Assembly (NCBI RefSeq): GCF_030908245.1 | Contig: NZ_JAVFJJ010000005.1 | Location: forward strand, 62,001 to 126,000 | Direction of reading: 5' to 3' | Source of the DNA: Sinomonas sp. ASV322 | GTDB lineage: Bacteria > Actinomycetota > Actinomycetes > Actinomycetales > Micrococcaceae | Length of the DNA: 64,000 nucleotides | Part shown: piece by piece, positions 1 to 64,000 of the stretch | How the letters are laid out: every line of letters begins with the position of its first letter | Position numbering within the stretch: position 1 is the stretch's first letter | Program-made: the position numbers and the translations under genes | Notes under the pieces: model-generated | Databases searched by the model: none | Told to the model about the DNA's origin: nothing | What the model saw: only the letters and a program-made list of their open reading frames with translations

Positions 1-2586
1 GACCTCCTCCCACAGGGCCGCGCCGAGAGCCTGCGCAATCCCGCCTTCGACCTGGCCGCGACACTGCCGTGGGTTCACCACGACCCCGGCATCCGCGGCC
101 TGGACGCTCTGCAGGATCTGCAGCTCGCCCGTTCCGCGGTGCACGGCCACGCGGAAGCCGTGGACGTTGAACGCGACCGAGCGCGGCGTGCCGCCCCAGC
201 GGCCCTCGGCGGTCAGCTCGACGCCCCGCGCTGCCGCCGCGGCCGCCACCTCGGCCAGCGGGATCCTCCGGCCCGAACGGACGACGGCGCCACCCACGAG
301 GGTGCATTCGTCACCGCCCAGCCCGCCCACGTCGGGCCCGGCGGGGACCGTCTCACGGACGAAACCCACGATCCGAGCGGCGAGCTCCTCGGCCGCGGCA
401 AGCGTCGCCTTCCCGGCCACGACGGTTCCGGTGGAGCCGAACGCGCCCGTGTCGTACTCGGTGAGGGCAGTGTCGGCATTCCGGAGGACGACGTCCGAGG
501 CCCCGGCCGAGAGCGCCGTCGCCGCGAGCTGCACGTGCACGGTGCTCGTGCCGTTGCCGAACTCGGCCGTGCCGACGTCGAGCCCGTAGCGGCCATCCGG
601 CAGGAGAGCGATCCGCGAATGAGCGTAGTGCCCGCGCGGGGGCACGGTGTCGATCATCGACAGGGCGGAACCCTCGCCGACCATCCACTCGGGCCCGAGC
701 TCGCCGGTGCCGAGGGGGCCATTGGCACTGAAAACCCGATTGAACTGCCGCTCGCGCTCGCGGCCGCGCTTGAGCGCCTTCGTCACAAGCCGCACGCACT
801 GGTCGAGGCCGTAGCTCCCATACAAGACGTCCGGCTCGGGCTCGGGGTGCGAAGCAATCATCGGGTCGCCCCGGTGCACCATGTTGCGCCGGCGGAACTG
901 CAGCGGGTCCATGCCGATCCCGGCCGCGAGCTCGTCCACGGCCGATTCGACCGCGAAGATCATCTGGCTCAGCCCGTAGCCCCGGAACGCCCCAGCGGGA
1001 ACCGTGTGCGTGTAGACGCTCCGCGCGTCGATCTTCTTGTTCGCGCACCGGTACACGCTCACGGACTCGTTGCAGCCGTGGAACATGACGCCGGGACCGT
1101 GGTTCCCGTAGGCGCCCGTGTCGGCCACGACGTCGAACGCGAGCGCCGTGAGCGTGCCGTCCCGCTTCGCCCCGGCGCGCACGCGGATAGTAAACGGGTG
1201 CCGCGTGGTCGAGGCCTGGAACTGCTCCGTGCGCGTGAACTCAAGCTGCACGGGCCGGCCGAGCCGCAGGGCCGCGAGCGCCGCGACATCCTCAGTCAGG
1301 ACCTCCTGTTTGCCGCCGAAGCCGCCGCCCACGCGCCCTGTGACCACGCGGACTCGATCGAGCGGAAGCCCGAAGATCCGCGAGAGCGTGCGTCGCGCGA
1401 GGAACGGGACCTGGGTCGAGGACCGCACGACGAGGGACCCCGAACCGCCGAGCGGATCGCCCTCGGTCCACGCGATCGAACAGTGCGTCTCGAGCGCGAC
1501 GTGCTGGACGCGGTGGGTCCTGAACGTGTCCTCATAGACGAAATCCGCAGCAGCGAGGCCCGCCTCGACGTCCCCGACCTCCGAGTGGAGCTCCGCGACG
1601 ACGTTCCGCAAGGGGTCAGCGATGCGCGCGGCAGCGGCGTCCTTCTCGCCATGCACGAGTGGCGCGCCGGGGACGAGCGCGTCTTCCGGGGTGAAGACGG
1701 CCGGCAGCACGTCATAGTCGACGACGACGGCGCGCACCCCTGCTTCCGCCGCCGCCACGGTCTCGCCCACGACGGCGGCGACCCGCTGACCGCGGAAGCG
1801 CACGACCGTGTCGAACAGGCGCGTGTCGTCAGGATCGTCCTCGACGAGCTCGTGCTGGGCGGTGGAATACAGCACGCCGGGATCGTCGTCGGGCGTGAAC
1901 ACCGCGACGACGCCGGGCACCGCGAGCGCGGCGGCAGCATCGATGGACCGGATCCGGGCATGGGCGTGCGGCGAGGGGACGAGCTTGAGGTGCAGGAGCG
2001 CAGCCTGGCCTCCGGGGACTTCGGCGTCCGTGACGTCGAGCGTGTACCGCTCGGCACCCGTCACGATGCGGGCGCCTGCGAGCGCCGGGACATCCTCGCC
2101 CAGCTGCCCGTCCGTTGGCCCACCCTGCCCCGCGCCGGTAACGGCGGCTTCGATCGCGGCATAGCCCGTGCACCGGCACAGGTTCCCCTTGAGATTCCGG
2201 GGCAGGTCGGCGAGCTGGCCGCCGTCGAACGTTGCCGCCGTCATGACCATGCCGGCCGTGCAGAAGCCGCACTGGAAGCCCTGCGCGTCGACGAATTGGC
2301 GCTGCATGGGGTGCAGGTCCTCCTTCCCCGTTTCCCCCAGCGCGCCGTGCGAGCACGTCGCCGCGAGACCCTCGATCGTCGTGATGGCGTGGCCCTCGGC
2401 GCGCTGCGCCGGGTAGAGGCACGAGTGCACGGGCACGCCGTCGACGTGCACGGTGCACGCGCCGCAGTCACCGGCGTCGCAGCCCTTCTTGACGCCGAGG
2501 GCGCCCTGTTCGCGCAGGAAGGTGCGCAGGCACTGGCCCGGCCGGGGCGTCCCGTCCGCGGGGTGGCCGTTGATCTCGATGGCCAT
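1..2586 (-). CDS. xdhA: Xanthine dehydrogenase, fused [2Fe-2S] and molybdopterin-binding subunit (3' end cut off)
   Basis: It oxidises hypoxanthine/xanthine to urate as part of a molybdenum hydroxylase. The N-terminus (about residues 1-80) is a ferredoxin-like domain with the Cys pattern around C36, C41, C44 and C56 ([10 protein letters not shown]). Residues about 100-145 form the second [2Fe-2S] domain (CGFC, then NLCRCTGY). From about residue 180 the xanthine oxidase a/b-hammerhead and molybdopterin domains follow (PSPHAHARI). The frame is open to the first base of the window, where it still reads the [12 protein letters not shown] motif, so about 862 codons are seen and perhaps 100-200 are missing. 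ATG at 2586 lies one base after the stop of the FAD subunit gene, so the two are translationally coupled. Family assignment is firm; exact purine preference is inferred from the neighbours. Confidence 0.93.
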
Positions 2587-2587
2587 G

Positions 2588-3463
2588 TCAGGCTCCTCGC
2601 TGTTCATGGGGCGGCTGCGCCGCCGGCCACCCGCCCGGGTCCGCGCACAGTTCAAGCCGGAGCTCCTCGCCGAGCCGGTAGGTCATGTCGCGGCGCCACA
2701 CGGGCAGGCCGTGGATGTCGTCGTGGTAGAGGTCGGTGGGGATCGCGGCGTCGAGCGCCTCGGCGAGGGCGACGGCGTCGGGCAGCTCCGCGTGACCGAA
2801 GCGGAGCTGGACGGGCCGCTTCGTCGACGCCGTGACGGTCAGCACGAAGCCGCCGTCCGGATCTCGCCGCCCGATGAGCAGCACGCCCGAACGCCCCAGA
2901 TTGCTGAGCGAGAGGCGGCGGAACGCCGTGCGGGCGCGCAGCGCGTGCCCGGGGAGCCGGATCGAGCGGATGAGCTCGCCTGGCGCGAGCGCGTTGCGGC
3001 CGTCGCCCGTCACAAGCTCGGCGACGGCGAGCTCGCGCGCGCCGTGGGCACCCCACAGGGTCGCGACGCCGTCGAGCCCCGCGCACAGGGACGTCATCGG
3101 CCCCGCGGGGAGCGACGTCGCGATGTTGCCGCCGACCGTCGAGAGGTTCCAGATCTTGAACGAGGCGACGAACGCGTCGCAGCACGGGCGCACGACGGCG
3201 AGCCCCGGCCACCGCGCGACGGCCGCCCCGCCCGGGTCCCCCAGGCCCCACAGCCGCGCGACGGTGCACGTGGCCGCGAGCGTCAGGCCGTCCGCGTCCT
3301 CCTCGATGGGCTCCCAGCCCGCGGACGTGAGGTCGAGGAGGCGCTTGAGCGTCTGGCTCCCGTAGGAGAACAGCACGGTGCCGCCCGCGAGCCACGCGTC
3401 GCCGTCGCGCCACTCGGCGGGGTCGGCGGTGGGGACGAGAGCCTCGATCGTGTTCAGGTCCAT
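2588..3463 (-). CDS. xdhB: Xanthine dehydrogenase FAD-binding subunit
   Basis: This 291-residue protein matches the FAD-binding medium subunit of molybdenum hydroxylases, which passes electrons from the FeS clusters to NAD or another acceptor. Visible family features are the N-terminal segment with AGGTVLF (flavin-binding loop, residues about 26-32), the [14 protein letters not shown] segment, and a C-terminal CO_dehydrogenase_C-like domain. ATG 3463 has a GGAAGG-type ribosome site upstream. The gene overlaps the end of xdhC by 10 bases and ends one base before xdhA, giving the order xdhC-xdhB-xdhA. Confidence 0.92.
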
Positions 3464-4776
3464 GAGGGCTCACCCTTCCGCTCTCGTTCCAAGTCCTTCC
3501 GCTCCCATCCAAGGGTCACGTCCCGCGGGTGGCTCCGCCCAAGGGTCACGTCCCGCGGGTCCTCACCCGCGGAAGGTGACCCCTGAACGGAGTGGATGCG
3601 GCCGGGGCGGTCGCGAAGCGGCGCGCCCGTCGCGGCGCCGGGAGCCCGCGACGCGACGACCTCGGCGAGGATCGAGACCGCGACCTCGGCGGGGGTCACG
3701 GCTCCGAGGTCGAGGCCGATCGGCGAATGCAGCCGCGCGAGGTCCAGCGGCCCGTGGCCGGCTTCGAGGAGCGACGCGATGCGCTGCTCGTGGCTGCGGC
3801 GCGATCCCATCGCCCCGACGTATGCCAGGTCGAGCCGCAGGGCCGCGTCGAGGAGCGGGACATCGAACTTGGGGTCGTGGCTCAGGACGCACACGACGCT
3901 GCGCGCGTCGAGCCGCCCGGCGGCCGCCTCCGCGGCGAGATACTCGTGCGGCCACGCGACCGCGACCTCGTCCGCCGCGGCGAAGCGCTCCTGCCCGGCG
4001 AACGCAGGGCGCGCGTCGACGAGCGTCACGCGGTAGCCCAGGAGCTTCGCGGCCGGGATGAGCGCCGCCCCGAAGTCGTTCGCGCCGACGACGACGAAGC
4101 GCGGCGCCGGCAGGCGGCTCTCGACGAGGAGCCGCACGGGCCGCGCTCCGGGGACGCAGCCGCCCGCCGGTTCCACGAGCACGACGGCGGTGCTCCCCTG
4201 AGCAAGCACGGGTCCCACGAGCGCTGCGGCGCGGCGGGCGGTCTCGCCCGCGCCGGGGAACAGGCCAGCGAGCGCGCGGGCCAACTCGGTCCGGTCCAGC
4301 TCGGCGAGTCCCGCGGGCGGCGCGGTGAGCAGCACGAGGCGGGCGGCGCCGTCGTGCACCGCGGTCTCGCCCTCAGCGGCAAGGCGACGGACGACGGCGA
4401 ACGGCGCCCGGGTGCCGGCGACGAGTGCCCGCGCGGCCTCCGTGGCGAGGGGTTCGAGGTGGACTTCGAGTTCGCCGCCGCACGTGAGGCCCACGGCGAA
4501 CGGGTCATCGGGGCTGAAGCCGAAGCGCTCGAGGCGAGCGGCGCCGTCGTCGATCACGTCGAGCGCTGCTGCGACGACCGAGGCCTCCACGCAGCCCCCG
4601 GAGAGGCTGCCGAGGACCCGCGGCGCAGCGCCGTCGGCGACGGGCGGGGCGACGAGCATGGACGTGCCGATGGGCCGCGGCACCGACCCGCTCGCCGCAA
4701 CAACGGTCGCGACGGCGCAGCGCTCCCCTCGGGACGCGGGCTGCCAGGCGGGCAGCGTGCTCAGGAGCTCGATCAC
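3454..4776 (-). CDS. xdhC: XdhC-family molybdenum cofactor insertion/maturation protein with repeat-derived C-terminus
   Basis: XdhC proteins bind molybdenum cofactor, help sulfurate it and deliver it to xanthine dehydrogenase. The N-terminal XdhC/CoxI domain begins with the conserved VATVVAASGSVPRPIGTSM stretch and SGGCVE; a Rossmann-type XdhC_C domain follows around residue 230 (FVVVGANDFGAALIPAAKLLGY). It starts at GTG 4776 behind a strong GGGGGAG site. The last ~45 residues are not family-like: they contain RDVTLG twice, which is the translation of a DNA repeat found in intergenic arrays elsewhere in the window (7.2-7.46 kb, 52.8 kb). The repeat has apparently extended or replaced the original 3' end, which now overlaps xdhB. 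Confidence 0.88.
   Translation of the reverse strand: MIELLSTLPAWQPASRGERCAVATVVAASGSVPRPIGTSMLVAPPVADGAAPRVLGSLSGGCVEASVVAAALDVIDDGAARLERFGFSPDDPFAVGLTCGGELEVHLEPLATEAARALVAGTRAPFAVVRRLAAEGETAVHDGAARLVLLTAPPAGLAELDRTELARALAGLFPGAGETARRAAALVGPVLAQGSTAVVLVEPAGGCVPGARPVRLLVESRLPAPRFVVVGANDFGAALIPAAKLLGYRVTLVDARPAFAGQERFAAADEVAVAWPHEYLAAEAAAGRLDARSVVCVLSHDPKFDVPLLDAALRLDLAYVGAMGSRRSHEQRIASLLEAGHGPLDLARLHSPIGLDLGAVTPAEVAVSILAEVVASRAPGAATGAPLRDRPGRIHSVQGSPSAGEDPRDVTLGRSHPRDVTLGWERKDLERERKGEPSWT
3509..3588. repeat. Array A of the GGTGACCC repeat family, inside the xdhC 3' end
   Basis: Two direct copies of AAGGGTCACGTCCCGCGGGT (around 3511-3530 and 3541-3560) are followed by an inverted copy ACCCGCGGAAGGTGACCCCT (3565-3584), which ends in CCCCTGAAC. 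The same core is found in arrays at 7204-7458 and 52764-52920. Here the array lies within the coding frame of xdhC and just upstream of xdhB. Confidence 0.85.
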
Positions 4777-4810
4777 TGGCTCCCCCTTCTAAGTGGATGT
4801 AGTCAATGGT

Positions 4811-4857
4811 GCGCCCGCGGGGGCCCGGAGCGTCACATCCGGGGGCCCCGCGGGCGC
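4811..4857. terminator. Strong GC hairpin between the purine permease and xdhC
   Basis: GCGCCCGCGGGG (4811-4822) pairs with CCCCGCGGGCGC (4846-4857), and the interior CCCGGA/TCCGGG pairs further. There is no T-tract. It lies in the 126-base gap between the permease stop and the xdhC start, so it may end transcription of the guaD-permease unit or reduce readthrough into xdhCBA. Confidence 0.6.
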
Positions 4858-4902
4858 GGTCTAGGGGTGGTTTTCCTGTCGGTGAGAATTCGGGTGCGCG
4901 GC

Positions 4903-6447
4903 CTAGCCGCCCGCCCCGATGAGGTGCCCCAGCGGCCCGCGCACGAAGTACACGATGAACCCGACGGCGACGATCCACATGAGCGGGTGGATCGAGCGCG
5001 CTTTGCCGCTCGCGGCCCGGATCACGACCCACGTCACGAACCCGGCGCCGATGCCGTTCGCGATCGAGTAGGTCAGCGGCATCGTGACGATCGTGAGGAA
5101 GGACGGCAGCGCGATGTCGAACCTCGTGAAGTCGATCTCGCGGATCTGTCCGGCCATCATCGTGCCGACCACGACGAGCGCCGCGGACGCGACCTCGAGC
5201 GGGACGACGCTCGTGAGCGGCGTGAGGAACATCGAGCCGAGGAACAGCGCCCCCGTGACGACGGACGCGAGGCCCGTGCGGGCGCCCTCGCCGATGCCGG
5301 CGGCCGAGTCGATGTACACGGTGTTCGACGAGCCCGAGTTCGCGCCGCCGAGCACCGCGCCGAAGCCCTCGATGATGAACGCCGACTTGAGCCGCGGGAA
5401 CGTGCCGTCCTGGTGGGCGACGCCCGCGCTCTTCGCAAGGCCCGTCATCGTGCCCATCGCGTCGAAGAAGTTCGTGAACACGAGCGTGAACACGAGCGTG
5501 ATGGCCGCGAGCACGCCGACCCGGCCGAAGGCGCCGAAGAGGTCGAAATGGCCCACGAGGCTCAGGTCCGGGATCGAGACGAGCTGCCCCGAGAGGACGG
5601 GCGTGTTGAGGTGCCAACCGTCGGGGTTGTTCGGTCCGCCGGCGCCGATGTGCCAGATCGCCTCGACGGCCATCGCGAGCACCGTCGTCGCGACGATGCC
5701 GATCAGGATGCCGCCCTGGATCTTCCGCGCAACGAGGATACCCATGAGGATCAGCCCGACGATGAACACGAGCGTCGGCAGCGTGGTGATGGAGCCGTCG
5801 TGGCCGAGCTGGACCGGCGGGCCGGCCTTCGTGCCGCGGACGAAGCCCGAGTCGACGAAGCCGATGAACGCGATGAAGAGGCCGATGCCGACCGTGATGG
5901 CGGCCTTGAGCTCTCGCGGGACGGCCCGGAAGATCGCGGTCCGCGCGCCGGTCACGCCGAACACGACGATGAGCACGCCGTTGATCACGACGAGGCCCAT
6001 GGCCTCAGGCCACGAGACGTCCTTGACGACGGCGACGGCGAGGAACGAGTTGATCCCGAGCCCCGCGGCGAGCCCGAAGGGGAGGTTCGCGAAGATGCCG
6101 AAGAGGATCGTGAGGACGCCCGCGGTGAGGCCCGTGATGGCCCCAACCTGGGCGGCGGGGAGGAACGCGCCCGTGACGTCCGTGGGCGCTGTGTTCGAGT
6201 TGAACCCGCCGAGGATGAGCGGGTTGAGGATCACGATGTACGCCATCGTGAAGAACGTCACGAGGCCGCCGCGGATCTCGCGCGGAATCGTCGAGCCCCG
6301 CTTCGTGATGCTGAAGACTCGGTCGAGGAGTCCCCCGCGGGAAGGCGAGGTGCGCACCTCGCCCGCGGGCGCCGTCGTCGTCTGCGTGACGGTTTCGGGC
6401 TCGGGTTCGAGCTCGTCAGTGGACACAGTGCTGGTGTTGATGCTCAT
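4903..6447 (-). CDS. AzgA-type NCS2 purine permease (hypoxanthine/guanine family)
   Basis: A 514-residue integral membrane protein of the NCS2 family, AzgA/PbuG/GhxP branch, which imports guanine, hypoxanthine or adenine with protons. After a ~45-residue Thr/Glu-rich cytoplasmic N-terminus the hallmark sequence REIRGGLVTFFTMAYIVILNP begins; further signatures are GLAAGLGINSFLA, TNFFDAMGTMTGLAKSAG and GANSGSSNTVYIDSAAGI, with about 12-14 hydrophobic segments. The gene starts 10 bases after guaD, so the two form one unit supplying substrate for deamination. Exact substrate preference cannot be read from sequence; guanine/hypoxanthine is inferred from the partner guaD. Confidence 0.9.
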   Translation of the reverse strand: MSINTSTVSTDELEPEPETVTQTTTAPAGEVRTSPSRGGLLDRVFSITKRGSTIPREIRGGLVTFFTMAYIVILNPLILGGFNSNTAPTDVTGAFLPAAQVGAITGLTAGVLTILFGIFANLPFGLAAGLGINSFLAVAVVKDVSWPEAMGLVVINGVLIVVFGVTGARTAIFRAVPRELKAAITVGIGLFIAFIGFVDSGFVRGTKAGPPVQLGHDGSITTLPTLVFIVGLILMGILVARKIQGGILIGIVATTVLAMAVEAIWHIGAGGPNNPDGWHLNTPVLSGQLVSIPDLSLVGHFDLFGAFGRVGVLAAITLVFTLVFTNFFDAMGTMTGLAKSAGVAHQDGTFPRLKSAFIIEGFGAVLGGANSGSSNTVYIDSAAGIGEGARTGLASVVTGALFLGSMFLTPLTSVVPLEVASAALVVVGTMMAGQIREIDFTRFDIALPSFLTIVTMPLTYSIANGIGAGFVTWVVIRAASGKARSIHPLMWIVAVGFIVYFVRGPLGHLIGAGG

Positions 6448-6457
6448 CGCGGCCGCC

Positions 6458-6964
6458 TCAGTACTCGATGCGCTGCGCGAAGCTCGACCACTGCTCGAAG
6501 GGCGCCGTGCGGCGGATCCCCTCGGGCTCGGCGTGCACGACCGGCATCGAGCGGAGCTCGACGGGCGTGTCGAAGTAGTCGTAGAACGCGGCGTCGTCGA
6601 AGCCCGCTGCCGCGGCGTCGTGACGGTCCGCGGCGAAATGGACGACGGCGATGCGCGCCCAGAGTGCCGACGCGAGGCACATGGGGCACGGCTCGCAGCT
6701 CGAGTAGAGCACGGCGCCGCTCAGGTCGAACGTGCCGAGCGCGCGGCACGCCGTGCGGATGGCCGTGACCTCGGCGTGGGCGGTCGGGTCGTTGTTCGCG
6801 GTGACGCGATTGACGCCGTCGAAGATCTGGCCGTCGGCACTGACGACCACGGCGCCGAACGGGCCGCCGTTCTCGAGGACGTTCTGCGCGGCGAGCTGGA
6901 CTGCTCGCGCAAGGTGAAGGCTGCTGTCCACGGAAGTGGACGTGCGGCTGGGGATGGTGGTCAT
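6458..6964 (-). CDS. guaD: Guanine deaminase (cytidine-deaminase-like, zinc-dependent)
   Basis: It converts guanine to xanthine and ammonia, feeding xanthine dehydrogenase encoded downstream. At 168 residues it is the short, cytidine deaminase fold type of guanine deaminase. The zinc site is complete: HAE at residues 63-65 with the proton-shuttling Glu, and PCPMC with Cys93 and Cys96. The C-terminal FEQWSSFAQRIEY matches the domain-swapped tail of Bacillus GuaD. ATG 6964 has a GAGGGAG ribosome site. It is the first gene of the minus-strand purine unit and has a long, structured leader. Confidence 0.92.
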   Translation of the reverse strand: MTTIPSRTSTSVDSSLHLARAVQLAAQNVLENGGPFGAVVVSADGQIFDGVNRVTANNDPTAHAEVTAIRTACRALGTFDLSGAVLYSSCEPCPMCLASALWARIAVVHFAADRHDAAAAGFDDAAFYDYFDTPVELRSMPVVHAEPEGIRRTAPFEQWSSFAQRIEY

Positions 6965-7026
6965 GGGGAGACTCCCTCACTTGGGGAAGTCCAGCCCGAC
7001 CGGGGAGAAACGGGAAACCGAGGCCG

Positions 7027-7140
7027 ACCAGACTTCCATAGCTCTGCTTTGAGGATGCCTGGTAGATAGCTTCCCGGGATCCGCTTACTCGGATCGCCCG
7101 GGGGCCCGCCGTGACACATCGACGATAGCAAGCCGATGTG
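7027..7140 (-). ncRNA. Structured 5' leader of guaD (three stacked hairpins), candidate cis-regulatory RNA
   Basis: Reading the minus strand, three hairpins follow each other between the putative operator and guaD. The first is CACATCG/CGATGTG (7134-7140 with 7115-7121). The second is an 11-bp stem built from GATCCG/CGGATC plus CCCGG/CCGGG around the loop AGTAAG (7073-7102). The third is a 10-bp stem with one mismatch, ACCAGGC..TCC with GGA..GTCTGGT (7053-7063 with 7027-7037). None matches a riboswitch class I can recall. The first hairpin could be part of the promoter rather than the transcript, since the start site is not known. Confidence 0.4.
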
Positions 7141-7180
7141 AGCTAGGCCATAGTTTTGCGGAACTTTTTTGGAATCCCAT

Positions 7181-7195
7181 TTCCGCCTAGTGGAA
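7181..7195. promoter_or_regulatory. Putative IclR-type operator upstream of guaD
   Basis: TTCCGCCTAGTGGAA is an imperfect inverted repeat of the WTCCG-N5-YGRAA type found upstream of four other purine-pathway genes here. It is flanked by two direct copies of TGGAATCCCA (7170-7179 and 7191-7200) exactly 21 bp apart, i.e. two helical turns. It lies ~220 bases upstream of guaD, in the likely promoter region of the minus-strand unit. Confidence 0.55.
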
Positions 7196-7203
7196 TCCCA
7201 CCT

Positions 7204-7458
7204 CATCCAAGGGTCACCACCCGTGGGTCGCGCCTCATCCAAGGGTCACCACCCGCGGGTCGCGCGCGAAAGCACCCACCGAAGGTGACCCCCAAACGCG
7301 CCCACACCCACCGAAGGTGACCCCCAAACGCGCCCACACCCACCGAAGGTGACCCCCAAACGCCCCACACCCACCGAAGGTGACCCCCAAACGCCCCACA
7401 CCCACCGAAGGTGACCCCCAAACGCCCCACACCCACCGAAGGTGACCCCCAAACGGGG
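7204..7458. repeat. Array B of the GGTGACCC repeat family (2 inverted + 6 direct copies)
   Basis: Two copies of CCAAGGGTCACCACCCGYGGGT (7207-7228 and 7239-7260) are followed by six direct copies of ACCCACCGAAGGTGACCCCC starting at 7274, 7306, 7338, 7369, 7400 and 7431 (period 32, 32, 31, 31, 31). Linkers between copies are themselves nearly identical, so this is a tandem array, not a spacer array. It fills the space between the guaD promoter region and the stop of the iclR gene. Confidence 0.9.
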
Positions 7459-7461
7459 GCG

Positions 7462-8217
7462 CTACGCCCGGTTGAGGTCCTCCGAGATCCGCGCCGCAGC
7501 CTCGCGCAGGAGCGGGACGGCGCGCTCGCCGAACGCTTCGTCAACCCGGGACACGGGGCCGGACACGGAGATCGCCGTCGGCGTCGGCGCGTTCGGGACC
7601 GCCATCGAGAAGCAGCGCACGCCGATCTCCTGCTCCTGCTCGTCGATCGAATACCCGCGCGCGCGGATCTTGTCGAGGTCCGCGAGGAGCGTCTCGACGT
7701 TGCCGATGCTGTACGGCGTCGGGGTCGGCATGCCCTGGCGGCCGACGATGGCTCGGACCTGCTCGTCGCCGAGCTGGGAAAGGATCGCCTTGCCCACGCC
7801 GGTGTCGTGGGTGTGGGCGCGACGGCCGACCTCGGTGAACATGCGCATCGAATGCGGCGAAGGGACCTGCGCGACATAGATGACCATGTCGGAATCGAGC
7901 ACGGCCATGTTCGCGGTCTCGCCGAGGAGGTCGACGAGCGTGCGGAGCTCGGGCTGGGCGAGCGCGCCCAGCTGCTTGTTGGCGCCCTCGCCGAGGCGGA
8001 TGAGCCGGGGGCCGAGCGCGTACCGGCGATTCGCGAGCTGCCGGATGTAGCCGAGCGAGACGAGGGTGCGCAGGAGCCGGTGGATCGTCGGCAGAGGAAG
8101 CTCGGTCGACGACGAGAGCTCGCTCAGCGTGACGTCGCCGCCGGCGTCCGTGATGAGTTCGAGGAGCTCGAAGACGCGCTCGACCGACTGAACGCCGCCT
8201 GAGGCCTTCTCGGCCAT
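7462..8217 (-). CDS. IclR-family transcriptional regulator of purine/ureide catabolism (AllR-like)
   Basis: A 251-residue IclR protein: N-terminal winged helix-turn-helix (about residues 10-75, LPTIHRLLRTLVSLGYI) and a C-terminal effector domain containing the family TGVGKAILSQL and GYSIDEQEQEIGVRCFSMAV segments. ATG 8217 was chosen because GGAGG lies 5 bases upstream; a TTG 12 bases earlier is in frame but would place that site inside the gene. It lies between the xanthine and glyoxylate gene units and is divergent from malic enzyme. In Enterobacteria and Streptomyces, IclR-family AllR represses allantoin genes and responds to glyoxylate or ureides; the same role is inferred here. An operator-like site lies in its own promoter region. 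Confidence 0.85.
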   Translation of the reverse strand: MAEKASGGVQSVERVFELLELITDAGGDVTLSELSSSTELPLPTIHRLLRTLVSLGYIRQLANRRYALGPRLIRLGEGANKQLGALAQPELRTLVDLLGETANMAVLDSDMVIYVAQVPSPHSMRMFTEVGRRAHTHDTGVGKAILSQLGDEQVRAIVGRQGMPTPTPYSIGNVETLLADLDKIRARGYSIDEQEQEIGVRCFSMAVPNAPTPTAISVSGPVSRVDEAFGERAVPLLREAAARISEDLNRA

Positions 8218-8265
8218 GGTGTCCTCCAAGGGGGTAGCGGCCGGATACTGGTCCCGGCATTAATT

Positions 8266-8280
8266 ATCCGCATCCCGGAA
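8266..8280. promoter_or_regulatory. Putative IclR-type operator in the iclR promoter
   Basis: ATCCGCATCCCGGAA fits WTCCG-N5-YGRAA with perfect TCCG/CGGA arms. On the minus strand it overlaps a GATAAT sequence about 50 bases upstream of the regulator start, which suggests autoregulation. Confidence 0.5.
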
Positions 8281-8343
8281 ACACTGCGGCTATCACCACG
8301 ATAACGCAGCATCCCCGCACCGGGCCGTGCCACGTCGCGGGAC

Positions 8344-8385
8344 TTGTTTTTCCAAGATGTAGACAATAATATCCGTAGTACGGAA
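8344..8385 (+). promoter_or_regulatory. Malic enzyme promoter with overlapping palindromic operator
   Basis: TTGTTT (8344-8349), 17 bases, then TAATAT (8367-8372) form a good primary-sigma promoter. The -10 box overlaps ATCCGTAGTACGGAA (8371-8385), whose TCCGTA/TACGGA arms are perfect and extend outwards to 8368-8388 with one mismatch. An operator over the -10 and start site implies repression, most simply by the adjacent IclR protein. Confidence 0.6.
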
Positions 8386-8426
8386 ATTGATCGAGGCCGA
8401 TGCCTCCCCGACCGAAGGACGATTCA

Positions 8427-9809
8427 ATGGCGAGTCCCAGCCCCGGAAACTCCATCACCCTCCGCGTCGACGCGCCGTCGCGCATCAGCATCACGGGCGA
8501 GCTCGCCGCCGCTGTCGCGGCCGCCGGCGCCCCGGTCACGGCCCTCGACATCAGCGAGTCCCACCACGACCGCCTCGTCGTCGACATCACGTGCAACACG
8601 ACGTCGGAGCAGCACGCCGAAGACGTCGCCGCCGCGCTCAACGCGCTCGACGGCGTGAGCGTGCGCAAGGTCTCCGACCGCACCTTCCTCATGCACCTCG
8701 GCGGCAAGCTCGAAGTCGTCCCGAAGGTGCCCCTCCGCAACCGCGACGACCTCTCGCGCGCCTACACCCCCGGCGTCGCCCGCGTGTGCCTCGCGATCGC
8801 CGCGAACCCCGAGGACGCCCGCCGCCTGACGGTGAAGCGCAACACGGTCGCCGTCGTCACGGACGGCTCGGCCGTGCTCGGCCTCGGCAACATCGGCCCG
8901 GCCGCCGCCCTCCCCGTCATGGAGGGCAAGGCCGCGCTCTTCAAGCAATTCGCGAACGTCGATGCGTGGCCCGTGTGCCTCGACACGCAGGACACCGAGG
9001 AGATCATCAAGATCGTCAAGGCGATCGCGCCAGTCTATGGCGGCGTGAACCTCGAGGACATCGCCGCTCCCCGCTGCTTCGAGATCGAGGCCCGCCTCCG
9101 CGAAGAGCTCGACATCCCCGTGTTCCACGACGACCAGCACGGCACGGCCATCGTGACGCTCGCCGCGCTCGTCAACGCGCTCAAGCTCGTCGAGAAGAAG
9201 ATCGAGGACGTCCGGATCGTCGTCTCGGGCGTCGGCGCCGCGGGCAACGCGATCATCCAGCTGCTCCTCGCGCAGGGCGCGAAGAACATCGTCGCGTGCG
9301 ACCGCAAGGGCGCGATCCACAAGGGCCTCGAGCTCACGGACGCGCACCGCATCTGGATCGCCGAGAACACCAACCCCGAGTCCTTCTCGGGCACGCTGCA
9401 CGAGGCGCTCAAGGGTGCCGACGTGTTCATCGGCGTCTCCGCGCCGAACCTGTTCGGCCCCGAGCAGGTCGCCACGATGGCCGAGAACGCGATCGTCTTC
9501 GCGATGGCCAACCCCGATCCCGAAACCGACCCGATCGCCGCTGCCGAGTACGCCGCCGTCGTCGCCACCGGCCGCAGCGACTTCCCGAACCAGATCAACA
9601 ACGTCCTCGCGTTCCCCGGCGTCTTCCGGGGCCTGCTCGACGCTGGCGTGGCCGACATCAAGCCTGCCATGCTGGTCGCGGCCGCACAGGCCATCGCGGC
9701 ACGCGTCTCGGACGAGGAGCTCAACGCGAGCTTCATCATCCCGAGCGTGTTCGATCCGCACGTCGCGCAGGACGTCGCCGCGGCCATCGTCGCCGTGGCC
9801 CACGCGTAG
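8427..9809 (+). CDS. NAD(P)-dependent malic enzyme with N-terminal ACT domain
   Basis: It decarboxylates malate to pyruvate, making NAD(P)H. Residues about 10-85 are an ACT-type regulatory domain; the catalytic part follows with YTPGVARVC, the LGLGNIGP segment, the FHDDQHGTAIVTLAAL metal/catalytic region, a Rossmann NAD(P) site (VVSGVGAAGNAI) and FAMANPDPE. The 460-residue length is normal for the ACT-containing type. ATG 8427 is preferred over an in-frame ATG at 8400 because AAGGA lies 8 bases before it. Followed 42 bases later by malate synthase, it can drain the malate formed from purine-derived glyoxylate. Confidence 0.9.
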   Translation: MASPSPGNSITLRVDAPSRISITGELAAAVAAAGAPVTALDISESHHDRLVVDITCNTTSEQHAEDVAAALNALDGVSVRKVSDRTFLMHLGGKLEVVPKVPLRNRDDLSRAYTPGVARVCLAIAANPEDARRLTVKRNTVAVVTDGSAVLGLGNIGPAAALPVMEGKAALFKQFANVDAWPVCLDTQDTEEIIKIVKAIAPVYGGVNLEDIAAPRCFEIEARLREELDIPVFHDDQHGTAIVTLAALVNALKLVEKKIEDVRIVVSGVGAAGNAIIQLLLAQGAKNIVACDRKGAIHKGLELTDAHRIWIAENTNPESFSGTLHEALKGADVFIGVSAPNLFGPEQVATMAENAIVFAMANPDPETDPIAAAEYAAVVATGRSDFPNQINNVLAFPGVFRGLLDAGVADIKPAMLVAAAQAIAARVSDEELNASFIIPSVFDPHVAQDVAAAIVAVAHA

Positions 9810-9851
9810 TTCTTGACAGTTCAGGGAACCAGGGAGAAGGAAAGCAGAACT

Positions 9852-11450
9852 ATGGCCATCACCGTCACCGACACCAACCCGGTCGAGCGCGCCGAGCAGA
9901 TCCTGACCGACGAGGCGCTCGCGTTCGTCGAACAGCTGCACCGGCGCTTCGGCGGCGAGCGCAAGGAGCGCCTCGAGGCCCGCAAGGCACGACGCGCGGA
10001 GGCCGCCTCGACCGGGCGCCTCGACTTCCTGCCCGAGACGGCGGAGATCCGCGCGGGCGACTGGAAGGTCGCCCCGGCGCCCGAGCCGCTCCAGGACCGC
10101 CGCGTCGAGATGACGGGCCCCGCAAGCCCCGCGAAGATGGCCATCAACGCGCTCAACTCGGGCGCGAAGGTGTGGCTCGCGGACATGGAGGACGCGTCGA
10201 GCCCGCACTGGGGCAACGTCGTCGACTCTGTGCTCAACCTCCGCGACGCCGCCCTCGGCACGCTCGCGTACACGTCCCCCGAGGGCAAGGAGTACAGCCT
10301 CCGCACGGACGCGCCGCTCGCCGTCGTCGTCACCCGCCCGCGCGGGTGGCACATGGAGGAGCGCCATGTCCTCATCGACGGCGAGGCCGCCTCGGGCGCC
10401 CTCGTGGACTTCGGCCTTCACTTCTTCCACGTGGCCAAGCTCCTCATCGAGTCGGGCCGCGGCCCGTACTACTACCTCCCGAAGATGGAGAGCCACCTTG
10501 AGGCCCGCCTGTGGAACGAGATCTTCGTGTTCGCGCAGGACTACCTCGGCATTCCGCAGGGCACGATCCGCGCGACGATGCTCATCGAGACCATCCCGGC
10601 CGCGTTCGAGATGGACGAGATCCTGTACGAACTCCGGGACCACGCCTCGGGCCTCAACGCCGGCCGCTGGGACTACCTGTTCAGCATCATCAAGTTCTTC
10701 CGCGATGCGGGCGAGAAGTTCACGCTCCCGGACCGCGCGTCCGTCGTCATGACGGCGCCGTTCATGCGCGCCTACACCGAGCTCCTCGTCCAGACGTGCC
10801 ACAAGCGCGGCGCGTTCGCGATGGGCGGCATGGCGGCGTTCATCCCGAACCGCAGGGAGCCGGAGATCACGGCAGCAGCGATCCAGAAGGTCCGCGCGGA
10901 CAAGACCCGCGAGGCCACGGACGGCTTCGACGGCTCGTGGGTCGCGCACCCGGATCTCGTCGAGACGTGCGAGGCGGTCTTCGACCGCTTCTTGGGCGAA
11001 AAAGCAAACCAGGTCGACCGCCAGCGTCCCGAGGTCCACGTGACCGCGGACGATCTCCTCGACGTCTCCTCCGCCGAGGGCGTCGCGACCGAGGAGGGCC
11101 TGCGCCTCAACCTCTACGTCGCGGTCGCGTACACGGCCGTGTGGCTCTCGGGCAACGGCGCCGTCGCGATCCACAACCTCATGGAGGACGCGGCGACGGC
11201 GGAGATCTCCCGCTCGCAGGTGTGGCAGCAGATCCACAACAAGGTCGTGCTCTCCGACACGGGGAACACCGTCACGCGCGAACTCGTGGGACGCATCCTC
11301 GGCGAGGAGACCGAGCGCCTGCGCGGCGAGGTCGACTCTGACTTGTTCAACAAGTATTACGAGCCGGCGAGCCGCCTTATCGCGGACATCTGCCTCTCGG
11401 AGGACTACACGGACTTCCTCACGACGCCCGCGTACGAGCTGGTCGGCTGA
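9852..11450 (+). CDS. aceB: Malate synthase A
   Basis: It condenses glyoxylate with acetyl-CoA to malate. The 532-residue protein is of the malate synthase A type, with the TIM-barrel signatures VWLADMEDASSPHW, VTRPRGWHMEERH, YYYLPKMESHLEARLWN and the C-terminal LMEDAATAEISRSQ(VWQ) catalytic Asp region. ATG 9852 follows AGAAGGA; an in-frame TTG at 9813 has no ribosome site. The stop codon shares a base with the start of the next gene (TGATG). Its place in a purine cluster, not with isocitrate lyase, indicates use of glyoxylate from ureides. Confidence 0.95.
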   Translation: MAITVTDTNPVERAEQILTDEALAFVEQLHRRFGGERKERLEARKARRAEAASTGRLDFLPETAEIRAGDWKVAPAPEPLQDRRVEMTGPASPAKMAINALNSGAKVWLADMEDASSPHWGNVVDSVLNLRDAALGTLAYTSPEGKEYSLRTDAPLAVVVTRPRGWHMEERHVLIDGEAASGALVDFGLHFFHVAKLLIESGRGPYYYLPKMESHLEARLWNEIFVFAQDYLGIPQGTIRATMLIETIPAAFEMDEILYELRDHASGLNAGRWDYLFSIIKFFRDAGEKFTLPDRASVVMTAPFMRAYTELLVQTCHKRGAFAMGGMAAFIPNRREPEITAAAIQKVRADKTREATDGFDGSWVAHPDLVETCEAVFDRFLGEKANQVDRQRPEVHVTADDLLDVSSAEGVATEEGLRLNLYVAVAYTAVWLSGNGAVAIHNLMEDAATAEISRSQVWQQIHNKVVLSDTGNTVTRELVGRILGEETERLRGEVDSDLFNKYYEPASRLIADICLSEDYTDFLTTPAYELVG

Positions 11451-12781
11451 TGAGCCTGCCCGCCGCGGGCGCCTACCCGAAGGCGGTCTTCGGGGACGCC
11501 GACTACGAGCGGATCGACGCCGGCCTCGCCGACACCGACCGCCTCCTCTCCGATGGCTACCCCGGGGACTCCGGGACGCGCCAGCCCGTGCACACCGTGT
11601 ACGTGCCCGCGGACCGGTACACGCCGTCGATCGCCGCGGACTGGGGCCAGCAGGCCCTGGCCGCGGCGGCCGAGGCCGGCGGGATCCAGCGCCTCGCGGA
11701 GCTCGTGGGCCTCTCCCCCGAGCTCGCCGCCGAGGTCGCCCCGCGCGTCGAGGCGAAGCTGCGCACCGAGGCCATCGAGGATCTGCGGATCGACTTCGAG
11801 GACGGCTATCTGGCCCCGGGAAAGTCGCAGGATCCCGAGGCAACGGAGGACGCCGAGGCCGTCCGGGCGGCTGACCAGGTCGCCGCCGCGATGGCCGCCG
11901 GGACCGCGACGCCGTTCGTCGGCATCCGCTTCAAGTGCTTCGAGGAGGCCACGCGTCGGCGCGGCCTGCGGACGCTCGAGCTCTTCCTGGCGCGGCTCGT
12001 TGGGGTGGGTGGTGGCGGGCCGGACAGCCTCCCCGAGGGATTGATCCTGACCCTGCCCAAGGTGAGCACGGTCGACCAGGTCGAGGCGATGGTCTACGCC
12101 GTCGAACGCCTCGAATCCGCGCTCGGCCTGCACCGGGGCCGCCTCGGGTTCGAGGTCCAGGTCGAGACGCCGCAGCTCATCATCGGCGCGGACGGAAGCC
12201 ACCCGGTGGCCCAGCTCCCGCACAAGGCGGACGGGCGCATCACGGCGCTCCACTACGGCACGTACGACTATTCGGCGTCGCTCCAGATCGCCGCGGCGTA
12301 CCAGTCGATGGAACATCCCGTCGCGGACTTCGCGAAGGAAGTCATGCAGCTCGCGGTCGCCGGGACGGGCATCCGCCTCTCCGACGGGTCGACGAACATC
12401 CTCCCGCTCGGCGACTCCGCCCAGCGCGAGGAGGCGTGGAAGCTCCACGCGCGCCTCGTGCGCCGCTCGCTCGAGCGCGGCTACTACCAGGGCTGGGACC
12501 TTCACGCCCACCAGCTGCCCACGCGGTACATCGCGACCTACGCGTTCTACCGCGAGGGGCTGCCCCAGGCGACCGAGCGCCTCCGCAACTACGTCCAGCA
12601 GACCGTCGGCGCCGTCCTCGACGAGCCCGCGACGGCCCGCGCCCTTGCGGCCTTCGTGCTGCGCGGCGTCCAGTGCGGCGCGGTCGGCGCGGACGAGGTG
12701 CAGGTCTCAGCTGGTCTCACGGAAGCTGAGCTCACGCGCCTCGCACACCCGCACCTCCGGGTTGCTTTGAATTCGAACTAG
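11450..12781 (+). CDS. DUF6986-type protein of the HpcH/HpaI aldolase-like fold
   Basis: This 443-residue protein resembles the HpcH/HpaI and citrate/malyl-CoA lyase TIM-barrel superfamily. Visible superfamily features are RIDFEDGY (acidic metal-binding region), PFVGIRFK, LILTLPKVS with the barrel Lys, and GFEVQVETPQLI with the Glu of the metal site. The proteins usually called DUF6986 have no established reaction. It overlaps aceB by one base and precedes ureidoglycine aminohydrolase by 30 bases, so it is made together with ureide and glyoxylate enzymes. A C-C or C-N lyase acting on a glyoxylate- or ureidoglycolate-type substrate is a reasonable guess only. Confidence 0.8.
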   Translation: MSLPAAGAYPKAVFGDADYERIDAGLADTDRLLSDGYPGDSGTRQPVHTVYVPADRYTPSIAADWGQQALAAAAEAGGIQRLAELVGLSPELAAEVAPRVEAKLRTEAIEDLRIDFEDGYLAPGKSQDPEATEDAEAVRAADQVAAAMAAGTATPFVGIRFKCFEEATRRRGLRTLELFLARLVGVGGGGPDSLPEGLILTLPKVSTVDQVEAMVYAVERLESALGLHRGRLGFEVQVETPQLIIGADGSHPVAQLPHKADGRITALHYGTYDYSASLQIAAAYQSMEHPVADFAKEVMQLAVAGTGIRLSDGSTNILPLGDSAQREEAWKLHARLVRRSLERGYYQGWDLHAHQLPTRYIATYAFYREGLPQATERLRNYVQQTVGAVLDEPATARALAAFVLRGVQCGAVGADEVQVSAGLTEAELTRLAHPHLRVALNSN

Positions 12782-12811
12782 CTTCGACCTCCCACTAGTA
12801 AGGACTCACAC

Positions 12812-13642
12812 ATGGGCAAGTACTACTACCCCGAGGGCGGCCTGCCGCCACAGACCCACCTCACGACCGAGCGCGCGATCGTCAAGGAGGCCTACACGGT
12901 CATCCCGAAGGGCGTCCTGACCGACATCGTCACGAGCAACCTCCCGGGCTTCACGAACACGCGTGCGTGGATCATCGCGCGCCCCATCTCGGGGTTCGCG
13001 ACGACGTTCTCCCAGCTCATCGTCGAGATCGGCCCGGGCGGCGCTGCCCCGAAGGCCGAGTTCGAGGCGGGCGTCGAAGGCGTCGTCTTCGTGACGAAGG
13101 GCAAGGTCAACCTCACGCTCGGCGGTGAAGTGCACGAGCTCGAGGAGGGCGGCTACGCCTACCTCGCCGCAGGCGACGCGTGGGGCCTCGAGAACGCCTC
13201 GGAAGACATCGTCTCGTTCCACTGGATCCGCAAGGCGTACGAGCGGCTCGAGGGCTACGAGGCCAAGTCCTTCGTGACGAGCGACGCCGAGGTCGCACCC
13301 CGCGAGATGCCGAACGTCAACGGCGTGTGGAAGACCACGCGCTTCGTGGACCCGGACGACCTCGCGCATGACATGCACGTGAACATCGTGACCTTCCAGC
13401 CCGGCGGCGTGATCCCGTTCCCCGAGACCCACGTCATGGAGCACGGCCTCTACGTGCTCGAGGGCAAGGCCATGTACCTCCTCAACAACGACTGGGTCGA
13501 GGTCGAGGCCGGCGACTTCATGTGGCTCCGCGCGTTCTGCCCGCAGGCCTGCTACGCGGGCGGCCCGGGCGAGTTCCGGTACCTCCTCTACAAGGACGTC
13601 AACCGCCAGGTCCGCCTCACGGGCGCGCCGCTCCCGGGCTGA
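12812..13642 (+). CDS. allE: (S)-ureidoglycine aminohydrolase (bicupin)
   Basis: It hydrolyses (S)-ureidoglycine to (S)-ureidoglycolate and ammonia, the step after allantoate deimination. The 276 residues form two cupin domains; the C-terminal one has the manganese site FPETHVMEHGLYVLEG (Glu, His, His) and a downstream Gln in CPQACYAGG. Length and the opening YYYPEGGLPPQT match YlbA/AllE proteins closely. ATG 12812 follows an AGTAAGGA-like site. It closes the malic enzyme-aceB-DUF6986-allE unit and is followed by a strong hairpin. Confidence 0.93.
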   Translation: MGKYYYPEGGLPPQTHLTTERAIVKEAYTVIPKGVLTDIVTSNLPGFTNTRAWIIARPISGFATTFSQLIVEIGPGGAAPKAEFEAGVEGVVFVTKGKVNLTLGGEVHELEEGGYAYLAAGDAWGLENASEDIVSFHWIRKAYERLEGYEAKSFVTSDAEVAPREMPNVNGVWKTTRFVDPDDLAHDMHVNIVTFQPGGVIPFPETHVMEHGLYVLEGKAMYLLNNDWVEVEAGDFMWLRAFCPQACYAGGPGEFRYLLYKDVNRQVRLTGAPLPG

Positions 13643-13704
13643 CCCCCACCCGCCCGCGACCCATCTCACCCGCCCGGCCGACCTCGGCGGCGGGCCCCCA
13701 AAGC

Positions 13705-13751
13705 ACGACGGCGCGGGGCAGGACTGGCACTGAGCCGCCCCGCGCCGTCGT
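13705..13751 (+). terminator. Terminator-like hairpin after allE
   Basis: ACGACGGCGCGGGGC (13705-13719) and GCCCCGCGCCGTCGT (13737-13751) are perfectly complementary over 15 bp around a 17-base loop. There is no T-tract, as is common for actinobacterial terminators. Confidence 0.75.
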
Positions 13752-13898
13752 ACCCACCTGACGGGCACACGCCCCCGCCCGATCTCACCCACCCGCCACC
13801 CATACTCTCCGCCCCCGGTCGCGCAACGCCGGGGGCGGAGGCCCTTAAACCGCTCGAAGGCGCATTGTCGCCGACTGGCAGCAAAGGAGGGGGCTAGC

Positions 13899-13974
13899 AC
13901 CGGCGGATTTGCCCCTGACCGGCGGAAATAACGGCAACCGGCGGAAATGCGCAAAACCGGCGGAACCGCAAGGC
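13899..13974. repeat. Four 19-bp direct repeats, ACCGGCGGAAAT core
   Basis: Copies of ACCGGCGGA(A/T)(A/C/T)(T/C) start at 13899, 13918, 13937 and 13956, so the period is exactly 19 bp. The remaining 7 bases of each unit differ. They lie immediately downstream of the YjbR gene stop (13977), in the gap between two 3' ends. No known element was recognised. Confidence 0.85.
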
Positions 13975-13976
13975 GC

Positions 13977-14291
13977 TCAGCTTCTCCCCGCCCCGCCCGC
14001 GATCCGGTACGACTCCCCGATCATCTCCGCGAGCTCGTCGCGACGAATCCGCTCGAGCCGAACCAGCACGAGGTTCGCCGGGGGGCGCTCGTGATGCTGC
14101 GTCCAGAAGAACGTGTCGGGATCGGTGGCCGCGAGCGCCTCGCGCTCCTCGGTCTTGAGCGTCACGACTCCGGGCTCCCAGATCCGCGCGAAGAGGGTTC
14201 TCGCGAACCACGCCGGCTGCTGCCAGCTCATGCGCTCAGTGACTCCGGGGAGCGCGAGGCACAGCGCGCGGACGTCGCCCTCAGTCGCCAT
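13977..14291 (-). CDS. MmcQ/YjbR-family DNA-binding-fold protein
   Basis: A 104-residue protein with the YjbR/MmcQ pattern: LALPGVTERMSWQQPAWFA at the N-terminus, a WEPGVVTLKT strand and FFWTQHHERPPANLVLVRL. The fold resembles the CyaY/MotA DNA-binding fold; no biochemical role is established. ATG 14291 was chosen because it begins 2 bases after the stop of the upstream RibD-like gene, and an upstream extension in the frame is only a shadow of that gene. Confidence 0.82.
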   Translation of the reverse strand: MATEGDVRALCLALPGVTERMSWQQPAWFARTLFARIWEPGVVTLKTEEREALAATDPDTFFWTQHHERPPANLVLVRLERIRRDELAEMIGESYRIAGGAGRS

Positions 14292-14293
14292 GG

Positions 14294-14860
14294 TCAGGCC
14301 GACTGGACGTCGTACACGAGCTCGACGAGACCATCGAGAATGGCCGTTCCCGTGAGCTTGAGAAGCTGGGTGCGCTCCGGTAAGAACCCGCGGCCTGCGC
14401 CGAGCGCGACGGGCATCACGAGGAGCCGGAGCTCGTCGACTTCCCCGGCGGCGAAGAGAGAGCGGGCAAGGCTGAGGCTGCCCCAGACGACGACGGCGCC
14501 GCTCGCCTCGCGCTTGATCCGCCGGATCGCCTCGGCTGCGTCGCCCGATTCGATGCGGCACTCGCCGAGCGTGCCCCACGGCGCCGTCGAGAGCGTGGTC
14601 GAGAAGACGTAGCGGTCGAGGGCGTTGAGCTTGTCGGCGATGAGCTCGCTCTCCGAGGCCGGTGTGGGCCAGAAGCCGTTGAACATCTCATACGTGCGGG
14701 CGCCCAGGGCCATGGCCTCGACGCCGTCGAGCCATGCGAACTGGTGCCGGTCCCACTCCGCCGTGCCGCCTTCGAGCTTCTGGGTGAACGTGAAGTTCCC
14801 GTCGGCATCCGCGGCGAATCCGTCGGCGCTGACAATTTCCTGTACGACGAGCCGTCCCAT
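14294..14860 (-). CDS. RibD C-terminal/dihydrofolate reductase-like protein
   Basis: A 188-residue protein of the RibD_C (DHFR-like) family: it starts RLVVQEIVSADGFAADADGNF, has MALGARTYEMFNGFW, a GAVVVWGSLSLARSLF strand-turn and the DELRLLVMPVALGAGRGF motif. Members bind NADPH and reduce pterin- or deazaflavin-related substrates, but the substrate of this branch is unknown. ATG 14860 is preferred since it matches the usual family start; an upstream in-frame start would run into the divergent promoter region. It forms a two-gene unit with yjbR. Confidence 0.85.
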   Translation of the reverse strand: MGRLVVQEIVSADGFAADADGNFTFTQKLEGGTAEWDRHQFAWLDGVEAMALGARTYEMFNGFWPTPASESELIADKLNALDRYVFSTTLSTAPWGTLGECRIESGDAAEAIRRIKREASGAVVVWGSLSLARSLFAAGEVDELRLLVMPVALGAGRGFLPERTQLLKLTGTAILDGLVELVYDVQSA

Positions 14861-14897
14861 GCACCCCACCGTGACACTCGCCCGGACGATGCGGCAA

Positions 14898-14921
14898 GGC
14901 TTCGCCGAAGCCATTGATAAT
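14898..14921 (+). promoter_or_regulatory. Promoter and palindrome for the LuxR-type gene
   Basis: GATAAT (14916-14921) ends 6 bases before ATG 14928, which suggests a leaderless transcript. Immediately upstream, GGCTTC-GCC-GAAGCC (14898-14912) is an inverted repeat with perfect arms that would overlap the -35 region, a likely operator in the 67-base divergent gap. Confidence 0.45.
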
Positions 14922-14927
14922 CAACGC

Positions 14928-17657
14928 ATGGGGCGTCACGTGGTTCACAGGGCAGTTCCGCATCCGGGCCTTTCGGTCGGCGATCAGCCCGCCGAAGTCC
15001 TTCGCGTCGCGGCTGATCGGTCCAGCGCGTTCGTCGTCGGCCTCGGGGTTCAGGGAACTGGCAAGAGCGAGTGGGGCCGGCAGCTGATCGCAGGCGTGCG
15101 CCGGCGGGCCGTGTGGGTGGCGGCGGATCCGTACGAGGCCGATGTGCCCTTCTCGTTCGCCGACCGTCTCGCCCGGGCGGCAGGCTCTCCCCCGCGACCG
15201 CTGCAGTCGGCGAGCGCTGATGAGACGACGGCGGCCGCCCTCGACGTGCTCGAACGGCTCATGGCGAGATCGGGCAGGCGCGCGCAGGTCTGCCTCGTCG
15301 TGGACAATCTGCAGTGGGTCGACGACGCCTCCGTCCGCTTCGCGAGGTTCGTCCTCTCCCGCCTGGCCTACGCGCCCTCGATCGTTCTCGTCCTCGGCCG
15401 TCCGGCGGCCTCGGCGACCGCCGCACTGCTCCAGGGAGCAGACCCGAGCGCGTGGGGCCTCGTGCGAGACATCGCGTTCGAGCCGCTCACCACGCAGCAG
15501 GTGCGCACCTTCATCTCGCGCACCCACGGCTGGGACGTTTCACTGCGCCTCGCCGAGCGCATCCGCGAGCAGTCCGGCGGGCTCCTGTCCCTCATCGACG
15601 CGGGCGTCGAAGCACCCGTTCCAACGCCGGGTCAGCTTTGGGACGCACACGTCGACGTATTCGGGCCTGCGGCGGCTCCGCTCGTGTGGCCTGCCGCGGC
15701 ACCCGCGGCCGTTCGCCACGTCGTCGAGATCTGCAGCGCGCTCGGCAGCGCGACTCCCCCGAGCGAGGTCGAGGCCATCGCCGCGTCGCTTGGGCTCGCG
15801 GTCGACGTCGACGCGGCCCTCCTTTCGGGGCTCCTCGTAGCGGCCGGCGATGGCGTCGCGGTCTGCCACGGCGTGCTCGCGCGGCAGGCCACGGCCTCGA
15901 TGGACCGCGGCGCCGTATCCGCGATCCTCGCCGCAGCCGCCGAGCAGGCCGACGACGAGTTCCGGCGCCTCGAACTGCGTCTCGCAACGGCGGATCGTCT
16001 CGAGCCGTCGCTGCTCGACGAGGTGCGTGCTCGGGCCGCCTCGGCACCGGCTCATCGGACTGAGCAGCTGCTCCGATGCCTGCGGCACGCAGCAGAGCTA
16101 TGCGTCGGCCCAGACCGCGAGGAGCTCCTGCTCGAGGCGGGCGTGCTCGCCGTCGCCCGCTACGAGACCCAGCTGGTGCTCGACCTCGTCCCAGCCCTGC
16201 GCGCGATGCCCGGATCGCCGGTGAGGGACCTGGTCTTGGCGAATGCCCTGCAGATCTCCGGGGCGGCCGCCGAGGCCAAGGAGATCCTGGGCCTCATCCT
16301 GTTGCAGCCCATGGACCATCCCGATGCCGCGCTCGTGGGCGTGGAATCCGCGCTGCTCGCCGCCGTCGCCCATATGGTCGGCGACGACGGTCCGCCGCCC
16401 CGGGGGCTGCTCGACCGTGCCCGACAGCTCGTCGACGAGTTCCCCGATCGCGCGCCGAGCGACGCCCGACTCCTGCCGCTGTTCCGCCCCCACGATCTGA
16501 GACTCCGCCTCGCGGCCCTCTTCCTCGTCGACGCCGGACGGCGGGGATCTGCCGAGGAGGTCACCGCGTCGCTCGGGACACTCCTCGCGTTGGTCGAGTC
16601 CGCGCCGCCGTCGCCGGGCCTCGTCGACGCCCTGACGTGCCTCGCGGGCGTCCACCTCCGGCGCGGCGAGATCGCGCGGGCCGCACGCGGGCTTGAGCAA
16701 GCCCTCAGTGTCGCGAGCGACGTCGGCGGCGGCTGGAGTCTCGGCCAGGCCCGCTGCCTCCTTGTCTTCGCGTATTGGATCCTCGGGCGCTACGAGGACG
16801 CGCGGTCCCAACTGACGACCGCGACCCACATGATGCTCGACACGATGGACGTCTCCGTCCGGCCCCACACGCACGCGCTCGAGGCCCTGCTTGCCGCAAC
16901 CGGTGGGGATGCCGAAGCCGCGGCAGCCGGCCTCGCCGCGCTCGACTCCGCGAAAATCCCGGAATATGGCGGCGGTGGACCGGTCTTCGAACTCGTCGCC
17001 CGCGCCGAAGCTGCACGGACGGGTGGCAACTACGGAGGCGTCCTCGAGGTCCTGACCCCGGCGGCCCTGACGGCGGCCGGCCTCGGCGGTCACGGCGTCG
17101 TGGCCTACCGCATCGAGGCGCTTGCAGCCCTCGGCCACGCCGAAGCCGCAGACCGCGAGCTCGCAGCGTTCAGGGACGGGGTCGAGCCAGGACAGGCCCT
17201 CCCGTTCGGAGACCTCGACTGGCTCGAAGGCCGCGTCCACGAGGCCTACGGGTTCCACGACGAGGCGCGCCGCAGCTTCCACCGAGCCGCGCGCCGGACG
17301 GAGTTCCCCCTCCCGGCGGCCCGTGCGCGCGAGGCGCTCGGGCGCGTACAGATCGCGAGTGGCAGCCGGACCGCGGGCCTCCGCAACCTCAAGGCTGCTC
17401 GGGACGCGTTCAGGGAGCTCAACGCCGACCCATACTGGCAGAACACGCTGTTGACACTCGGCGAGCCCCCGCTTGCGGGGGACGCCCGCCTCGCCGGCCT
17501 CTCGGCCCGCGAACGCGAGGTCCACCTCCTCGCCGCGGCCGGCCGAACCAACAGGGAGATCGCCGACGAGCTCTCCATCTCGGCGGCAACGGCCGCCTTC
17601 CACATGCGCAACGTGCTCGCCAAGACGGGAGCAAAGTCCCGCCGCGAGCTCAGATAG
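14928..17657 (+). CDS. Large LuxR-family (LAL-type) ATPase transcriptional regulator
   Basis: A 909-residue STAND/LAL-like regulator. A P-loop lies at residues 40-47 (GVQGTGKS) and a Walker B-like LVVDNLQWVDDAS near residues 120-135; a long helical, TPR-like middle follows (GEIARAARGLEQAL and similar). The C-terminus is a LuxR helix-turn-helix (LSAREREVHLLAAAGRTNREIADELSISAATAAFHMRNVLAKTGAKSRREL, about residues 850-905). ATG 14928 fits a leaderless start just after GATAAT; ATG 14889 is also in frame. It lies directly upstream of a surface protein and sortase gene on the same strand and may control them, which is inference from position. Confidence 0.87.
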   Translation: MGRHVVHRAVPHPGLSVGDQPAEVLRVAADRSSAFVVGLGVQGTGKSEWGRQLIAGVRRRAVWVAADPYEADVPFSFADRLARAAGSPPRPLQSASADETTAAALDVLERLMARSGRRAQVCLVVDNLQWVDDASVRFARFVLSRLAYAPSIVLVLGRPAASATAALLQGADPSAWGLVRDIAFEPLTTQQVRTFISRTHGWDVSLRLAERIREQSGGLLSLIDAGVEAPVPTPGQLWDAHVDVFGPAAAPLVWPAAAPAAVRHVVEICSALGSATPPSEVEAIAASLGLAVDVDAALLSGLLVAAGDGVAVCHGVLARQATASMDRGAVSAILAAAAEQADDEFRRLELRLATADRLEPSLLDEVRARAASAPAHRTEQLLRCLRHAAELCVGPDREELLLEAGVLAVARYETQLVLDLVPALRAMPGSPVRDLVLANALQISGAAAEAKEILGLILLQPMDHPDAALVGVESALLAAVAHMVGDDGPPPRGLLDRARQLVDEFPDRAPSDARLLPLFRPHDLRLRLAALFLVDAGRRGSAEEVTASLGTLLALVESAPPSPGLVDALTCLAGVHLRRGEIARAARGLEQALSVASDVGGGWSLGQARCLLVFAYWILGRYEDARSQLTTATHMMLDTMDVSVRPHTHALEALLAATGGDAEAAAAGLAALDSAKIPEYGGGGPVFELVARAEAARTGGNYGGVLEVLTPAALTAAGLGGHGVVAYRIEALAALGHAEAADRELAAFRDGVEPGQALPFGDLDWLEGRVHEAYGFHDEARRSFHRAARRTEFPLPAARAREALGRVQIASGSRTAGLRNLKAARDAFRELNADPYWQNTLLTLGEPPLAGDARLAGLSAREREVHLLAAAGRTNREIADELSISAATAAFHMRNVLAKTGAKSRRELR

Positions 17658-17659
17658 CG

Positions 17660-17682
17660 AACCTATCCATTCTTGATAGGTT
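17660..17682 (+). terminator. Short terminator hairpin after the LuxR-type gene
   Basis: AACCTATC (17660-17667) pairs perfectly with GATAGGTT (17675-17682) around a 7-base loop and runs into further Ts. Confidence 0.55.
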
Positions 17683-17761
17683 TTCGCGATTTCGAGGCCT
17701 TCGCGCAGAGAGCGGCCGTAGCTTCACAGCGACAGAGTTCGCTCGGATGGGGATGGCGGGA

Positions 17762-19615
17762 ATGCAGTTCAAGCAGTTCTTGAGGATCACGACGGCGTCG
17801 GCCCTCGCGGCGGGGGCAGGTCTCGCCGGGCTGGCCGTGGCCAGCCCGGCGCACGCCGCAGGCGGCTCGTGCACGGTCGCGGGGACGACGGTGACCTGCG
17901 TCTACGCCTACACGGGCACCGAACAGACGTTCACGGTCCCCCAGAACGTGAGCCAGGTCCAGGTGACGGCCGTGGGTGCTTCGGGTGCTTCGGGATCCTT
18001 CGCTGGCCCCCCTTCCTACTTGGCATCAACTGGCGGCGCTGGCGGGGTCGGGGCGATCGCGAGCAGCGCGCTCTCCGTGACGGCCGGCTCCGTGCTCTAC
18101 GTCGAGGTCGGCGGGACGTCGACAAACGCTGGCGCAGATCCCGCCCGTATGTGGTTGGTCCCCGGGGGCTGGAACGGTGGCGGCGGCGGGGTCTTCGGAC
18201 CCGGGGGCGGCGCCTCCGACATCCGCACGCTCCCCCGGACGGATGCGGCCACGCTGGGCTCGCGGCTGCTCGTCGCCGGCGGCGGAGGCGGCGGCGGGTT
18301 TTCCCACCCCAGCGCGAACGGAGGGGCCGCCGGCCAGGACGGCTCGCCAACCCCGCAAGGCGGAGGGGCCGGATCGCTCACAGCAGGGGGCACAGGCGGA
18401 ACGGCCATGGGCAGTGGCGGTAATTGCGGGAGCGGGACCCCAGGGAGCCTCGGTCAGGGCGGCGGCGGCGCGACCTTCAGCGGCGGCGGCGGTGGTGGCG
18501 GCGGCTACTACGGCGGCGGCCAGGGCAGCGACATCTGTATCTCAACCTACGGAGGCGGTGGCGGCGGGTCGTCGCTCGTGCCCGCCGGCGGCACGGTCGC
18601 GCTCGCGGCCGTCGGCACCGCGCCGTCCATCGCCATCTCCTTCACGGGAGCCGCACCGACCGGATTCACGGCAGACACGCCGCCCGCCCTGGGCGTCACA
18701 GGGTCCGCCTATGGGCCGTACACGTACGCGGCAGACGGGATCCCGGGCCCGACCTACACGATCGCGACCGGCGCGCTCCCGCCGGGGCTTGCCTTGGATG
18801 CAGCAAGCGGCGTGCTGTCCGGCGTCCCGACGTCGTCCGGCACCTACACGTTCGCCGTCGCCGCCACCAACCCGCTCGGCACCGTCGTGAGCAGGACGGC
18901 GACACTCACCGTTCGAGCAGCACCCCAGACGACGGCGTGCACCCCGCCGACGACGGCGGTCGCCGCCGCGCCCTACGGCCCGTACGCCTTCGCCGCCACC
19001 GGGTTCCCTGCCCCCGCCTTCGCCGTCACGTCGGGCGCGCTCCCGCCGGGACTGACCCTTGACGCGGCAACCGGCTCGCTGGCCGGGACGCCGAGCACGG
19101 CCGGGACGTATACGTTCGCGGTGACCGCCACGAACGCGATGGGAAGCGCAGCGTGCCCGTCCGTCACGATCACGGTCCACCCCGCGCTCGTGATCACTTC
19201 GGGCGGCACGCTGTCCGGCGGCACGGTCGGCGCCGCCTACACCGCGACGCTCACGGCCACGGGCGGGGACGGCTCACCCTATGTCTGGAGCCTCGCGCCG
19301 GGAAGCACGCTCCCGCCGGGCCTGACCCTGACCGGCAACACGATCACGGGCACGCCCACGCAGGCCGGCACGTACGCGTTCACGGTCTCCGTGAACGACC
19401 CGGTCACCCAGACGCTCACCCTCACGATCGCCGCTGCCCCGACGCCGACGCCCACGGCAGCTCCGAGCGACCCCGGAGCGGTCGTCGAGACGGGCGGCCA
19501 CGCGGTCGACGCAGGGAGCACGACGGCGGCGTGGTTCTGGGCGCTCACGGCCGCCGTCGGGATCGCTCTCGCCGCCGTCACCGTGGTGATCGCCCGCCGA
19601 CGCGACGATGCCTAG
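17762..19615 (+). CDS. Secreted glycine-rich/Ig-like surface protein with a C-terminal anchor signal
   Basis: A 617-residue exported protein. Residues 1-32 form a signal peptide ending SPAHA. A strand-rich region is followed by a very glycine-rich stretch (about 85-285, runs of up to eight Gly). Three putative Ig-like (He_PIG) repeats follow, each with a (G)ALPPGL-LD-A-G-L-G-P(S/T)-GTYTF pattern. The C-terminus has a Thr/Pro linker, VVETGG at 574-579, a hydrophobic segment (about 590-611) and RRRDDA, i.e. the layout of a sortase sorting signal with a non-LPXTG motif. ATG 17762 follows a purine-rich stretch; in-frame ATGs at 17747 and 17753 are possible. A sortase-like gene starts 6 bases after its stop. 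Confidence 0.82.
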   Translation: MQFKQFLRITTASALAAGAGLAGLAVASPAHAAGGSCTVAGTTVTCVYAYTGTEQTFTVPQNVSQVQVTAVGASGASGSFAGPPSYLASTGGAGGVGAIASSALSVTAGSVLYVEVGGTSTNAGADPARMWLVPGGWNGGGGGVFGPGGGASDIRTLPRTDAATLGSRLLVAGGGGGGGFSHPSANGGAAGQDGSPTPQGGGAGSLTAGGTGGTAMGSGGNCGSGTPGSLGQGGGGATFSGGGGGGGGYYGGGQGSDICISTYGGGGGGSSLVPAGGTVALAAVGTAPSIAISFTGAAPTGFTADTPPALGVTGSAYGPYTYAADGIPGPTYTIATGALPPGLALDAASGVLSGVPTSSGTYTFAVAATNPLGTVVSRTATLTVRAAPQTTACTPPTTAVAAAPYGPYAFAATGFPAPAFAVTSGALPPGLTLDAATGSLAGTPSTAGTYTFAVTATNAMGSAACPSVTITVHPALVITSGGTLSGGTVGAAYTATLTATGGDGSPYVWSLAPGSTLPPGLTLTGNTITGTPTQAGTYAFTVSVNDPVTQTLTLTIAAAPTPTPTAAPSDPGAVVETGGHAVDAGSTTAAWFWALTAAVGIALAAVTVVIARRRDDA

Positions 19616-19621
19616 GCGTCC

Positions 19622-20302
19622 GTGAGCCTGCGCCGTCGTCCGGGCCGGAGGCCGCGCCTGCTGCTCCTCGCAGCCGGCGCGGCCTCCGCCGTCCTCATTG
19701 CCGTTGGCCTGACCGGATTCGCCGCCTCGACGACAGGCTCAACGGCCGCCCCGCTCGAGGCGCACTCCGCGCCCGTCGATCTGCGCGGCAACGCCGTGGC
19801 GCCGGACCAGGCGGACATCCCGGCAGCCGCGGCCGTCCAGAAGGCCAACCCTGTCGAGGCAAGCGGGGGCGACCGCTTCAGCGTCCCGTCGGTCGGGCTC
19901 AACGTCCCGCTCGGAGCGCTCGACGAGGTCGACGGCGCGATCGTCCCTCCCGGATTCCGCTCCGCCTACCTCGTCCGCAATCGCGGCGCATCGCCGCAGG
20001 ATCCGGGGAAGGGCACGGTGTTCGTCGTCATGCACGCGGTCCGCGGCGGCGTGGGACCCGGCAACTACCTCATCGACGTCGACGGCGGCCGCGCAGCCAT
20101 CGCCCGCGGCGCCGAGATCGCCGTCCAGGGGAAGGTGTACGTCGTGAGCGGAGCCGAGACCGTCGGCAAGACCGATCTCCCGCGCCATGCCGAGGTCTGG
20201 GCCAACACGCCCGACCGACTCGTGGTCATCACGTGCCTCCTCCGCCCGGCAGACAAGACGCCCGTGGACAACGTCGTCATCTTCGCGACCCTCCGCCGGT
20301 AG
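19622..20302 (+). CDS. Sortase-like (class F-type) protein
   Basis: A 226-residue protein with an N-terminal membrane anchor (residues 12-36) and a sortase barrel. The catalytic His is seen in TVFVVMHAVRGG (H138) and the Cys in LVVITCLL (C205). Class F sortases normally have Arg before DNVV near the C-terminus; here that stretch reads TPVDNVVIFA, so the usual Arg is Val. Arg208 or the terminal Arg residues would have to stand in, or activity is altered. GTG 19622 lies 6 bases after the surface protein stop, implying coupled translation and a dedicated enzyme-substrate pair. Confidence 0.8.
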   Translation: MSLRRRPGRRPRLLLLAAGAASAVLIAVGLTGFAASTTGSTAAPLEAHSAPVDLRGNAVAPDQADIPAAAAVQKANPVEASGGDRFSVPSVGLNVPLGALDEVDGAIVPPGFRSAYLVRNRGASPQDPGKGTVFVVMHAVRGGVGPGNYLIDVDGGRAAIARGAEIAVQGKVYVVSGAETVGKTDLPRHAEVWANTPDRLVVITCLLRPADKTPVDNVVIFATLRR

Positions 20303-20351
20303 GCGTGTCGCTGCCACGGCCGAGCGCTTCGCAAGACCGGAATGACCGGAC

Positions 20352-20639
20352 TCAGCTCGCGAGCTTCTCGCCGTCGTCGGGCTCGCCGTCGCCGTCGGGC
20401 TGGTCGCCGGCCTGGGCGGCGGCATCTTCCCGCGGCACCCAGCGGACGGTGACCATTGCGCCGTCGCCGTCTTCCTCGATCCGCAAGATCAGGTCCTCGC
20501 CGTAGAGGTGCACGTGCTCGGCATAGCGCCCGTCGAGACGGGCAGCCTCAAGCAGCCGCTCAAGAGCGACAGCCAAGGCGCGTCCCCAATCCCGCGGGTC
20601 AGTACTTGAGGCGCGCTCGGCGCCCACGTAGCTGGCCAT
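20352..20639 (-). CDS. Small acidic protein of unknown function
   Basis: I do not recognise this 95-residue protein. It has an N-terminal helix-rich part, a strand pattern YAEHVHLYGEDLILRIEEDGDGAMVTVRWVPRE and an acidic Asp/Glu/Gly tail; there is no signal peptide or membrane segment. ATG 20639 is preceded by CACAAT 6 bases upstream, compatible with a leaderless mRNA. It is divergent from the AAA+ ATPase gene with a shared 66-base promoter gap, so the two may be co-regulated. Confidence 0.6.
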   Translation of the reverse strand: MASYVGAERASSTDPRDWGRALAVALERLLEAARLDGRYAEHVHLYGEDLILRIEEDGDGAMVTVRWVPREDAAAQAGDQPDGDGEPDDGEKLAS

Positions 20640-20673
20640 GAATCGATTGTGGTCCTCTCACAGCCAGACACGC

Positions 20674-20698
20674 CAGTGACGGAGGTCACTGCTAGCCT
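20674..20698 (+). promoter_or_regulatory. Palindrome and -10 box of the AAA+ ATPase gene
   Basis: CAGTGAC-GGAG-GTCACTG (20674-20691) is a perfect 7-bp inverted repeat directly in front of TAGCCT (20693-20698), a TANNNT-type -10 box 7 bases before ATG 20706. A protein bound to the palindrome would control both this gene and the divergent small gene. Confidence 0.5.
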
Positions 20699-20705
20699 GA
20701 AGGGC

Positions 20706-22202
20706 ATGGATGAGGCTCTGGGGAAGTTCATCGACGATTTCGGCGCACTCGTGCGGATCGCGGCCCAAAGTGGGGTAGCTTCGAGCGGCCGTGCGCTGCG
20801 AGACGTGCTCGCCGAACACCTCGGCTCGGACCCCGACGCGCTCACGATTGTCGTGGAGTCAGTCCCTCCGCATCGGCTGGTCGACATCGACTCGATCCTC
20901 GAGAGTCTCGCGGCGGAAGACCCCGAGGCGCAGCTCGTCGGCGTCTCCGGCGGGGAGGCTCGAAACCACGCGACACTGCGCGACATGGTGCAGAGCACGC
21001 CGTGGATGGGGCGTTTTGCCCTGTCTCAGCCCGACTTCGCGAATCTCCCCGTCGGTCCTGACCAGCAGCGGCGCACCGTCTCGTTCGGCGTCCGCCTCTT
21101 CCGGTTCGCCGGAAGGCCGGTCACCGTGCTCCAGCGGGAACCGTCGGCGCGGTTCGGGCGGCCGAACGTCACGCTCGAGGTCATCACGCCAGACGACGAC
21201 GTCGCCTCCGGCCTCCTCGCCGAACTCCACCGGCGATTGGACCGGGAAAGTGTCTTCAAGGGGCAGGTCATCTCGCTCGCGGCCGAGGGCTACGGCCCGG
21301 GCCGCTCCGAGGCCGCGGGGGGCGGGGCCACGTTCATCGAGCGACCGCGCGTTCCCGACGACGAGGTGATCCTCCCGGACGGACTCCTCGGCCGAATCCA
21401 CGCACACACGCTCGGCGTGGGGCGCAACGCGCGGGCGCTCACCGCGCGAGGACAGCACCTCAAGCGCGGACTGCTCCTCTACGGCCCGCCCGGAACCGGG
21501 AAGACGCACACCGTGCGCCACCTCCTCGGCTCGGCACGGGGGACCACAGTCGTCATGCTCACAGGCCGAGCCCTCGCGCGCGTCGCGGAGGCTGCCTCGC
21601 TCGCGCGGGCCCTCGCGCCGTCGATCGTGGTGCTCGAAGACGTCGACCTCGTTGCCGAGGACCGCAGCTTCAGCCCGGGCCCTCAGCCCCTCCTGTTCGA
21701 GATCCTCGATGCGCTCGATGGCCTCGAAGGCGACGCCGACGTCGCCTTCGTCCTCACGACCAACCGGGTCGAGCTGCTCGAGCGCGCCCTCGCCCAGCGG
21801 CCGGGCCGCGTGGACCTCGCCGTTGAGCTTCCGCTGCCGGCGCTTGCCGAACGGCGCGCGCTGCTGAGGCTGTATGGCCGCGGCATGGACTTCTCCGAGG
21901 ACGCGCTGGACCGCGCGGCTTTGCAGACCGAAGGCACGACGGCGGCGCTCGCCAAAGAGCTCGTGCGGCGTGCCGTGCTGGGCGCGGCCGAGGGAGGCGC
22001 TGAACCCGGAGACAGCCATCTCGACGACGCCGCTGCGGCGCTGATGGCGGAGGCCGAGTCGCTCACCCGCAGCCTTCTGGGCGGACGGCCCACGGGTGCG
22101 CAGCCGCCGGTCGGACAGCCCGCAGGTCCGCAGCCGCCCTTCGGACGGCCCTTCCCGCAGCCGCCGGTCGGACAGCCGTTCCCGCCGCCGCCAGGCCGCT
22201 GA
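20706..22202 (+). CDS. AAA+ ATPase of the FtsH/CDC48 type, partner unknown
   Basis: A 498-residue protein with one AAA+ domain: Walker A GPPGTGKT at 260-267, Walker B VVLEDVDLV near 308-316, sensor-like VLTTNRVELLERAL and an arginine-finger region RPGRVDLAVELP. The first ~235 residues are not a family I recognise and probably bind a substrate or adaptor. The C-terminus is a Pro/Gln-rich tail of repeated (Q)PPVGQP units. No protease or membrane domain is present, so it may remodel proteins or complexes. ATG 20706 was chosen for the close -10 box; an in-frame start at 20649 would read through the palindrome. Confidence 0.83.
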   Translation: MDEALGKFIDDFGALVRIAAQSGVASSGRALRDVLAEHLGSDPDALTIVVESVPPHRLVDIDSILESLAAEDPEAQLVGVSGGEARNHATLRDMVQSTPWMGRFALSQPDFANLPVGPDQQRRTVSFGVRLFRFAGRPVTVLQREPSARFGRPNVTLEVITPDDDVASGLLAELHRRLDRESVFKGQVISLAAEGYGPGRSEAAGGGATFIERPRVPDDEVILPDGLLGRIHAHTLGVGRNARALTARGQHLKRGLLLYGPPGTGKTHTVRHLLGSARGTTVVMLTGRALARVAEAASLARALAPSIVVLEDVDLVAEDRSFSPGPQPLLFEILDALDGLEGDADVAFVLTTNRVELLERALAQRPGRVDLAVELPLPALAERRALLRLYGRGMDFSEDALDRAALQTEGTTAALAKELVRRAVLGAAEGGAEPGDSHLDDAAAALMAEAESLTRSLLGGRPTGAQPPVGQPAGPQPPFGRPFPQPPVGQPFPPPPGR

Positions 22203-22239
22203 CCCAGGCCCCCTCCCACCGCCCGACGCATCACCAACT

Positions 22240-22417
22240 TCCCCAACTCCTACCGCCGATCTCCCCAGTTTCCGGACCGGCTTCCCCAGCTCTTGGCGAC
22301 GACACGCTGCGTGCAGCGTCCGGACACCGGCGTGTCCCGCCGTCGTCCGCTCGAAAACCGGGGAGGTTGGCCCAGGCGATGGGGAGGCTGGCGCAAGACC
22401 CGGGGAACCCGGCTCGC
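22240..22417. repeat. 21-bp phased GGGGA repeats in inverted arrangement
   Basis: On the plus strand GGGGAGGTTGGC, GGGGAGGCTGGC and GGGGAACCCGGC start at 22360, 22381 and 22402, exactly 21 bp apart. On the minus strand related units with GGGGA start at 22287, 22266 and 22244. The two halves face each other around ~70 bases. The same unit occurs twice, again 21 bp apart, at 39395-39432. No known element was recognised. Confidence 0.75.
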
Positions 22418-22519
22418 AAACCGACGAAGCGGACCCTCGAACTCGGGCGCCCCGAGGAGGTATACCGGGTTGACCCCGCTCACACCCGAGGCCTACACTT
22501 TCATCAAGAGAAAATCTTC

Positions 22520-22534
22520 TTCCGCAATGTGAAA
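22520..22534. promoter_or_regulatory. Putative IclR-type operator upstream of hyi
   Basis: TTCCGCAATGTGAAA matches the left half of the WTCCG-N5-YGRAA sites perfectly and the right half with GAA instead of GGA. It lies 38 bases upstream of the hyi start. Confidence 0.45.
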
Positions 22535-22572
22535 GACTGACCCACGTGTCAAGCGAAGAGAGGCCCCTGACA

Positions 22573-23367
22573 ATGACGTATACGGTGAACTGCTCCATCC
22601 TCCTCACGGAGCTTCCGCTCCTCGAGCGCCCGGCCGCCGCGAAGGCAGCGGGCTTCGACGCCGTCGAGTTCTGGTGGCCCTTCGCCGAGGCCGTTCCGGC
22701 CGACAAGGATGTCGACGCCTTCGTGTCCGCGATCAAAGACGCCGGCGTGCAGCTGAGCGGCCTCAACTTCTTCGCGGGAGACATGCCCGCGGGCGACCGC
22801 GGCCTCGTCTCGTGGACCGGCCGCGAGGGCGAGTTCAAGGCCAACATCGCGGTCGTCGCAGCCATCGGCGAGCGCCTCGGCACGAAGGCCTTCAACGCCC
22901 TCTACGGCAACCGCCTCGAGGGGGCCACTCCGGAGGCGCAGGATGAGCTCGCCCTCGAGAACCTCGTCGCCGCAGCGAAGGGCATCGCCGAGATCGGCGG
23001 CACCGTGCTCCTCGAGCCCGTCTCCGGCACACCGGCCTACCCGCTCAAGACCGCCGCGGACGCGCTCGCCGTCATCGCGAAGACGCAGGAGGCCGGCGTC
23101 GACAACATCAAGCTCCTCGCGGATTTCTACCACCTCGCGGTCAACGGCGACGACGTCGCGGCCGTCATCGAGCAGCATGCGAAGGACTTCGGCCACATCC
23201 AGATCGCCGACAACCCCGGCCGCGGCGCCCCCGGCACCGGCGAGCTCCCGCTCGGCGAGTGGATCGCCCGCTCCCGCGAGCTCGGGTACGAGGGCTACAT
23301 CGGCCTCGAGTACAAGGCCCCGCAGGCCGAGGCCTTCACGTGGGCCATCCGGCCGGTCAACGGCTGA
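22573..23367 (+). CDS. hyi: Hydroxypyruvate isomerase
   Basis: It interconverts hydroxypyruvate and tartronate semialdehyde. The 264-residue xylose-isomerase-type TIM barrel has the family signatures FWWPF near residue 37, LNFFAGDMPAGDRGL, LLEPVS (metal-binding Glu), DFYHLAVNGDD, HIQIADNPGRGAPGTGEL and GYIGLEYKA. ATG 22573 (AGAGG 11 bases upstream) is favoured over the GTG at 22546. It is the first gene of hyi-glxR-gcl-glxK-allB, which converts glyoxylate to glycerate phosphate. Confidence 0.93.
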   Translation: MTYTVNCSILLTELPLLERPAAAKAAGFDAVEFWWPFAEAVPADKDVDAFVSAIKDAGVQLSGLNFFAGDMPAGDRGLVSWTGREGEFKANIAVVAAIGERLGTKAFNALYGNRLEGATPEAQDELALENLVAAAKGIAEIGGTVLLEPVSGTPAYPLKTAADALAVIAKTQEAGVDNIKLLADFYHLAVNGDDVAAVIEQHAKDFGHIQIADNPGRGAPGTGELPLGEWIARSRELGYEGYIGLEYKAPQAEAFTWAIRPVNG

Positions 23368-23437
23368 GCAGCCCTCCGGCCCCGCCGGCCCTCCCCAAGC
23401 AGCCCACCCGCCCCACAGACTTCCCAGGAGATCACCA

Positions 23438-24316
23438 ATGAGCAACGTTGCAGTCATCGGTCTCGGCATCATGGGCCTTCCCATGGCCGTCAACCTCGTC
23501 AAGGCCGGCCACCAGGTCACCGGCTACAACCGCAGCACGGACAAGATCCAGAAGCTCGTCGGCGAGGGCGGCAACGGCGCCGAGAGCATCGCCGAAGCCG
23601 TCAAGGATGCCGACGTCGTCATCACGATGGTGCCCGACTCCCCCGACGTCGAAGCGGTCGTGAGCGGACCGGACGGCGTGTTCGCGAACGCGAAGCCGGG
23701 CGCCCTCTGGATCGACGCGTCCTCGATCCGCCCCGACGTCGCGGTCCGCCTCTCGGAGGACGCCCGTGCGGCCGGCATCCGCCCGCTTGACGCCCCGGTC
23801 TCCGGCGGTGAGCAGGGCGCGATCGACGCGGTCCTCTCGATCATGGTCGGCGGCGCCCCCGAGGACTTCGAGGCCGCGCAGCCCGTCCTCAATGCGGTCG
23901 GCAAGACGATCGTCCACGTCGGCCCCTCGGGCTCCGGCCAGACGGTCAAGGCCGCGAACCAGCTCATCGTCGCCGTCAACATCCAGGCGCTCTCCGAGGC
24001 CATCGTGTTCCTCGAGGCCTACGGCGTGGACACCGACGCGGCGCTCAAGGTCCTCGGCGGCGGCCTCGCCGGCTCGAAGGTCCTGGACCAGAAGGGCCAG
24101 AAGATGCTCGACCGCAACTTCGACCCCGGCTTCCGTCTGGCCCTCCACAACAAGGACCTCGGCATCGTCACCTCCGCGGCCCGCGAGGCCGGCGTCGTCG
24201 TCCCGCTCGGCGCGGCTGTCGCCCAGCTCGTGTCCGCTCTCGTCGCCCGCGGCGATGGTGGCCTCGACCACTCGGGGCTGTTCAAACTCACCAACGAACT
24301 CTCCGGCAAGAACTAA
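23438..24316 (+). CDS. glxR: 2-hydroxy-3-oxopropionate (tartronate semialdehyde) reductase
   Basis: It reduces tartronate semialdehyde to D-glycerate with NAD(P)H. The 292-residue beta-hydroxyacid dehydrogenase starts with the nucleotide-binding [17 protein letters not shown], has [11 protein letters not shown] (substrate site), [14 protein letters not shown] with the catalytic Lys, and a C-terminal NKDLGI helix region. ATG 23438 has AGGAG 8 bases upstream. It lies between hyi and gcl as in other glyoxylate-carboligase operons. Confidence 0.94.
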
Positions 24317-24344
24317 GACTTCAAGACACGAAAGGAGCACCGAC

Positions 24345-26132
<1,788 letters not shown>

Positions 26133-26138
26133 GCCGAG

Positions 26139-27338
26139 GTGAAGATCGTCCTCGCCCCGGACAAGTTCAAGGGCTCGCTCACGGCCCCCGAGGTCGCCGA
26201 GGCGCTCGCCGACGGCATCCGCGGGGAGCTTCCCGAGGCAGAGCTCGTCCTGGTCCCAGTGGCCGACGGCGGCGTGGGCACGGTGAGTGCGGCGCTCGGC
26301 GCGGGGTTCTCCCCGCGCCGAGCGCGCGTCTCCGGCCCCACCGGCCAGCCGCTCACGGCCGAGTTCGCCGTGGATCCCGCACGCGGCCGCGCCGTCGTCG
26401 AAATGGCCGCCGCCTCCGGCCTCGACGCGCTTCCTGGGGGCGTCAAAGATGCCCGAAATGCGACGAGCCTCGGCACCGGCCAGCTCATCCGTGCAGCGCT
26501 CGACGCGGGCGCGCGCGAGATCGTCCTCGGCGTCGGCGGGAGCGCGTGCACCGACGGCGGCGCCGGCATGCTCCAGGGCCTCGGCGCGCGCTTCACGGAC
26601 GACGCCGGCAACGAGCTTCCGCTCGGCGGCGCGGCCCTCGCGCGCATCGCGGAGGCGGACCTCGGCGGGCTCGACGCTCGACTCGACGCCGCACAACTGA
26701 TCCTTGCCGCCGACGTCGACAATCCCCTGCTCGGCGACCGCGGCGCCGCCGCCGTGTTCGGCCCGCAGAAGGGGGCCACGCCGTCGGACGTCGTGGAGCT
26801 CGACGCGGCCCTCGCGCGCTTCGCCGACGTCCTCGGCGCGGCGCTCGGCTCGCGCGCGGTCGCGGCCAAGGACGCGCCGGGCGCCGGTGCGGCCGGCGGC
26901 GTCGGCTACGCGGCACTGGCCCTTGGCGCGCAGCGCAGGCGCGGCATCGACGTCGTCGTCGAATTCACCGGCCTGCGGGAAAAGCTCGAAGGCGCCTCGC
27001 TCGTCGTCACGGGCGAGGGAAGCCTCGACGCGCAGTCCCTCTCGGGGAAGGCACCGGTCGGCGTCGCCGCGGAGGCGCGCGCCCAGAACGTGCCTGTCGT
27101 TGCGGTGTGCGGGCGGAGCCAGCTCGACGGCGCCGCGCGCGCCTCCGCGGGATTCACCGCCGTCCACGCGCTCACCGATATTGAGGCCGACGTCGAGGTG
27201 TGCATCCGCGACGCCCGTCGCCTCGTCCGCGAGACGGGCCGGATCATCGCGCAGGGCCTCGCCGCCCAAGCGCCCTCGGGAACGTCGGAGGGCGTCACTA
27301 TTGTTGAGACTGACAGCAGGAAGGAGTCTGTGCGATGA
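26139..27338 (+). CDS. glxK: Glycerate kinase (GlxK/GarK family)
   Basis: It phosphorylates D-glycerate, passing purine carbon to glycolysis. The 399 residues show the family opening KIVLAPDKFKGSLTAPEVAEAL, VPVADGGVGT, GVGGSACTDGGAGMLQGLGA and VVTGEGSLDAQSLSGKAP. It starts at GTG 26139 just after gcl and overlaps allB by 4 bases (ATGA). The family makes 2-phosphoglycerate in most characterised members. Confidence 0.93.
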   Translation: MKIVLAPDKFKGSLTAPEVAEALADGIRGELPEAELVLVPVADGGVGTVSAALGAGFSPRRARVSGPTGQPLTAEFAVDPARGRAVVEMAAASGLDALPGGVKDARNATSLGTGQLIRAALDAGAREIVLGVGGSACTDGGAGMLQGLGARFTDDAGNELPLGGAALARIAEADLGGLDARLDAAQLILAADVDNPLLGDRGAAAVFGPQKGATPSDVVELDAALARFADVLGAALGSRAVAAKDAPGAGAAGGVGYAALALGAQRRRGIDVVVEFTGLREKLEGASLVVTGEGSLDAQSLSGKAPVGVAAEARAQNVPVVAVCGRSQLDGAARASAGFTAVHALTDIEADVEVCIRDARRLVRETGRIIAQGLAAQAPSGTSEGVTIVETDSRKESVR

Positions 27339-28678
27339 ATGACATCGAGTTCGACCTCGTCATCCGCGGGCAGCGGGTCCTCACGACGGCGGGCATTGTG
27401 CCGCGCGAGGTGGGCATCATCGACGGGCGCATCGTCGCGCTCGAGCCGTTCGGCAACGGCCTCTCGGGGCGCGAGGTCATCGAACTCGCCGACGACGAGA
27501 CGCTCATCCCGGGCCTCGTGGACAGCCACGTCCACGTCAACGAGCCCGGCCGCACGGAGTGGGAGGGCTTCGCCTCCGCGACAAAGGCGGCCGCGGCCGG
27601 CGGCGTGACGACGATCATCGACATGCCGCTCAACAGCATCCCGCCGACGACCAACGTCGAGGCGCTCAAGCTCAAGCGCACCTCCGCGGAGACGCAGTCG
27701 TTCGTCGACGTGGGCTTCTGGGGCGGCGCGATCCCGGGCAACACGGGCGATCTGCGCGCGCTGCACGACGAGGGCGTCTTCGGCTTCAAGTGCTTCCTGC
27801 TCCATTCGGGCGTCGACGAGTTCCCGCACCTCGAGGTCGACGAGCTCGAGAAGGACCTCGCGGAGATCGCGTCGTTCGACGGGCTCATGATCGTCCACGC
27901 CGAGGATTCGCGCGCGATCGACCGTGCGCCCAACCCGGACGGCGACGTCTACGACAGCTTCCTCCACTCGCGCCCGCGCGGCGCCGAGAACGTCGCGATC
28001 GCCGAGGTCATCGAGCGGGCCCGCTGGACCGGTGCGCGCGCCCACATCCTGCACCTCTCGTCGTCGGACGCCCTGCCCATGATCGCCACGGCGAAGCGCG
28101 ACGGCGTCAAGCTCACCGTCGAGACGTGCCCGCACTACCTCACGCTCCTGGCCGAGGAGATCCCGAACGGCGCGACGGCGTTCAAGTGCTGCCCGCCGAT
28201 CCGCGAGGCGTCCAACCGCGAGCTCTTGTGGAAGGGCCTCGAGGACGGCGTCATCGACTGCATCGTCTCGGACCACTCTCCCAGCACGATCGATCTCAAG
28301 GACCTCAAGAACGGCGACTTCGGCGTCGCGTGGGGCGGCGTCGCGTCGCTCCAGCTCGGGCTCTCGATCATCTGGACCGAGGCCCGGCGCCGCGGCATTC
28401 CGCTCGAGCGCGTGGTCGAGTGGATGGGCCACCGGCCGGCGCAGCTCGCGCGCCTTCAGCGCAAGGGCCTCCTCGCCCCCGGATACGACGCCGACCTCGC
28501 GATCTTCGCGGCGGACGACGCGTTCGTCGTCGACGCGGACAAGCTGCACCACAAGAACCACATCACGCCGTACCAGGGCAAGACCCTCTCCGGCGTGGTG
28601 CGCCGCACCTTCGTGCGCGGCACCGAGGTGGACTTCGGCGCGCCCAAGGGCCAGCTGATCCGCCGCGGCACGGCCTGA
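27335..28678 (+). CDS. allB: Allantoinase
   Basis: It hydrolyses allantoin to allantoate. The 447-residue cyclic amidohydrolase has the metal motif DSHVHVNEPGRTEWEGF (residues about 62-78), GFKCFL with the Lys that is normally carbamylated, HAED and HILHLSS metal His residues and the catalytic Asp in VSDHSP. VNEPGRTEWEGF and TTIIDMPLNSIPPT are typical of allantoinases rather than dihydropyrimidinases. It overlaps glxK by 4 bases, so ureide entry and glyoxylate assimilation are made from one transcript. Confidence 0.94.
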   Translation: MNDIEFDLVIRGQRVLTTAGIVPREVGIIDGRIVALEPFGNGLSGREVIELADDETLIPGLVDSHVHVNEPGRTEWEGFASATKAAAAGGVTTIIDMPLNSIPPTTNVEALKLKRTSAETQSFVDVGFWGGAIPGNTGDLRALHDEGVFGFKCFLLHSGVDEFPHLEVDELEKDLAEIASFDGLMIVHAEDSRAIDRAPNPDGDVYDSFLHSRPRGAENVAIAEVIERARWTGARAHILHLSSSDALPMIATAKRDGVKLTVETCPHYLTLLAEEIPNGATAFKCCPPIREASNRELLWKGLEDGVIDCIVSDHSPSTIDLKDLKNGDFGVAWGGVASLQLGLSIIWTEARRRGIPLERVVEWMGHRPAQLARLQRKGLLAPGYDADLAIFAADDAFVVDADKLHHKNHITPYQGKTLSGVVRRTFVRGTEVDFGAPKGQLIRRGTA

Positions 28679-28700
28679 CCCCCTACAGGAGGAGGAACCT

Positions 28701-29174
28701 ATGACAACCACCACGAATCTCGCCGCCGGGCAGCCGGCCCCCGAGTTCACGCTCCCGGACGCGTCCGGGACAGGCGTCTCACTCGCGGACTACCGCGGCC
28801 GCCGCGTGGTCGTGTACTTCTACCCGAAGGCCGCGACGCCCGGCTGCACGACCGAGGCGTGCGACTTCCGCGACAGCCTCGATGCGCTCAACGCCGCGGG
28901 CGTGAGCGTCGTCGGCATCTCGCCCGATCCGGTCGAGGCCATCGCCTCGTTCGCCGACGACTACAGCCTCACCTATCCGCTCCTCGCTGACGACGGCGCC
29001 GCCGTCGCCAAGGCGTGGGGCGCGTGGGGCGAGAAGATCGTGAACGGCGAGGTCGTCGAGGGCATCCTGCGTTCGACGGCGGTTGTCGCCCCCGATGGCA
29101 CCGTCGAGTCGGTCGACTACGCCGTTCAGGCGGACGGCCACGTCGCCGCACTGCGGGACCGCCTCGGCGTCTGA
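28701..29174 (+). CDS. bcp: Thioredoxin-dependent peroxiredoxin (BCP/PrxQ)
   Basis: It reduces hydrogen peroxide and organic peroxides. The 157-residue protein has PKAATPGCTTEACDFRDS, containing the peroxidatic Cys and the second Cys five residues later, as in PrxQ proteins. ATG 28701 has a very strong AGGAGGAGG site. It is the last gene before a T-tract terminator. A peroxidase in this unit makes sense because urate oxidase and possibly xanthine oxidation release hydrogen peroxide. Confidence 0.93.
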   Translation: MTTTTNLAAGQPAPEFTLPDASGTGVSLADYRGRRVVVYFYPKAATPGCTTEACDFRDSLDALNAAGVSVVGISPDPVEAIASFADDYSLTYPLLADDGAAVAKAWGAWGEKIVNGEVVEGILRSTAVVAPDGTVESVDYAVQADGHVAALRDRLGV

Positions 29175-29195
29175 CAGCTCCCCCAGCGACCCTCG

Positions 29196-29228
29196 GGCCC
29201 CGGACACTGCGTCCGGGGCCCTTTTTTC
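29196..29228 (+). terminator. Rho-independent terminator after bcp
   Basis: GGGCCCCGGAC (29196-29206) pairs perfectly with GTCCGGGGCCC (29212-29222) around ACTGC and is followed by six Ts. Confidence 0.93.
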
Positions 29229-29373
29229 GACCCCACCCGCGCTTCCTGCCCGGTTGTATCTTCCCCATCAGTCGCGATCGCGGCGTGTTTCGGCCCGGCG
29301 CGGCTTGGGCCCGAGAAGAACCGGGCTGGAGCGCGGCCCGCAACGCGCGCGAAACAGGTCACACAGTAGGGTG

Positions 29374-29392
29374 TTGACAATCACACTGTGAT
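29374..29392 (+). promoter_or_regulatory. -35 box and palindrome upstream of uraD
   Basis: A consensus TTGACA (29374-29379) is followed at once by ATCACA-C-TGTGAT (29380-29392), a perfect 13-base palindrome in the promoter spacer. A convincing -10 at the right spacing is not clear (CACACT near 29397). The palindrome differs from the WTCCG sites, so a second regulator is likely. Confidence 0.45.
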
Positions 29393-29425
29393 GCACCACA
29401 CTAATTACACATGCTGAAATAACAG

Positions 29426-29440
29426 TTCCACGATACGGAA
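29426..29440. promoter_or_regulatory. Putative IclR-type operator upstream of uraD
   Basis: TTCCACGATACGGAA has GTTCC/GGAAC outer arms and fits the purine-pathway operator pattern. A further half-site GTTCCGTAT at 29455-29463 makes a perfect 9-bp inverted repeat with ATACGGAAC (29433-29441), 13 bases apart. Both lie upstream of the uraD-pucM-uricase unit. Confidence 0.55.
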
Positions 29441-29512
29441 CCACAGAAACCGACGTTCCGTATAGCCGTCACCGTGGATGCCAGCATTGAGCAGTTGAGG
29501 ACCAGACAAGCC

Positions 29513-30010
29513 ATGTTGCTTGAACAGTTCAACGCCGCCCCAGCCGCCGAGGCACACGAGCTTCTCAAGCCGTGCCTCGACGTGCCTCGCTGGATCGAGG
29601 AAATCACCGCAGCCCGCCCCTTCGCGAGCCTCGACGATCTCCTCTCCGCAGCGCGACGCGCAGCCGACCCTTTCACCTCTGAGGAGCTGGAGGGCGCGCT
29701 CGCCCACCACCCCCGCATTGGCGAACGGGCCGCCGGCGCATCGGCCGAGGCCTCGATGTCCCGCAGCGAGCAGTCCGGTGTGGACGCCCGCGACGCGGCG
29801 ACCATCGCGGCCCTCGCCGAGGGCAACAAGGCGTACGAAGAGAAATTCGGCCGCGTCTTCCTGATCCGCGCCGCTGGCCGCTCGGCCGAGGAGATGCTCT
29901 CCGCCCTCCAGGAACGCTTGGGCCACACGCCCGAGGAGGAGGAGCCGGTCGTCGCCGAGCAGCTCCGCGAAATCGCCGTCTTGCGACTCGAGAGGAGCAT
30001 GAACTCATGA
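29513..30010 (+). CDS. uraD: OHCU decarboxylase (uricase pathway)
   Basis: It decarboxylates 2-oxo-4-hydroxy-4-carboxy-5-ureidoimidazoline to (S)-allantoin. The 165 residues show the family features FNAAPAAEAHELLKPCLDVPRW, RPFASLDDLLSAA, HHPRIGE with the catalytic His, the SEQSGV segment and EEMLSALQERL. ATG 29513 places MLLEQFN at the usual family start; GTG 29474 is in frame and would add 13 residues. Its last four bases overlap the start of the HIU hydrolase gene (ATGA). Confidence 0.9.
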   Translation: MLLEQFNAAPAAEAHELLKPCLDVPRWIEEITAARPFASLDDLLSAARRAADPFTSEELEGALAHHPRIGERAAGASAEASMSRSEQSGVDARDAATIAALAEGNKAYEEKFGRVFLIRAAGRSAEEMLSALQERLGHTPEEEEPVVAEQLREIAVLRLERSMNS

Positions 30011-30348
30011 GCGTCTCCCACGTGACCACCCACATCCTGGATACCGCTGCCGGGAAGCCGGCCGCAGGTGTCGCCGTCGAACTCTACGCCCGCGACGGCG
30101 AGGCATGGTCCCAGATTGGAACGGGCACCACCGATGCCGACGGGCGGGTGAAAGACCTCGGCCCCGAACGGCTCGAGAGCGGTTCGTACCGACTCGAGTT
30201 CGCGACCGGAGCCTACTTCGCCAGCATCGGGCAGGAGACCTTCTTCCCGGAGGTTTCTCTGACCTTCACGGTCGACGAGAACGAGGCGCACTACCACGTG
30301 CCTCTCCTGCTGAGTCCATTCGCCTTTTCCACTTACCGAGGGAGCTAA
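30007..30348 (+). CDS. pucM: 5-hydroxyisourate hydrolase (transthyretin-like)
   Basis: It opens 5-hydroxyisourate, the product of urate oxidase, to OHCU. The 113-residue protein has the N-terminal VTTHILDTAAGKPA with the active-site His, the HYHVPLLLSPFAFSTYRGS end with the second His and the C-terminal YRGS signature that separates HIU hydrolases from transthyretin. It overlaps uraD by 4 bases and precedes the urate oxidase gene by 6. Confidence 0.95.
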   Translation: MSVSHVTTHILDTAAGKPAAGVAVELYARDGEAWSQIGTGTTDADGRVKDLGPERLESGSYRLEFATGAYFASIGQETFFPEVSLTFTVDENEAHYHVPLLLSPFAFSTYRGS

Positions 30349-30354
30349 GTAGCC

Positions 30355-31278
30355 ATGTCTGAGAACACGAACACCAAGATCGTCTTGGGCAAGAACCAGT
30401 ACGGCAAGGCCGAAGTCCGCGTCGTCAAGATCACGCGCGACACCGACCGGCACGAGATCGAGGACCTCAACGTCACGTCCCAGCTCCGCGGCGACTTCGC
30501 CTCGGCCCACTTCGACGGCGACAACTCGAAGGTCGTCCCGACCGACACCCAGAAGAACACCGTCTACGGCTTCGCCCGCGACGGCATCGGCTCCCCCGAG
30601 GAGTTCCTCATCCGCCTCGCGAACCACTTCACGTCGGAGTTCAGCTGGGTCTCGGGCGGCCGCTGGGAAGCCGAGCAGTACTCGTGGGAGCGCATCATCG
30701 CCAACGGCGCTGAGCACGACCACTCGTTCGTCCGCAAGGGCCAGGAGGTCCGCAACGCGGTCGTGACGAAGGACGGCGACAACATCTACGTCATCTCCGG
30801 CCTCAACGACCTCACGGTCCTCAAGTCGACCCAGTCCGGCTTCGTGGGCTACCCGAAGGACCGCTTCACGACCCTCGCGGAAACCACGGACCGCATCCTC
30901 GCGACGGACGTCACGGCCCGCTGGCGGTACAACAACGAGGCGATCGCGAACCGCACCGTCGACTTCAACAAGACGTACGACGACGTCAAGGCGCTCCTGC
31001 TCGAGGGCTTCTCGGAGGAGTACTCCTACGCGCTCCAGCAGACGCTGTTCCAGATGGCCCAGAAGGTCCTCGACGCGCACCCCGAGATCGACGAACTCCG
31101 CTTCTCGACCCCGAACAACCACCACTTCCTCGTCGACCTGACGCCGTTCGGGCTCGACAACCCGGGCGAGGTCTTCTTCGCGGCCGACCGCCCGTACGGC
31201 CTCATCGAGGCGAACTTCCAGCGCGAGACCATCTCGGACGCCGGAAACTCCTGGGACGGCATCGCCGGCTTCTGCTGA
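30355..31278 (+). CDS. Urate oxidase (cofactor-independent uricase)
   Basis: It oxidises urate to 5-hydroxyisourate with hydrogen peroxide release. The 307-residue protein has two T-fold domains with KNQYGKAEVRVVK (catalytic Lys region), PTDTQKNTVYGFA (catalytic Thr), SGLNDLTVLKSTQSGF, and NNHHFLVDLTPFGLDNPGEVF in the second domain. Length and order are those of bacterial uricases. The start at ATG 30355 is 6 bases after pucM. With pucM and uraD it completes urate to (S)-allantoin. Confidence 0.96.
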   Translation: MSENTNTKIVLGKNQYGKAEVRVVKITRDTDRHEIEDLNVTSQLRGDFASAHFDGDNSKVVPTDTQKNTVYGFARDGIGSPEEFLIRLANHFTSEFSWVSGGRWEAEQYSWERIIANGAEHDHSFVRKGQEVRNAVVTKDGDNIYVISGLNDLTVLKSTQSGFVGYPKDRFTTLAETTDRILATDVTARWRYNNEAIANRTVDFNKTYDDVKALLLEGFSEEYSYALQQTLFQMAQKVLDAHPEIDELRFSTPNNHHFLVDLTPFGLDNPGEVFFAADRPYGLIEANFQRETISDAGNSWDGIAGFC

Positions 31279-31320
31279 GCCTCGGCTAGGCCCGCGATCC
31301 CGGCCTACCGAACCTGCCCT

Positions 31321-31374
31321 ACCTTCCTTACCCACCCCACCTTCCTCACCCACCCCACCTTCCTCACCCACCCA
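31321..31374. repeat. Three 18-bp CT-rich tandem repeats
   Basis: ACCTTCCT(T/C)ACCCACCC(C/A) occurs three times without gaps (31321, 31339, 31357), between the uricase gene and its terminator hairpin. Confidence 0.85.
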
Positions 31375-31383
31375 CCACCCGTA

Positions 31384-31419
31384 CGGACGACGGCGGGACT
31401 CCCTGCCCGCCGTCGTCCG
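31384..31419 (+). terminator. Terminator-like hairpin after urate oxidase
   Basis: CGGACGACGGCGGG (31384-31397) pairs perfectly with CCCGCCGTCGTCCG (31406-31419) around an 8-base loop. There is no T-tract. Confidence 0.75.
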
Positions 31420-31520
31420 CCTCCGGCGTGCCCTACTCCGCCCTCTTCTCGCCGCTTCGCACCCACCCCACCACGCACAAAGTTGCGCATTCGGAAACCA
31501 AGCTGACAAGGAGGTCCGCT

Positions 31521-33023
31521 ATGACTCGAAAGACTGCGCCCGTTCCCTCTGCCCCCAACGCGGAGGCCACAAGTCCCGAACACCAGAAGCTGCCGATCCC
31601 GACGGCCTTTGCCTACGGCATCCAGCACGTTCTCACGATGTACGGCGGCATCATCGCCCCGCCGCTCATCGTCGGCTCGGCCGCTGGACTCAAGGGCCCC
31701 GACCTGGCCCTGCTCATCACGTCCTGCCTCTTCATCGGCGGCCTCGCGACGCTCCTCCAGACGCTCGGCATCAAGTGGTTCGGCTCGCAGCTTCCGCTCG
31801 TCCAGGGCACGTCGTTCGCCTCGGTCGCGACCCTGCTCGCGATCATCAACGGCGGCGGCGGCCTCCCGGCCATTTTCGGCGCCGTCATGGCCGCCTCGCT
31901 GATCGGCCTCATCGTCGCGCCGTTCTTCGCCAAGGTCATCCACTTTTTCCCGCCGGTCGTGACGGGCGTGGTGATCACGACGATCGGCCTCTCCCTCGTC
32001 CCGGTCGCGGCCAACTGGTCGCTTGGCGGCAACGCGAAGGCCCCGAATTACGGCGACCCGGCCAACATCGGCCTCACGGCGCTCACGCTCGTGATCATCA
32101 TGCTCCTGAGCAAGCTCGGCAGCGGCATGATCTCGCGCCTCTCCATACTCCTCAGTATTGTCATCGGCACCGTCATCGCGGCGGTCGTCGGCAAGGCGGA
32201 CTTCTCGCAGGTCTTCAACGGCCCGATCTTCGCGTTTCCCCAGCCGTTCCACTTCGGCCTCCCGACATTCGAGCCGGCGGGCATCATCTCGATGGTCATC
32301 GTCGTCCTCGTCATCCTGACGGAAACGACGGCGGACATCCTCGCCGTGGGCGAGGTCACCGGCGCCAAGGTCGACTCGAAGCGCATCGCGAACGGCCTCC
32401 GCGCCGACATGCTGTCCTCGGCCGTCTCCCCCGTCTTCAACGGATTCACGCAGAGCGCGTTCGCACAGAACGTCGGCCTCGTGGCGGTCACCGGGATCAA
32501 GAGCCGCTTCGCGGTCGCGGCCGGCGGCGTGGTTCTCGTGCTCCTCGGCCTGCTCCCCGTCCTCGGCCGCGTCGTTGCCGCGGTCCCGATGCCCGTGCTC
32601 GGCGGCGCTGGGATCGTCCTCTTCGGCACCGTCGCCGCCTCCGGCATCCGGACGCTCGCGAAGGTGGACTACAAGGACAGCATGAACCTCATCATCGTCG
32701 CGACGTCGATCGCGTTCGGCCTCGTTCCCGTGGTGAGCCCCACGTTCTACTCGAAGTTCCCGACGTGGGTCCAGGTCATCTTCGACTCGGGCATCAGCTC
32801 GGCCGCGATCATGGCCGTCCTGCTCAACATCCTCTTCAACGTCATCAAGAGCGGGAACCCGAAGAGCAGCCCCTCCGTGTTCGCGGCCGCTCCGACCCGG
32901 CTGATCCCCCTCGTGGTGCTCGATGCCCTTGAGGACGGCGACCGAATCGAGAACGGCAAGATCTACGACAGGGACGGCAACGAAGTCGACATCGAAGCCT
33001 CCGGAGGGTCGCACGACCACTGA
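31521..33023 (+). CDS. NCS2-family urate/xanthine permease
   Basis: A 500-residue nucleobase:cation symporter-2 of the xanthine/urate (UraA/PucJ/XanQ) branch. It has about 14 hydrophobic segments, YGIQHVLTMYGGIIAPPLI at the start, the VQGTSFA segment, TETTADILAVGE and the branch motif GFTQSAFAQNVGLVAVTGIKSR. A short polar C-terminal tail follows residue ~455. ATG 31521 has a near-perfect AAGGAGG site; longer in-frame starts overlap the terminator region. Next to uricase it most likely imports urate or xanthine. Confidence 0.92.
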   Translation: MTRKTAPVPSAPNAEATSPEHQKLPIPTAFAYGIQHVLTMYGGIIAPPLIVGSAAGLKGPDLALLITSCLFIGGLATLLQTLGIKWFGSQLPLVQGTSFASVATLLAIINGGGGLPAIFGAVMAASLIGLIVAPFFAKVIHFFPPVVTGVVITTIGLSLVPVAANWSLGGNAKAPNYGDPANIGLTALTLVIIMLLSKLGSGMISRLSILLSIVIGTVIAAVVGKADFSQVFNGPIFAFPQPFHFGLPTFEPAGIISMVIVVLVILTETTADILAVGEVTGAKVDSKRIANGLRADMLSSAVSPVFNGFTQSAFAQNVGLVAVTGIKSRFAVAAGGVVLVLLGLLPVLGRVVAAVPMPVLGGAGIVLFGTVAASGIRTLAKVDYKDSMNLIIVATSIAFGLVPVVSPTFYSKFPTWVQVIFDSGISSAAIMAVLLNILFNVIKSGNPKSSPSVFAAAPTRLIPLVVLDALEDGDRIENGKIYDRDGNEVDIEASGGSHDH

Positions 33024-33050
33024 GACGCCACCGGCCGTCACCACTGAGAT

Positions 33051-33083
33051 AGGCCCTGCTCACCACTGAGGTGGGCAGGGCCT
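33051..33083. terminator. Terminator hairpin between the permease and the AraC gene
   Basis: AGGCCCTGC-T-CACC (33051-33064) pairs with GGTG-G-GCAGGGCCT (33070-33083). It lies between two convergent genes and can act on both strands. Confidence 0.7.
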
Positions 33084-33107
33084 GCTCTATGCTGGGCCAT
33101 AAGTGTG

Positions 33108-34004
33108 TCACCCGAAATTCTTCCGATACTGGTTTGGGAGCATTCCGGTCGAGTCCGCGATCGCTTTGCGCATGGCACGCCCATCGGCGAATCCGCTCTT
33201 CCGGGCAATCGCGTCGAAGGAGACGCCATTCGCCGCATCGGATCCGAGAATCCTCAGCGCCTCTTGCGTGCGATAGGTGCGAATGACATTTGTGACACCT
33301 CCCCTATCCGCAAATGCGCGCTGGAGAACGCGGAGGGAAATGCCGAGCGCCTCGGCGACGTTGCGCGCCTTGAAGTCCTTGCGGCGGAATTCCTCCGCGA
33401 TGATCCGGAGTCCGACGACCACGAGCTTGTCGTCCCTGGGCTCGGCCTCCGAGGCGATATAGGCGTCGAGCAGGACCATCCCGCACACCCCGGCCAGGAT
33501 CTCGCTCATCGCCGCATCCCGTTCCTCGGATCGGAAGACGAGCTCGGCGACGGCGCGCACGACCGCAACGCTGGGCGACGACGAGATGACCAGCGAGGGC
33601 GACTCCTTCGAGAAGATGGCGCCTGAGGACCGGACACCCTCGGTCATGCTCACGACGAGGACCCGCCCGGCGGACTCCATGCGGATTCTCGGCAGATTCG
33701 CCTCCCCGAACGCCACGAGGCCGCCCACGGGAACCCCCTGGTCGATGAAGTCCTCAACGACCAGCTGGGTATCGAACGGGAAGACCATGTGGAGGGCCCG
33801 GTCCACTGAGGCGGAGACCGTCTGACCACTGAGATAGCACGGACTCGCCGCGACGTAGCTTACGTAGAGGCCGCCCACCGCGACCGACTTCATCCGGAGC
33901 GCGAACGAGCCGGCCTCCGCGAGCGGCGACACGAGTCCCCCGAGCTCGGCGAGCCCCCCGGGCCCCAGGAAATCCTGCTGGACGCCTTCCGTCCATTCCC
34001 TCAC
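33108..34004 (-). CDS. AraC-family transcriptional regulator
   Basis: A 298-residue regulator whose last ~100 residues are an AraC-type double helix-turn-helix (VAEALGISLRVLQRAFADRGGVTNVIRTYRTQEALRIL, then FDAIARKSGFADGRAMRKAI and PNQYRKNFG). The N-terminal 190 residues look like the cupin-like sensing domain of NphR/AraC_binding_2 proteins. GTG 34004, with GGGGG 7 bases upstream, was chosen; a longer frame extends through the divergent promoter region and is not protein-like. Its target is unknown; the divergent RCC1-repeat gene or the purine permease are candidates by position. Confidence 0.82.
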   Translation of the reverse strand: MREWTEGVQQDFLGPGGLAELGGLVSPLAEAGSFALRMKSVAVGGLYVSYVAASPCYLSGQTVSASVDRALHMVFPFDTQLVVEDFIDQGVPVGGLVAFGEANLPRIRMESAGRVLVVSMTEGVRSSGAIFSKESPSLVISSSPSVAVVRAVAELVFRSEERDAAMSEILAGVCGMVLLDAYIASEAEPRDDKLVVVGLRIIAEEFRRKDFKARNVAEALGISLRVLQRAFADRGGVTNVIRTYRTQEALRILGSDAANGVSFDAIARKSGFADGRAMRKAIADSTGMLPNQYRKNFG

Positions 34005-34250
34005 AACAAATCCCCCACGTCTGTCGGATAGAGTTTCACGGCGTGGGGGCGGGCGTGGTGCACCGCCAGCCCCGAGCACCGATCGATCTTCCAAGATAAC
34101 CGCTATCCGACCGAGGTGTCGCGAAAATGCCCCTCGAATGGCGCAAAAGTGCTCTTTCGACCGGTCGCCCCGCGAGGAGCCTCTACCGTTCAGAGTGTCC
34201 GACGCCCCGAATTGCCGCCGGCGTCGAAATCTTCCGAAGAAAGAGGCATC

Positions 34251-35888
34251 ATGCCAGACCCGAATATCCCCGTGTCCCCGGAAGGCGGGACCGCATCGCC
34301 GGGCGGAATTCCGCGACGCACCGTCACTCGTGCGGCGGCGTGGAGCGTTCCCGTCGCCATGGCCGTCGTCGCGACGCCGCTCGCGGCTGCCTCTGGGGGC
34401 CAAAGCGGCACCATCGTGTTCGACTATCCCGAGTACGTCACCGGGCCGGGAATGGTCTACGGGACGATCACCGGAAAGGTCATCCCGACCCCGGGGACGG
34501 CGCTTCCGGCATCGATCACTCTCGGGTACCCGAACACCTGGGGCGGACCCACGACCGTGTCGGTCAACGTCGACGGGACGTTCAGCGTCGTCGGTGTCAC
34601 CGCGCCGCCGAACGTCGGCAGCGCAACGCTCACCGCGTCCGCCCAGAACTTCACGTCTGGCACCACGAAGCTCACGGTCCTCCAGAACGCCGTTCCGCCG
34701 GCGACCGACGGCATCGTGTGGGGCGAGAACCTCGACGTCACGCTGTTCAGAGGCAATGCTTCAACACTCGAGAAGTATGCGGTGCCGGCCGAGGGCCTGA
34801 GAGGAGCAGGCACGCTGGCTGCGTCCTCGGTCATTGCCATGGCTGGGGGCTACCGCGGCGTCAACAGCTACCTCATCCGCAGCGACAACACCCTCTGGAG
34901 CCACGGCGACGGGGGCAACGCCACCGCCCCGGGCACGAACCAGCCGGTGTTCTACGCCGGCCAGTTCAGCTTCTCCGGCAGCACGGCCCTCTTCACCGGC
35001 GAGAATTTCGTCGATGTCGTCGGGTTCACAGGCGGCGGCTACGTGCTGACGACCCACGGCCGAATCTTCTCGTGGGGCTACAACTCGGGCACCGGCTCGC
35101 TTGGCAACGGCACGTTCGGCCCCGACACGAACATCCCGAAGCTCGTCACGATCCCCAAGCCGGACATCTTCGTCACGGCGATCTCGGCGAGCTACACGGG
35201 CGGCATCGCGCTCGACAGCAAGGGCCGCGTGTGGGCGTGGGGCATCAACGATTTGTCCGATCTCGGTACGGGTTTGACCGGCAACCAGTCGATCATGAAG
35301 CCCGTCGTCCTGTCGGACGGCACCACCCAGCTCTCCGGCGTGACGCAAATCCGCGGAAAGTTCAAGGGAGGCTACGCCCTGCGCTCAGACGGGACGGTCT
35401 ACAGCTGGGGCGACGGCACCGGCTACATGAACGGCAATGGACTCTTGACCAACCAGAATTACGCGGCGCCCGTTCTGACCGGTCCAGGAACGACCCTGAC
35501 CGGGATCAAGCTGCTGCCGAAGTTCTACCACGAGGCGTATCACAGCGCAGCGCTCGGGACCAACAACGTGCTCTACACGTGGGGCTACGGCTCTTACTTC
35601 GTCCACGATCCAGCAAGCGTGGCAAACCGACAGTACGCGACGCCATACAGCGGCTCGCTTCCCACGGGAACGATCACTGACGTGGCGCTGAGCTACTACG
35701 GCATCCACATCCGGCTCTCCGACGGCACGTCCTGGAACTGGGGAGACGGCGACTACGGCCAGGACGGCAACGGAACCCTGAACACGCCTCAGCGGACCCC
35801 GGTGCAGACCTTGACCGGGCCTGGAACGCCCGCCATCATCGGCGGCTTCTTCCCCAACAGCCACGGCGGCGTCATCGCGCACAAGTAG
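34251..35888 (+). CDS. Secreted RCC1-repeat beta-propeller protein
   Basis: A 545-residue exported protein. The N-terminus PRRTVTRAAAWSVPVAMAVVATPLAAA is a signal sequence with an RR pair, of the kind common in Micrococcaceae surface proteins. Residues about 45-145 look like an Ig-type domain. From residue ~155 five or more RCC1-like blades follow, each with a (S/A)DG(T/R)(V/I)(Y/W/F)(S/A)WG pattern (for example GRIFSWG, GRVWAWG, GTVYSWG, NVLYTWG, GTSWNWG). No anchor or sorting signal is seen. ATG 34251 has AAGAGG 5 bases upstream. Ligand and role are unknown. Confidence 0.8.
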   Translation: MPDPNIPVSPEGGTASPGGIPRRTVTRAAAWSVPVAMAVVATPLAAASGGQSGTIVFDYPEYVTGPGMVYGTITGKVIPTPGTALPASITLGYPNTWGGPTTVSVNVDGTFSVVGVTAPPNVGSATLTASAQNFTSGTTKLTVLQNAVPPATDGIVWGENLDVTLFRGNASTLEKYAVPAEGLRGAGTLAASSVIAMAGGYRGVNSYLIRSDNTLWSHGDGGNATAPGTNQPVFYAGQFSFSGSTALFTGENFVDVVGFTGGGYVLTTHGRIFSWGYNSGTGSLGNGTFGPDTNIPKLVTIPKPDIFVTAISASYTGGIALDSKGRVWAWGINDLSDLGTGLTGNQSIMKPVVLSDGTTQLSGVTQIRGKFKGGYALRSDGTVYSWGDGTGYMNGNGLLTNQNYAAPVLTGPGTTLTGIKLLPKFYHEAYHSAALGTNNVLYTWGYGSYFVHDPASVANRQYATPYSGSLPTGTITDVALSYYGIHIRLSDGTSWNWGDGDYGQDGNGTLNTPQRTPVQTLTGPGTPAIIGGFFPNSHGGVIAHK

Positions 35889-35966
35889 CACGTAGCGCGC
35901 ACAGTCGTTCGGCCCGGCACCGGCAATTCGGCCCTGGGTCGAGCGCTCCGGCTCGCACCCGGATCA

Positions 35967-36001
35967 CGTGGCCCCCGCATCGCGTCGATGCGGGGGCCAC
36001 G
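35967..36001 (+). terminator. Terminator hairpin after the RCC1-repeat gene
   Basis: CGTGGCCCCCGCATCG (35967-35982) and CGATGCGGGGGCCACG (35986-36001) form a perfect 16-bp stem with a 3-base loop. Confidence 0.85.
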
Positions 36002-36069
36002 CTCCTGTCCAGGCGCCGTCTCAGTGGCGGCAGAGCGCGGCCCCGCGCGGAGATCGGTACGCTTGAATC

Positions 36070-36414
36070 ATGCCTTCTCAGCGCCGCATCACCGTTCGCC
36101 GTGCCCCGAAATACGTCCCGTTCCTGGTAGCGGGCGCGCTCCTCGGGGCGATCGTAGCCGCGATCATCGGCTACACGGGGCCCGTTCCGGACGGCTACAC
36201 GCGCGGATCGATCTTCGGCTACTTCCTTGTGATCTTCGTGGCCGCCGGCCTGCTGGTGGGCGGCGTCGTCGTCCTCATCCTGGACCGCGTGAGCATCGCC
36301 CGGGCCCGGAAGGCCATCGTCGAGGAACTGCCCGAAGACGAGGCCGAGGAAGCACCCGGCGAGGGGCACGCGGAGACGGAGGACGACGGCGAACAGAGCC
36401 CGCCGTCCCCGTGA
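36070..36414 (+). CDS. Small two-helix membrane protein, function unknown
   Basis: The 114-residue protein has a basic N-terminus, two transmembrane segments (about 17-37 and 49-70) separated by GPVPDGYTRGSIFG, and a charged tail with a long Glu/Asp run. Similar short proteins precede purF in other Actinobacteria. It has no recognised function. It ends 35 bases before purF but purF appears to have its own promoter. Confidence 0.78.
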   Translation: MPSQRRITVRRAPKYVPFLVAGALLGAIVAAIIGYTGPVPDGYTRGSIFGYFLVIFVAAGLLVGGVVVLILDRVSIARARKAIVEELPEDEAEEAPGEGHAETEDDGEQSPPSP

Positions 36415-36437
36415 GAGGGACGCTCCCGCGGCCATGA

Positions 36438-36443
36438 GACAAT
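36438..36443 (+). promoter_or_regulatory. Probable -10 box of purF
   Basis: GACAAT ends 6 bases before the GTG start of purF, which fits a leaderless transcript. No clear -35 box is seen. Confidence 0.35.
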
Positions 36444-36449
36444 TGACCA

Positions 36450-38054
36450 GTGGTACGCGGTGACGGACTCCTCTCACTTGACCTAGACCCTGTTGACAAA
36501 GGCCCCAAGGACGCCTGTGGCGTCTTTGGCGTATGGGCACCCGGCGAAGAAGTCGCCAAGCTGACCTACTACGGCCTGTACGCCCTGCAGCACCGCGGCC
36601 AAGAGTCCGCGGGCATCGCAGCGAGCGACGGAACGCGCATCAGCGTGTACAAGGACATGGGCCTTGTCTCGCAGGTGTTCGACGAGTCGACGCTCAACAC
36701 GCTCACGGGCCACATCGCCGTTGGGCACTGCCGCTACTCGACTACGGGAGCCAGCCACTGGGCCAACGCCCAGCCGACGCTCGGCGCCACGGCCAACGGC
36801 ACGGTCGCCCTCGCGCACAACGGCAACCTCACGAACACCGCCGAGCTCCGCGAGATGATCGAAGAGCTCACGGGCGGCCACCTGACTGGCGAGATGAAGC
36901 AGGGCAACACGTCGGACACGGCTCTCGTGACGGCCCTCCTCGCGGGCGAGCGGGGCCACACTCTCGAGGAGACCGCGATGGAGCTCCTCCCCAAGATCCG
37001 CGGCGGCTTCTGCTTCGTGTTCATGGACGAGGGCACGCTCTACGCCGCGCGCGACACGTACGGGATCCGGCCGCTGTGCCTCGGGCGCCTCGAGCGCGGC
37101 TGGGTCGTCGCGTCCGAGCAGTCCGCGCTCGCGACCGTCGGCGCGAGCTTCATCCGGGAGATCGAGCCGGGCGAGTTCATCGCGATCGATGAGAAGGGCG
37201 TGCGCACGCACCGCTTCGGCGAGGCGACGCCAGCCGGCTGCGTCTTCGAGTACGTGTACCTCGCGCGCCCGGACGCGGCCATCGCGGGCCGCTCCGTGTA
37301 TGAATCGCGCGTCGAGATGGGCCGCCAGCTGGCCCGCGAGAACAGCCACGAGGCGGACATCGTCATCCCCGTGCCGGAGTCGGGCACCCCGGCGGCCGTC
37401 GGCTACGCGGAGGAATCGGGCATCCCGTTCGCGCACGGCTTCGTCAAGAACTCCTATGTGGGCCGTACGTTCATCCAGCCGTCGCAGACGCTGCGCCAGC
37501 TCGGCATCCGACTCAAGCTCAACGCCCTCGAGTCGGTGATCCGCGGCAAGCGCGTCGTCGTCGTCGACGATTCGATCGTCCGCGGCAACACGCAGCGCGC
37601 GATCGTGCGCATGCTGCGGGAAGCCGGCGCGAAGGAGGTCCACGTCAAGATCTCCTCGCCGCCCGTGAAGTGGCCGTGCTTCTACGGCATCGACTTCGCG
37701 TCCCGCGCCGAGCTCATCGCCAACGGTGCAACGGTCGAGGAGATCTCCCAGGCCATCGGCGCCGACTCCCTCGGCTACATCTCCGAGGACGGCATGATCG
37801 CCGCGACGCAGCAGCCGCGCGAACGGCTCTGCACGGCATGCTTCACGGGCAAGTACCCGATCGCTCTGCCGAGCGCGGACAAGCTCGGCAAGAACGTCCT
37901 CGAGCGGGGCCTTGAGCCGGCGGGCGCGGAGCGCACGGAGCCGGCCGACGACGAGGATCCGGGCGTGCGCCCCGGCGCCGCGGGCTGCGACCCGGGACCC
38001 GGTTCCGAACTCGAATCCCTGCTGACCCCGGAAGACCGCGAGGCCACTGTATGA
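36450..38054 (+). CDS. purF: Amidophosphoribosyltransferase
   Basis: It makes 5-phosphoribosylamine from PRPP and glutamine, the first step of de novo purine synthesis. The N-terminal glutaminase nucleophile is Cys23 after a short propeptide (GPKDACGVFGVW); YYGLYALQHRGQESAGIA and GHCRYSTTG follow. The PRPP-binding motif VVVVDDSIVRGNTQR lies near residue 370. The acidic C-terminal tail beyond residue ~495 is lineage-specific. GTG 36450 matches the conserved VRGDG start of actinobacterial PurF. It overlaps purM by 4 bases. Confidence 0.96.
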   Translation: MVRGDGLLSLDLDPVDKGPKDACGVFGVWAPGEEVAKLTYYGLYALQHRGQESAGIAASDGTRISVYKDMGLVSQVFDESTLNTLTGHIAVGHCRYSTTGASHWANAQPTLGATANGTVALAHNGNLTNTAELREMIEELTGGHLTGEMKQGNTSDTALVTALLAGERGHTLEETAMELLPKIRGGFCFVFMDEGTLYAARDTYGIRPLCLGRLERGWVVASEQSALATVGASFIREIEPGEFIAIDEKGVRTHRFGEATPAGCVFEYVYLARPDAAIAGRSVYESRVEMGRQLARENSHEADIVIPVPESGTPAAVGYAEESGIPFAHGFVKNSYVGRTFIQPSQTLRQLGIRLKLNALESVIRGKRVVVVDDSIVRGNTQRAIVRMLREAGAKEVHVKISSPPVKWPCFYGIDFASRAELIANGATVEEISQAIGADSLGYISEDGMIAATQQPRERLCTACFTGKYPIALPSADKLGKNVLERGLEPAGAERTEPADDEDPGVRPGAAGCDPGPGSELESLLTPEDREATV

Positions 38055-39238
38055 CGACTCCCGCCCCACGCACTGATTCAGCCGCCCACGCCTCCCCGGC
38101 AACCGGCATCACCTATGCCGCCGCCGGCGTCGACGTCGAAGCCGGGGACCGCGCCGTCGAACTCATGAAGGACGCCGTCAAGGCGACGCACAACGCCTCG
38201 GTGCTGGGCGGCGTCGGCGGTTTCGCGGGGCTGTTCGACGTGAGCCGCCTGCTCACGTACCGCCGCCCGCTGCTCGCGACGTCGACGGATGGCGTGGGCA
38301 CGAAGGTCGCGATCGCGCAGGCCATGGACGTGCACGACACGATCGGCTTCGACCTCGTGGGCATGGTCGTGGACGACATCGTCGTGGTGGGCGCCGAACC
38401 GCTGTACATGACGGACTACATCGCGTGCGGGAAGGTCGTTCCTGAGCGCATCGCGGACATCGTGCGCGGCATCGCGGCGGCCTGCTCGGTCGCGGGCACG
38501 GCGCTCGTGGGCGGCGAGACGGCCGAGCACCCGGGCCTGCTGGGCGAGAACGAGTACGACGTCGCGGGCGCGGCCACGGGCGTCGTCGAGGCCGACGCGC
38601 TGCTCGGCCCCGAGCGGGTTCGCTCAGGCGACGTCGTGATCGCGATGGCATCCTCGGGCATCCACTCGAACGGCTACTCGCTCGTGCGCCGCGTCATCAA
38701 TCACGCGGGCTGGGCGCTCGACCGTCAGGTCTCCGAGCTCGGCCGGACCCTCGGCGAGGAGCTCCTCGAGCCCACGCGCGTCTACGCTGCGGACTGCCTC
38801 GATCTCGTCCGCGCCCTCAACGGCACGGCGGGCGGGCACGACCTCGCGCTGCGCGGGTTCAGCCACGTGACGGGCGGCGGACTCGCCGCGAATCTCGCCC
38901 GCGTCCTGCCGAAGGGCCTCCTCGCCACCGTCGACCGCTCGACATGGGAGCTTCCCGCCGTCTTCAAGCTCGTCGCCGAACTCGGCGGCGTGCCGCAGGC
39001 CGATCTCGAGCGGACCCTTAACCTCGGCGTCGGGATGGTCGCGATTGTCGCGTCGAGCGCCGCCGACGCGGCCCTCGCGCGCCTCGCCGAGCGCGGCGTG
39101 CCGGCGTGGGTCATGGGCACCGTGGGAACTGACGACGTGTCCTCTTCGGCTGGCGCCTCAGCCGCCGGCCCGGACTACGTCCAGGGTGCCAAGGGCGTCG
39201 ACGGCGGGGCGGTCCGCCTCGTCAACGCGTACGCCTAG
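38051..39238 (+). CDS. purM: Phosphoribosylformylglycinamidine cyclo-ligase (AIR synthetase)
   Basis: It closes the imidazole ring to give aminoimidazole ribotide. The 395-residue protein has the ITYAAAGVDVEAGDRAVELMK start, STDGVGTKVAIA, FDLVGMVVDDIVVVGAEPL, LVGGETAEHPG and the C-terminal GFSHVTGGGLAANLARVLP region of the AIRS family. Start overlaps purF by ATGA. The C-terminus is somewhat longer than usual. Confidence 0.96.
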   Translation: MTTPAPRTDSAAHASPATGITYAAAGVDVEAGDRAVELMKDAVKATHNASVLGGVGGFAGLFDVSRLLTYRRPLLATSTDGVGTKVAIAQAMDVHDTIGFDLVGMVVDDIVVVGAEPLYMTDYIACGKVVPERIADIVRGIAAACSVAGTALVGGETAEHPGLLGENEYDVAGAATGVVEADALLGPERVRSGDVVIAMASSGIHSNGYSLVRRVINHAGWALDRQVSELGRTLGEELLEPTRVYAADCLDLVRALNGTAGGHDLALRGFSHVTGGGLAANLARVLPKGLLATVDRSTWELPAVFKLVAELGGVPQADLERTLNLGVGMVAIVASSAADAALARLAERGVPAWVMGTVGTDDVSSSAGASAAGPDYVQGAKGVDGGAVRLVNAYA

Positions 39239-39260
39239 GCGTCCCCTACCCGCAATTGTC

Positions 39261-39301
39261 GGGTTGCGCAGGGTGGATAAGCCTTCGACCCTGCACAACC
39301 C
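39261..39301. terminator. Terminator hairpin between purM and the sirtuin gene
   Basis: GGGTTG-C-GCAGGGT (39261-39274) pairs with ACCCTGC-A-CAACCC (39288-39301). It lies between convergent genes. Confidence 0.8.
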
Positions 39302-39394
39302 AACAAATCCCCTGAGTCACGCGGCTCTGGGCGACAACACACCGCGTGTCATTGCGAAAGGTCGGCGAGTCGCCGGCCGGCGCCCCTCAATGCT

Positions 39395-39432
39395 GGGGAG
39401 CTCGGCGGCAAACCTGGGGACGTTGGCGTGCG
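39395..39432. repeat. Two copies of the 21-bp GGGGA repeat
   Basis: GGGGAGCTCGGC (39395) and GGGGACGTTGGC (39416) are 21 bp apart and match the unit at 22360-22413. They lie in the gap between purM and the sirtuin gene. Confidence 0.65.
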
Positions 39433-39473
39433 CATGCTCTGCGAAGCTTCTGACGACGCCGCAGCGTGGAGGT

Positions 39474-40415
39474 TCAGAGGCTGGCCGCAAGCACCTCGAG
39501 CGCCTCGCCGACGTCCGCGCGCCAGCGCCATTCCGCGCGACTGTCGCCGCGCGTCGGCCCGGCGTTGACGATCCCGACCCGCTTCCCCTCGCGAACGGCG
39601 TCGAGCACGAACCTGAATCCGCTCATGACCGCGAGCGACGAGCCGAGGACGAGCAGGCTCCGCGCCTCGGCGAGCATCGCCGTCGCCCGCTCCTTGCGCT
39701 CGAGCGGCACGCTCTCGCCGAAGTAGACCACATCGGGCTTGAGCTCGACGGAACCGCACACGAGGCACCCCACCATGAGGAAGCGGTCGACCCAGGACTG
39801 GGGAAGCTCGACGTCACCGTCCGGATTCACCGTCCCCGGGTCCAGGCGCACGGCCTCCGCGTAGCCGGGGTTCGCCTGCGCGAGGCGCTCGTCGAGATTG
39901 GACCGGCCCTCGATCGTGCCGCAGTTGAGGCACACGACCTTGTCGAGGTCGCCGTGGAGCGTCACGAGGTTGCGGGACCCGGCGGCGGCATGCAGCCCGT
40001 CGACGTTCTGGGTGACGACGCCGAGCACCGCACCCTCCGCTTCGAGCTGGGCCAGCACCCTGTGCGCGCGGTTCGGCTGCGCCCGGTCGATGTGCCGCCA
40101 GCCGATGAAGCTGCGCGCCCAGTACCGATGGCGCGCCGCCGGATCGTGGCGGAACTCCTGGTACGTCATGGGCCGATGCTTGCGCCACGCGCCCTGGGGA
40201 CCGCGATAGTCGGGGATCCCGGAGGCCGTCGAGACGCCCGCGCCCGTGAGTGCCATGACGCTGCCTGCGCGGAGGAGCCCTAGCAGTCCGGCGCGCGCCT
40301 CGTCAGGATCCTGGAGTTCGACGGATTCGACTACCTCGCGCGCGATCGAGCGGAGCGCGGCCGCATGGGCTCGCGCCACGGCGGGATCGTTCGTGCGATC
40401 AGTGACCTCGCTCAT
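39474..40415 (-). CDS. NAD-dependent sirtuin deacetylase (Sir2 family)
   Basis: It removes acyl groups from lysines using NAD. The 313-residue protein has the NAD motif LTGAGVSTASGIPDYRG (about residues 56-72), VTQNVDGLH, the catalytic His in TLHGDL and two Cys pairs (CLNC and CLVC) for the zinc ribbon; GSSLAVMSG and the final GIVNAGPTRGD complete the NAD site. The long insert between the Cys pairs is as in SIRT4-like class II enzymes. Confidence 0.92.
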   Translation of the reverse strand: MSEVTDRTNDPAVARAHAAALRSIAREVVESVELQDPDEARAGLLGLLRAGSVMALTGAGVSTASGIPDYRGPQGAWRKHRPMTYQEFRHDPAARHRYWARSFIGWRHIDRAQPNRAHRVLAQLEAEGAVLGVVTQNVDGLHAAAGSRNLVTLHGDLDKVVCLNCGTIEGRSNLDERLAQANPGYAEAVRLDPGTVNPDGDVELPQSWVDRFLMVGCLVCGSVELKPDVVYFGESVPLERKERATAMLAEARSLLVLGSSLAVMSGFRFVLDAVREGKRVGIVNAGPTRGDSRAEWRWRADVGEALEVLAASL

Positions 40416-40424
40416 GCGCGCTGG

Positions 40425-40646
40425 TCAGCCGGTCTGCCGGGTGTCCTCGCCGTCATCGTCAAATTGATCCGCATACTTGTCCTCGTACTCGGAGTAGTCC
40501 GGTTCGAGGTCGTTCGCGTCATGATGCGGGTGGCTGTTCGAAGCGCCGAGTTCGCGCTGAAGTGCCGCATAGTCAGTGTTCGGGCTGTAGTACTTGATGT
40601 CCCGAGCCTGCTTGGTTGCCTTAGCCTTTTGACGGCCGCGCCCCAT
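40425..40646 (-). CDS. DUF3073 family protein
   Basis: A 73-residue protein starting MGRGRQKAKATKQARDIKYYSPNTDY, the signature of the actinobacterial DUF3073 family, followed by an acidic, Tyr-rich tail. It has a basic N-terminal half and an acidic C-terminal half. The function is not established. It is upstream of and on the same strand as the sirtuin gene, 9 bases apart. Confidence 0.92.
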   Translation of the reverse strand: MGRGRQKAKATKQARDIKYYSPNTDYAALQRELGASNSHPHHDANDLEPDYSEYEDKYADQFDDDGEDTRQTG

Positions 40647-40847
40647 GGCGTGACCCCCTCTTTTGCCTCGTCCCGGAGGTAGTCGCGAAGGCAGGCTCGC
40701 GAGGCCCCGGAGTCATGATCAATTTGTCGTAGGTCTAGACTACATGTAATTGCGGTCGCCTGCGTATTCGGGAGGAGCCCGCTGTTGGCTTGCGGGGACC
40801 CAGCTCCCCTCTCTCCTCGTTGGCACAACGGAAGGGCATTGAACGGC

Positions 40848-41444
40848 ATGGAGAGCGCGCAGGGTTCGTACGTCCCGTCCTCGGACCCCACGTCGCAGCC
40901 CACCACGCGCCGTCAGGCCCGTGTCCCCCTACGACGACGACGGACCGCCGCCTTCCCCGCGAACCTCGGCGTCCGCTGGCCTCACACGGCGTGGGGCCGC
41001 GTGCTCGCGTCGGGGAGCGCCGTCGTCGTACTCCTCGTCCTCTGGGCGATGGTCGCCTCGCTCACGGCAAAGCACGAGGGGCCCGCCCCTGCCAGCGAAA
41101 GCGCCACGTCCTCCGCGGACTACAAGGTGGGCGACTGCTTCGCGGACTTCGACGGCAAGGCCCAGGCCAATCGCGTCGTCGCCTGCACGTACGATCATTC
41201 GGCCCAGCTCGTGGCCGTCACCACCTACGCGGCCGGCGATTCCTACCCCGGCAAGGACGCCCTCGAATCCCGGGCGTCCGAGCTGTGCCGCCAGACGAAG
41301 CTCAACATCCCGCAGGATACGAGCAGCCTCAAGCAGAGCACCGGCTACCCCACCCAGGGCGGGTGGGGCAACGGCGACCGGCGGGTGGACTGCTTCGTCG
41401 TGAGCTCGAAGGGCAACTCGCTCACCGCATCGCTGCTCCCGTAG
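40848..41444 (+). CDS. Membrane-anchored septum-formation-like protein
   Basis: The 198-residue protein has a polar, Arg-rich cytoplasmic N-terminus, one transmembrane helix (about residues 49-70) and an external domain that starts YKVGDCFADFDGKAQ and holds paired Cys residues (GDCF, VVACTYDHSAQLVA, ELC, VDCFVV). This GDCF...V.C...H..... pattern is that of the septum formation (Septum_form) family. ATG 40848 was chosen as family-like; an in-frame start at 40785 would add 21 residues. The exact role is inferred from the domain only. Confidence 0.75.
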   Translation: MESAQGSYVPSSDPTSQPTTRRQARVPLRRRRTAAFPANLGVRWPHTAWGRVLASGSAVVVLLVLWAMVASLTAKHEGPAPASESATSSADYKVGDCFADFDGKAQANRVVACTYDHSAQLVAVTTYAAGDSYPGKDALESRASELCRQTKLNIPQDTSSLKQSTGYPTQGGWGNGDRRVDCFVVSSKGNSLTASLLP

Positions 41445-41450
41445 CCCACG

Positions 41451-41472
41451 GGCGCGCCGGGCAAGGCGCGCC
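41451..41472. terminator. Hairpin between the septum-formation-like gene and clpB
   Basis: GGCGCGCC (41451-41458) and GGCGCGCC (41465-41472) form an 8-bp self-complementary stem with a 6-base loop between convergent genes. Confidence 0.6.
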
Positions 41473-41475
41473 GCG

Positions 41476-44127
<2,652 letters not shown>

Positions 44128-44197
44128 AAGAGAGCTCCTTCCCCGGTTACCGGACCCCATCCAACCGCGTCGGCCTCACTCAGGTCAACGCATTTAA

Positions 44198-44218
44198 CTT
44201 GAGTCTACTAGACTCAAG
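44198..44218. promoter_or_regulatory. HAIR element (HspR operator) of clpB
   Basis: CTTGAGT-N7-ACTCAAG is a perfect match to the HspR-associated inverted repeat. It lies in the divergent gap upstream of clpB, so heat-shock derepression by loss of HspR is expected. Confidence 0.93.
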
Positions 44219-44254
44219 TCACGGCGACAAAACGAGCATGCGATGCTGTGACGT

Positions 44255-45151
44255 ATGGCCATCCTCATCGACTCCCCGATGTGGCCCGCGCACGGAACCG
44301 TGTTCGCCCACCTCATCTCGGATACGTCTCTCACCGAGCTCCACGACTTCGCCTCCGGGGCCGAGATTCCCGAGCGGGCCTTCGACGAGGACCACTACGA
44401 CGTCCCCGAACGCCGCCACGCGGACCTCGTCCGCCGCGGCGCCATACCCGTCGACGGCCGTACTCTTGCCCGGACGCTCATCGCCTCCGGCCTCCGAGTC
44501 CCCGCTCGCGAGCGTGCGAAGGCCCTCGCGCTCCCGCTCGCCCAGCGCTGGGACCGACTGCTTCCGGGCCGCCCCGAGCTCGGGCGCGAGCTCGTCGAGC
44601 GCTGGTCCGAGCCCCATCGTCGCTATCACACGGGGGCTCACCTTTTCGCGGTCCTCACGGCGCTCGAATCGATTGCCGACGACGGCGCCGCACCTCCCGC
44701 CGTCGTCCTCGCCGCGTGGTTCCACGACGCGGTGTATGCCGGCGCCGCGGGACGGGACGAGGAGGACTCGGCCCAGCTCGCGGAGACGCGGCTTGCCGAC
44801 GCGGGGCTTGCGCGAGGCGAGGTCGCCGAGGTTGCGCGCCTCGTGCGGCTCACGGCGAGCCACGCCCCCGCGGCGGACGACGGCGCAGGGCAGCTCCTGT
44901 GCGACGTGGACCTTTCCGTCCTCGCCCGGGACCCCGCGGGGTACCGCCGCTACACGATCCAGGTCCGGGCGGAGTACTCGCAGATCCCGGACGAGCTGTT
45001 CAGGGCTGGGCGGGCCCGCGTCCTCGAGCATCTCCTGGCCCTCGATCCCCTGTTCCACACCGAACGGGCACGCGAGCTCTGGCTCGAGCGCGCCCACGCG
45101 AACCTCCTCACGGAACTCGACGAACTGAGGGAAGCGGCACGCCAGGCCTAG
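44255..45151 (+). CDS. DUF4031-HD domain fusion protein
   Basis: The 298-residue protein begins with a DUF4031 domain (AILIDSPMWPAHGTVFAHLISD...LHDFA...DHYDVP, residues 1-80) and continues as an HD-type metal hydrolase: RRYHTGAHLFAVL, AAWFHDAVYAG, and CDVDLSVLARDP. The HD part resembles predicted metal-dependent phosphohydrolases. The substrate is unknown. It is divergent from clpB; the HAIR element lies between them but closer to this start (37 bases), so heat control of this gene too is possible. Confidence 0.87.
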   Translation: MAILIDSPMWPAHGTVFAHLISDTSLTELHDFASGAEIPERAFDEDHYDVPERRHADLVRRGAIPVDGRTLARTLIASGLRVPARERAKALALPLAQRWDRLLPGRPELGRELVERWSEPHRRYHTGAHLFAVLTALESIADDGAAPPAVVLAAWFHDAVYAGAAGRDEEDSAQLAETRLADAGLARGEVAEVARLVRLTASHAPAADDGAGQLLCDVDLSVLARDPAGYRRYTIQVRAEYSQIPDELFRAGRARVLEHLLALDPLFHTERARELWLERAHANLLTELDELREAARQA

Positions 45152-45174
45152 TGCCCCTTCACCGCATCGGTATT

Positions 45175-45222
45175 CCTTCGCCGCAATGATGCCGCGGGTC
45201 CGCAGCTCCATTGCGGGGAAGG
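45175..45222. terminator. Terminator hairpin between the HD-domain gene and the 2'-5' ligase-like gene
   Basis: CCTTC-G-CCGCAATG (45175-45188) pairs with CATTGCGG-G-GAAGG (45209-45222) with one mismatch. The genes are convergent. Confidence 0.75.
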
Positions 45223-45248
45223 ACGCCCAATGCGCCAACCGGGGGTCC

Positions 45249-45779
45249 CTAGGCCTGAGGCGCCCACTCGGCGACGACGTCACGCACCGACGTGTCGCCG
45301 CCCGGCGCCATGTCGACGAGCGAGACGGTCTCGAGCGAGAGCCACTCCCCGCGGCGCACACGCCGCGTGCCCTGGACCGAGACGTGGGGTCGGAAGCCCC
45401 GGCCCGTGTGCTGCGGGCTGTGCACGTGGCCGCCGCCCTCGCGCACCGCAGTCTGCACCTCGGCAAGGACTCCGTCGTGAAGCTCTTGGAGCACGGGATC
45501 GGCCTCGACGAGCGAGACGCGCACGCGACCGCGGTAGCCGAAGTCGGCCTCCCCCGCGACGCGGACGCGGATCGCGCCGTCGAGCGCCGACAATGCCCTC
45601 CCGCACGCGGCCAGGGCGGCAGCGCGCGGCGCGTCGAACCGCACGAGCGTCACGTGGAGGGGCCAGGACCGCTTGCTGAAGCGCGTTCCCACGGGCGTCG
45701 GCTCGACGAAGGAGACAACGACAAAGGCGCCCAGCGGCCCTGCCGAAGCCGAACCGTCGGGCGCCTCTCGCGCGGCCAT
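45249..45779 (-). CDS. 2'-5' RNA ligase/cyclic phosphodiesterase-like protein
   Basis: A 176-residue member of the 2H phosphoesterase superfamily: the two HxT/S motifs are LHVTL (about residue 41) and PHVSV (about residue 132), at the spacing of the family. The substrate is unknown; related enzymes act on 2',3'-cyclic phosphates or 2'-5' linkages. It starts 5 bases after the yceI stop and is probably co-transcribed with it. Confidence 0.83.
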   Translation of the reverse strand: MAAREAPDGSASAGPLGAFVVVSFVEPTPVGTRFSKRSWPLHVTLVRFDAPRAAALAACGRALSALDGAIRVRVAGEADFGYRGRVRVSLVEADPVLQELHDGVLAEVQTAVREGGGHVHSPQHTGRGFRPHVSVQGTRRVRRGEWLSLETVSLVDMAPGGDTSVRDVVAEWAPQA

Positions 45780-45784
45780 GAGAC

Positions 45785-46348
45785 CTAGTTCTGCGACGCC
45801 TCGGTCTTGACGGCCGAGATCTCGAACTCGAGCAGGATGCGGTCGGAGACGAGCACGCCCCCCGAATCGAGCGCGACGTTCCAGTTGAGTCCGAAGTCCT
45901 TGCGGTCGATGCGCCGGGACCCCTCGAAGCCGGCCCGCAGGTTGCCCATCGGATCGCGCTCGACGCCGACGAACTCAAGCGGCACAGCGATCTCCCTCGT
46001 CACGCCGCGGATGGTGAGCTGGCCGTTGACGATGAAGCTGCTCTCCTCGACCTGATCGATGCGCGTGCTCTCGAACGTGATCTCGGGGAAGTGGGGCGCG
46101 TCGAAAAAGTCGTTCGTGCGCAAGTGCTCGTCTCGTTGAGCGTTGCGCGTGTCGATGCTCGCGACCTTGATCGTGACCTTGACGGCCGATTCGGTGGGGT
46201 CCTGGGCATTGACGCTGATGACGCCTTCAACGTCGTTGAAGGCGCCGCGGACCTTCGTGACCATCGCATGGCGGGTCGAGAAGCCGAGGCGCGTGTGGGT
46301 AGGGTCGAATCGCCATTCGCCGGAATACGACGGGTCGATGTCTGGCAT
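45785..46348 (-). CDS. YceI-family lipocalin-like protein
   Basis: A 187-residue YceI protein: WRFDPTHTRLGFSTRHAMVTKVRGAFNDVEG, VTIKVASIDTRNAQRDEHLRTNDFFDAPHFPEITFES, TIRGVTREIAVPLEF and DFGLNWNVALDSGGVLVSDRILLEFEI are the family blocks. No signal peptide is present, so it is a cytoplasmic version. YceI proteins bind isoprenoid or amphiphilic ligands; the ligand here is unknown. Confidence 0.92.
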   Translation of the reverse strand: MPDIDPSYSGEWRFDPTHTRLGFSTRHAMVTKVRGAFNDVEGVISVNAQDPTESAVKVTIKVASIDTRNAQRDEHLRTNDFFDAPHFPEITFESTRIDQVEESSFIVNGQLTIRGVTREIAVPLEFVGVERDPMGNLRAGFEGSRRIDRKDFGLNWNVALDSGGVLVSDRILLEFEISAVKTEASQN

Positions 46349-46423
46349 GGGGCCTCCTTTGACGTAGACAACCTATCCGCACGGGCCTCAGGTAACAAAG
46401 GCGGTGCGCTCAAGTTGCGAAAG

Positions 46424-46825
46424 TCAGCGGGTATAGCCCGCCATGAGGCGGTCCGTGCGGACGATGCGCTTGCCGAGCGGGGAGAGCGAGACCGGGATGA
46501 GCTTGAGGTTCGCGATCGCGAGAGGGATCCCCACGATCGTCGCCGCCATCGCGATGGCCGTCGCGACATGCCCGATCGCGATCCAGATCCCCGCCACGAG
46601 GAGCCAGATGATGTTGCCGAGCTCGGCCGGGACGCTCACGTTCTCATGACGGTCCACGATGGCCCGGCCGAAGGGCCACAGCGCGTAGGCCCCGATGCGG
46701 AACGACGCGATGCCCCACGGGATCGTCACGATCAGAAGACAGCACACCATCCCCGCGAGGAAATAGCCGAGCGCGAGGGCGAAGCCACCAAAGACAAACC
46801 AGATCACGTTGAGCAGGGTCTTCAT
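46424..46825 (-). CDS. YccF-domain membrane protein
   Basis: A 133-residue protein with two copies of the YccF module (NVIWFVFGGFALALGYFLAGMVCCLLIVTIPWGIASFRIGAYALWPFG, then GNIIWLLVAGIWIAIGHVATAIAMAATIVGIPLAIANLKLIPVSLSPLG), four transmembrane helices in all. The family is widespread and of unknown function. Confidence 0.92.
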   Translation of the reverse strand: MKTLLNVIWFVFGGFALALGYFLAGMVCCLLIVTIPWGIASFRIGAYALWPFGRAIVDRHENVSVPAELGNIIWLLVAGIWIAIGHVATAIAMAATIVGIPLAIANLKLIPVSLSPLGKRIVRTDRLMAGYTR

Positions 46826-46901
46826 GCCACCAGTCTGCCCCGCCCGGGCACCGCGCGCCTACGCCCCGATCGGCATCGCCGGGAGCCAGCGGCGCCCGGA
46901 G

Positions 46902-48680
46902 TCAGCCGCGCCGGGTGTTCGACGCCGGTGCGCTCGCCCGCCGCGGGCCGCGCCGACCGCCGTCGGAGCCGCGCTGCCCGGCACCACGCGATCCGGAGGC
47001 TGCGCCGCCCCCGCGTCCGCCGCCGTAATTCCCGCCGGAGGTGCCGCCCGTCGTCGTGCTCCACACCGCGCTGCTGCCCGCGCGGGGCGTGGACCGCCGC
47101 GACTGGCTGCCGCGAGACTCGCCCTTCTCCCCGCTCCGCGGTGCGGAGGAACGCTCGCCGCCACGGGCCTCGCTCCGCGGTGCGGAGGAACGCTCGCCGC
47201 CACGGGCCTCGCTCCGCGGTGCGGAGGAACGCTCGCCGCCACGGGCCTCGCTCCGCGGTGCGGAGGAACGCTCGCGGGCCTTCGAGCCACGCTCGCCGCC
47301 ACGGGCGTCCCCACGGCCCGCCGAGGGAGCTCCTCCGGCCGCGGCCCCGCCTGAACCGCGGCCGCGCCGCGCGCGCTTGCGCTGCGCGTTCGCGCCGGTC
47401 GACTTCCCGCCGCCCTGCTGCGGGAGCTTCGCCGCGACCTCAGCCGCGCGCTCCGCCGGGTCGACGTAGTCGGCCGGCTCGCCGACGAGCTCGGCCACGG
47501 CGGCCGACGACGACGTCACAGGCTGGAATTCGACCTTGACGCCCGCGTGGCGCAGGAGATCGCGCACCTCGTGCTGCTGCTCGGGCAGGGAGACCGTGAC
47601 GACGGCGCCCTCGGAGCCCGCGCGGGCGGTGCGGCCCGAGCGGTGCAGGTAGGACTTGTGCTCGGCCGGCGGGTCGACGTGGACGACGAGCTCGACGTCG
47701 TCCACGTGCACGCCGCGCGCGGCGACATCCGTCGCGACCAGGACGCGCACGGCGCCCGACGCGAAGTCCGCGAGGTTGCGGTCGCGCGCGTTCTGCGAAA
47801 GGTTGCCGTGGAGGTCGACGGCGGGGATCCCGGCCAGGGTGAGCTGCTTCGCAAGCCGCTTCGCGTGGTGCTTGGTCCGCATGAAGAGGACGCGACGCCC
47901 ACGGCCGGAGGCGAGCGCGTGTACGAGATTCTTCTTGGCGCCCGCGTCGGCGGCCACAAAGACGTGGTGCTCCATCGTCGTGACGGCGGCACGCGCCTCG
48001 TCGACGGAGTGGGTGAGCGGATTGTGGAGGTACCGCTTGACGAGCGCGTCGACGCCGTTGTCGAGCGTCGCGGAGAAGAGGAGCCGCTGGGCATCCTTGG
48101 GCGTCGCGTCGAGGAGGCGCTTCACGACGGGCAGGAAGCCGAGGTCCGCCATGTGGTCCGCCTCGTCGAGCACCGTGACCTTCACGTGGCCGAGGTCCAC
48201 GAGCCCTTGGCGTCCGAGGTCCTCGAGGCGCCCCGGGCACGCGATGACGATGTCGACGCCGGCGTTGAGCGCGCGCTCCTGGCGCTGCTGGGAAACGCCG
48301 CCGTAGATGACCGTCGTCGTGAGGCCCGCGGCGTGGGCCAGCGGCTCGACGGTCGCGTTGATCTGGGTCGCGAGCTCGCGGGTCGGGGCGAGCACGAGGC
48401 CGAGCGGGCGGCGCGGGGCGCGGGCGACGGCGGCGCCCGCCGCATCGAGGCGCGCGACGAGCGGGATCGCGAACGCGAGCGTCTTCCCCGAGCCGGTGCG
48501 GCCGCGGCCGAGCACGTCGCGGCCCGCGAGCGTGTCGGGCAGCGTTGCGGCCTGGATCGGGAACGGGGTCTCGATGCCCTGGTGGGCGAGGGCGCTATCG
48601 AGCACGGACGGCACGCCGAGCGTCGCAAACGTGGGGGAAGGAGTGGTGGGGGCAGGCATGAGTACAGTCAGCTCCAGCAT
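46902..48680 (-). CDS. DEAD-box ATP-dependent RNA helicase with a repetitive RGG-like tail
   Basis: It unwinds RNA, probably in ribosome assembly or cold adaptation. The Q motif region (TPFPIQAATLP), Walker A GRGRTGSGKT, PTRELATQI, the DEAD box as VLDEADHMADLGF, SATL and the C-terminal HRSGRTARAG motif VI are all present. Residues beyond ~430 form a basic low-complexity tail rich in Arg, Gly and Ser, with a 13-residue unit (SEARGGERSSAPR) repeated about four times. ATG 48680 has GGGGA 8 bases upstream; ATG 48659 is also possible. Confidence 0.92.
   Translation of the reverse strand: MLELTVLMPAPTTPSPTFATLGVPSVLDSALAHQGIETPFPIQAATLPDTLAGRDVLGRGRTGSGKTLAFAIPLVARLDAAGAAVARAPRRPLGLVLAPTRELATQINATVEPLAHAAGLTTTVIYGGVSQQRQERALNAGVDIVIACPGRLEDLGRQGLVDLGHVKVTVLDEADHMADLGFLPVVKRLLDATPKDAQRLLFSATLDNGVDALVKRYLHNPLTHSVDEARAAVTTMEHHVFVAADAGAKKNLVHALASGRGRRVLFMRTKHHAKRLAKQLTLAGIPAVDLHGNLSQNARDRNLADFASGAVRVLVATDVAARGVHVDDVELVVHVDPPAEHKSYLHRSGRTARAGSEGAVVTVSLPEQQHEVRDLLRHAGVKVEFQPVTSSSAAVAELVGEPADYVDPAERAAEVAAKLPQQGGGKSTGANAQRKRARRGRGSGGAAAGGAPSAGRGDARGGERGSKARERSSAPRSEARGGERSSAPRSEARGGERSSAPRSEARGGERSSAPRSGEKGESRGSQSRRSTPRAGSSAVWSTTTGGTSGGNYGGGRGGGAASGSRGAGQRGSDGGRRGPRRASAPASNTRRG
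47132..47275. repeat. 39-bp tandem repeat in the helicase tail
   Basis: A 39-bp unit starts at 47132, 47171, 47210 and 47249 with almost identical sequence; the last copy is truncated. 39 is a multiple of three, so copy changes would keep the frame and change tail length by 13 residues. Confidence 0.9.
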
Positions 48681-48886
48681 CGGAAGGTCCCCGCAGACCG
48701 GGCGGCAAGCGGGTTCGCCGAAGAAAGGGAGCCTGGCACGGGGCCTGTCAACGCGTTCATCGACGCAGGGCTCTGCGTCCGACGCCTACGGAGGAAAGTG
48801 TTCCGTGAGGCGAAGTAGCCTGTCAGGCGAGGTTTGCCTGTGAGGCGCCGCGGGTCATGAGGCGCCGCGGCCGCGGCCCAATTGAG

Positions 48887-49933
48887 TCATTCTATCAGGA
48901 TCGGGGACGCGACCACGTCTCCGGTCGCCGTACCGTCCGGCCTCAGCATGCACCCGACGCGCTTGACGCTGCTCAGCATGACCGTGCTCTGGACGAGCTC
49001 GATCCCGGGAATCCGCTCCTGGAGGGCGAGCTCCGCGGTCATGACGTCTGCCACGGTGCGCAGCCACATCATGATCGTGAAGTTCGTCTGGCCCGTCGTC
49101 GACGCGACGAGACGCACGTTCCGGAGGCCGCTGAGCGCCGCGGCGGCCTGGACGTGCTGGCCCGGCGGGACTTTCGTGAGCCACTTGCACGCGACGGGAT
49201 ACCCCGCTGGCCCTTGCGCGACCTCGCATCGGAACGAGAGCAGGCCGCTCCCGATCACGCGCGCGAGCTGCCGGTGGACGGTCGCGGGGCTGCGGCCGAG
49301 CTCGCGCGCCATGTCCGCGGCGCTCGCGCGCCCGTTGCGGGCGAGGAGCGGGAGGAGGTCGAAGCACGCGGGTGGGAGCCGGCCGCTGAACGGCTCGGAC
49401 CGCGCGAGTGCCGAGAACGCGGCGATCTGCTCGCGATCGAGGGCCGCGAGCCGCCACGAGTGCCCGCCCGAGTGGAGGCGCGTGCACAGTTCGGTCTGGA
49501 TCCGGCTCACCCCGGGCGCCGTGGCGAGGCGCGGAAGGATCGACTCCGCGCATTCGGAGAGGTTGCGCGCGAAAACCGTGAGGGCGATCTCGGGCTGGCT
49601 CGTCGCGACGTCGATCGTTTGCACAACGGGAATGACCGCAAGCGCCGCGACGGCCTCCTCGCGGCGGCCCGGCACGCATTCGACGTCGACGAACGCGAGC
49701 ACCATCTCGGACGGGTCGCCCTTGAGGTGGGCGGTCACCCACGCGAGCCCGGCCGAGTGGAGGCGCTCCCACCGGCGCGCGAGCGTCGCGGGATGCGCGC
49801 CGAGGATGTCGGCGGCGTCGAGCCAGGCGACGCGCGGGGCGATCTGCAGCGCGTGGAGGAGGGCGAGATCGTCCTCCGAAAGCTCGACGACGGGGGCACC
49901 CCATGAGAGAAATCTCTGCCGGGCAGAATCCAT
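48887..49933 (-). CDS. Lrp/AsnC-family regulator with two AsnC-type modules
   Basis: The 348-residue protein holds two Lrp-like units in tandem: a helix-turn-helix at about residues 20-65 (LHALQIAPRVAWLDAADILGAHPATLARRWERLHSAGL) and a second at about 190-235 (LLARNGRASAADMARELGRSPATVHRQLARVIGSGLL), each followed by a ligand-binding-like domain. ATG 49933 is preceded by AATAAT 7 bases upstream, a probable leaderless start. It is divergent from an M20 amidohydrolase-MHS transporter pair, its likely target. Confidence 0.85.
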   Translation of the reverse strand: MDSARQRFLSWGAPVVELSEDDLALLHALQIAPRVAWLDAADILGAHPATLARRWERLHSAGLAWVTAHLKGDPSEMVLAFVDVECVPGRREEAVAALAVIPVVQTIDVATSQPEIALTVFARNLSECAESILPRLATAPGVSRIQTELCTRLHSGGHSWRLAALDREQIAAFSALARSEPFSGRLPPACFDLLPLLARNGRASAADMARELGRSPATVHRQLARVIGSGLLSFRCEVAQGPAGYPVACKWLTKVPPGQHVQAAAALSGLRNVRLVASTTGQTNFTIMMWLRTVADVMTAELALQERIPGIELVQSTVMLSSVKRVGCMLRPDGTATGDVVASPILIE

Positions 49934-50056
49934 GTGAGCGATTATTGCATTTTTACGCGCGGGAAATACGGCGTCCCGCACACTGTCTGACGAACACAAA
50001 AAACGTGGCGCACGCCACACGTGGGCGCCGTCCGGCGCCGTGAAGGAGGAGCCGAA

Positions 50057-51346
50057 TTGATCGACGAGGCACGCGGCCTGCAGGACACACTCACGGCGTG
50101 GCGGCATGCCCTCCACCAGGAGCCCGAGATCGGCCTCGACCTCCCCCGCACGCAGGAAAAGGTCCTCGCCGTCCTCGACGGCCTCGGGCTGGAACTCAGC
50201 ACGGGCACCGACACGACGTCGGTCACCGCAGTGCTCCGCGGCACGGGAGGATCGGCCGCTCGCGCCGAGCACCGCGGCGGCGAGAACGACGACGACGGCG
50301 GGTCGCCGTCGTCGTCCACTGTGCAGGGATCTGCGGCGCAGGCCGAGCGACCCGTGGTGCTCCTTCGCGCGGACATGGACGGCCTCCCCGTCCAGGAGCG
50401 CACGGGCGTCGAGTTCACGTCGCGGATCGACGGCGCGATGCACGCCTGCGGGCATGACCTGCACACGTCGATGCTTCTCGGCGCGGCCACCATCCTGGCG
50501 GACAATCGGCACAAGCTCGCGGGCGACGTCGTCCTCATGTTCCAGCCCGGCGAGGAGGGCTACGACGGTGCGAGCGTCATGGTGCGCGAAGGCGTCCTCG
50601 ACGCCGCGGGGCGCCGCGCCGACGCGGCCTTCGGCCTCCACGTCTTCTCGTCCATGGAACCGCACGGGCGCTTCGTGACGCGCCCCGGCGTCATGATGAG
50701 CGCCTCCGACGGCCTCTTCGTCACGGTGCGCGGCGCGGGCGGGCACGGCTCCGCCCCGCATGCGGCCAAGGATCCCGTGACCGTCGCCGCGGAGATGGTC
50801 CTCGCGCTCCAGACGATGGTCACGCGCCAGTTCAACATGTTCGATCCGTGCGTCGTGACGGTCGGGCGGCTCGCTGCGGGCACGAAGCGCAACGTCATCC
50901 CGGACGCCGCCGAGTTCGACGCCACGATCCGCACGTTCTCCGATGCGAACCGCGACCGCATGCAGCGCGCTATCCCGCGCCTTCTCGAGGGCATCGCCCA
51001 CGCCCACGGCCTCGAGGTCGACGTGCGCTACGCGGCCGAATACCCGCTCACGGTCACCGACGTGGCCGAGACGGAGTTCGCGGAGTCGACCATCAACGAG
51101 CTCTTCGACGGGCGGCACTCGCGCCTCGCGCAGCCTCTGAGCGGCTCGGAGGACTTCTCGCGCGTCCTCGCAGAGGTCCCCGGGAGCTTCATCGGGCTGA
51201 GCGCCGTTCCCGCGGGAGTCGACCCCACGACGACCGCGTTCAACCACTCCCCGTTCGCGGCGTTCGACGACTCGGTCCTCACCGACGGCGCGGCGCTGTA
51301 CGCCCAGCTCGCCCTCGCCAAGACGGCGGAACTCGCCGCCCGCTGA
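50057..51346 (+). CDS. M20D-family amidohydrolase (N-acyl amino acid/hippurate hydrolase type)
   Basis: A 429-residue metallo-amidohydrolase: WRHALHQEPEIGLDLPRTQ, LRADMDGLPVQE, MHACGHDLHTSMLLGAA (metal-binding Cys/His), FQPGEEGYDGA and GHGSAPHAAKDPV are the M20D signatures. A Ser/Asp-rich insert at about residues 62-92 is unusual. The start is TTG 50057, with AAGGAGGA 6 bases upstream. The family hydrolyses N-acyl amino acids or conjugates; it is not of the allantoate amidohydrolase branch. The transporter gene follows after a hairpin. Confidence 0.88.
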   Translation: MIDEARGLQDTLTAWRHALHQEPEIGLDLPRTQEKVLAVLDGLGLELSTGTDTTSVTAVLRGTGGSAARAEHRGGENDDDGGSPSSSTVQGSAAQAERPVVLLRADMDGLPVQERTGVEFTSRIDGAMHACGHDLHTSMLLGAATILADNRHKLAGDVVLMFQPGEEGYDGASVMVREGVLDAAGRRADAAFGLHVFSSMEPHGRFVTRPGVMMSASDGLFVTVRGAGGHGSAPHAAKDPVTVAAEMVLALQTMVTRQFNMFDPCVVTVGRLAAGTKRNVIPDAAEFDATIRTFSDANRDRMQRAIPRLLEGIAHAHGLEVDVRYAAEYPLTVTDVAETEFAESTINELFDGRHSRLAQPLSGSEDFSRVLAEVPGSFIGLSAVPAGVDPTTTAFNHSPFAAFDDSVLTDGAALYAQLALAKTAELAAR

Positions 51347-51354
51347 CGGCCGCC

Positions 51355-51391
51355 GCCCCCGGACGGTCCGCACACCCGGCCGTCCGGGGGC
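51355..51391 (+). terminator. Hairpin between the M20 hydrolase and the transporter
   Basis: GCCCCCGGACGG (51355-51366) and CCGTCCGGGGGC (51380-51391) are perfectly complementary over 12 bp around a 13-base loop. Confidence 0.75.
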
Positions 51392-51450
51392 TTCGCCCAC
51401 CGCATCCACGCCCACCACTCCCCCGCACCCACCGCCCCCTGGAGACATCC

Positions 51451-52761
51451 ATGACAGCCAGCACCGGCCCCAGCACGCGCACGGCGAGCGCCGCCGTCGT
51501 CGCCCCCTCCGCGCGTCGCACGCTCGTCAGCACCGGCATCGGCAACGCCGCCGAGTGGTACGACTGGGCCATCTACGCGACCTTCGCGCCGTACTTCTCG
51601 AAGCAGCTGTTCAGCCCGTCCGACCCGACCTCGGCGATCCTCTCGACGCTCGCGATCTTCGCCGTCGGCTTCGTGGCCCGCCCGTTCGGCGGCTTCGTCT
51701 TCGGCTGGGTCGGCGACCGATTCGGGCGGAAGACGTCGATGACGATGACGGTCGCGCTCGCTGCCGTCGGCAGCCTCCTCATCGGCATCGCCCCGACGTT
51801 CGGGGCCGTGGGTGCGCTTGCCTCGCTCGTGCTCCTCGTCGCGCGGCTCGTGCAGGGCCTCGCGCACGGCGGCGAGCTCCCCTCCTCGCAGACGTACCTT
51901 TCCGAGATGGCCCCGCGCGAGAAGCGCGGCTTCTGGTCCACCCTCATCTACTTCTCGGGCACGCTCGGCAACATGACCGGCGCGCTCATCGGCGCGATCC
52001 TCGCGGCCGCCCTTCCCAAGGCGGACATGGCCGCGTGGGGCTGGCGTCTCCCCTTCATCCTCGGCGCGCTCATGGGCCTCTACGGGCTCGTCATGCGCGC
52101 CCGCATGCCCGAGACCGAGGCGTTCGAGGAGCTCGACACCGCTCACCACAAGTCGCAGGGGCTCATCAAGGACATCCTCGAACACCGCAAGCAGGCTCTC
52201 CAGGTCATCGGCATGACGGTCGGCCTCACGGTCATCTACTACGTGTGGGCCATCGTCGCGCCCACGTACGCCGCGACGAGCCTCAAGCTGGACCCGGGGC
52301 AGGCGCTCTGGTACGGGTTCGCGGCGAACCTCGTCTTCCTCGCGGTTCTCCCACTGTGGGGCAAGCTGAGCGACAGGATCGGACGCAAGCCCGTGCTCAT
52401 CATCGGCGGCCTCGGATGCGCCGTCCTGCATTTCCCCATGACGTGGCTCCTGCACGACTCGCTGTGGCAGCTCTTCGTCTCGATGTCCGTCATGCTCATC
52501 TTCATCGCGGCGGGCGCCGCGATCGCCCCGGCCGCGTACGCTGAGCTGTTCCCCGCCAAGGTGCGCACGGCCGGCGTCGGCGTACCCTACGCGATCGCCG
52601 TCGCGGCCTTCGGCGGCACGGCCCCGTACCTGCAGACCCTCTTCACGGACGTCGTGAAGCAGCCGTGGATGTTCAATGTGTACGCCGTGGTCATGGTGCT
52701 CGTCTCCGTCGCCGTCGTGCTCAGCCTGCCTGAGACGAAGGGCAAGGACCTCAGCGTCTGA
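51451..52761 (+). CDS. MHS-family MFS metabolite/H+ symporter
   Basis: A 436-residue major facilitator with twelve predicted helices, of the metabolite:H+ symporter (KgtP/ProP/ShiA) group: GNAAEWYDWAIYATFAPYFSKQLF, RPFGGFVFGWVGDRFGRKTSM, RLVQGLAHGGELPSSQTYLSEMAP and the second-half GKLSDRIGRKPVLI are hallmarks. ATG 51451 has GGAG 8 bases upstream. The substrate is unknown, probably the compound handled by the upstream amidohydrolase. Confidence 0.9.
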   Translation: MTASTGPSTRTASAAVVAPSARRTLVSTGIGNAAEWYDWAIYATFAPYFSKQLFSPSDPTSAILSTLAIFAVGFVARPFGGFVFGWVGDRFGRKTSMTMTVALAAVGSLLIGIAPTFGAVGALASLVLLVARLVQGLAHGGELPSSQTYLSEMAPREKRGFWSTLIYFSGTLGNMTGALIGAILAAALPKADMAAWGWRLPFILGALMGLYGLVMRARMPETEAFEELDTAHHKSQGLIKDILEHRKQALQVIGMTVGLTVIYYVWAIVAPTYAATSLKLDPGQALWYGFAANLVFLAVLPLWGKLSDRIGRKPVLIIGGLGCAVLHFPMTWLLHDSLWQLFVSMSVMLIFIAAGAAIAPAAYAELFPAKVRTAGVGVPYAIAVAAFGGTAPYLQTLFTDVVKQPWMFNVYAVVMVLVSVAVVLSLPETKGKDLSV

Positions 52762-52763
52762 CC

Positions 52764-52920
52764 GTTCAGGGGTCACCTCCCGTGGGTGCGTGGCGCGCGC
52801 ACCCACGGGAGGTGACCCCTCGACGAACCGGCACCCACGGGAGGTGACCCCTCGACGAACCGGCACCCACGGGAGGTGACCCCTCGACGAACCGGCACCC
52901 TCGGGAGGTGACCCCTGAAC
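52764..52920. repeat. Array C of the GGTGACCC repeat family, MITE-like with terminal inverted repeats
   Basis: The element begins GTTCAGGGGTCACCTCCCG and ends with its inverse, giving ~25-bp terminal inverted repeats with one mismatch. Inside, four direct copies of ACCC(A/T)CGGGAGGTGACCCCT start at 52801, 52833, 52865 and 52897, exactly 32 bp apart. The first inverted copy (52768-52787) and the first direct copy (52801-52820) are perfectly complementary over 20 bp, a strong hairpin just after the transporter stop. No target-site duplication is evident. Confidence 0.9.
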
Positions 52921-52934
52921 TAGGCTTGAGGGCG

Positions 52935-53810
52935 ATGAGCGAGCACCCCGAATCCCCCGCCGCCGAGCACCAGCCAGGCGACGCCAACCCGATCACCCCC
53001 GGCAGCCAGGCGTCCTTCGGCACGTACCGGCGCCAGCCGGTGAGCTTCGTGCGCCGCGGCACGCGGCTTCAGGGCCGGCGGCAGCAGGCGTGGGACGAGC
53101 ACGCGGAGGCCTTCGTCGTCGACGTCCCCCGGCACGTCGCCGACACGTCGGTCCACCCGGAATACGTGTTCGACGCCGGGGCCGAATTCGGGCGTCCGGC
53201 TCCCCTCGTGATCGAAATAGGCTCCGGGCTCGGCGAGGCCGTTGTCGCCGCCGCGGAGGCCAGCCCCGAACGCAACTTCCTCGCGGTCGAGGTGTACCGG
53301 CCCGGCCTCGCCAACACGCTCCTGCGCATCGCGCAGCGCGGACTCACGAACGTCCGCGTGGTCCAGGCCAACGCGCCGGAGGTCCTCGGCACGATGCTGC
53401 CCCCGGGCTCCGCGAGCGAGGTCTGGGTTTTCTTCCCCGATCCGTGGCACAAGACTAAGCACCACAAGCGGCGGCTCGTGAACGATTCGTTCGCGGAGCT
53501 CGCCGCTCGCGTCCTCGCGCCGGGCGGCCTGTGGCGGCTCGCGACCGACTGGTCCGGCTACGCGCAGCAGATGCGCGACGTCGTCGTCGCCTCGCCTGCG
53601 TTCCGCAACGCGCACGACGGCGAGCGCACCGGGGCGGCGAGCCCCCTCACGGCGGCGTGGGCCTCCGGGGTCGACTGCGAGCCGACGGGCGAGACCGATT
53701 CCGTAGGCGGGTGGGCGCCGCGGTTCGAGGGCCGCGTGCTCACGAGCTTCGAGAACAAGGCCCTCAAAGCCGGGCGAGTGATCTTCGACCTGACGGCGGT
53801 GCACGACTAG
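52935..53810 (+). CDS. trmB: tRNA (guanine-N7)-methyltransferase
   Basis: It methylates G46 of tRNA. The 291-residue protein has the SAM-binding VIEIGSGLGEAVVAAA (about residues 85-100), NFLAVEVYRPGLAN, the characteristic VWVFFPDPWHKTKHHKRRLV and LATDWSGYAQQM. The N-terminal ~55 residues are basic and family-variable. ATG 52935 is 8 bases after TAGGCT, a probable -10 box, so the mRNA has almost no leader; that -10 box abuts the end of repeat array C. Confidence 0.93.
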   Translation: MSEHPESPAAEHQPGDANPITPGSQASFGTYRRQPVSFVRRGTRLQGRRQQAWDEHAEAFVVDVPRHVADTSVHPEYVFDAGAEFGRPAPLVIEIGSGLGEAVVAAAEASPERNFLAVEVYRPGLANTLLRIAQRGLTNVRVVQANAPEVLGTMLPPGSASEVWVFFPDPWHKTKHHKRRLVNDSFAELAARVLAPGGLWRLATDWSGYAQQMRDVVVASPAFRNAHDGERTGAASPLTAAWASGVDCEPTGETDSVGGWAPRFEGRVLTSFENKALKAGRVIFDLTAVHD

Positions 53811-53917
53811 CGTTCGCGAGCCTGCGTCGAGCGACGGCCGGCGCCGTCGCCCTCGGCCGGGGCGTCGGGCGACTTCGTCCGGGCCACCCGCCCCGACGCG
53901 CGGAACGCCCCAGAATC

Positions 53918-53953
53918 GGACGTTTGCCTCAAGTTTCAGCGCGAGGCAAGTCC
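53918..53953. other. Hairpin downstream of trmB
   Basis: GGAC-(GT)-TTGCCTC (53918-53930) pairs with GAGGCAA-GTCC (53943-53953) around a 12-base loop. It lies about 110 bases after trmB and may be a distal terminator or part of a small RNA. Confidence 0.55.
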
Positions 53954-53983
53954 GAAAGGCAGGGCACTCCTGGGAAAGACGGC

Positions 53984-54026
53984 TTGTGGCCGAGAAGACG
54001 GACTCGGCCCGTCTTCTCGGCCACAA
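53984..54026. terminator. Perfect 18-bp hairpin
   Basis: TTGTGGCCGAGAAGACGG (53984-54001) and CCGTCTTCTCGGCCACAA (54009-54026) are perfectly complementary with a 7-base loop. It lies downstream of the possible small minus-strand gene and could end its transcript or that of trmB. There is no T-tract. Confidence 0.65.
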
Positions 54027-54063
54027 CGCGTCTCAGCGTCGGCCGTTCGCTCGCCGCCCGCCC

Positions 54064-54249
54064 CTATCCAACGGGCCGCGGACAAAGAGAGCTCGCGAAT
54101 GCCGCAAGAACGGCCGTCGCGACGGGCAGAACCACCGGCCATAAGATTCTGCGCAGACCAATCTCACCCATCACCGCAAGTAGCGGGCCCCAGAGGAGTT
54201 GGGCCGCCGTCAACGTCAGGATGAGGGCGAAAGCGAACGCGCCGAGCAC
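54064..54249 (-). CDS. Possible small two-helix membrane protein
   Basis: The 61-residue frame (GTG start at 54249) encodes two clear hydrophobic segments, AFAFALILTLTAAQLLWGPLL and LWPVVLPVATAVLAAFASSL, joined by GEIGLRR. Its third-position GC is clearly lower than in neighbouring genes and no good ribosome site is seen, so it may be spurious or transferred. No family is recognised. Confidence 0.35.
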   Translation of the reverse strand: MLGAFAFALILTLTAAQLLWGPLLAVMGEIGLRRILWPVVLPVATAVLAAFASSLCPRPVG

Positions 54250-54373
54250 GCTGTCCAGCGTCGCTGCCGTCCGCGGAATCGACTACAACTCGTAGACGCC
54301 AGCGACCAACCCAGCCGACGCAAAGCACCCAAAGACTCCAGGCCTGTGGACGCGCAGGACGTATCTCACCGCA

Positions 54374-55237
54374 CTATCTGGCCCGCAGCGCGCCCACGAG
54401 GGCCTCCGCGAGCGGGTTCCACGCGCGGTTGGCCGGGCCGCTCAGGACGAGTCGGCGCCCGAGGGTCGGCTCGAGCGGAACCATCTGGAGCTCGTCAGGG
54501 AGCATGGCCGCGCCCAGGCCCGGCATGATGGCCACCCCGACGCCCTCTTGGACCATCACGATGAGGGTCGCGAGCTCGCGCACACGCTGTCGCATCTCGA
54601 ACGGCATGCCGGCCTTGGCATGGATTCGGCGGACCTCGTTCTCGCACCCGCCCGTGTTCACGATGAGGCCGTCCTCATGGAGCTCTCGCAGCGGGATCCG
54701 CTCCTCCCCCGCGAGCGGGTGATCGCGCCGCACCACGGCACAGTATTCGTCCGCGCCGACGACCACGGATCCGGGAGGATCGGGGTGCGGGTCGACGAGG
54801 ATCGCGGCGTCGACGGTGCCGTTTTCGAGCCATTCGGGGATTTCGTCGTCGTCGCCCTCGAAGAGGCTCACCTCGACCTTCGGCAGGCGGGCGGCCCACA
54901 CGGTCAGCAGCCCGGGGACGAGCCCCTGGCACACGGTCGGAACGGCGCCGAGCCGGACACGGCCCTCGGGCACCCCGGACCGGGCGCGCATGCTTCCGTC
55001 GAGCGCGTCCAACGCCGCGACCGCAGCCCTCGCGTGGGGGATCACCTCGCCCGCGAGCACGGTGGGCGCGTTGGCCCGCTCGCGGTCCAGCAAGATCCCG
55101 CCGATGTCCTCTTCGAGCGCACGGAGCGTCCGGGACACGGACGATTGGCTCACGCCGAGAAGCTGGGCCGCCGACGTGAAGGAGCCGCTGTCGACGACGG
55201 CGAGCAGCGTGCGCAACTGCGGAACGGTCGGTGCCAT
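54374..55237 (-). CDS. LysR-family transcriptional regulator
   Basis: A 287-residue LysR regulator: N-terminal helix-turn-helix (LRTLLAVVDSGSFTSAAQLLGVSQSSVSRTLRALEEDIGGILLDRE) and a C-terminal periplasmic-binding-like effector domain (VRLGAVPTVCQGLVPGLL, GVGVAIMPGLGA). It is divergent from an EamA transporter gene with a 69-base shared promoter region that holds a LysR-type box. Effector unknown. Confidence 0.93.
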   Translation of the reverse strand: MAPTVPQLRTLLAVVDSGSFTSAAQLLGVSQSSVSRTLRALEEDIGGILLDRERANAPTVLAGEVIPHARAAVAALDALDGSMRARSGVPEGRVRLGAVPTVCQGLVPGLLTVWAARLPKVEVSLFEGDDDEIPEWLENGTVDAAILVDPHPDPPGSVVVGADEYCAVVRRDHPLAGEERIPLRELHEDGLIVNTGGCENEVRRIHAKAGMPFEMRQRVRELATLIVMVQEGVGVAIMPGLGAAMLPDELQMVPLEPTLGRRLVLSGPANRAWNPLAEALVGALRAR

Positions 55238-55253
55238 GCATTCATGGTATAGC

Positions 55254-55274
55254 CAAATGCGTTCAATGTATTTG
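55254..55274. promoter_or_regulatory. LysR-type T-N11-A box
   Basis: CAAAT-N11-ATTTG is a perfect inverted repeat with the T-N11-A core expected for LysR regulators. It lies between the divergent lysR and EamA genes. Confidence 0.6.
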
Positions 55275-55306
55275 ATTCATGACGACGGCGGGGCGACAGT
55301 GAGGAC

Positions 55307-56281
55307 ATGACCCGCCGCTTCGCCCTCACCGCCGCATTCGTCGCGCTGGCCCTCGTCTGGGGCGCTAGCTTCCTGCTCATCAAGGAATCTCTCGGGGCGT
55401 TCACACCGGGTCAGGTGACCGTGGGGCGGATCGTCCTCGGGGCTCTGACGCTGCGCACCATCATGGTCGTCACCGATCGGCCCTGGCCTCGCGAGCCCCG
55501 GTTCTGGGCTCACATGGCCGCCGTCGGAATCCTGCTCTGCGTCGCGCCATTCGGCCTCTACGCGTGGGCCGGCGAATCGCTCCCCTCGGGCCTCTCGGCG
55601 ATCCTCAACGCCTCGACGCCGCTCATGACCGCCCTCGCGACGGCCGCCGTCGTCCCGCTGGAAAGGCTCGCCCCGCGGCAGGCGATGGGGGTCGCGATAG
55701 GGGGTGCCGGCGTCGTCCTCGTCGTGGGGCCGTGGGGCCTCGCGGGGGACGCCATCGCGCCCGCCCTCGGCTCGCTCCCCGCCCAGCTCGCGTGCCTCGG
55801 CGCAACAGCGTGCTACGGGCTCGGGTTCGCGTACCTGCGGCGCTTCGTCGTCGGGCGCTATCGCTACGACGCCCTCAGCGTCTCAACCGTGCAGCTCACG
55901 ATGGCCGCCGCCGTTGCGCTCGTGTGCGCGCCCCTGCTCGGCGCGGTCGCGCCCCTGCAGTCGCCGAGCCTTGGGGCCGTCGGCGCGCTCGTGCTGCTCG
56001 GCGTCTTCGGCACAGGCATCGCATACATCTGGAACACCGCGATTGTGACGCAGTGGGGCGCCGTGGCGGCCTCGACGGTCACGTACCTGACCCCTCTCGT
56101 GGGCGTGGTTCTCGGGACCATGCTGCTGGGCGAAAGCCTGAGCTGGAACCAGCCGGTCGGGTGCCTTGTGGTGATCGCCGGCGTCGTCGCGGTGCATCGG
56201 AGCCGGGCCCGTACGACGGCGGTTCCCAGGCCTGCGGCCCGGCCGGAACCGGCGCTCGACGCCGCGGGCGCGCGCGGCTGA
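55307..56281 (+). CDS. EamA/DMT-superfamily exporter
   Basis: A 324-residue membrane protein with ten predicted helices in two EamA repeats: ALVWGASFLLIKESL with PGQVTVGRIVLGAL in the first and LGVFGTGIAYIWNTAIVTQWGAVAASTVTYLTPLVGVVLG in the second. Family members export amino acids or other metabolites; the substrate is unknown. The C-terminal ~30 residues are Ala/Pro/Arg-rich. It is divergent from and probably controlled by the LysR gene. Confidence 0.9.
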   Translation: MTRRFALTAAFVALALVWGASFLLIKESLGAFTPGQVTVGRIVLGALTLRTIMVVTDRPWPREPRFWAHMAAVGILLCVAPFGLYAWAGESLPSGLSAILNASTPLMTALATAAVVPLERLAPRQAMGVAIGGAGVVLVVGPWGLAGDAIAPALGSLPAQLACLGATACYGLGFAYLRRFVVGRYRYDALSVSTVQLTMAAAVALVCAPLLGAVAPLQSPSLGAVGALVLLGVFGTGIAYIWNTAIVTQWGAVAASTVTYLTPLVGVVLGTMLLGESLSWNQPVGCLVVIAGVVAVHRSRARTTAVPRPAARPEPALDAAGARG

Positions 56282-56347
56282 CGGCGCGGCCGAGGGATCG
56301 GGGCTGGCGACCGAAGGGATGTGCGGCGGCCCGCGCCCGCGTCACCG

Positions 56348-57250
56348 TCAGCTGACAGGCGCGAGGACGATGTCGAACGTGGTGCGGGCCCAGTCACCGC
56401 TGAGGACGCGCCCGTCGGGGGTGGGGGTCCCCGCGAGCTGGGTGTGGAAGGGCTTGATGAGGGAGTCCTTGACACCGAAGACCGAGTCGCCCGCAACGAG
56501 CTGGGGGTCGCCCTCGACGAAGATGTGCGTGACGAGGGTGCGCAGGTTCGGCGCGGTGACCATGAAGTGCAGGTGCGCGCAGCGGAGTGGGGATCGCCCG
56601 ACGGCGGCGAGCAGCTTCCCGACCGGTCCGTCGTGTGGGATCGGATACGGGGTCGGTGTGATCCCCCAGAATGCGTATCGGCCCTCGTCGTCCGCGAAGA
56701 GGTGTGCACGCCCGGCGACCCTGCCGTCGGCGTACTGAACGTCGTAGAAGCCCTCGTCGTCGGCCTCCCACACCTCGATGCGGGCGCCCGGCACCGGGTT
56801 TCCGTCGGTGTCGCTGACAGTTCCGTCGACCCAGCAGGGCTGGCCGTGAGCGCTCCCGGCGATGTCCCCGCCGATCGGGATCTCGGGGGCGTCCTCGAGG
56901 AAGAACGGTCCGAACACGGTGGCCTCCGTGGCGTCCCCGTGGGTCTTGTTGTTGACGTTGACGGTCTGCATCGAGAGGCCGAAGACGTCGGAGAGCAGGA
57001 TGAACTCCTGGCGCTTGTCATCGGTCAGGTGCCCCGTCTCGGTGAGGAACCTGATCGCGGCGTTCCACTCTTCCTCGGTCAGGCGCACCTCGCGGACGAA
57101 CGCGTGAAGGTGTCTGGTCAGGGCATCCAGCAGCTGGCGGAGCCTCGGGTTTTGGGTGTCACCGAACGACGCGACAACACGGTCGGTCAGGGCCTGCTCG
57201 ATCTTGGCCTGCTCCCCCGAGACGGTCGCGGCGGTGGTGTCATCGGTCAT
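56348..57250 (-). CDS. Intradiol dioxygenase, hydroxyquinol 1,2-dioxygenase type
   Basis: It cleaves hydroxyquinol (benzene-1,2,4-triol) between the ortho hydroxyls to maleylacetate. The 300-residue protein has an N-terminal dioxygenase helical domain and the intradiol core with the four Fe(III) ligands: Tyr169 (EGFYD), Tyr202 (PYPIP), His226 and His228 (RCAHLHFMV). Hydroxyquinol rather than catechol is inferred from the adjacent maleylacetate reductase. It is the last gene of a four-gene minus-strand operon, 21 bases after the reductase. Confidence 0.9.
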
Positions 57251-57271
57251 GGCGGTCTCGTCCTTCGGTGG

Positions 57272-58363
57272 TCAGTCGGCGTTCTCGGCGAACGTCTGGG
57301 GGCTCTCCCCGGCCAGGGCCGCAGTCAGGAGGGCGGTCAGGTTCGCGGCCGTGACGGGGCGGGGATTGGAGGCCGGGATGGCAGGCAGCGCCACGGCCGC
57401 AGCCTCGGCGATGTCGCCCTCGGTGAACCCGTAGTCGGCCAGCGCCTTTGGGGCGTCGAGCTTCTCTCGCAGGGATTGGAGGCCCCCGAGCGCGTCGGCG
57501 GCGCCGAAGGCGGCCGCGATCCTGGCTGCCGCCTCGGGGGCGGCCGGGGCGTTGAACGCGAGCACGTACGGCAGCACGGTCGCGTGGGTCTGGGCGTGGG
57601 GGAGGTTGAACGTGCCTCCCAGCACATGGCAGATCTTGTGATGCATGCCAGACCCGGCGGAGGCGAACGCGACCGCGGACAAGTAGGCCCCGTACAAGGC
57701 CAGTTCCCGCCCGGTCAGGTCGGACGGCTCCGTCGCGATGGCCGGCAGGCCTGCGGCCAGGGCGCGGATGCCTTCGGCGGCCATGGCGGAGTTGATCGGG
57801 TCCGCCCGGGGCGCCCACATCGAGTCCACGCAGTGCGCGATCCCGTTCAAGCCGGACGCCACGGAAAGGCCGACGGGGAGGGACAGGGTCAGCTTCGCGT
57901 CGTACACCACGGTCACCGGCAGGACGCGGTCGTCCACCCCGGTCCGTTTGCGTGCCCCCTCGGTCAGGCCCCACACGTTGGTCGCCTCCGATCCCGCATA
58001 GGTAGTCGGGACCGCAACGATCGGGATTCCGGTGGTCAGCGCGACGGCCTTGGCAAGACCCGTCGTCGAGCCCCCTCCCACGGAGACGATGAGGTCGATG
58101 CCGCGCTCTTCGGCGGCGGCCCGCGCGTCGTCGGCGGCCTTGGCCGGCACGTGCATGACGACGTCGCTGTGCACGTACGCGACCTCGATCCCCGCCGCCG
58201 CTCCCTGGGCGATCTCGGCCTCTTGAGCTGCGGCGATGACCATCACCCGCTTCGCGCCGAGGTGCCCGACGGCAGCGGCCACGTGCTCGGCGGCCCTCCC
58301 CGACCCGAACAGCACCCGCTGTCCCAGGGTCACATGGTCAAAGGCAAGTGGTGAGTGGCTCAC
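57272..58363 (-). CDS. Maleylacetate reductase
   Basis: It reduces maleylacetate to 3-oxoadipate with NAD(P)H. The 363-residue iron-type alcohol dehydrogenase shows FGSGRAAEHVA, VSVGGGSTTGLAKAVAL, VPTTYAGSEATNVWGLTE, and the metal/active region SGMHHKICHVLGGTFNLPHAQTHA. GTG 58363 overlaps the stop of the upstream hydrolase gene by 4 bases. It supplies the step after hydroxyquinol cleavage. Confidence 0.93.
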   Translation of the reverse strand: MSHSPLAFDHVTLGQRVLFGSGRAAEHVAAAVGHLGAKRVMVIAAAQEAEIAQGAAAGIEVAYVHSDVVMHVPAKAADDARAAAEERGIDLIVSVGGGSTTGLAKAVALTTGIPIVAVPTTYAGSEATNVWGLTEGARKRTGVDDRVLPVTVVYDAKLTLSLPVGLSVASGLNGIAHCVDSMWAPRADPINSAMAAEGIRALAAGLPAIATEPSDLTGRELALYGAYLSAVAFASAGSGMHHKICHVLGGTFNLPHAQTHATVLPYVLAFNAPAAPEAAARIAAAFGAADALGGLQSLREKLDAPKALADYGFTEGDIAEAAAVALPAIPASNPRPVTAANLTALLTAALAGESPQTFAENAD

Positions 58364-59454
58364 GCTTCTGTTTCTCCTTCTCGGCTGAGGACGTCGGCAA
58401 ACCAGTCCGCGACGGAGGCGGTGCGCTCGGTCGAGTGGTTGTAGATGGTGTGTTCACCGTCGTCCCAGACCCGGAGGGTGCCGTCGCTCGCAGCGTCGAG
58501 GAAGGGCTGCTGGTCCTCGAGGCTGATGAGCGGGTCTGCGCCGCCGTGGAGCACCAGGAGGGGGCATTCGATCCGGTCGCCGCGCATGAGGGCGAGACGA
58601 TCGAAGTTGTCTTGGACGGTGGAAGGGTCGTCGCTCCCGAGCATCGCGAAAGCCTGCTCTCGGAAGGCGCGGAAGGGAAGGAGCACCGGGCGGGCGGGGG
58701 CGCCGTTGACGCACACCGCGCCGACGCGGGCATCCGAGGCCGCGGTCGTGGCGGCGTAGAGCCCACCCATGCTGTTGCCCCACAGGCCTACTCCCGGGCC
58801 CATGCCACGGGCCAGCACCTCGCCGACGAACGCGGAGTACGCCGCACGGACGTCCACGTCGAGGAGAACGCCGCCTTCGAGGCGCGTGGCGCCCTGCCCC
58901 GGTCCTTCGGCGAGCAGCGCCGCGAGCCCTCGGCGGTTGAGCTCGTCGGCCTGGCGGAGATACGCCGCGCCCCAACCGCTCTGCCCGCCGAAAACCACGA
59001 CCGTGCCACGCACCGGAGCGTCGGGGGCAACGAGCCACCCGAACATCCGGCCGGCCCCGAACGGGACCTCGACCCGTTCCCAGGTTCGAGCCTGCAGCCG
59101 CCCGGCCGAGGCGACCGCCTGGTCGAAAAGCGCGTACAGGGCACGCTTGCGGGGGACGTCGAAGCTGTGGGCCATCTGAGCGAAGAGGAAGCACGCCGCG
59201 CCGGCGCGATACGACTGCACTGCCGTGACGGCGTGCCCAGCCGATTCGGCTTCACGCCCTGTGGCCATCCGCTGCGACCCCAGCTGTTCGGCCGCGTCGT
59301 CCCACGCGACCCCCTCGCCGGTGAGCCGCTGCAGGCCGAGCAGGTCCGCGTAGTCCATGCCGCAGTCGAGCAGGCGCGTCGGGCCCATGGCCCGCCAGAG
59401 GGCGTCAGTGGGAGGAATGCCCGTCGATGTGCCCGCGGAGGGCGCGGCGCTCAC
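58360..59454 (-). CDS. Alpha/beta hydrolase, probable C-C bond hydrolase of the DHPON hydrolase type
   Basis: A 364-residue hydrolase with an N-terminal helical cap and a catalytic core whose triad is visible: Ser228 in GNSMGG, Asp307 in HGGADPLIS and His335 in DDGEHTIYN. Length, cap and triad layout resemble 2,6-dihydroxypseudooxynicotine hydrolase of the Arthrobacter nicotine pathway, which cleaves the bond between an aromatic ring and a side-chain carbonyl. In this operon an acylated di- or trihydroxybenzene is a likely substrate. It overlaps both neighbours by 4 bases. Confidence 0.82.
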   Translation of the reverse strand: MSAAPSAGTSTGIPPTDALWRAMGPTRLLDCGMDYADLLGLQRLTGEGVAWDDAAEQLGSQRMATGREAESAGHAVTAVQSYRAGAACFLFAQMAHSFDVPRKRALYALFDQAVASAGRLQARTWERVEVPFGAGRMFGWLVAPDAPVRGTVVVFGGQSGWGAAYLRQADELNRRGLAALLAEGPGQGATRLEGGVLLDVDVRAAYSAFVGEVLARGMGPGVGLWGNSMGGLYAATTAASDARVGAVCVNGAPARPVLLPFRAFREQAFAMLGSDDPSTVQDNFDRLALMRGDRIECPLLVLHGGADPLISLEDQQPFLDAASDGTLRVWDDGEHTIYNHSTERTASVADWFADVLSREGETEA

Positions 59455-61040
59455 ACGAGCTCCTTCGCCGGGAGCCAGGCGAGGCGCGCCTTGAGCTCGT
59501 CGAGGGCCGCCGGGAGCTCTGCGAGCTTTCCGGCCCAGAACAGGTGGTAGTCCGGGCGGCCGATGAAGGCCTCGATCCCGTGCTGGTCGAAGTAGCCCGC
59601 ATAGGTGCCACGGACGTCGTCGACCGAGTCGACCGCGCCCGGCTGCACGGTGGCGATCGCGGCGCCGAGCTCAGCGAGGAACTGCCGCTGCACCGAGGTG
59701 AGCACGGCGCAAGTGTCGCGGGCACTGACGACTGAGAAGCCGCGGCCGACGACGTCGTCGAAGAGGCCCTCCCGCCCGTTCCGACGCACGACGCCCTGCG
59801 GCGCCAGGGTGCCGGCGAGGCCGCTTGGCCTGCCCTCGCCGTCGTGCTGGATGACCCCGGCCACGATGGTCGGGAACGGCGGTGGCGGCGGCACACTGCC
59901 GGTGCGGAACGCCTCATCTCGGAGCCTAGCCTCGACCGGGTCGTGGGTATTGGCCACCTTGCCCAGCGCCGTCGAGATCTCGGTGATCGCCGTGGCATGG
60001 GGTCGGCGCTCGGCCTCGTACGTGTCGAGCAGGCTGTCATCCGCCTTGCCGCGGAGTACCAGATCGAGCTTCCAGCCGAGCGTGATCCCGTCGCGCATGC
60101 CCGAGCACGCTCCCTGGCCCATGTACGGCGGGGTGGTGTGCGCGGCATCGCCGGCGAGGAAGACGCGGCCCTGCCTCCACCGCTCGGCAATGCGGCCTTG
60201 GAAGGTGTAGACGACCTGGCGCAGGATCTTCACATCCTCGGGACCGAGGCCGTGCGTCTCCCGCAGCCACTGCCACGCGAACTCCCGGTCCTCGAACCGG
60301 TCCTGGTCTTCGCCCTTCAGGACTGCGAGTTCGAAGCGCTGCCGGCTCCGACCGATCGGCATGTACATGTGCCCACGCTTCGGATCACAGAACTGGGTGA
60401 CCTTCATGAAGCGCTCGGGCAGCTCCCGCAGCCTCTCGGTGTCGATGTTGAGCCAGCGGTCGTCCACGCCGTTGTCGCTCCGCTCGATGCCGAGGGTGGC
60501 CCGCACGAGGCTGCCGGCACCGTCGGCACCGACGAGGTACTTGGCTGTGACCGTGCGCTCCTCATCCGAGTGCGACCACTGGCCAGTTCGGTCCTTGGTC
60601 CAGGGCCGGGCGGTGACCTGCACGCCGTCGTCCGCCGCACGGACGTTGACGACCGCCCATCCCTGGTTGACCTCGACATGGCCCGTCGCCAGGACCTGCT
60701 GATGGATGGCGTCCTCGATGTCCGGCTGGTACATCGAGATATGCGCCGGGTGCCCGCATGACTCGCCGCGCCAGTCGAGCTCGATGAGAAGTTCGCCCTC
60801 ACCACTGAAGTAGCGGTAATCCGGGATCGGGTATGCGTCCCGGAGGGCGTGCCCGAGGTCACCGACGCTCGCGATGATTCGGGCGGTCTCGCCGTCGATG
60901 TGGGTGAGTCGGGGCAGGCCGTAGAGACCTGGCCAGCGCTCGAAGACCACAACCTTGTGGCCCGCCTTCCCCAGCAGTGACGCGAGCACGAGCCCCGTGG
61001 GTCCGTAGCCGACGACCGCAACGTCGTAATCGTGGTCCAT
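59451..61040 (-). CDS. FAD-dependent aromatic hydroxylase (MhpA/PheA type)
   Basis: A 529-residue class A flavoprotein monooxygenase: N-terminal FAD site VAVVGYGPTGLVLASLLGKAGHKVVVFER, the middle VGADGAGSLVRATLG (DG motif), FLAGDAAHTTPPYMGQGACSGMRDGITLGWKL (GD motif), and a C-terminal thioredoxin-like domain. It resembles 3-(3-hydroxyphenyl)propionate hydroxylase and resorcinol hydroxylases. In the operon it would add the hydroxyl that makes a hydroxyquinol-type ring. ATG 61040 has AAGGGAG 7 bases upstream, and an inverted repeat just upstream. Confidence 0.88.
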   Translation of the reverse strand: MDHDYDVAVVGYGPTGLVLASLLGKAGHKVVVFERWPGLYGLPRLTHIDGETARIIASVGDLGHALRDAYPIPDYRYFSGEGELLIELDWRGESCGHPAHISMYQPDIEDAIHQQVLATGHVEVNQGWAVVNVRAADDGVQVTARPWTKDRTGQWSHSDEERTVTAKYLVGADGAGSLVRATLGIERSDNGVDDRWLNIDTERLRELPERFMKVTQFCDPKRGHMYMPIGRSRQRFELAVLKGEDQDRFEDREFAWQWLRETHGLGPEDVKILRQVVYTFQGRIAERWRQGRVFLAGDAAHTTPPYMGQGACSGMRDGITLGWKLDLVLRGKADDSLLDTYEAERRPHATAITEISTALGKVANTHDPVEARLRDEAFRTGSVPPPPPFPTIVAGVIQHDGEGRPSGLAGTLAPQGVVRRNGREGLFDDVVGRGFSVVSARDTCAVLTSVQRQFLAELGAAIATVQPGAVDSVDDVRGTYAGYFDQHGIEAFIGRPDYHLFWAGKLAELPAALDELKARLAWLPAKELV

Positions 61041-61052
61041 AACCTAACTCCC

Positions 61053-61067
61053 TTGTCGATTGGACAA
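61053..61067. promoter_or_regulatory. Putative operator of the aromatic operon
   Basis: TTGTC-GATTG-GACAA is a perfect 5-bp inverted repeat 12 bases before the first gene of the operon, overlapping the ribosome-site approach. Its position suggests repression. It need not belong to the AraC protein encoded upstream. Confidence 0.45.
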
Positions 61068-61159
61068 AAGTGACGTTAGACACAGCCAGTTACGGACGCG
61101 ATCCGATATGCGACGGGTTGATCCGAGCGGCGACAGAACCTTGTGGCGGGAGGTCCAGA

Positions 61160-62197
61160 TCAGGAACGAAGCGTCACGGACGGCGGCACGCCGTAGCGCT
61201 GCTGGTAGGCAGCCGCGAACCGCCCCAGATGGCTGAAGCCGCAGCCGAGCGCGATGTCCGCGACCGTGTTTCCGTCGCCCGGCGTGGCCGCACGCAGAGC
61301 GTCGTGGACGCGCGCGAGACGAACCTGCATGACAAACTCCCGCGGACTCACGCCGACGTGCTCCTGGAAGTGGCGCTGCAGCGAGCGAGGGCTCACTCCG
61401 ACGGCAAGAGCGAGCCGTTCAATCGAGAGATCCGACTCGGGTTCCAGTTCGATGAGGTCGATCGCCTTCTTGAGAGGTGCGGGCCGGTGCGCCCTCTCCT
61501 GCCGGGCAGCGAGCTGCTCGGAGTAGTTGTGCGGCTGGGCCAAAAGCAGGCCAGTCATGAGGAACGACGACCACGGGTTGGACTCGGTGGGCGTGCTCCC
61601 CAGGCCCATCGGCTCGTCGAGGTCACTGGCCAGCAGCCGCACCGCCTGCTCCCACGAGCGGGCCGCCGGGAGGCTCAGGTCCATGGCCGGGCGGAACCGA
61701 AGGGGCGCCGCGATCGGCCGGTCCAGCAGCCCCTCGAGATGCCGCTCGAGAGCGAAACGCTCGATGCGCACGTGCATCTGGCGATAGTCCTCGCTCAAGT
61801 GCATGGCCACTTTCGTGTGCGGCGAGATGATCCCTGCTGTGCCCGGGGAGACGATGACCTCGTCGTCTCCGCAGACGATCCGGTTGTGGCCGCCCCACGA
61901 CATGTTCACGTCGTAGTAGTCGACCTGTTCGGTCAGCCGCACGCCGAGTTCGGCGCCGCGATGGTCTGCGTACACGAGCGTGAGCGACCCGAGCGACGCG
62001 GCGGCCACGTCCGTCCGGACCCCAGCCCCACCGTGTCCCAATGGCTCTGACCGGTGGGGACTGAGATAGCGCGACACACAGTCCCTCATGGCATCGAGGT
62101 CGGCCTCGTGCAGGAGCGAGAAGCGCTCCAGCACCCCGATTCTCCCTGTCACGCCGGACTCCTGGCTCACAATTGGCGCGTCAACTGACGCCATCAT
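61160..62197 (-). CDS. AraC-family regulator of the aromatic operon
   Basis: About 345 residues: an N-terminal AraC_binding_2-like sensing domain and a C-terminal AraC double helix-turn-helix (LSIERLALAVGVSPRSLQRHFQEHVGVSPREFVMQVRLARVHDALR, then VADIALGCGFSHLGRFAAAYQQRYGVPPS). This type is found next to aromatic monooxygenase genes (NphR-like). ATG 62197 limits overlap with the sigma-factor gene to 17 bases; ATG 62245 would add 16 residues and overlap by 65. It lies immediately upstream of the operon in the same direction. Confidence 0.83.
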   Translation of the reverse strand: MMASVDAPIVSQESGVTGRIGVLERFSLLHEADLDAMRDCVSRYLSPHRSEPLGHGGAGVRTDVAAASLGSLTLVYADHRGAELGVRLTEQVDYYDVNMSWGGHNRIVCGDDEVIVSPGTAGIISPHTKVAMHLSEDYRQMHVRIERFALERHLEGLLDRPIAAPLRFRPAMDLSLPAARSWEQAVRLLASDLDEPMGLGSTPTESNPWSSFLMTGLLLAQPHNYSEQLAARQERAHRPAPLKKAIDLIELEPESDLSIERLALAVGVSPRSLQRHFQEHVGVSPREFVMQVRLARVHDALRAATPGDGNTVADIALGCGFSHLGRFAAAYQQRYGVPPSVTLRS

Positions 62198-63533
62198 GGT
62201 ACCGCCGCGGACCGCGGGCAACGCCTGATGCGGCGCCGAATCCATCGACCACCGCGCCTGACCGAGGCTCGCCCCTCGTCATCTTTGCTGGGCCGCTGCA
62301 CCACCCCAGCTGGTCCCGGCGACGGGTCAGAAAGACGGTCTCGGCGGCATTGCCCGCGAGCTCGATGGCGCGGTCGTAGGCCGTGAGCGACTCGTGACTG
62401 CGTCCCAGCCTGCGCAGCAGGTCGGCGCGCGCGGCATGGTAGGCGCGGTAGCCGGACAGCGTGTCCCCGAGGCGGTCGACGACGGCGAGCGCCACCTCCG
62501 GGCCGTCGAGCTCGGCGACGGCGACCGCGCGATTGAGGGCGATGATCGGCGAGGGATCGAGGCGTACGAGCTGGTCGTAGAGCGCCACGATCTGCGACCA
62601 GTCGGTATCGCCGACTTCGCGCGCAGAGGTGTGGACCGCGTTGATCGCGGCGAGAATCTGGTAGCGGCCAGGCGCCACCCCCGAGGCCAGCCGCTCGCGC
62701 ACGAGCCGATGGCCCTCTGCGATGAGCGCCCCGTCCCACAGACCGCGGTCCTGCTCGCCGAGCGGGACCAACTCGCCGCGCGCCGAAACCCGGGCCGCGT
62801 GACGGGCCTCGATGAGAAGCATGAGCGCGAGCAGCCCGGCCACCTCGCCGTCGTCCGGCATGAGGGCGCGGATCAGTCGGGTGAGCCGGATCGCCTCGGC
62901 GGTCAGGTCGGGGCGCACGGGATCGGTGTCGGGGCCACTCGCGAGGTAGCCCTCGTTGAACACGAGGAAGAGGACGGCGAGCACGCCAGAGACCCGGGCC
63001 GGCAGATCCTCCGCGGACGGGACTCTGTAAGGAATGCGCGCCGCCTTGATCTTCGCCTTCGCGCGGGTAATCCGCCGCCCCATGGCGTCCTCCTGCACGA
63101 GGAAGGCCCGCGCGATCTCAGGCATGGTCAGGCCACCCACCATGCGGAGCGTAAGCGCCGTGCGCGCCTCCATCGCGAGCGCGGGGTGACAGCACGTGAA
63201 GATCAGCCTGAGCCGCTGGTCCTCGATGGCGCCGAGAGGCTCGGGAGGGTCGTCGTCGTGCAACGCGAGCGCCTCCCTCTGCTTGTCGTCGCGCTTGTTC
63301 TCGCGCCGGATCCGGTCGATGGCCTTGCGATTCGCCGTGGTGGTGAGCCAGGCACCTGGGTTGGGCGGCACGCCGTCGGCCGGCCACCGCTCGACGGCGG
63401 TCGCGAACGCCTCCGCAGCAGCCTCCTCGGCGAGGTCGAGGTCGCCGAAACGCCGCGTCAGGGTGGCGACCACCCGCGCCCACTCCTCGCGGTGGGCTCG
63501 GGTGATCGCCTCCCGCGCATCGCTCGCACTCAC
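62181..63533 (-). CDS. ECF42-type RNA polymerase sigma factor
   Basis: An ECF sigma factor with sigma2 (DLDLAEEAAAEAFATAVERWPADGVPPNPGAWLTTTANRKAIDRIRRE) and sigma4 (LTLRMVGGLTMPEIARAFLVQEDAMGRRITRAKAKI) domains, then a C-terminal TPR-like extension (DUF6596 and helical repeats) to about residue 405, the ECF42 architecture. GTG 63533 overlaps the YCII gene by 4 bases. After the usual end (VFLTRRRDQLG) about 40 further residues rich in Gly/Ala/Arg are read and run into the AraC gene, which suggests the original stop was lost at a rearrangement. Confidence 0.9.
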   Translation of the reverse strand: MSASDAREAITRAHREEWARVVATLTRRFGDLDLAEEAAAEAFATAVERWPADGVPPNPGAWLTTTANRKAIDRIRRENKRDDKQREALALHDDDPPEPLGAIEDQRLRLIFTCCHPALAMEARTALTLRMVGGLTMPEIARAFLVQEDAMGRRITRAKAKIKAARIPYRVPSAEDLPARVSGVLAVLFLVFNEGYLASGPDTDPVRPDLTAEAIRLTRLIRALMPDDGEVAGLLALMLLIEARHAARVSARGELVPLGEQDRGLWDGALIAEGHRLVRERLASGVAPGRYQILAAINAVHTSAREVGDTDWSQIVALYDQLVRLDPSPIIALNRAVAVAELDGPEVALAVVDRLGDTLSGYRAYHAARADLLRRLGRSHESLTAYDRAIELAGNAAETVFLTRRRDQLGWCSGPAKMTRGEPRSGAVVDGFGAASGVARGPRRYHDGVS

Positions 63534-63853
63534 AGGAACGGCCGCACCTCGACCTTCCGGTTGCAGGCCTTCGACCCTTCGGCGGCGAGCTTGAGCGCGA
63601 CGTCGAGGTCGGGCGCCTCAAGGATCCAGAAGCCGACGATGTACTCCTTCGTCTCGACGAAGGGCCCGTCGGTGAACACCGGCGCCTCGCCGCGGTTGTC
63701 GAGGACGGTCGCCATGTCCGGCCCCCCGAGTCCGCCGGCGAACACCCAATAGCCGTCGGCGATGAGCTGCTCATTGAACACGTCGATGGCGGCCTGCTCG
63801 CTGTCGGTCGCGAGGTCAGAGCTGTCATTGATCACGGAAACCAGGTACTGCAT
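63530..63853 (-). CDS. YCII/DGPF-domain protein, partner of the ECF42 sigma factor
   Basis: A 107-residue YCII-related (DGPF) protein: MQYLVSVINDSSD at the start and the name-giving FTDGPFVETKEYIVGFWILEAPDLDVAL. DGPF genes accompany ECF42 sigma genes very regularly and are their usual targets; the biochemical role is unknown. ATG 63853 has AAGGGAG upstream; the stop overlaps the sigma start (GTGA). Confidence 0.92.
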   Translation of the reverse strand: MQYLVSVINDSSDLATDSEQAAIDVFNEQLIADGYWVFAGGLGGPDMATVLDNRGEAPVFTDGPFVETKEYIVGFWILEAPDLDVALKLAAEGSKACNRKVEVRPFL

Positions 63854-63907
63854 GTCGGTTCTCCCTTCGGTTGGGGGACACCCCGCGTGGGCGGCCGCTC
63901 ACCCATG

Positions 63908-63935
63908 CAACGAACAGCCCCGCGCCAATCCGACA
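63908..63935 (-). promoter_or_regulatory. Possible ECF42-dependent promoter
   Basis: On the minus strand TGTCGG (63935-63930) is followed after about 17 bases by CGTTG (63912-63908), some 55 bases before the YCII start. ECF42 promoters are known to carry a TGTCG-type -35, so autoregulation is plausible. Confidence 0.4.
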
Positions 63936-64000
63936 CCCTCTGGCGAGGTCTCTTCAAGTCCTTCCGCGGCGCTGGTCAGCTCAGCGTCGCGCTCGCGAGC

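What the first reader, a model, noticed from the sequence alone, without database searches (positions are those of the whole stretch)
7181..29440. Five matching near-palindromes define a local purine/glyoxylate regulon
TTCCGCCTAGTGGAA (7181), ATCCGCATCCCGGAA (8266), ATCCGTAGTACGGAA (8371), TTCCGCAATGTGAAA (22520) and TTCCACGATACGGAA (29426) all fit WTCCG-N5-YGRAA or nearly so. Each lies in a promoter region of a separate purine-pathway unit (guaD, iclR, malic enzyme, hyi, uraD). One overlaps a good -10 box. The only IclR protein in the window lies between the first two units, so one AllR-like repressor coordinating xanthine, urate, allantoin and glyoxylate genes over 24 kb is the simplest reading. 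I did not see the motif in gaps next to unrelated genes.
Basis: partly seen in the sequence, partly recalled or inferred. Interest (0 to 1): 0.7.

Follow-up and report, generated by a model that had tools for sequence, protein, structure and literature searches.

The report
AllR-type purine and glyoxylate gene switch
One glyoxylate-sensing repressor appears to control, together, the genes this soil bacterium uses to break purines down to glyoxylate and burn it; the switch is of a known type, but its paired operators, a second pyruvate-dehydrogenase gene and a tiny unknown protein under its control look new.

Summary
All five 15-mers are at the stated places. A matrix built only from other genera's sites ranks them as the five best hits in the window. 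The motif stands before iclR, malic enzyme, hyi, uraD and guaD in many relatives and rarely before genes inside the operons. It fits the IclR-family group-1 consensus.

This points to a tetrameric repressor.

The IclR protein is about 60% identical to proteins in Streptomyces and Streptomyces-like genomes, near allantoinase, with similar operators. It keeps 4 of 5 glyoxylate-contacting residues. I read it as a glyoxylate-responsive AllR orthologue, a known kind.

Outside the window the motif adds a second pyruvate dehydrogenase E1 (AceE2), a conserved ~60-residue protein of no known family, and an FAH-family hydrolase. Operators: 16 of 17 cluster-linked aceE copies, 0 of 17 housekeeping copies. 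In other named genera an aceE near iclR often lacks the operator. Malate synthase, malic enzyme and AceE2 would make a dedicated malate cycle, beside the Gcl-Hyi-GlxR-GlxK route.

No binding was measured.

The parts
7465..8217 (-). AllR-type IclR-family regulator (251 aa from ATG at 8217; the longest frame, from TTG, is 7462-8229)
   Evidence: PF09339 HTH_IclR 59 bits and PF01614 IclR_C 123 bits; NCBIfam best BhcR 181 bits, below its cut-off of 350; orthologues 52-93% identical in 30 of 58 relatives including itself
7181..7195 (-). operator for the guaD-permease-xdhC-xdhB unit, TTCCACTAGGCGGAA on the gene strand, with a half-site TTCCA 21 bp downstream (gene sense)
   Evidence: held-out score 17.5; half-site begins TTYCA in all 11 guaD rows examined
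8266..8280 (-). single operator about 50 bp before iclR (autoregulation, inferred)
   Evidence: held-out score 13.0; identical 15-mer in 14 of 14 other same-genus loci
8371..8385 (+). main operator of the malic enzyme operon; overlaps a TAATAT -10
   Evidence: held-out score 16.0
8350..8364 (+). distal partner operator, 21 bp upstream, inside the -35/-10 spacer
   Evidence: score 11.4 at -21, best of offsets 15-45 on both sides; in relatives 23 of 28 iclR/mae rows score >=7 at this offset
8344..8372 (+). likely promoter TTGTTT-N17-TAATAT of the malic enzyme operon (read by eye)
   Evidence: sequence; below the scanner's threshold
8424..9809 (+). malic enzyme
   Evidence: PF00390, PF03949; NF009501 350 bits, below that model's cut-off of 1178
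9813..11450 (+). malate synthase A
   Evidence: TIGR01344 740 bits over cut-off 594.5
11450..12781 (+). DUF6986 protein (weak malyl-CoA-lyase match)
   Evidence: PF22484 581 bits; NF041626 22 bits, cut-off 500
12812..13642 (+). (S)-ureidoglycine aminohydrolase / allantoicase-type AllE
   Evidence: NF008376 479 and NF040771 456 bits, both over cut-off
22520..22534 (+). main operator of the hyi operon
   Evidence: held-out score 24.6, best in window
22499..22513 (+). distal partner operator, 21 bp upstream, starting at the last base of the -10
   Evidence: score 11.7; >=7 at -21 in 19 of 28 genomes, 0 of 28 at any other offset from 10 to 45
22470..22499 (+). promoter-like TTGACC-18-TACACT
22546..23367 (+). 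hydroxypyruvate isomerase (Hyi)
   Evidence: TIGR03234 244 bits, below cut-off 353
23438..24316 (+). tartronate semialdehyde reductase (GlxR)
   Evidence: TIGR01505 376 bits over cut-off 341; start read from the translation
24345..26132 (+). glyoxylate carboligase (Gcl)
   Evidence: TIGR01504 1110 bits over cut-off 711; start set near where the model begins
26139..27338 (+). glycerate kinase (GlxK)
   Evidence: TIGR00045 372 bits
27335..28678 (+). allantoinase AllB
   Evidence: TIGR03178 551 bits
29426..29440 (+). main operator of the uraD operon
   Evidence: held-out score 22.2
29405..29419 (+). distal partner operator, 21 bp upstream
   Evidence: score 11.4; >=7 at -21 in 17 of 27 genomes
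29474..30010 (+). OHCU decarboxylase UraD
   Evidence: TIGR03180 205 bits
30007..30348 (+). 5-hydroxyisourate hydrolase
   Evidence: TIGR02962 143 bits
30355..31278 (+). urate oxidase
   Evidence: TIGR03383 367 bits
31428..33023 (+). xanthine/urate permease
   Evidence: TIGR03173 507 bits
6458..6964 (-). guanine deaminase-like (GuaD)
   Evidence: PF00383 84 bits; the name guaD is inferred from context
4903..6447 (-). purine permease
   Evidence: PF00860 99 bits
3454..4776 (-). XdhC-type maturation factor
   Evidence: NF045664 175 bits, below cut-off 350
2588..3463 (-). FAD-binding molybdopterin dehydrogenase subunit, presumed xanthine dehydrogenase
   Evidence: PF00941 45 bits

Best explanation
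The five palindromes are operators of one IclR-family repressor, an orthologue of Streptomyces AllR, encoded at 7465-8217. Without glyoxylate, a tetramer (inferred) binds two palindromes whose centres are 21 bp apart, on one face of the DNA. The strong box lies nearest the gene and the weak box lies over or just behind the -10, which blocks RNA polymerase. Glyoxylate, made when purines are degraded through allantoin, binds the C-terminal domain and releases the protein (inferred from residues). This turns on xanthine and urate oxidation, allantoin hydrolysis and two ways to use glyoxylate: the glycerate route (Gcl, Hyi, GlxR, GlxK) and a malate cycle (malate synthase A, malic enzyme and AceE2, a second pyruvate dehydrogenase E1 under the same operator 4 kb left of the window). 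Shown here: site positions, pairing, conservation, co-occurrence, gene content. Inferred: binding by this protein, repression, glyoxylate as signal, flux through the malate cycle.
For: Sites real and held-out best in the window. Conserved across genera. In 80 named loci (the best 80 of 583) a site >=13 stands before iclR in 78 of 80, mae 59 of 59, hyi 35 of 37, uraD 21 of 24, guaD 18 of 21, uox 18 of 41, but before genes inside operons in few: allE 0 of 59, DUF6986 2 of 59, hiuH 0 of 23, xdhB 0 of 10, glxR 1 of 32, gcl 1 of 29; in between are aceB 8 of 51, glxK 5 of 30, allB 3 of 14. In 20 of the 80 loci 103 hits against 0-12 for 20 permuted matrices. Pairing at exactly 21 bp. Group-1 consensus and 18-22 nt tandem spacing are family traits (PMC8222616, passages). 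Regulator and hyi co-occur: hyi in 28 of 58 genomes, all with the orthologue; orthologue in 30. Ligand pocket: aligned with E. coli IclR, 4 of 5 residues named in PMC11323563 Table 1 as binding glyoxylate/pyruvate oxygens are kept (Gly160, Asp212, Ser239, Ser241; 161 is Val, Ile in BhcR), while 3 of 4 pyruvate-methyl-patch residues differ; the kept ones are invariant or nearly so in 18 orthologues. AceE2: operator at 16 of 17 cluster-linked copies (14 of the window's genus, 2 of other genera), 0 of 17 housekeeping copies; cluster copies fall on one side of a 98/98 branch; thiamine site kept. Some motif hits elsewhere lead to malate synthase G, lactate/glycolate-type permeases, an allantoin-permease-like protein and DctA.
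Against: No binding, expression or ligand data. The genome holds 13 other IclR_C proteins, and one lies between look-alike sites (C3:94483, 95298) beside a 4-hydroxybenzoate hydroxylase gene, so cross-binding is possible. BhcR, the closest curated family, acts as an activator in vivo (PMC11323563, passages). The iclR and guaD sites lack a full partner; guaD sites lie about 230 bp upstream and no promoter was placed there. G051 has the orthologue but no site before uraD, G025 no good site before iclR, and G019's cluster aceE has none. In the named loci an aceE lies within 10 kb of iclR with its 5' end readable in 19; a site >=13 stands within 300 bp in 4, about 1 kb upstream in 4, and is below 13 in 11, Brevibacterium and Kocuria among them. 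Of the distant loci L328 and L330 have no site. Only two uraD genomes without the orthologue were read. The second matrix was built from sites at the same gene classes, so searches are not fully independent.
Confidence: 0.85

Rival explanations
1. The same protein binds the same sites but works as an activator, or as activator and self-repressor, like BhcR of Paracoccus.
For: BhcR is the closest curated family by score (181 bits against 154 for IclR and 113 for E. coli AllR; all below cut-off) and is reported to activate its enzyme operon (PMC11323563, passages).
Against: In the window the operators overlap or follow the -10 (8350/8371 with TAATAT 8367-8372; 22499/22520 after TACACT ending 22499), where a bound protein blocks polymerase. 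Streptomyces AllR is a repressor by recall (Navone et al. 2015, not held); PMC12772271 says a homologue in S. [quoted passage not shown] passage).
Confidence: 0.1
2. A different regulator, for example another of the 14 IclR_C proteins, binds these sites, and the neighbouring iclR gene is only a target.
For: 13 other IclR_C proteins in the genome; several IclR factors use similar half-sites (PMC8222616, passages).
Against: The site and the orthologue travel together over genera and, in Streptomyces-like and many more distant genomes, the motif lies next to this gene. The hydroxybenzoate-linked sites have the core TTCAA/TTGAA, not YAWTR, and no partner at 21 bp.
Confidence: 0.05
3. The motif similarity is chance or shared ancestry of promoters without function.
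Against: Held-out ranking, cross-genus conservation, rarity inside operons and the fixed 21-bp partner.
Confidence: 0.01

Closest known systems
AllR of Streptomyces coelicolor (SCO6246 by recall; Navone et al. 2015, AEM 81:6649, not held)
   Same: IclR-family regulator of allantoin genes (title seen in a reference list; glyoxylate genes recalled). A named Streptomyces (BHT-5-2, L333) and eight Streptomyces-like genomes carry a 59-61% identical protein; in all eight it is divergent from allB with an operator pair 21 bp apart between them, and in L333 allB starts some 3 kb away.
   Different: Here the regulon also covers malic enzyme, xanthine oxidation, a second AceE, a small protein and an FAH hydrolase. 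I could not check which of these are in the Streptomyces regulon, nor compare the published operator.
AllR of Escherichia coli
   Same: IclR-family repressor of allantoin and gcl genes whose DNA binding falls with glyoxylate (PMC11323563, passages).
   Different: Only 113 bits against the E. coli AllR model, cut-off 406. Its site is given as KTTGGAAWAWTWTTCCAAC (PMC8222616 Table 1), with half-sites arranged differently.
BhcR of Paracoccus denitrificans
   Same: Best curated model match (181 bits, cut-off 350); most of the pyruvate patch differs as in BhcR, and position 161 is bulkier than Ala.
   Different: Controls the beta-hydroxyaspartate cycle as an activator; the target genes here are others. 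I did not search this genome for bhc genes.
IclR-family group-1 operators with tandem 18-22 nt spacing (PMC8222616)
   Same: Motif and spacing fit.
Malate cycle of Cupriavidus necator (PMC7486775)
   Different: The passages seen say nothing of a PDH copy under a glyoxylate regulator; here a separate AceE paralogue carries the operator.

Membership tests
IclR family of transcription factors | HTH_IclR plus IclR_C domains | tested here: met
   PF09339 59.3 bits (cut-off 22), PF01614 122.7 bits (cut-off 24)
IclR family of transcription factors | group-1 palindromic operator, often in tandem 18-22 nt apart | tested here: met
   consensus TTYCRYAWTRYGRAA; pairs at 21 bp; definition from PMC8222616; binding itself not tested
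AllR of Streptomyces (orthologue) | gene neighbourhood with allantoinase and malate synthase | tested here: met
   L333: allB, regulator (60.6%), aceB; eight g46 genomes with the regulator divergent from allB. That this is SCO6246's orthologue is inferred; SCO6246 itself was not fetched
AllR of Streptomyces (orthologue) | represses allantoin genes and is released by a pathway ligand | not testable with these tools
   needs bench work
AllR of E. coli (NCBIfam PRK10163 equivalog) | score over the curated cut-off | tested here: not met
   112.7 bits against 406
BhcR (NCBIfam NF045644 equivalog) | score over the curated cut-off | tested here: not met
   181.3 bits against 350
Glyoxylate-sensing IclR proteins | residues that hold the ligand's oxygens (IclR 160, 161, 212, 239, 241) | tested here: inconclusive
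   4 of 5 identical, 161 is Val; pyruvate patch 1 of 4 identical; ligand not measured
[quoted passage not shown]
   genes and operators; not so in every named relative
Malate cycle | carries flux from glyoxylate | not testable with these tools
   needs mutants and tracer

The most novel reading that the evidence does not exclude
In Sinomonas and some relatives the AllR-type regulator controls a complete, dedicated malate cycle for burning glyoxylate. A separate lineage of pyruvate dehydrogenase E1 (AceE2) was recruited beside malate synthase A and malic enzyme and carries the tandem glyoxylate operator, while the housekeeping aceE stays free of it. A conserved ~60-residue protein of no known family is expressed with it and may serve this pathway, perhaps as a partner or adaptor of AceE2 (a guess). 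(Probability lowered from 0.55, which found no site >=13 near aceE in 11 of 19 named loci.)
Probability: 0.5. Interest if true: 0.6.

Novelty: new variant of a known kind. Interest (0 to 1): 0.5.

Why it matters
It joins purine breakdown, the glycerate route and a malate cycle under one predicted switch, and gives an operator (two TTYCRYAWTRYGRAA boxes 21 bp apart) that picks out new targets in actinobacterial genomes. A second pyruvate dehydrogenase E1 under a glyoxylate operator would explain how acetyl-CoA is regenerated when glyoxylate is the fuel, and makes that directly testable. The small protein is a concrete unknown with a predicted growth condition in which to look for it.

Tried and rejected
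Rejected: chance. I held stretches with all 12 distinct exact places of the tighter pattern TTCCRYN3RYGGAA. A 21-bp partner is present at C29:58168, 91426 and 133663, a half-site at 69181, and none at the other eight. Those on C3 lie near a 4-hydroxybenzoate hydroxylase gene with its own IclR protein.

Led nowhere: a first guess that the C29:133663 site marked the missing tartronate semialdehyde reductase; that gene is in the window (23438-24316) and the site is before an FAH-family hydrolase. The promoter scanner found nothing at mae or uraD. Literature: the key paper on Streptomyces AllR is not held. Searches for aceE with allantoinase, malate synthase and glyoxylate carboligase, Arthrobacter purine clusters with IclR, Sinomonas with glyoxylate and the dicarboxylic acid cycle (15 of 153 papers listed) showed no paper describing an AceE in such a regulon; only listings were read, except the passages cited.

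Not done: structure prediction; a genome-wide scan for the pair; a test of the six further uraD genomes without the regulator, which had no locus; a count of aceE copies in the named genomes.

Rows dropped or mis-scored: one search gave 20 FAH places, I scored 19 (L284 left out). mis-placed the start of the small protein in L009 and L033 (an upstream in-frame ATG); one search scored them again, without finding L033's start codon. A weak small-protein match in L275 was not used. One search gave aceE2 as 5 of 22 with a site, from rough gene starts; redid this on the 19 loci with a readable 5' end, leaving out 8 where the match begins deep inside the gene. The uraD, hyi and guaD tables include the window's own sites, which trained that matrix. 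The label 'cluster' for G008's aceE is a presumption: it is on another contig from iclR. My notebook entry counted 13 single-copy aceE rows; there are 14.
Full report
Where it is. The window is contig C29:62001-126000 of a 4.34 Mb, 33-contig genome with 70% G+C in the window. Its genus is probably Sinomonas: the same-genus genome G011 holds the regulator at contig coordinates 82943-83695, the coordinates of the named Sinomonas mesophila record L145; this is my inference.

The sites. A matrix from the five sites alone, run over relatives, finds equally good sites upstream of the same genes: iclR (with the divergent malic enzyme gene) mean best score 18.2 against 6.3 for permuted matrices, 28 of 29 rows at 15.0 or more; hyi 19.1 against 7.0, 28 of 28; uraD 17.5 against 6.2, 27 of 30 rows >=14; guaD 10.4 against 5.4, 12 of 30 rows >=13. 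Ten of those 12 guaD genes lie within 8 kb of iclR; the other 18 guaD copies score 1.1-12.6. A second matrix from 39 sites of other genera ranks the five window sites first in the window. Its consensus is TTYCRYAWTRYGRAA, the IclR-family group-1 type GKTYCRYW3-4RYGRAMC (PMC8222616, passages).

The pair. The next-best hits sit exactly 21 bp upstream of the main ones: 8350/8371, 22499/22520, 29405/29426 in the window, and L009:8147/8168 and 11489/11468 to its left. In relatives the partner scores >=7 at -21 in 19 of 28 hyi regions and in none at any other offset from 10 to 45; in 17 of 27 uraD regions (4 more at +21, where the upstream box was the stronger, and 1 each at 14 and 43); and in 23 of 28 iclR/mae regions on the mae-upstream side (1 each at two other offsets). 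At guaD only a half-site (TTYCA) is kept, in 11 of 11 rows. Tandem sites 18-22 nt apart are a known IclR trait ascribed to tetramers (PMC8222616). At hyi the promoter-like TTGACC-18-TACACT ends at 22499, so the boxes start at the end of the -10; at mae they fill the spacer and overlap a TAATAT -10 (by eye). This is repressor geometry.

The protein. It is an IclR-family regulator. Curated models place it nearest BhcR (181 bits), then IclR (154), PcaR/PcaU (143), KdgR (135) and E. coli AllR (113), all below cut-off. Orthologues 52-93% identical occur in 30 of 58 relatives including the window's own. All 28 genomes with a hyi hit have it, and none of the 28 genomes without it has hyi at E<=1e-25. 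Over the phylum, 36 of 296 genomes have a match at E<=1e-45. Eight genomes of one genus of 7-10 Mb, which I take for Streptomyces, have it at 59-61% identity, divergent from allantoinase, with an operator between them and a 21-bp partner >=7 in 8 of 8. The named Streptomyces sp. BHT-5-2 record has allB, the regulator and malate synthase in that order, with a site before the regulator (13.9, partner 8.8) and one before malate synthase (15.0, no partner). More distant genomes with about 40% identity still carry the motif before the regulator and hyi (L324-L327), while L328 and L330 have none. That Streptomyces coelicolor AllR is this protein is recalled, with a citation seen in PMC12772271. Aligned with E. 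coli IclR, the protein keeps Gly160, Asp212, Ser239 and Ser241, has Val at 161, and differs at 3 of 4 positions of the pyruvate patch; BhcR differs at 4 of 4 (PMC11323563 Table 1). I infer glyoxylate as the signal.

The genes. Left unit: deaminase, permease, XdhC, an FAD subunit, and a minus-strand frame running off the left edge that I presume to be the large xanthine dehydrogenase subunit but did not test. Right of iclR: malic enzyme, malate synthase A, DUF6986, AllE. Farther right: hyi, glxR, gcl, glxK, allB, prxQ; then uraD, hiuH, urate oxidase, permease.

Named sample. In the best 80 of 583 named loci (Arthrobacter, Pseudarthrobacter, Sinomonas, Microbacterium, Cryobacterium, Kocuria, Brevibacterium and others) a site >=13 stands before iclR in 78 of 80, mae 59 of 59, hyi 35 of 37, uraD 21 of 24, guaD 18 of 21 and uox 18 of 41; less often before aceB 8 of 51, glxK 5 of 30, allB 3 of 14, permease 2 of 19; and seldom before other genes inside operons (allE 0 of 59, DUF6986 2 of 59, hiuH 0 of 23, xdhB 0 of 10, glxR 1 of 32, gcl 1 of 29, pbuX 1 of 33, xdhC 1 of 17, prxQ 1 of 15). 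Sixty-eight further sites were not before a mapped gene. I looked at 14 of these and at eight nearby proteins: malate synthase G and a lactate/glycolate-type permease (L182), permeases of that kind (L187, L196), DctA-like (L155), an allantoin-permease-like NCS1 protein (L221), a frame with a UraD domain (L214) and an HpcH/HpaI aldolase-like protein (L176). The theme is glyoxylate as much as purine.

AceE2. The site at C29:58168 (score 23.9, partner 9.5) precedes a pyruvate dehydrogenase E1 gene (TIGR00759 1377 bits). A second aceE lies elsewhere in the genome. Scored over relatives: cluster-linked copies 16 of 17 with a site of 14.7-26.3, 15 of 17 also with a partner >=4.5; housekeeping copies 0 of 17 (best 5.4); single copies 1 of 14 >=13 (G028, 14.5 with partner 9.8). 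In a tree of 29 AceE rows, the 11 cluster copies (10 of the window's genus, 1 of another) are one side of a branch with support 98/98; the G004 row is cut short and long-branched, and several second copies were not in the tree. AceE2 keeps the thiamine diphosphate motif and aligns with the housekeeping copy over nearly its whole length. Against a general rule: in the named loci, 19 have an aceE with readable 5' end within 10 kb of iclR; a site >=13 stands within 300 bp in 4 (L171, L191, L193, L201), about 1 kb upstream in 4 (L166, L173, L176, L178), and is below 13 in 11, including six Brevibacterium and two Kocuria. Whether those are the only aceE copies was not tested. With malate synthase and malic enzyme AceE2 makes the malate cycle described for Cupriavidus necator (PMC7486775, passages).

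Small protein. The site at C29:61468 (18.1, partner 13.6) is 36 bp before a 53-codon frame. Matches (tblastn E from 2e-8 to 0.88, so some are weak alone) occur in four other loci of the genus and seven Arthrobacter/Pseudarthrobacter loci. All 12 rows have a site >=18 near the frame, and 10 of 12 a partner >=7 at -21 (10 rows scored, L009 and L033; L033's partner is 3.6, L173 has none). Invariant residues: Y, P, D-P-D and W (8 rows). No Pfam or NCBIfam family in 3 members scanned (best Pfam E 0.25).

FAH hydrolase. C29:133663 (27.9, partner 7.3) begins 34 bp before an FAA_hydrolase family gene. A site stands there in 6 of 19 homologues scored, all of the window's genus, five of them 70-74% identical to the sixth, the query; the other 13, among them a 70% identical copy in the same genome, score at most 10.4.

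Verdict. Observation confirmed; interpretation supported and enlarged; the switch is a known kind (AllR), with variant features: the fixed 21-bp pair, AceE2 and the small protein. No paper listed by my searches was seen to describe AceE2 or the small protein in such a regulon; that is not proof of absence.

Noticed in passing
L009:11431-11270 (-), C29:61431-61270, 0.6 kb left of the window: A 53-codon frame of a conserved ~53-75-residue protein family with no Pfam or NCBIfam match, preceded by the operator, mostly paired, in the window's genus and Arthrobacter.
   Followed up: partly
C29:58168-58182 and 58273 onward, 4 kb left of the window: Second pyruvate dehydrogenase E1 gene with the tandem operator, absent from the housekeeping copy.
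   Followed up: yes
C29:133663-133677 (would be window position 71663): Highest-scoring operator seen in this genome (27.9) with a 21-bp partner, before an FAH-family hydrolase next to dnaK.
   Followed up: partly
window 7273-7455, 52799-52916; L009:11067-11190: Intergenic tandem arrays of 31-32 bp units sharing a core like GGTGACCCC, at three places in or near the window.
   Followed up: no
window 11450-12781: DUF6986 protein sits between malate synthase and AllE in the operator-controlled unit; a weak malyl-CoA-lyase match hints at a lyase-like enzyme.
   Followed up: no
G000:C3:94483, 95298 and 110059 (L225): TTCCGTTGAACGGAA-type sites, two of them flanking another IclR gene next to a 4-hydroxybenzoate hydroxylase gene, one near a protocatechuate dioxygenase gene: a separate regulon, it seems, with a different core and no 21-bp partner.
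   Followed up: partly
L334 (Arthrobacter dokdonellae plasmid pDCT5): A 79% identical regulator lies near malate synthase G and an FAD-linked oxidase on a plasmid; no match to the window's other genes was found there, and the only site >=12 is weak (12.3).
   Followed up: no
L212, L213, L216, L218, L220, L223 (Brevibacterium) and L200, L214 (Kocuria): An aceE lies within 10 kb of iclR but with no site >=13 in 1.5 kb upstream; whether it is the only copy is unknown.
   Followed up: no
G004:C1:2895130 onward (L247): The cluster aceE frame ends early (439 codons before the first stop) in this one genome, either decay or a sequence error.
   Followed up: no
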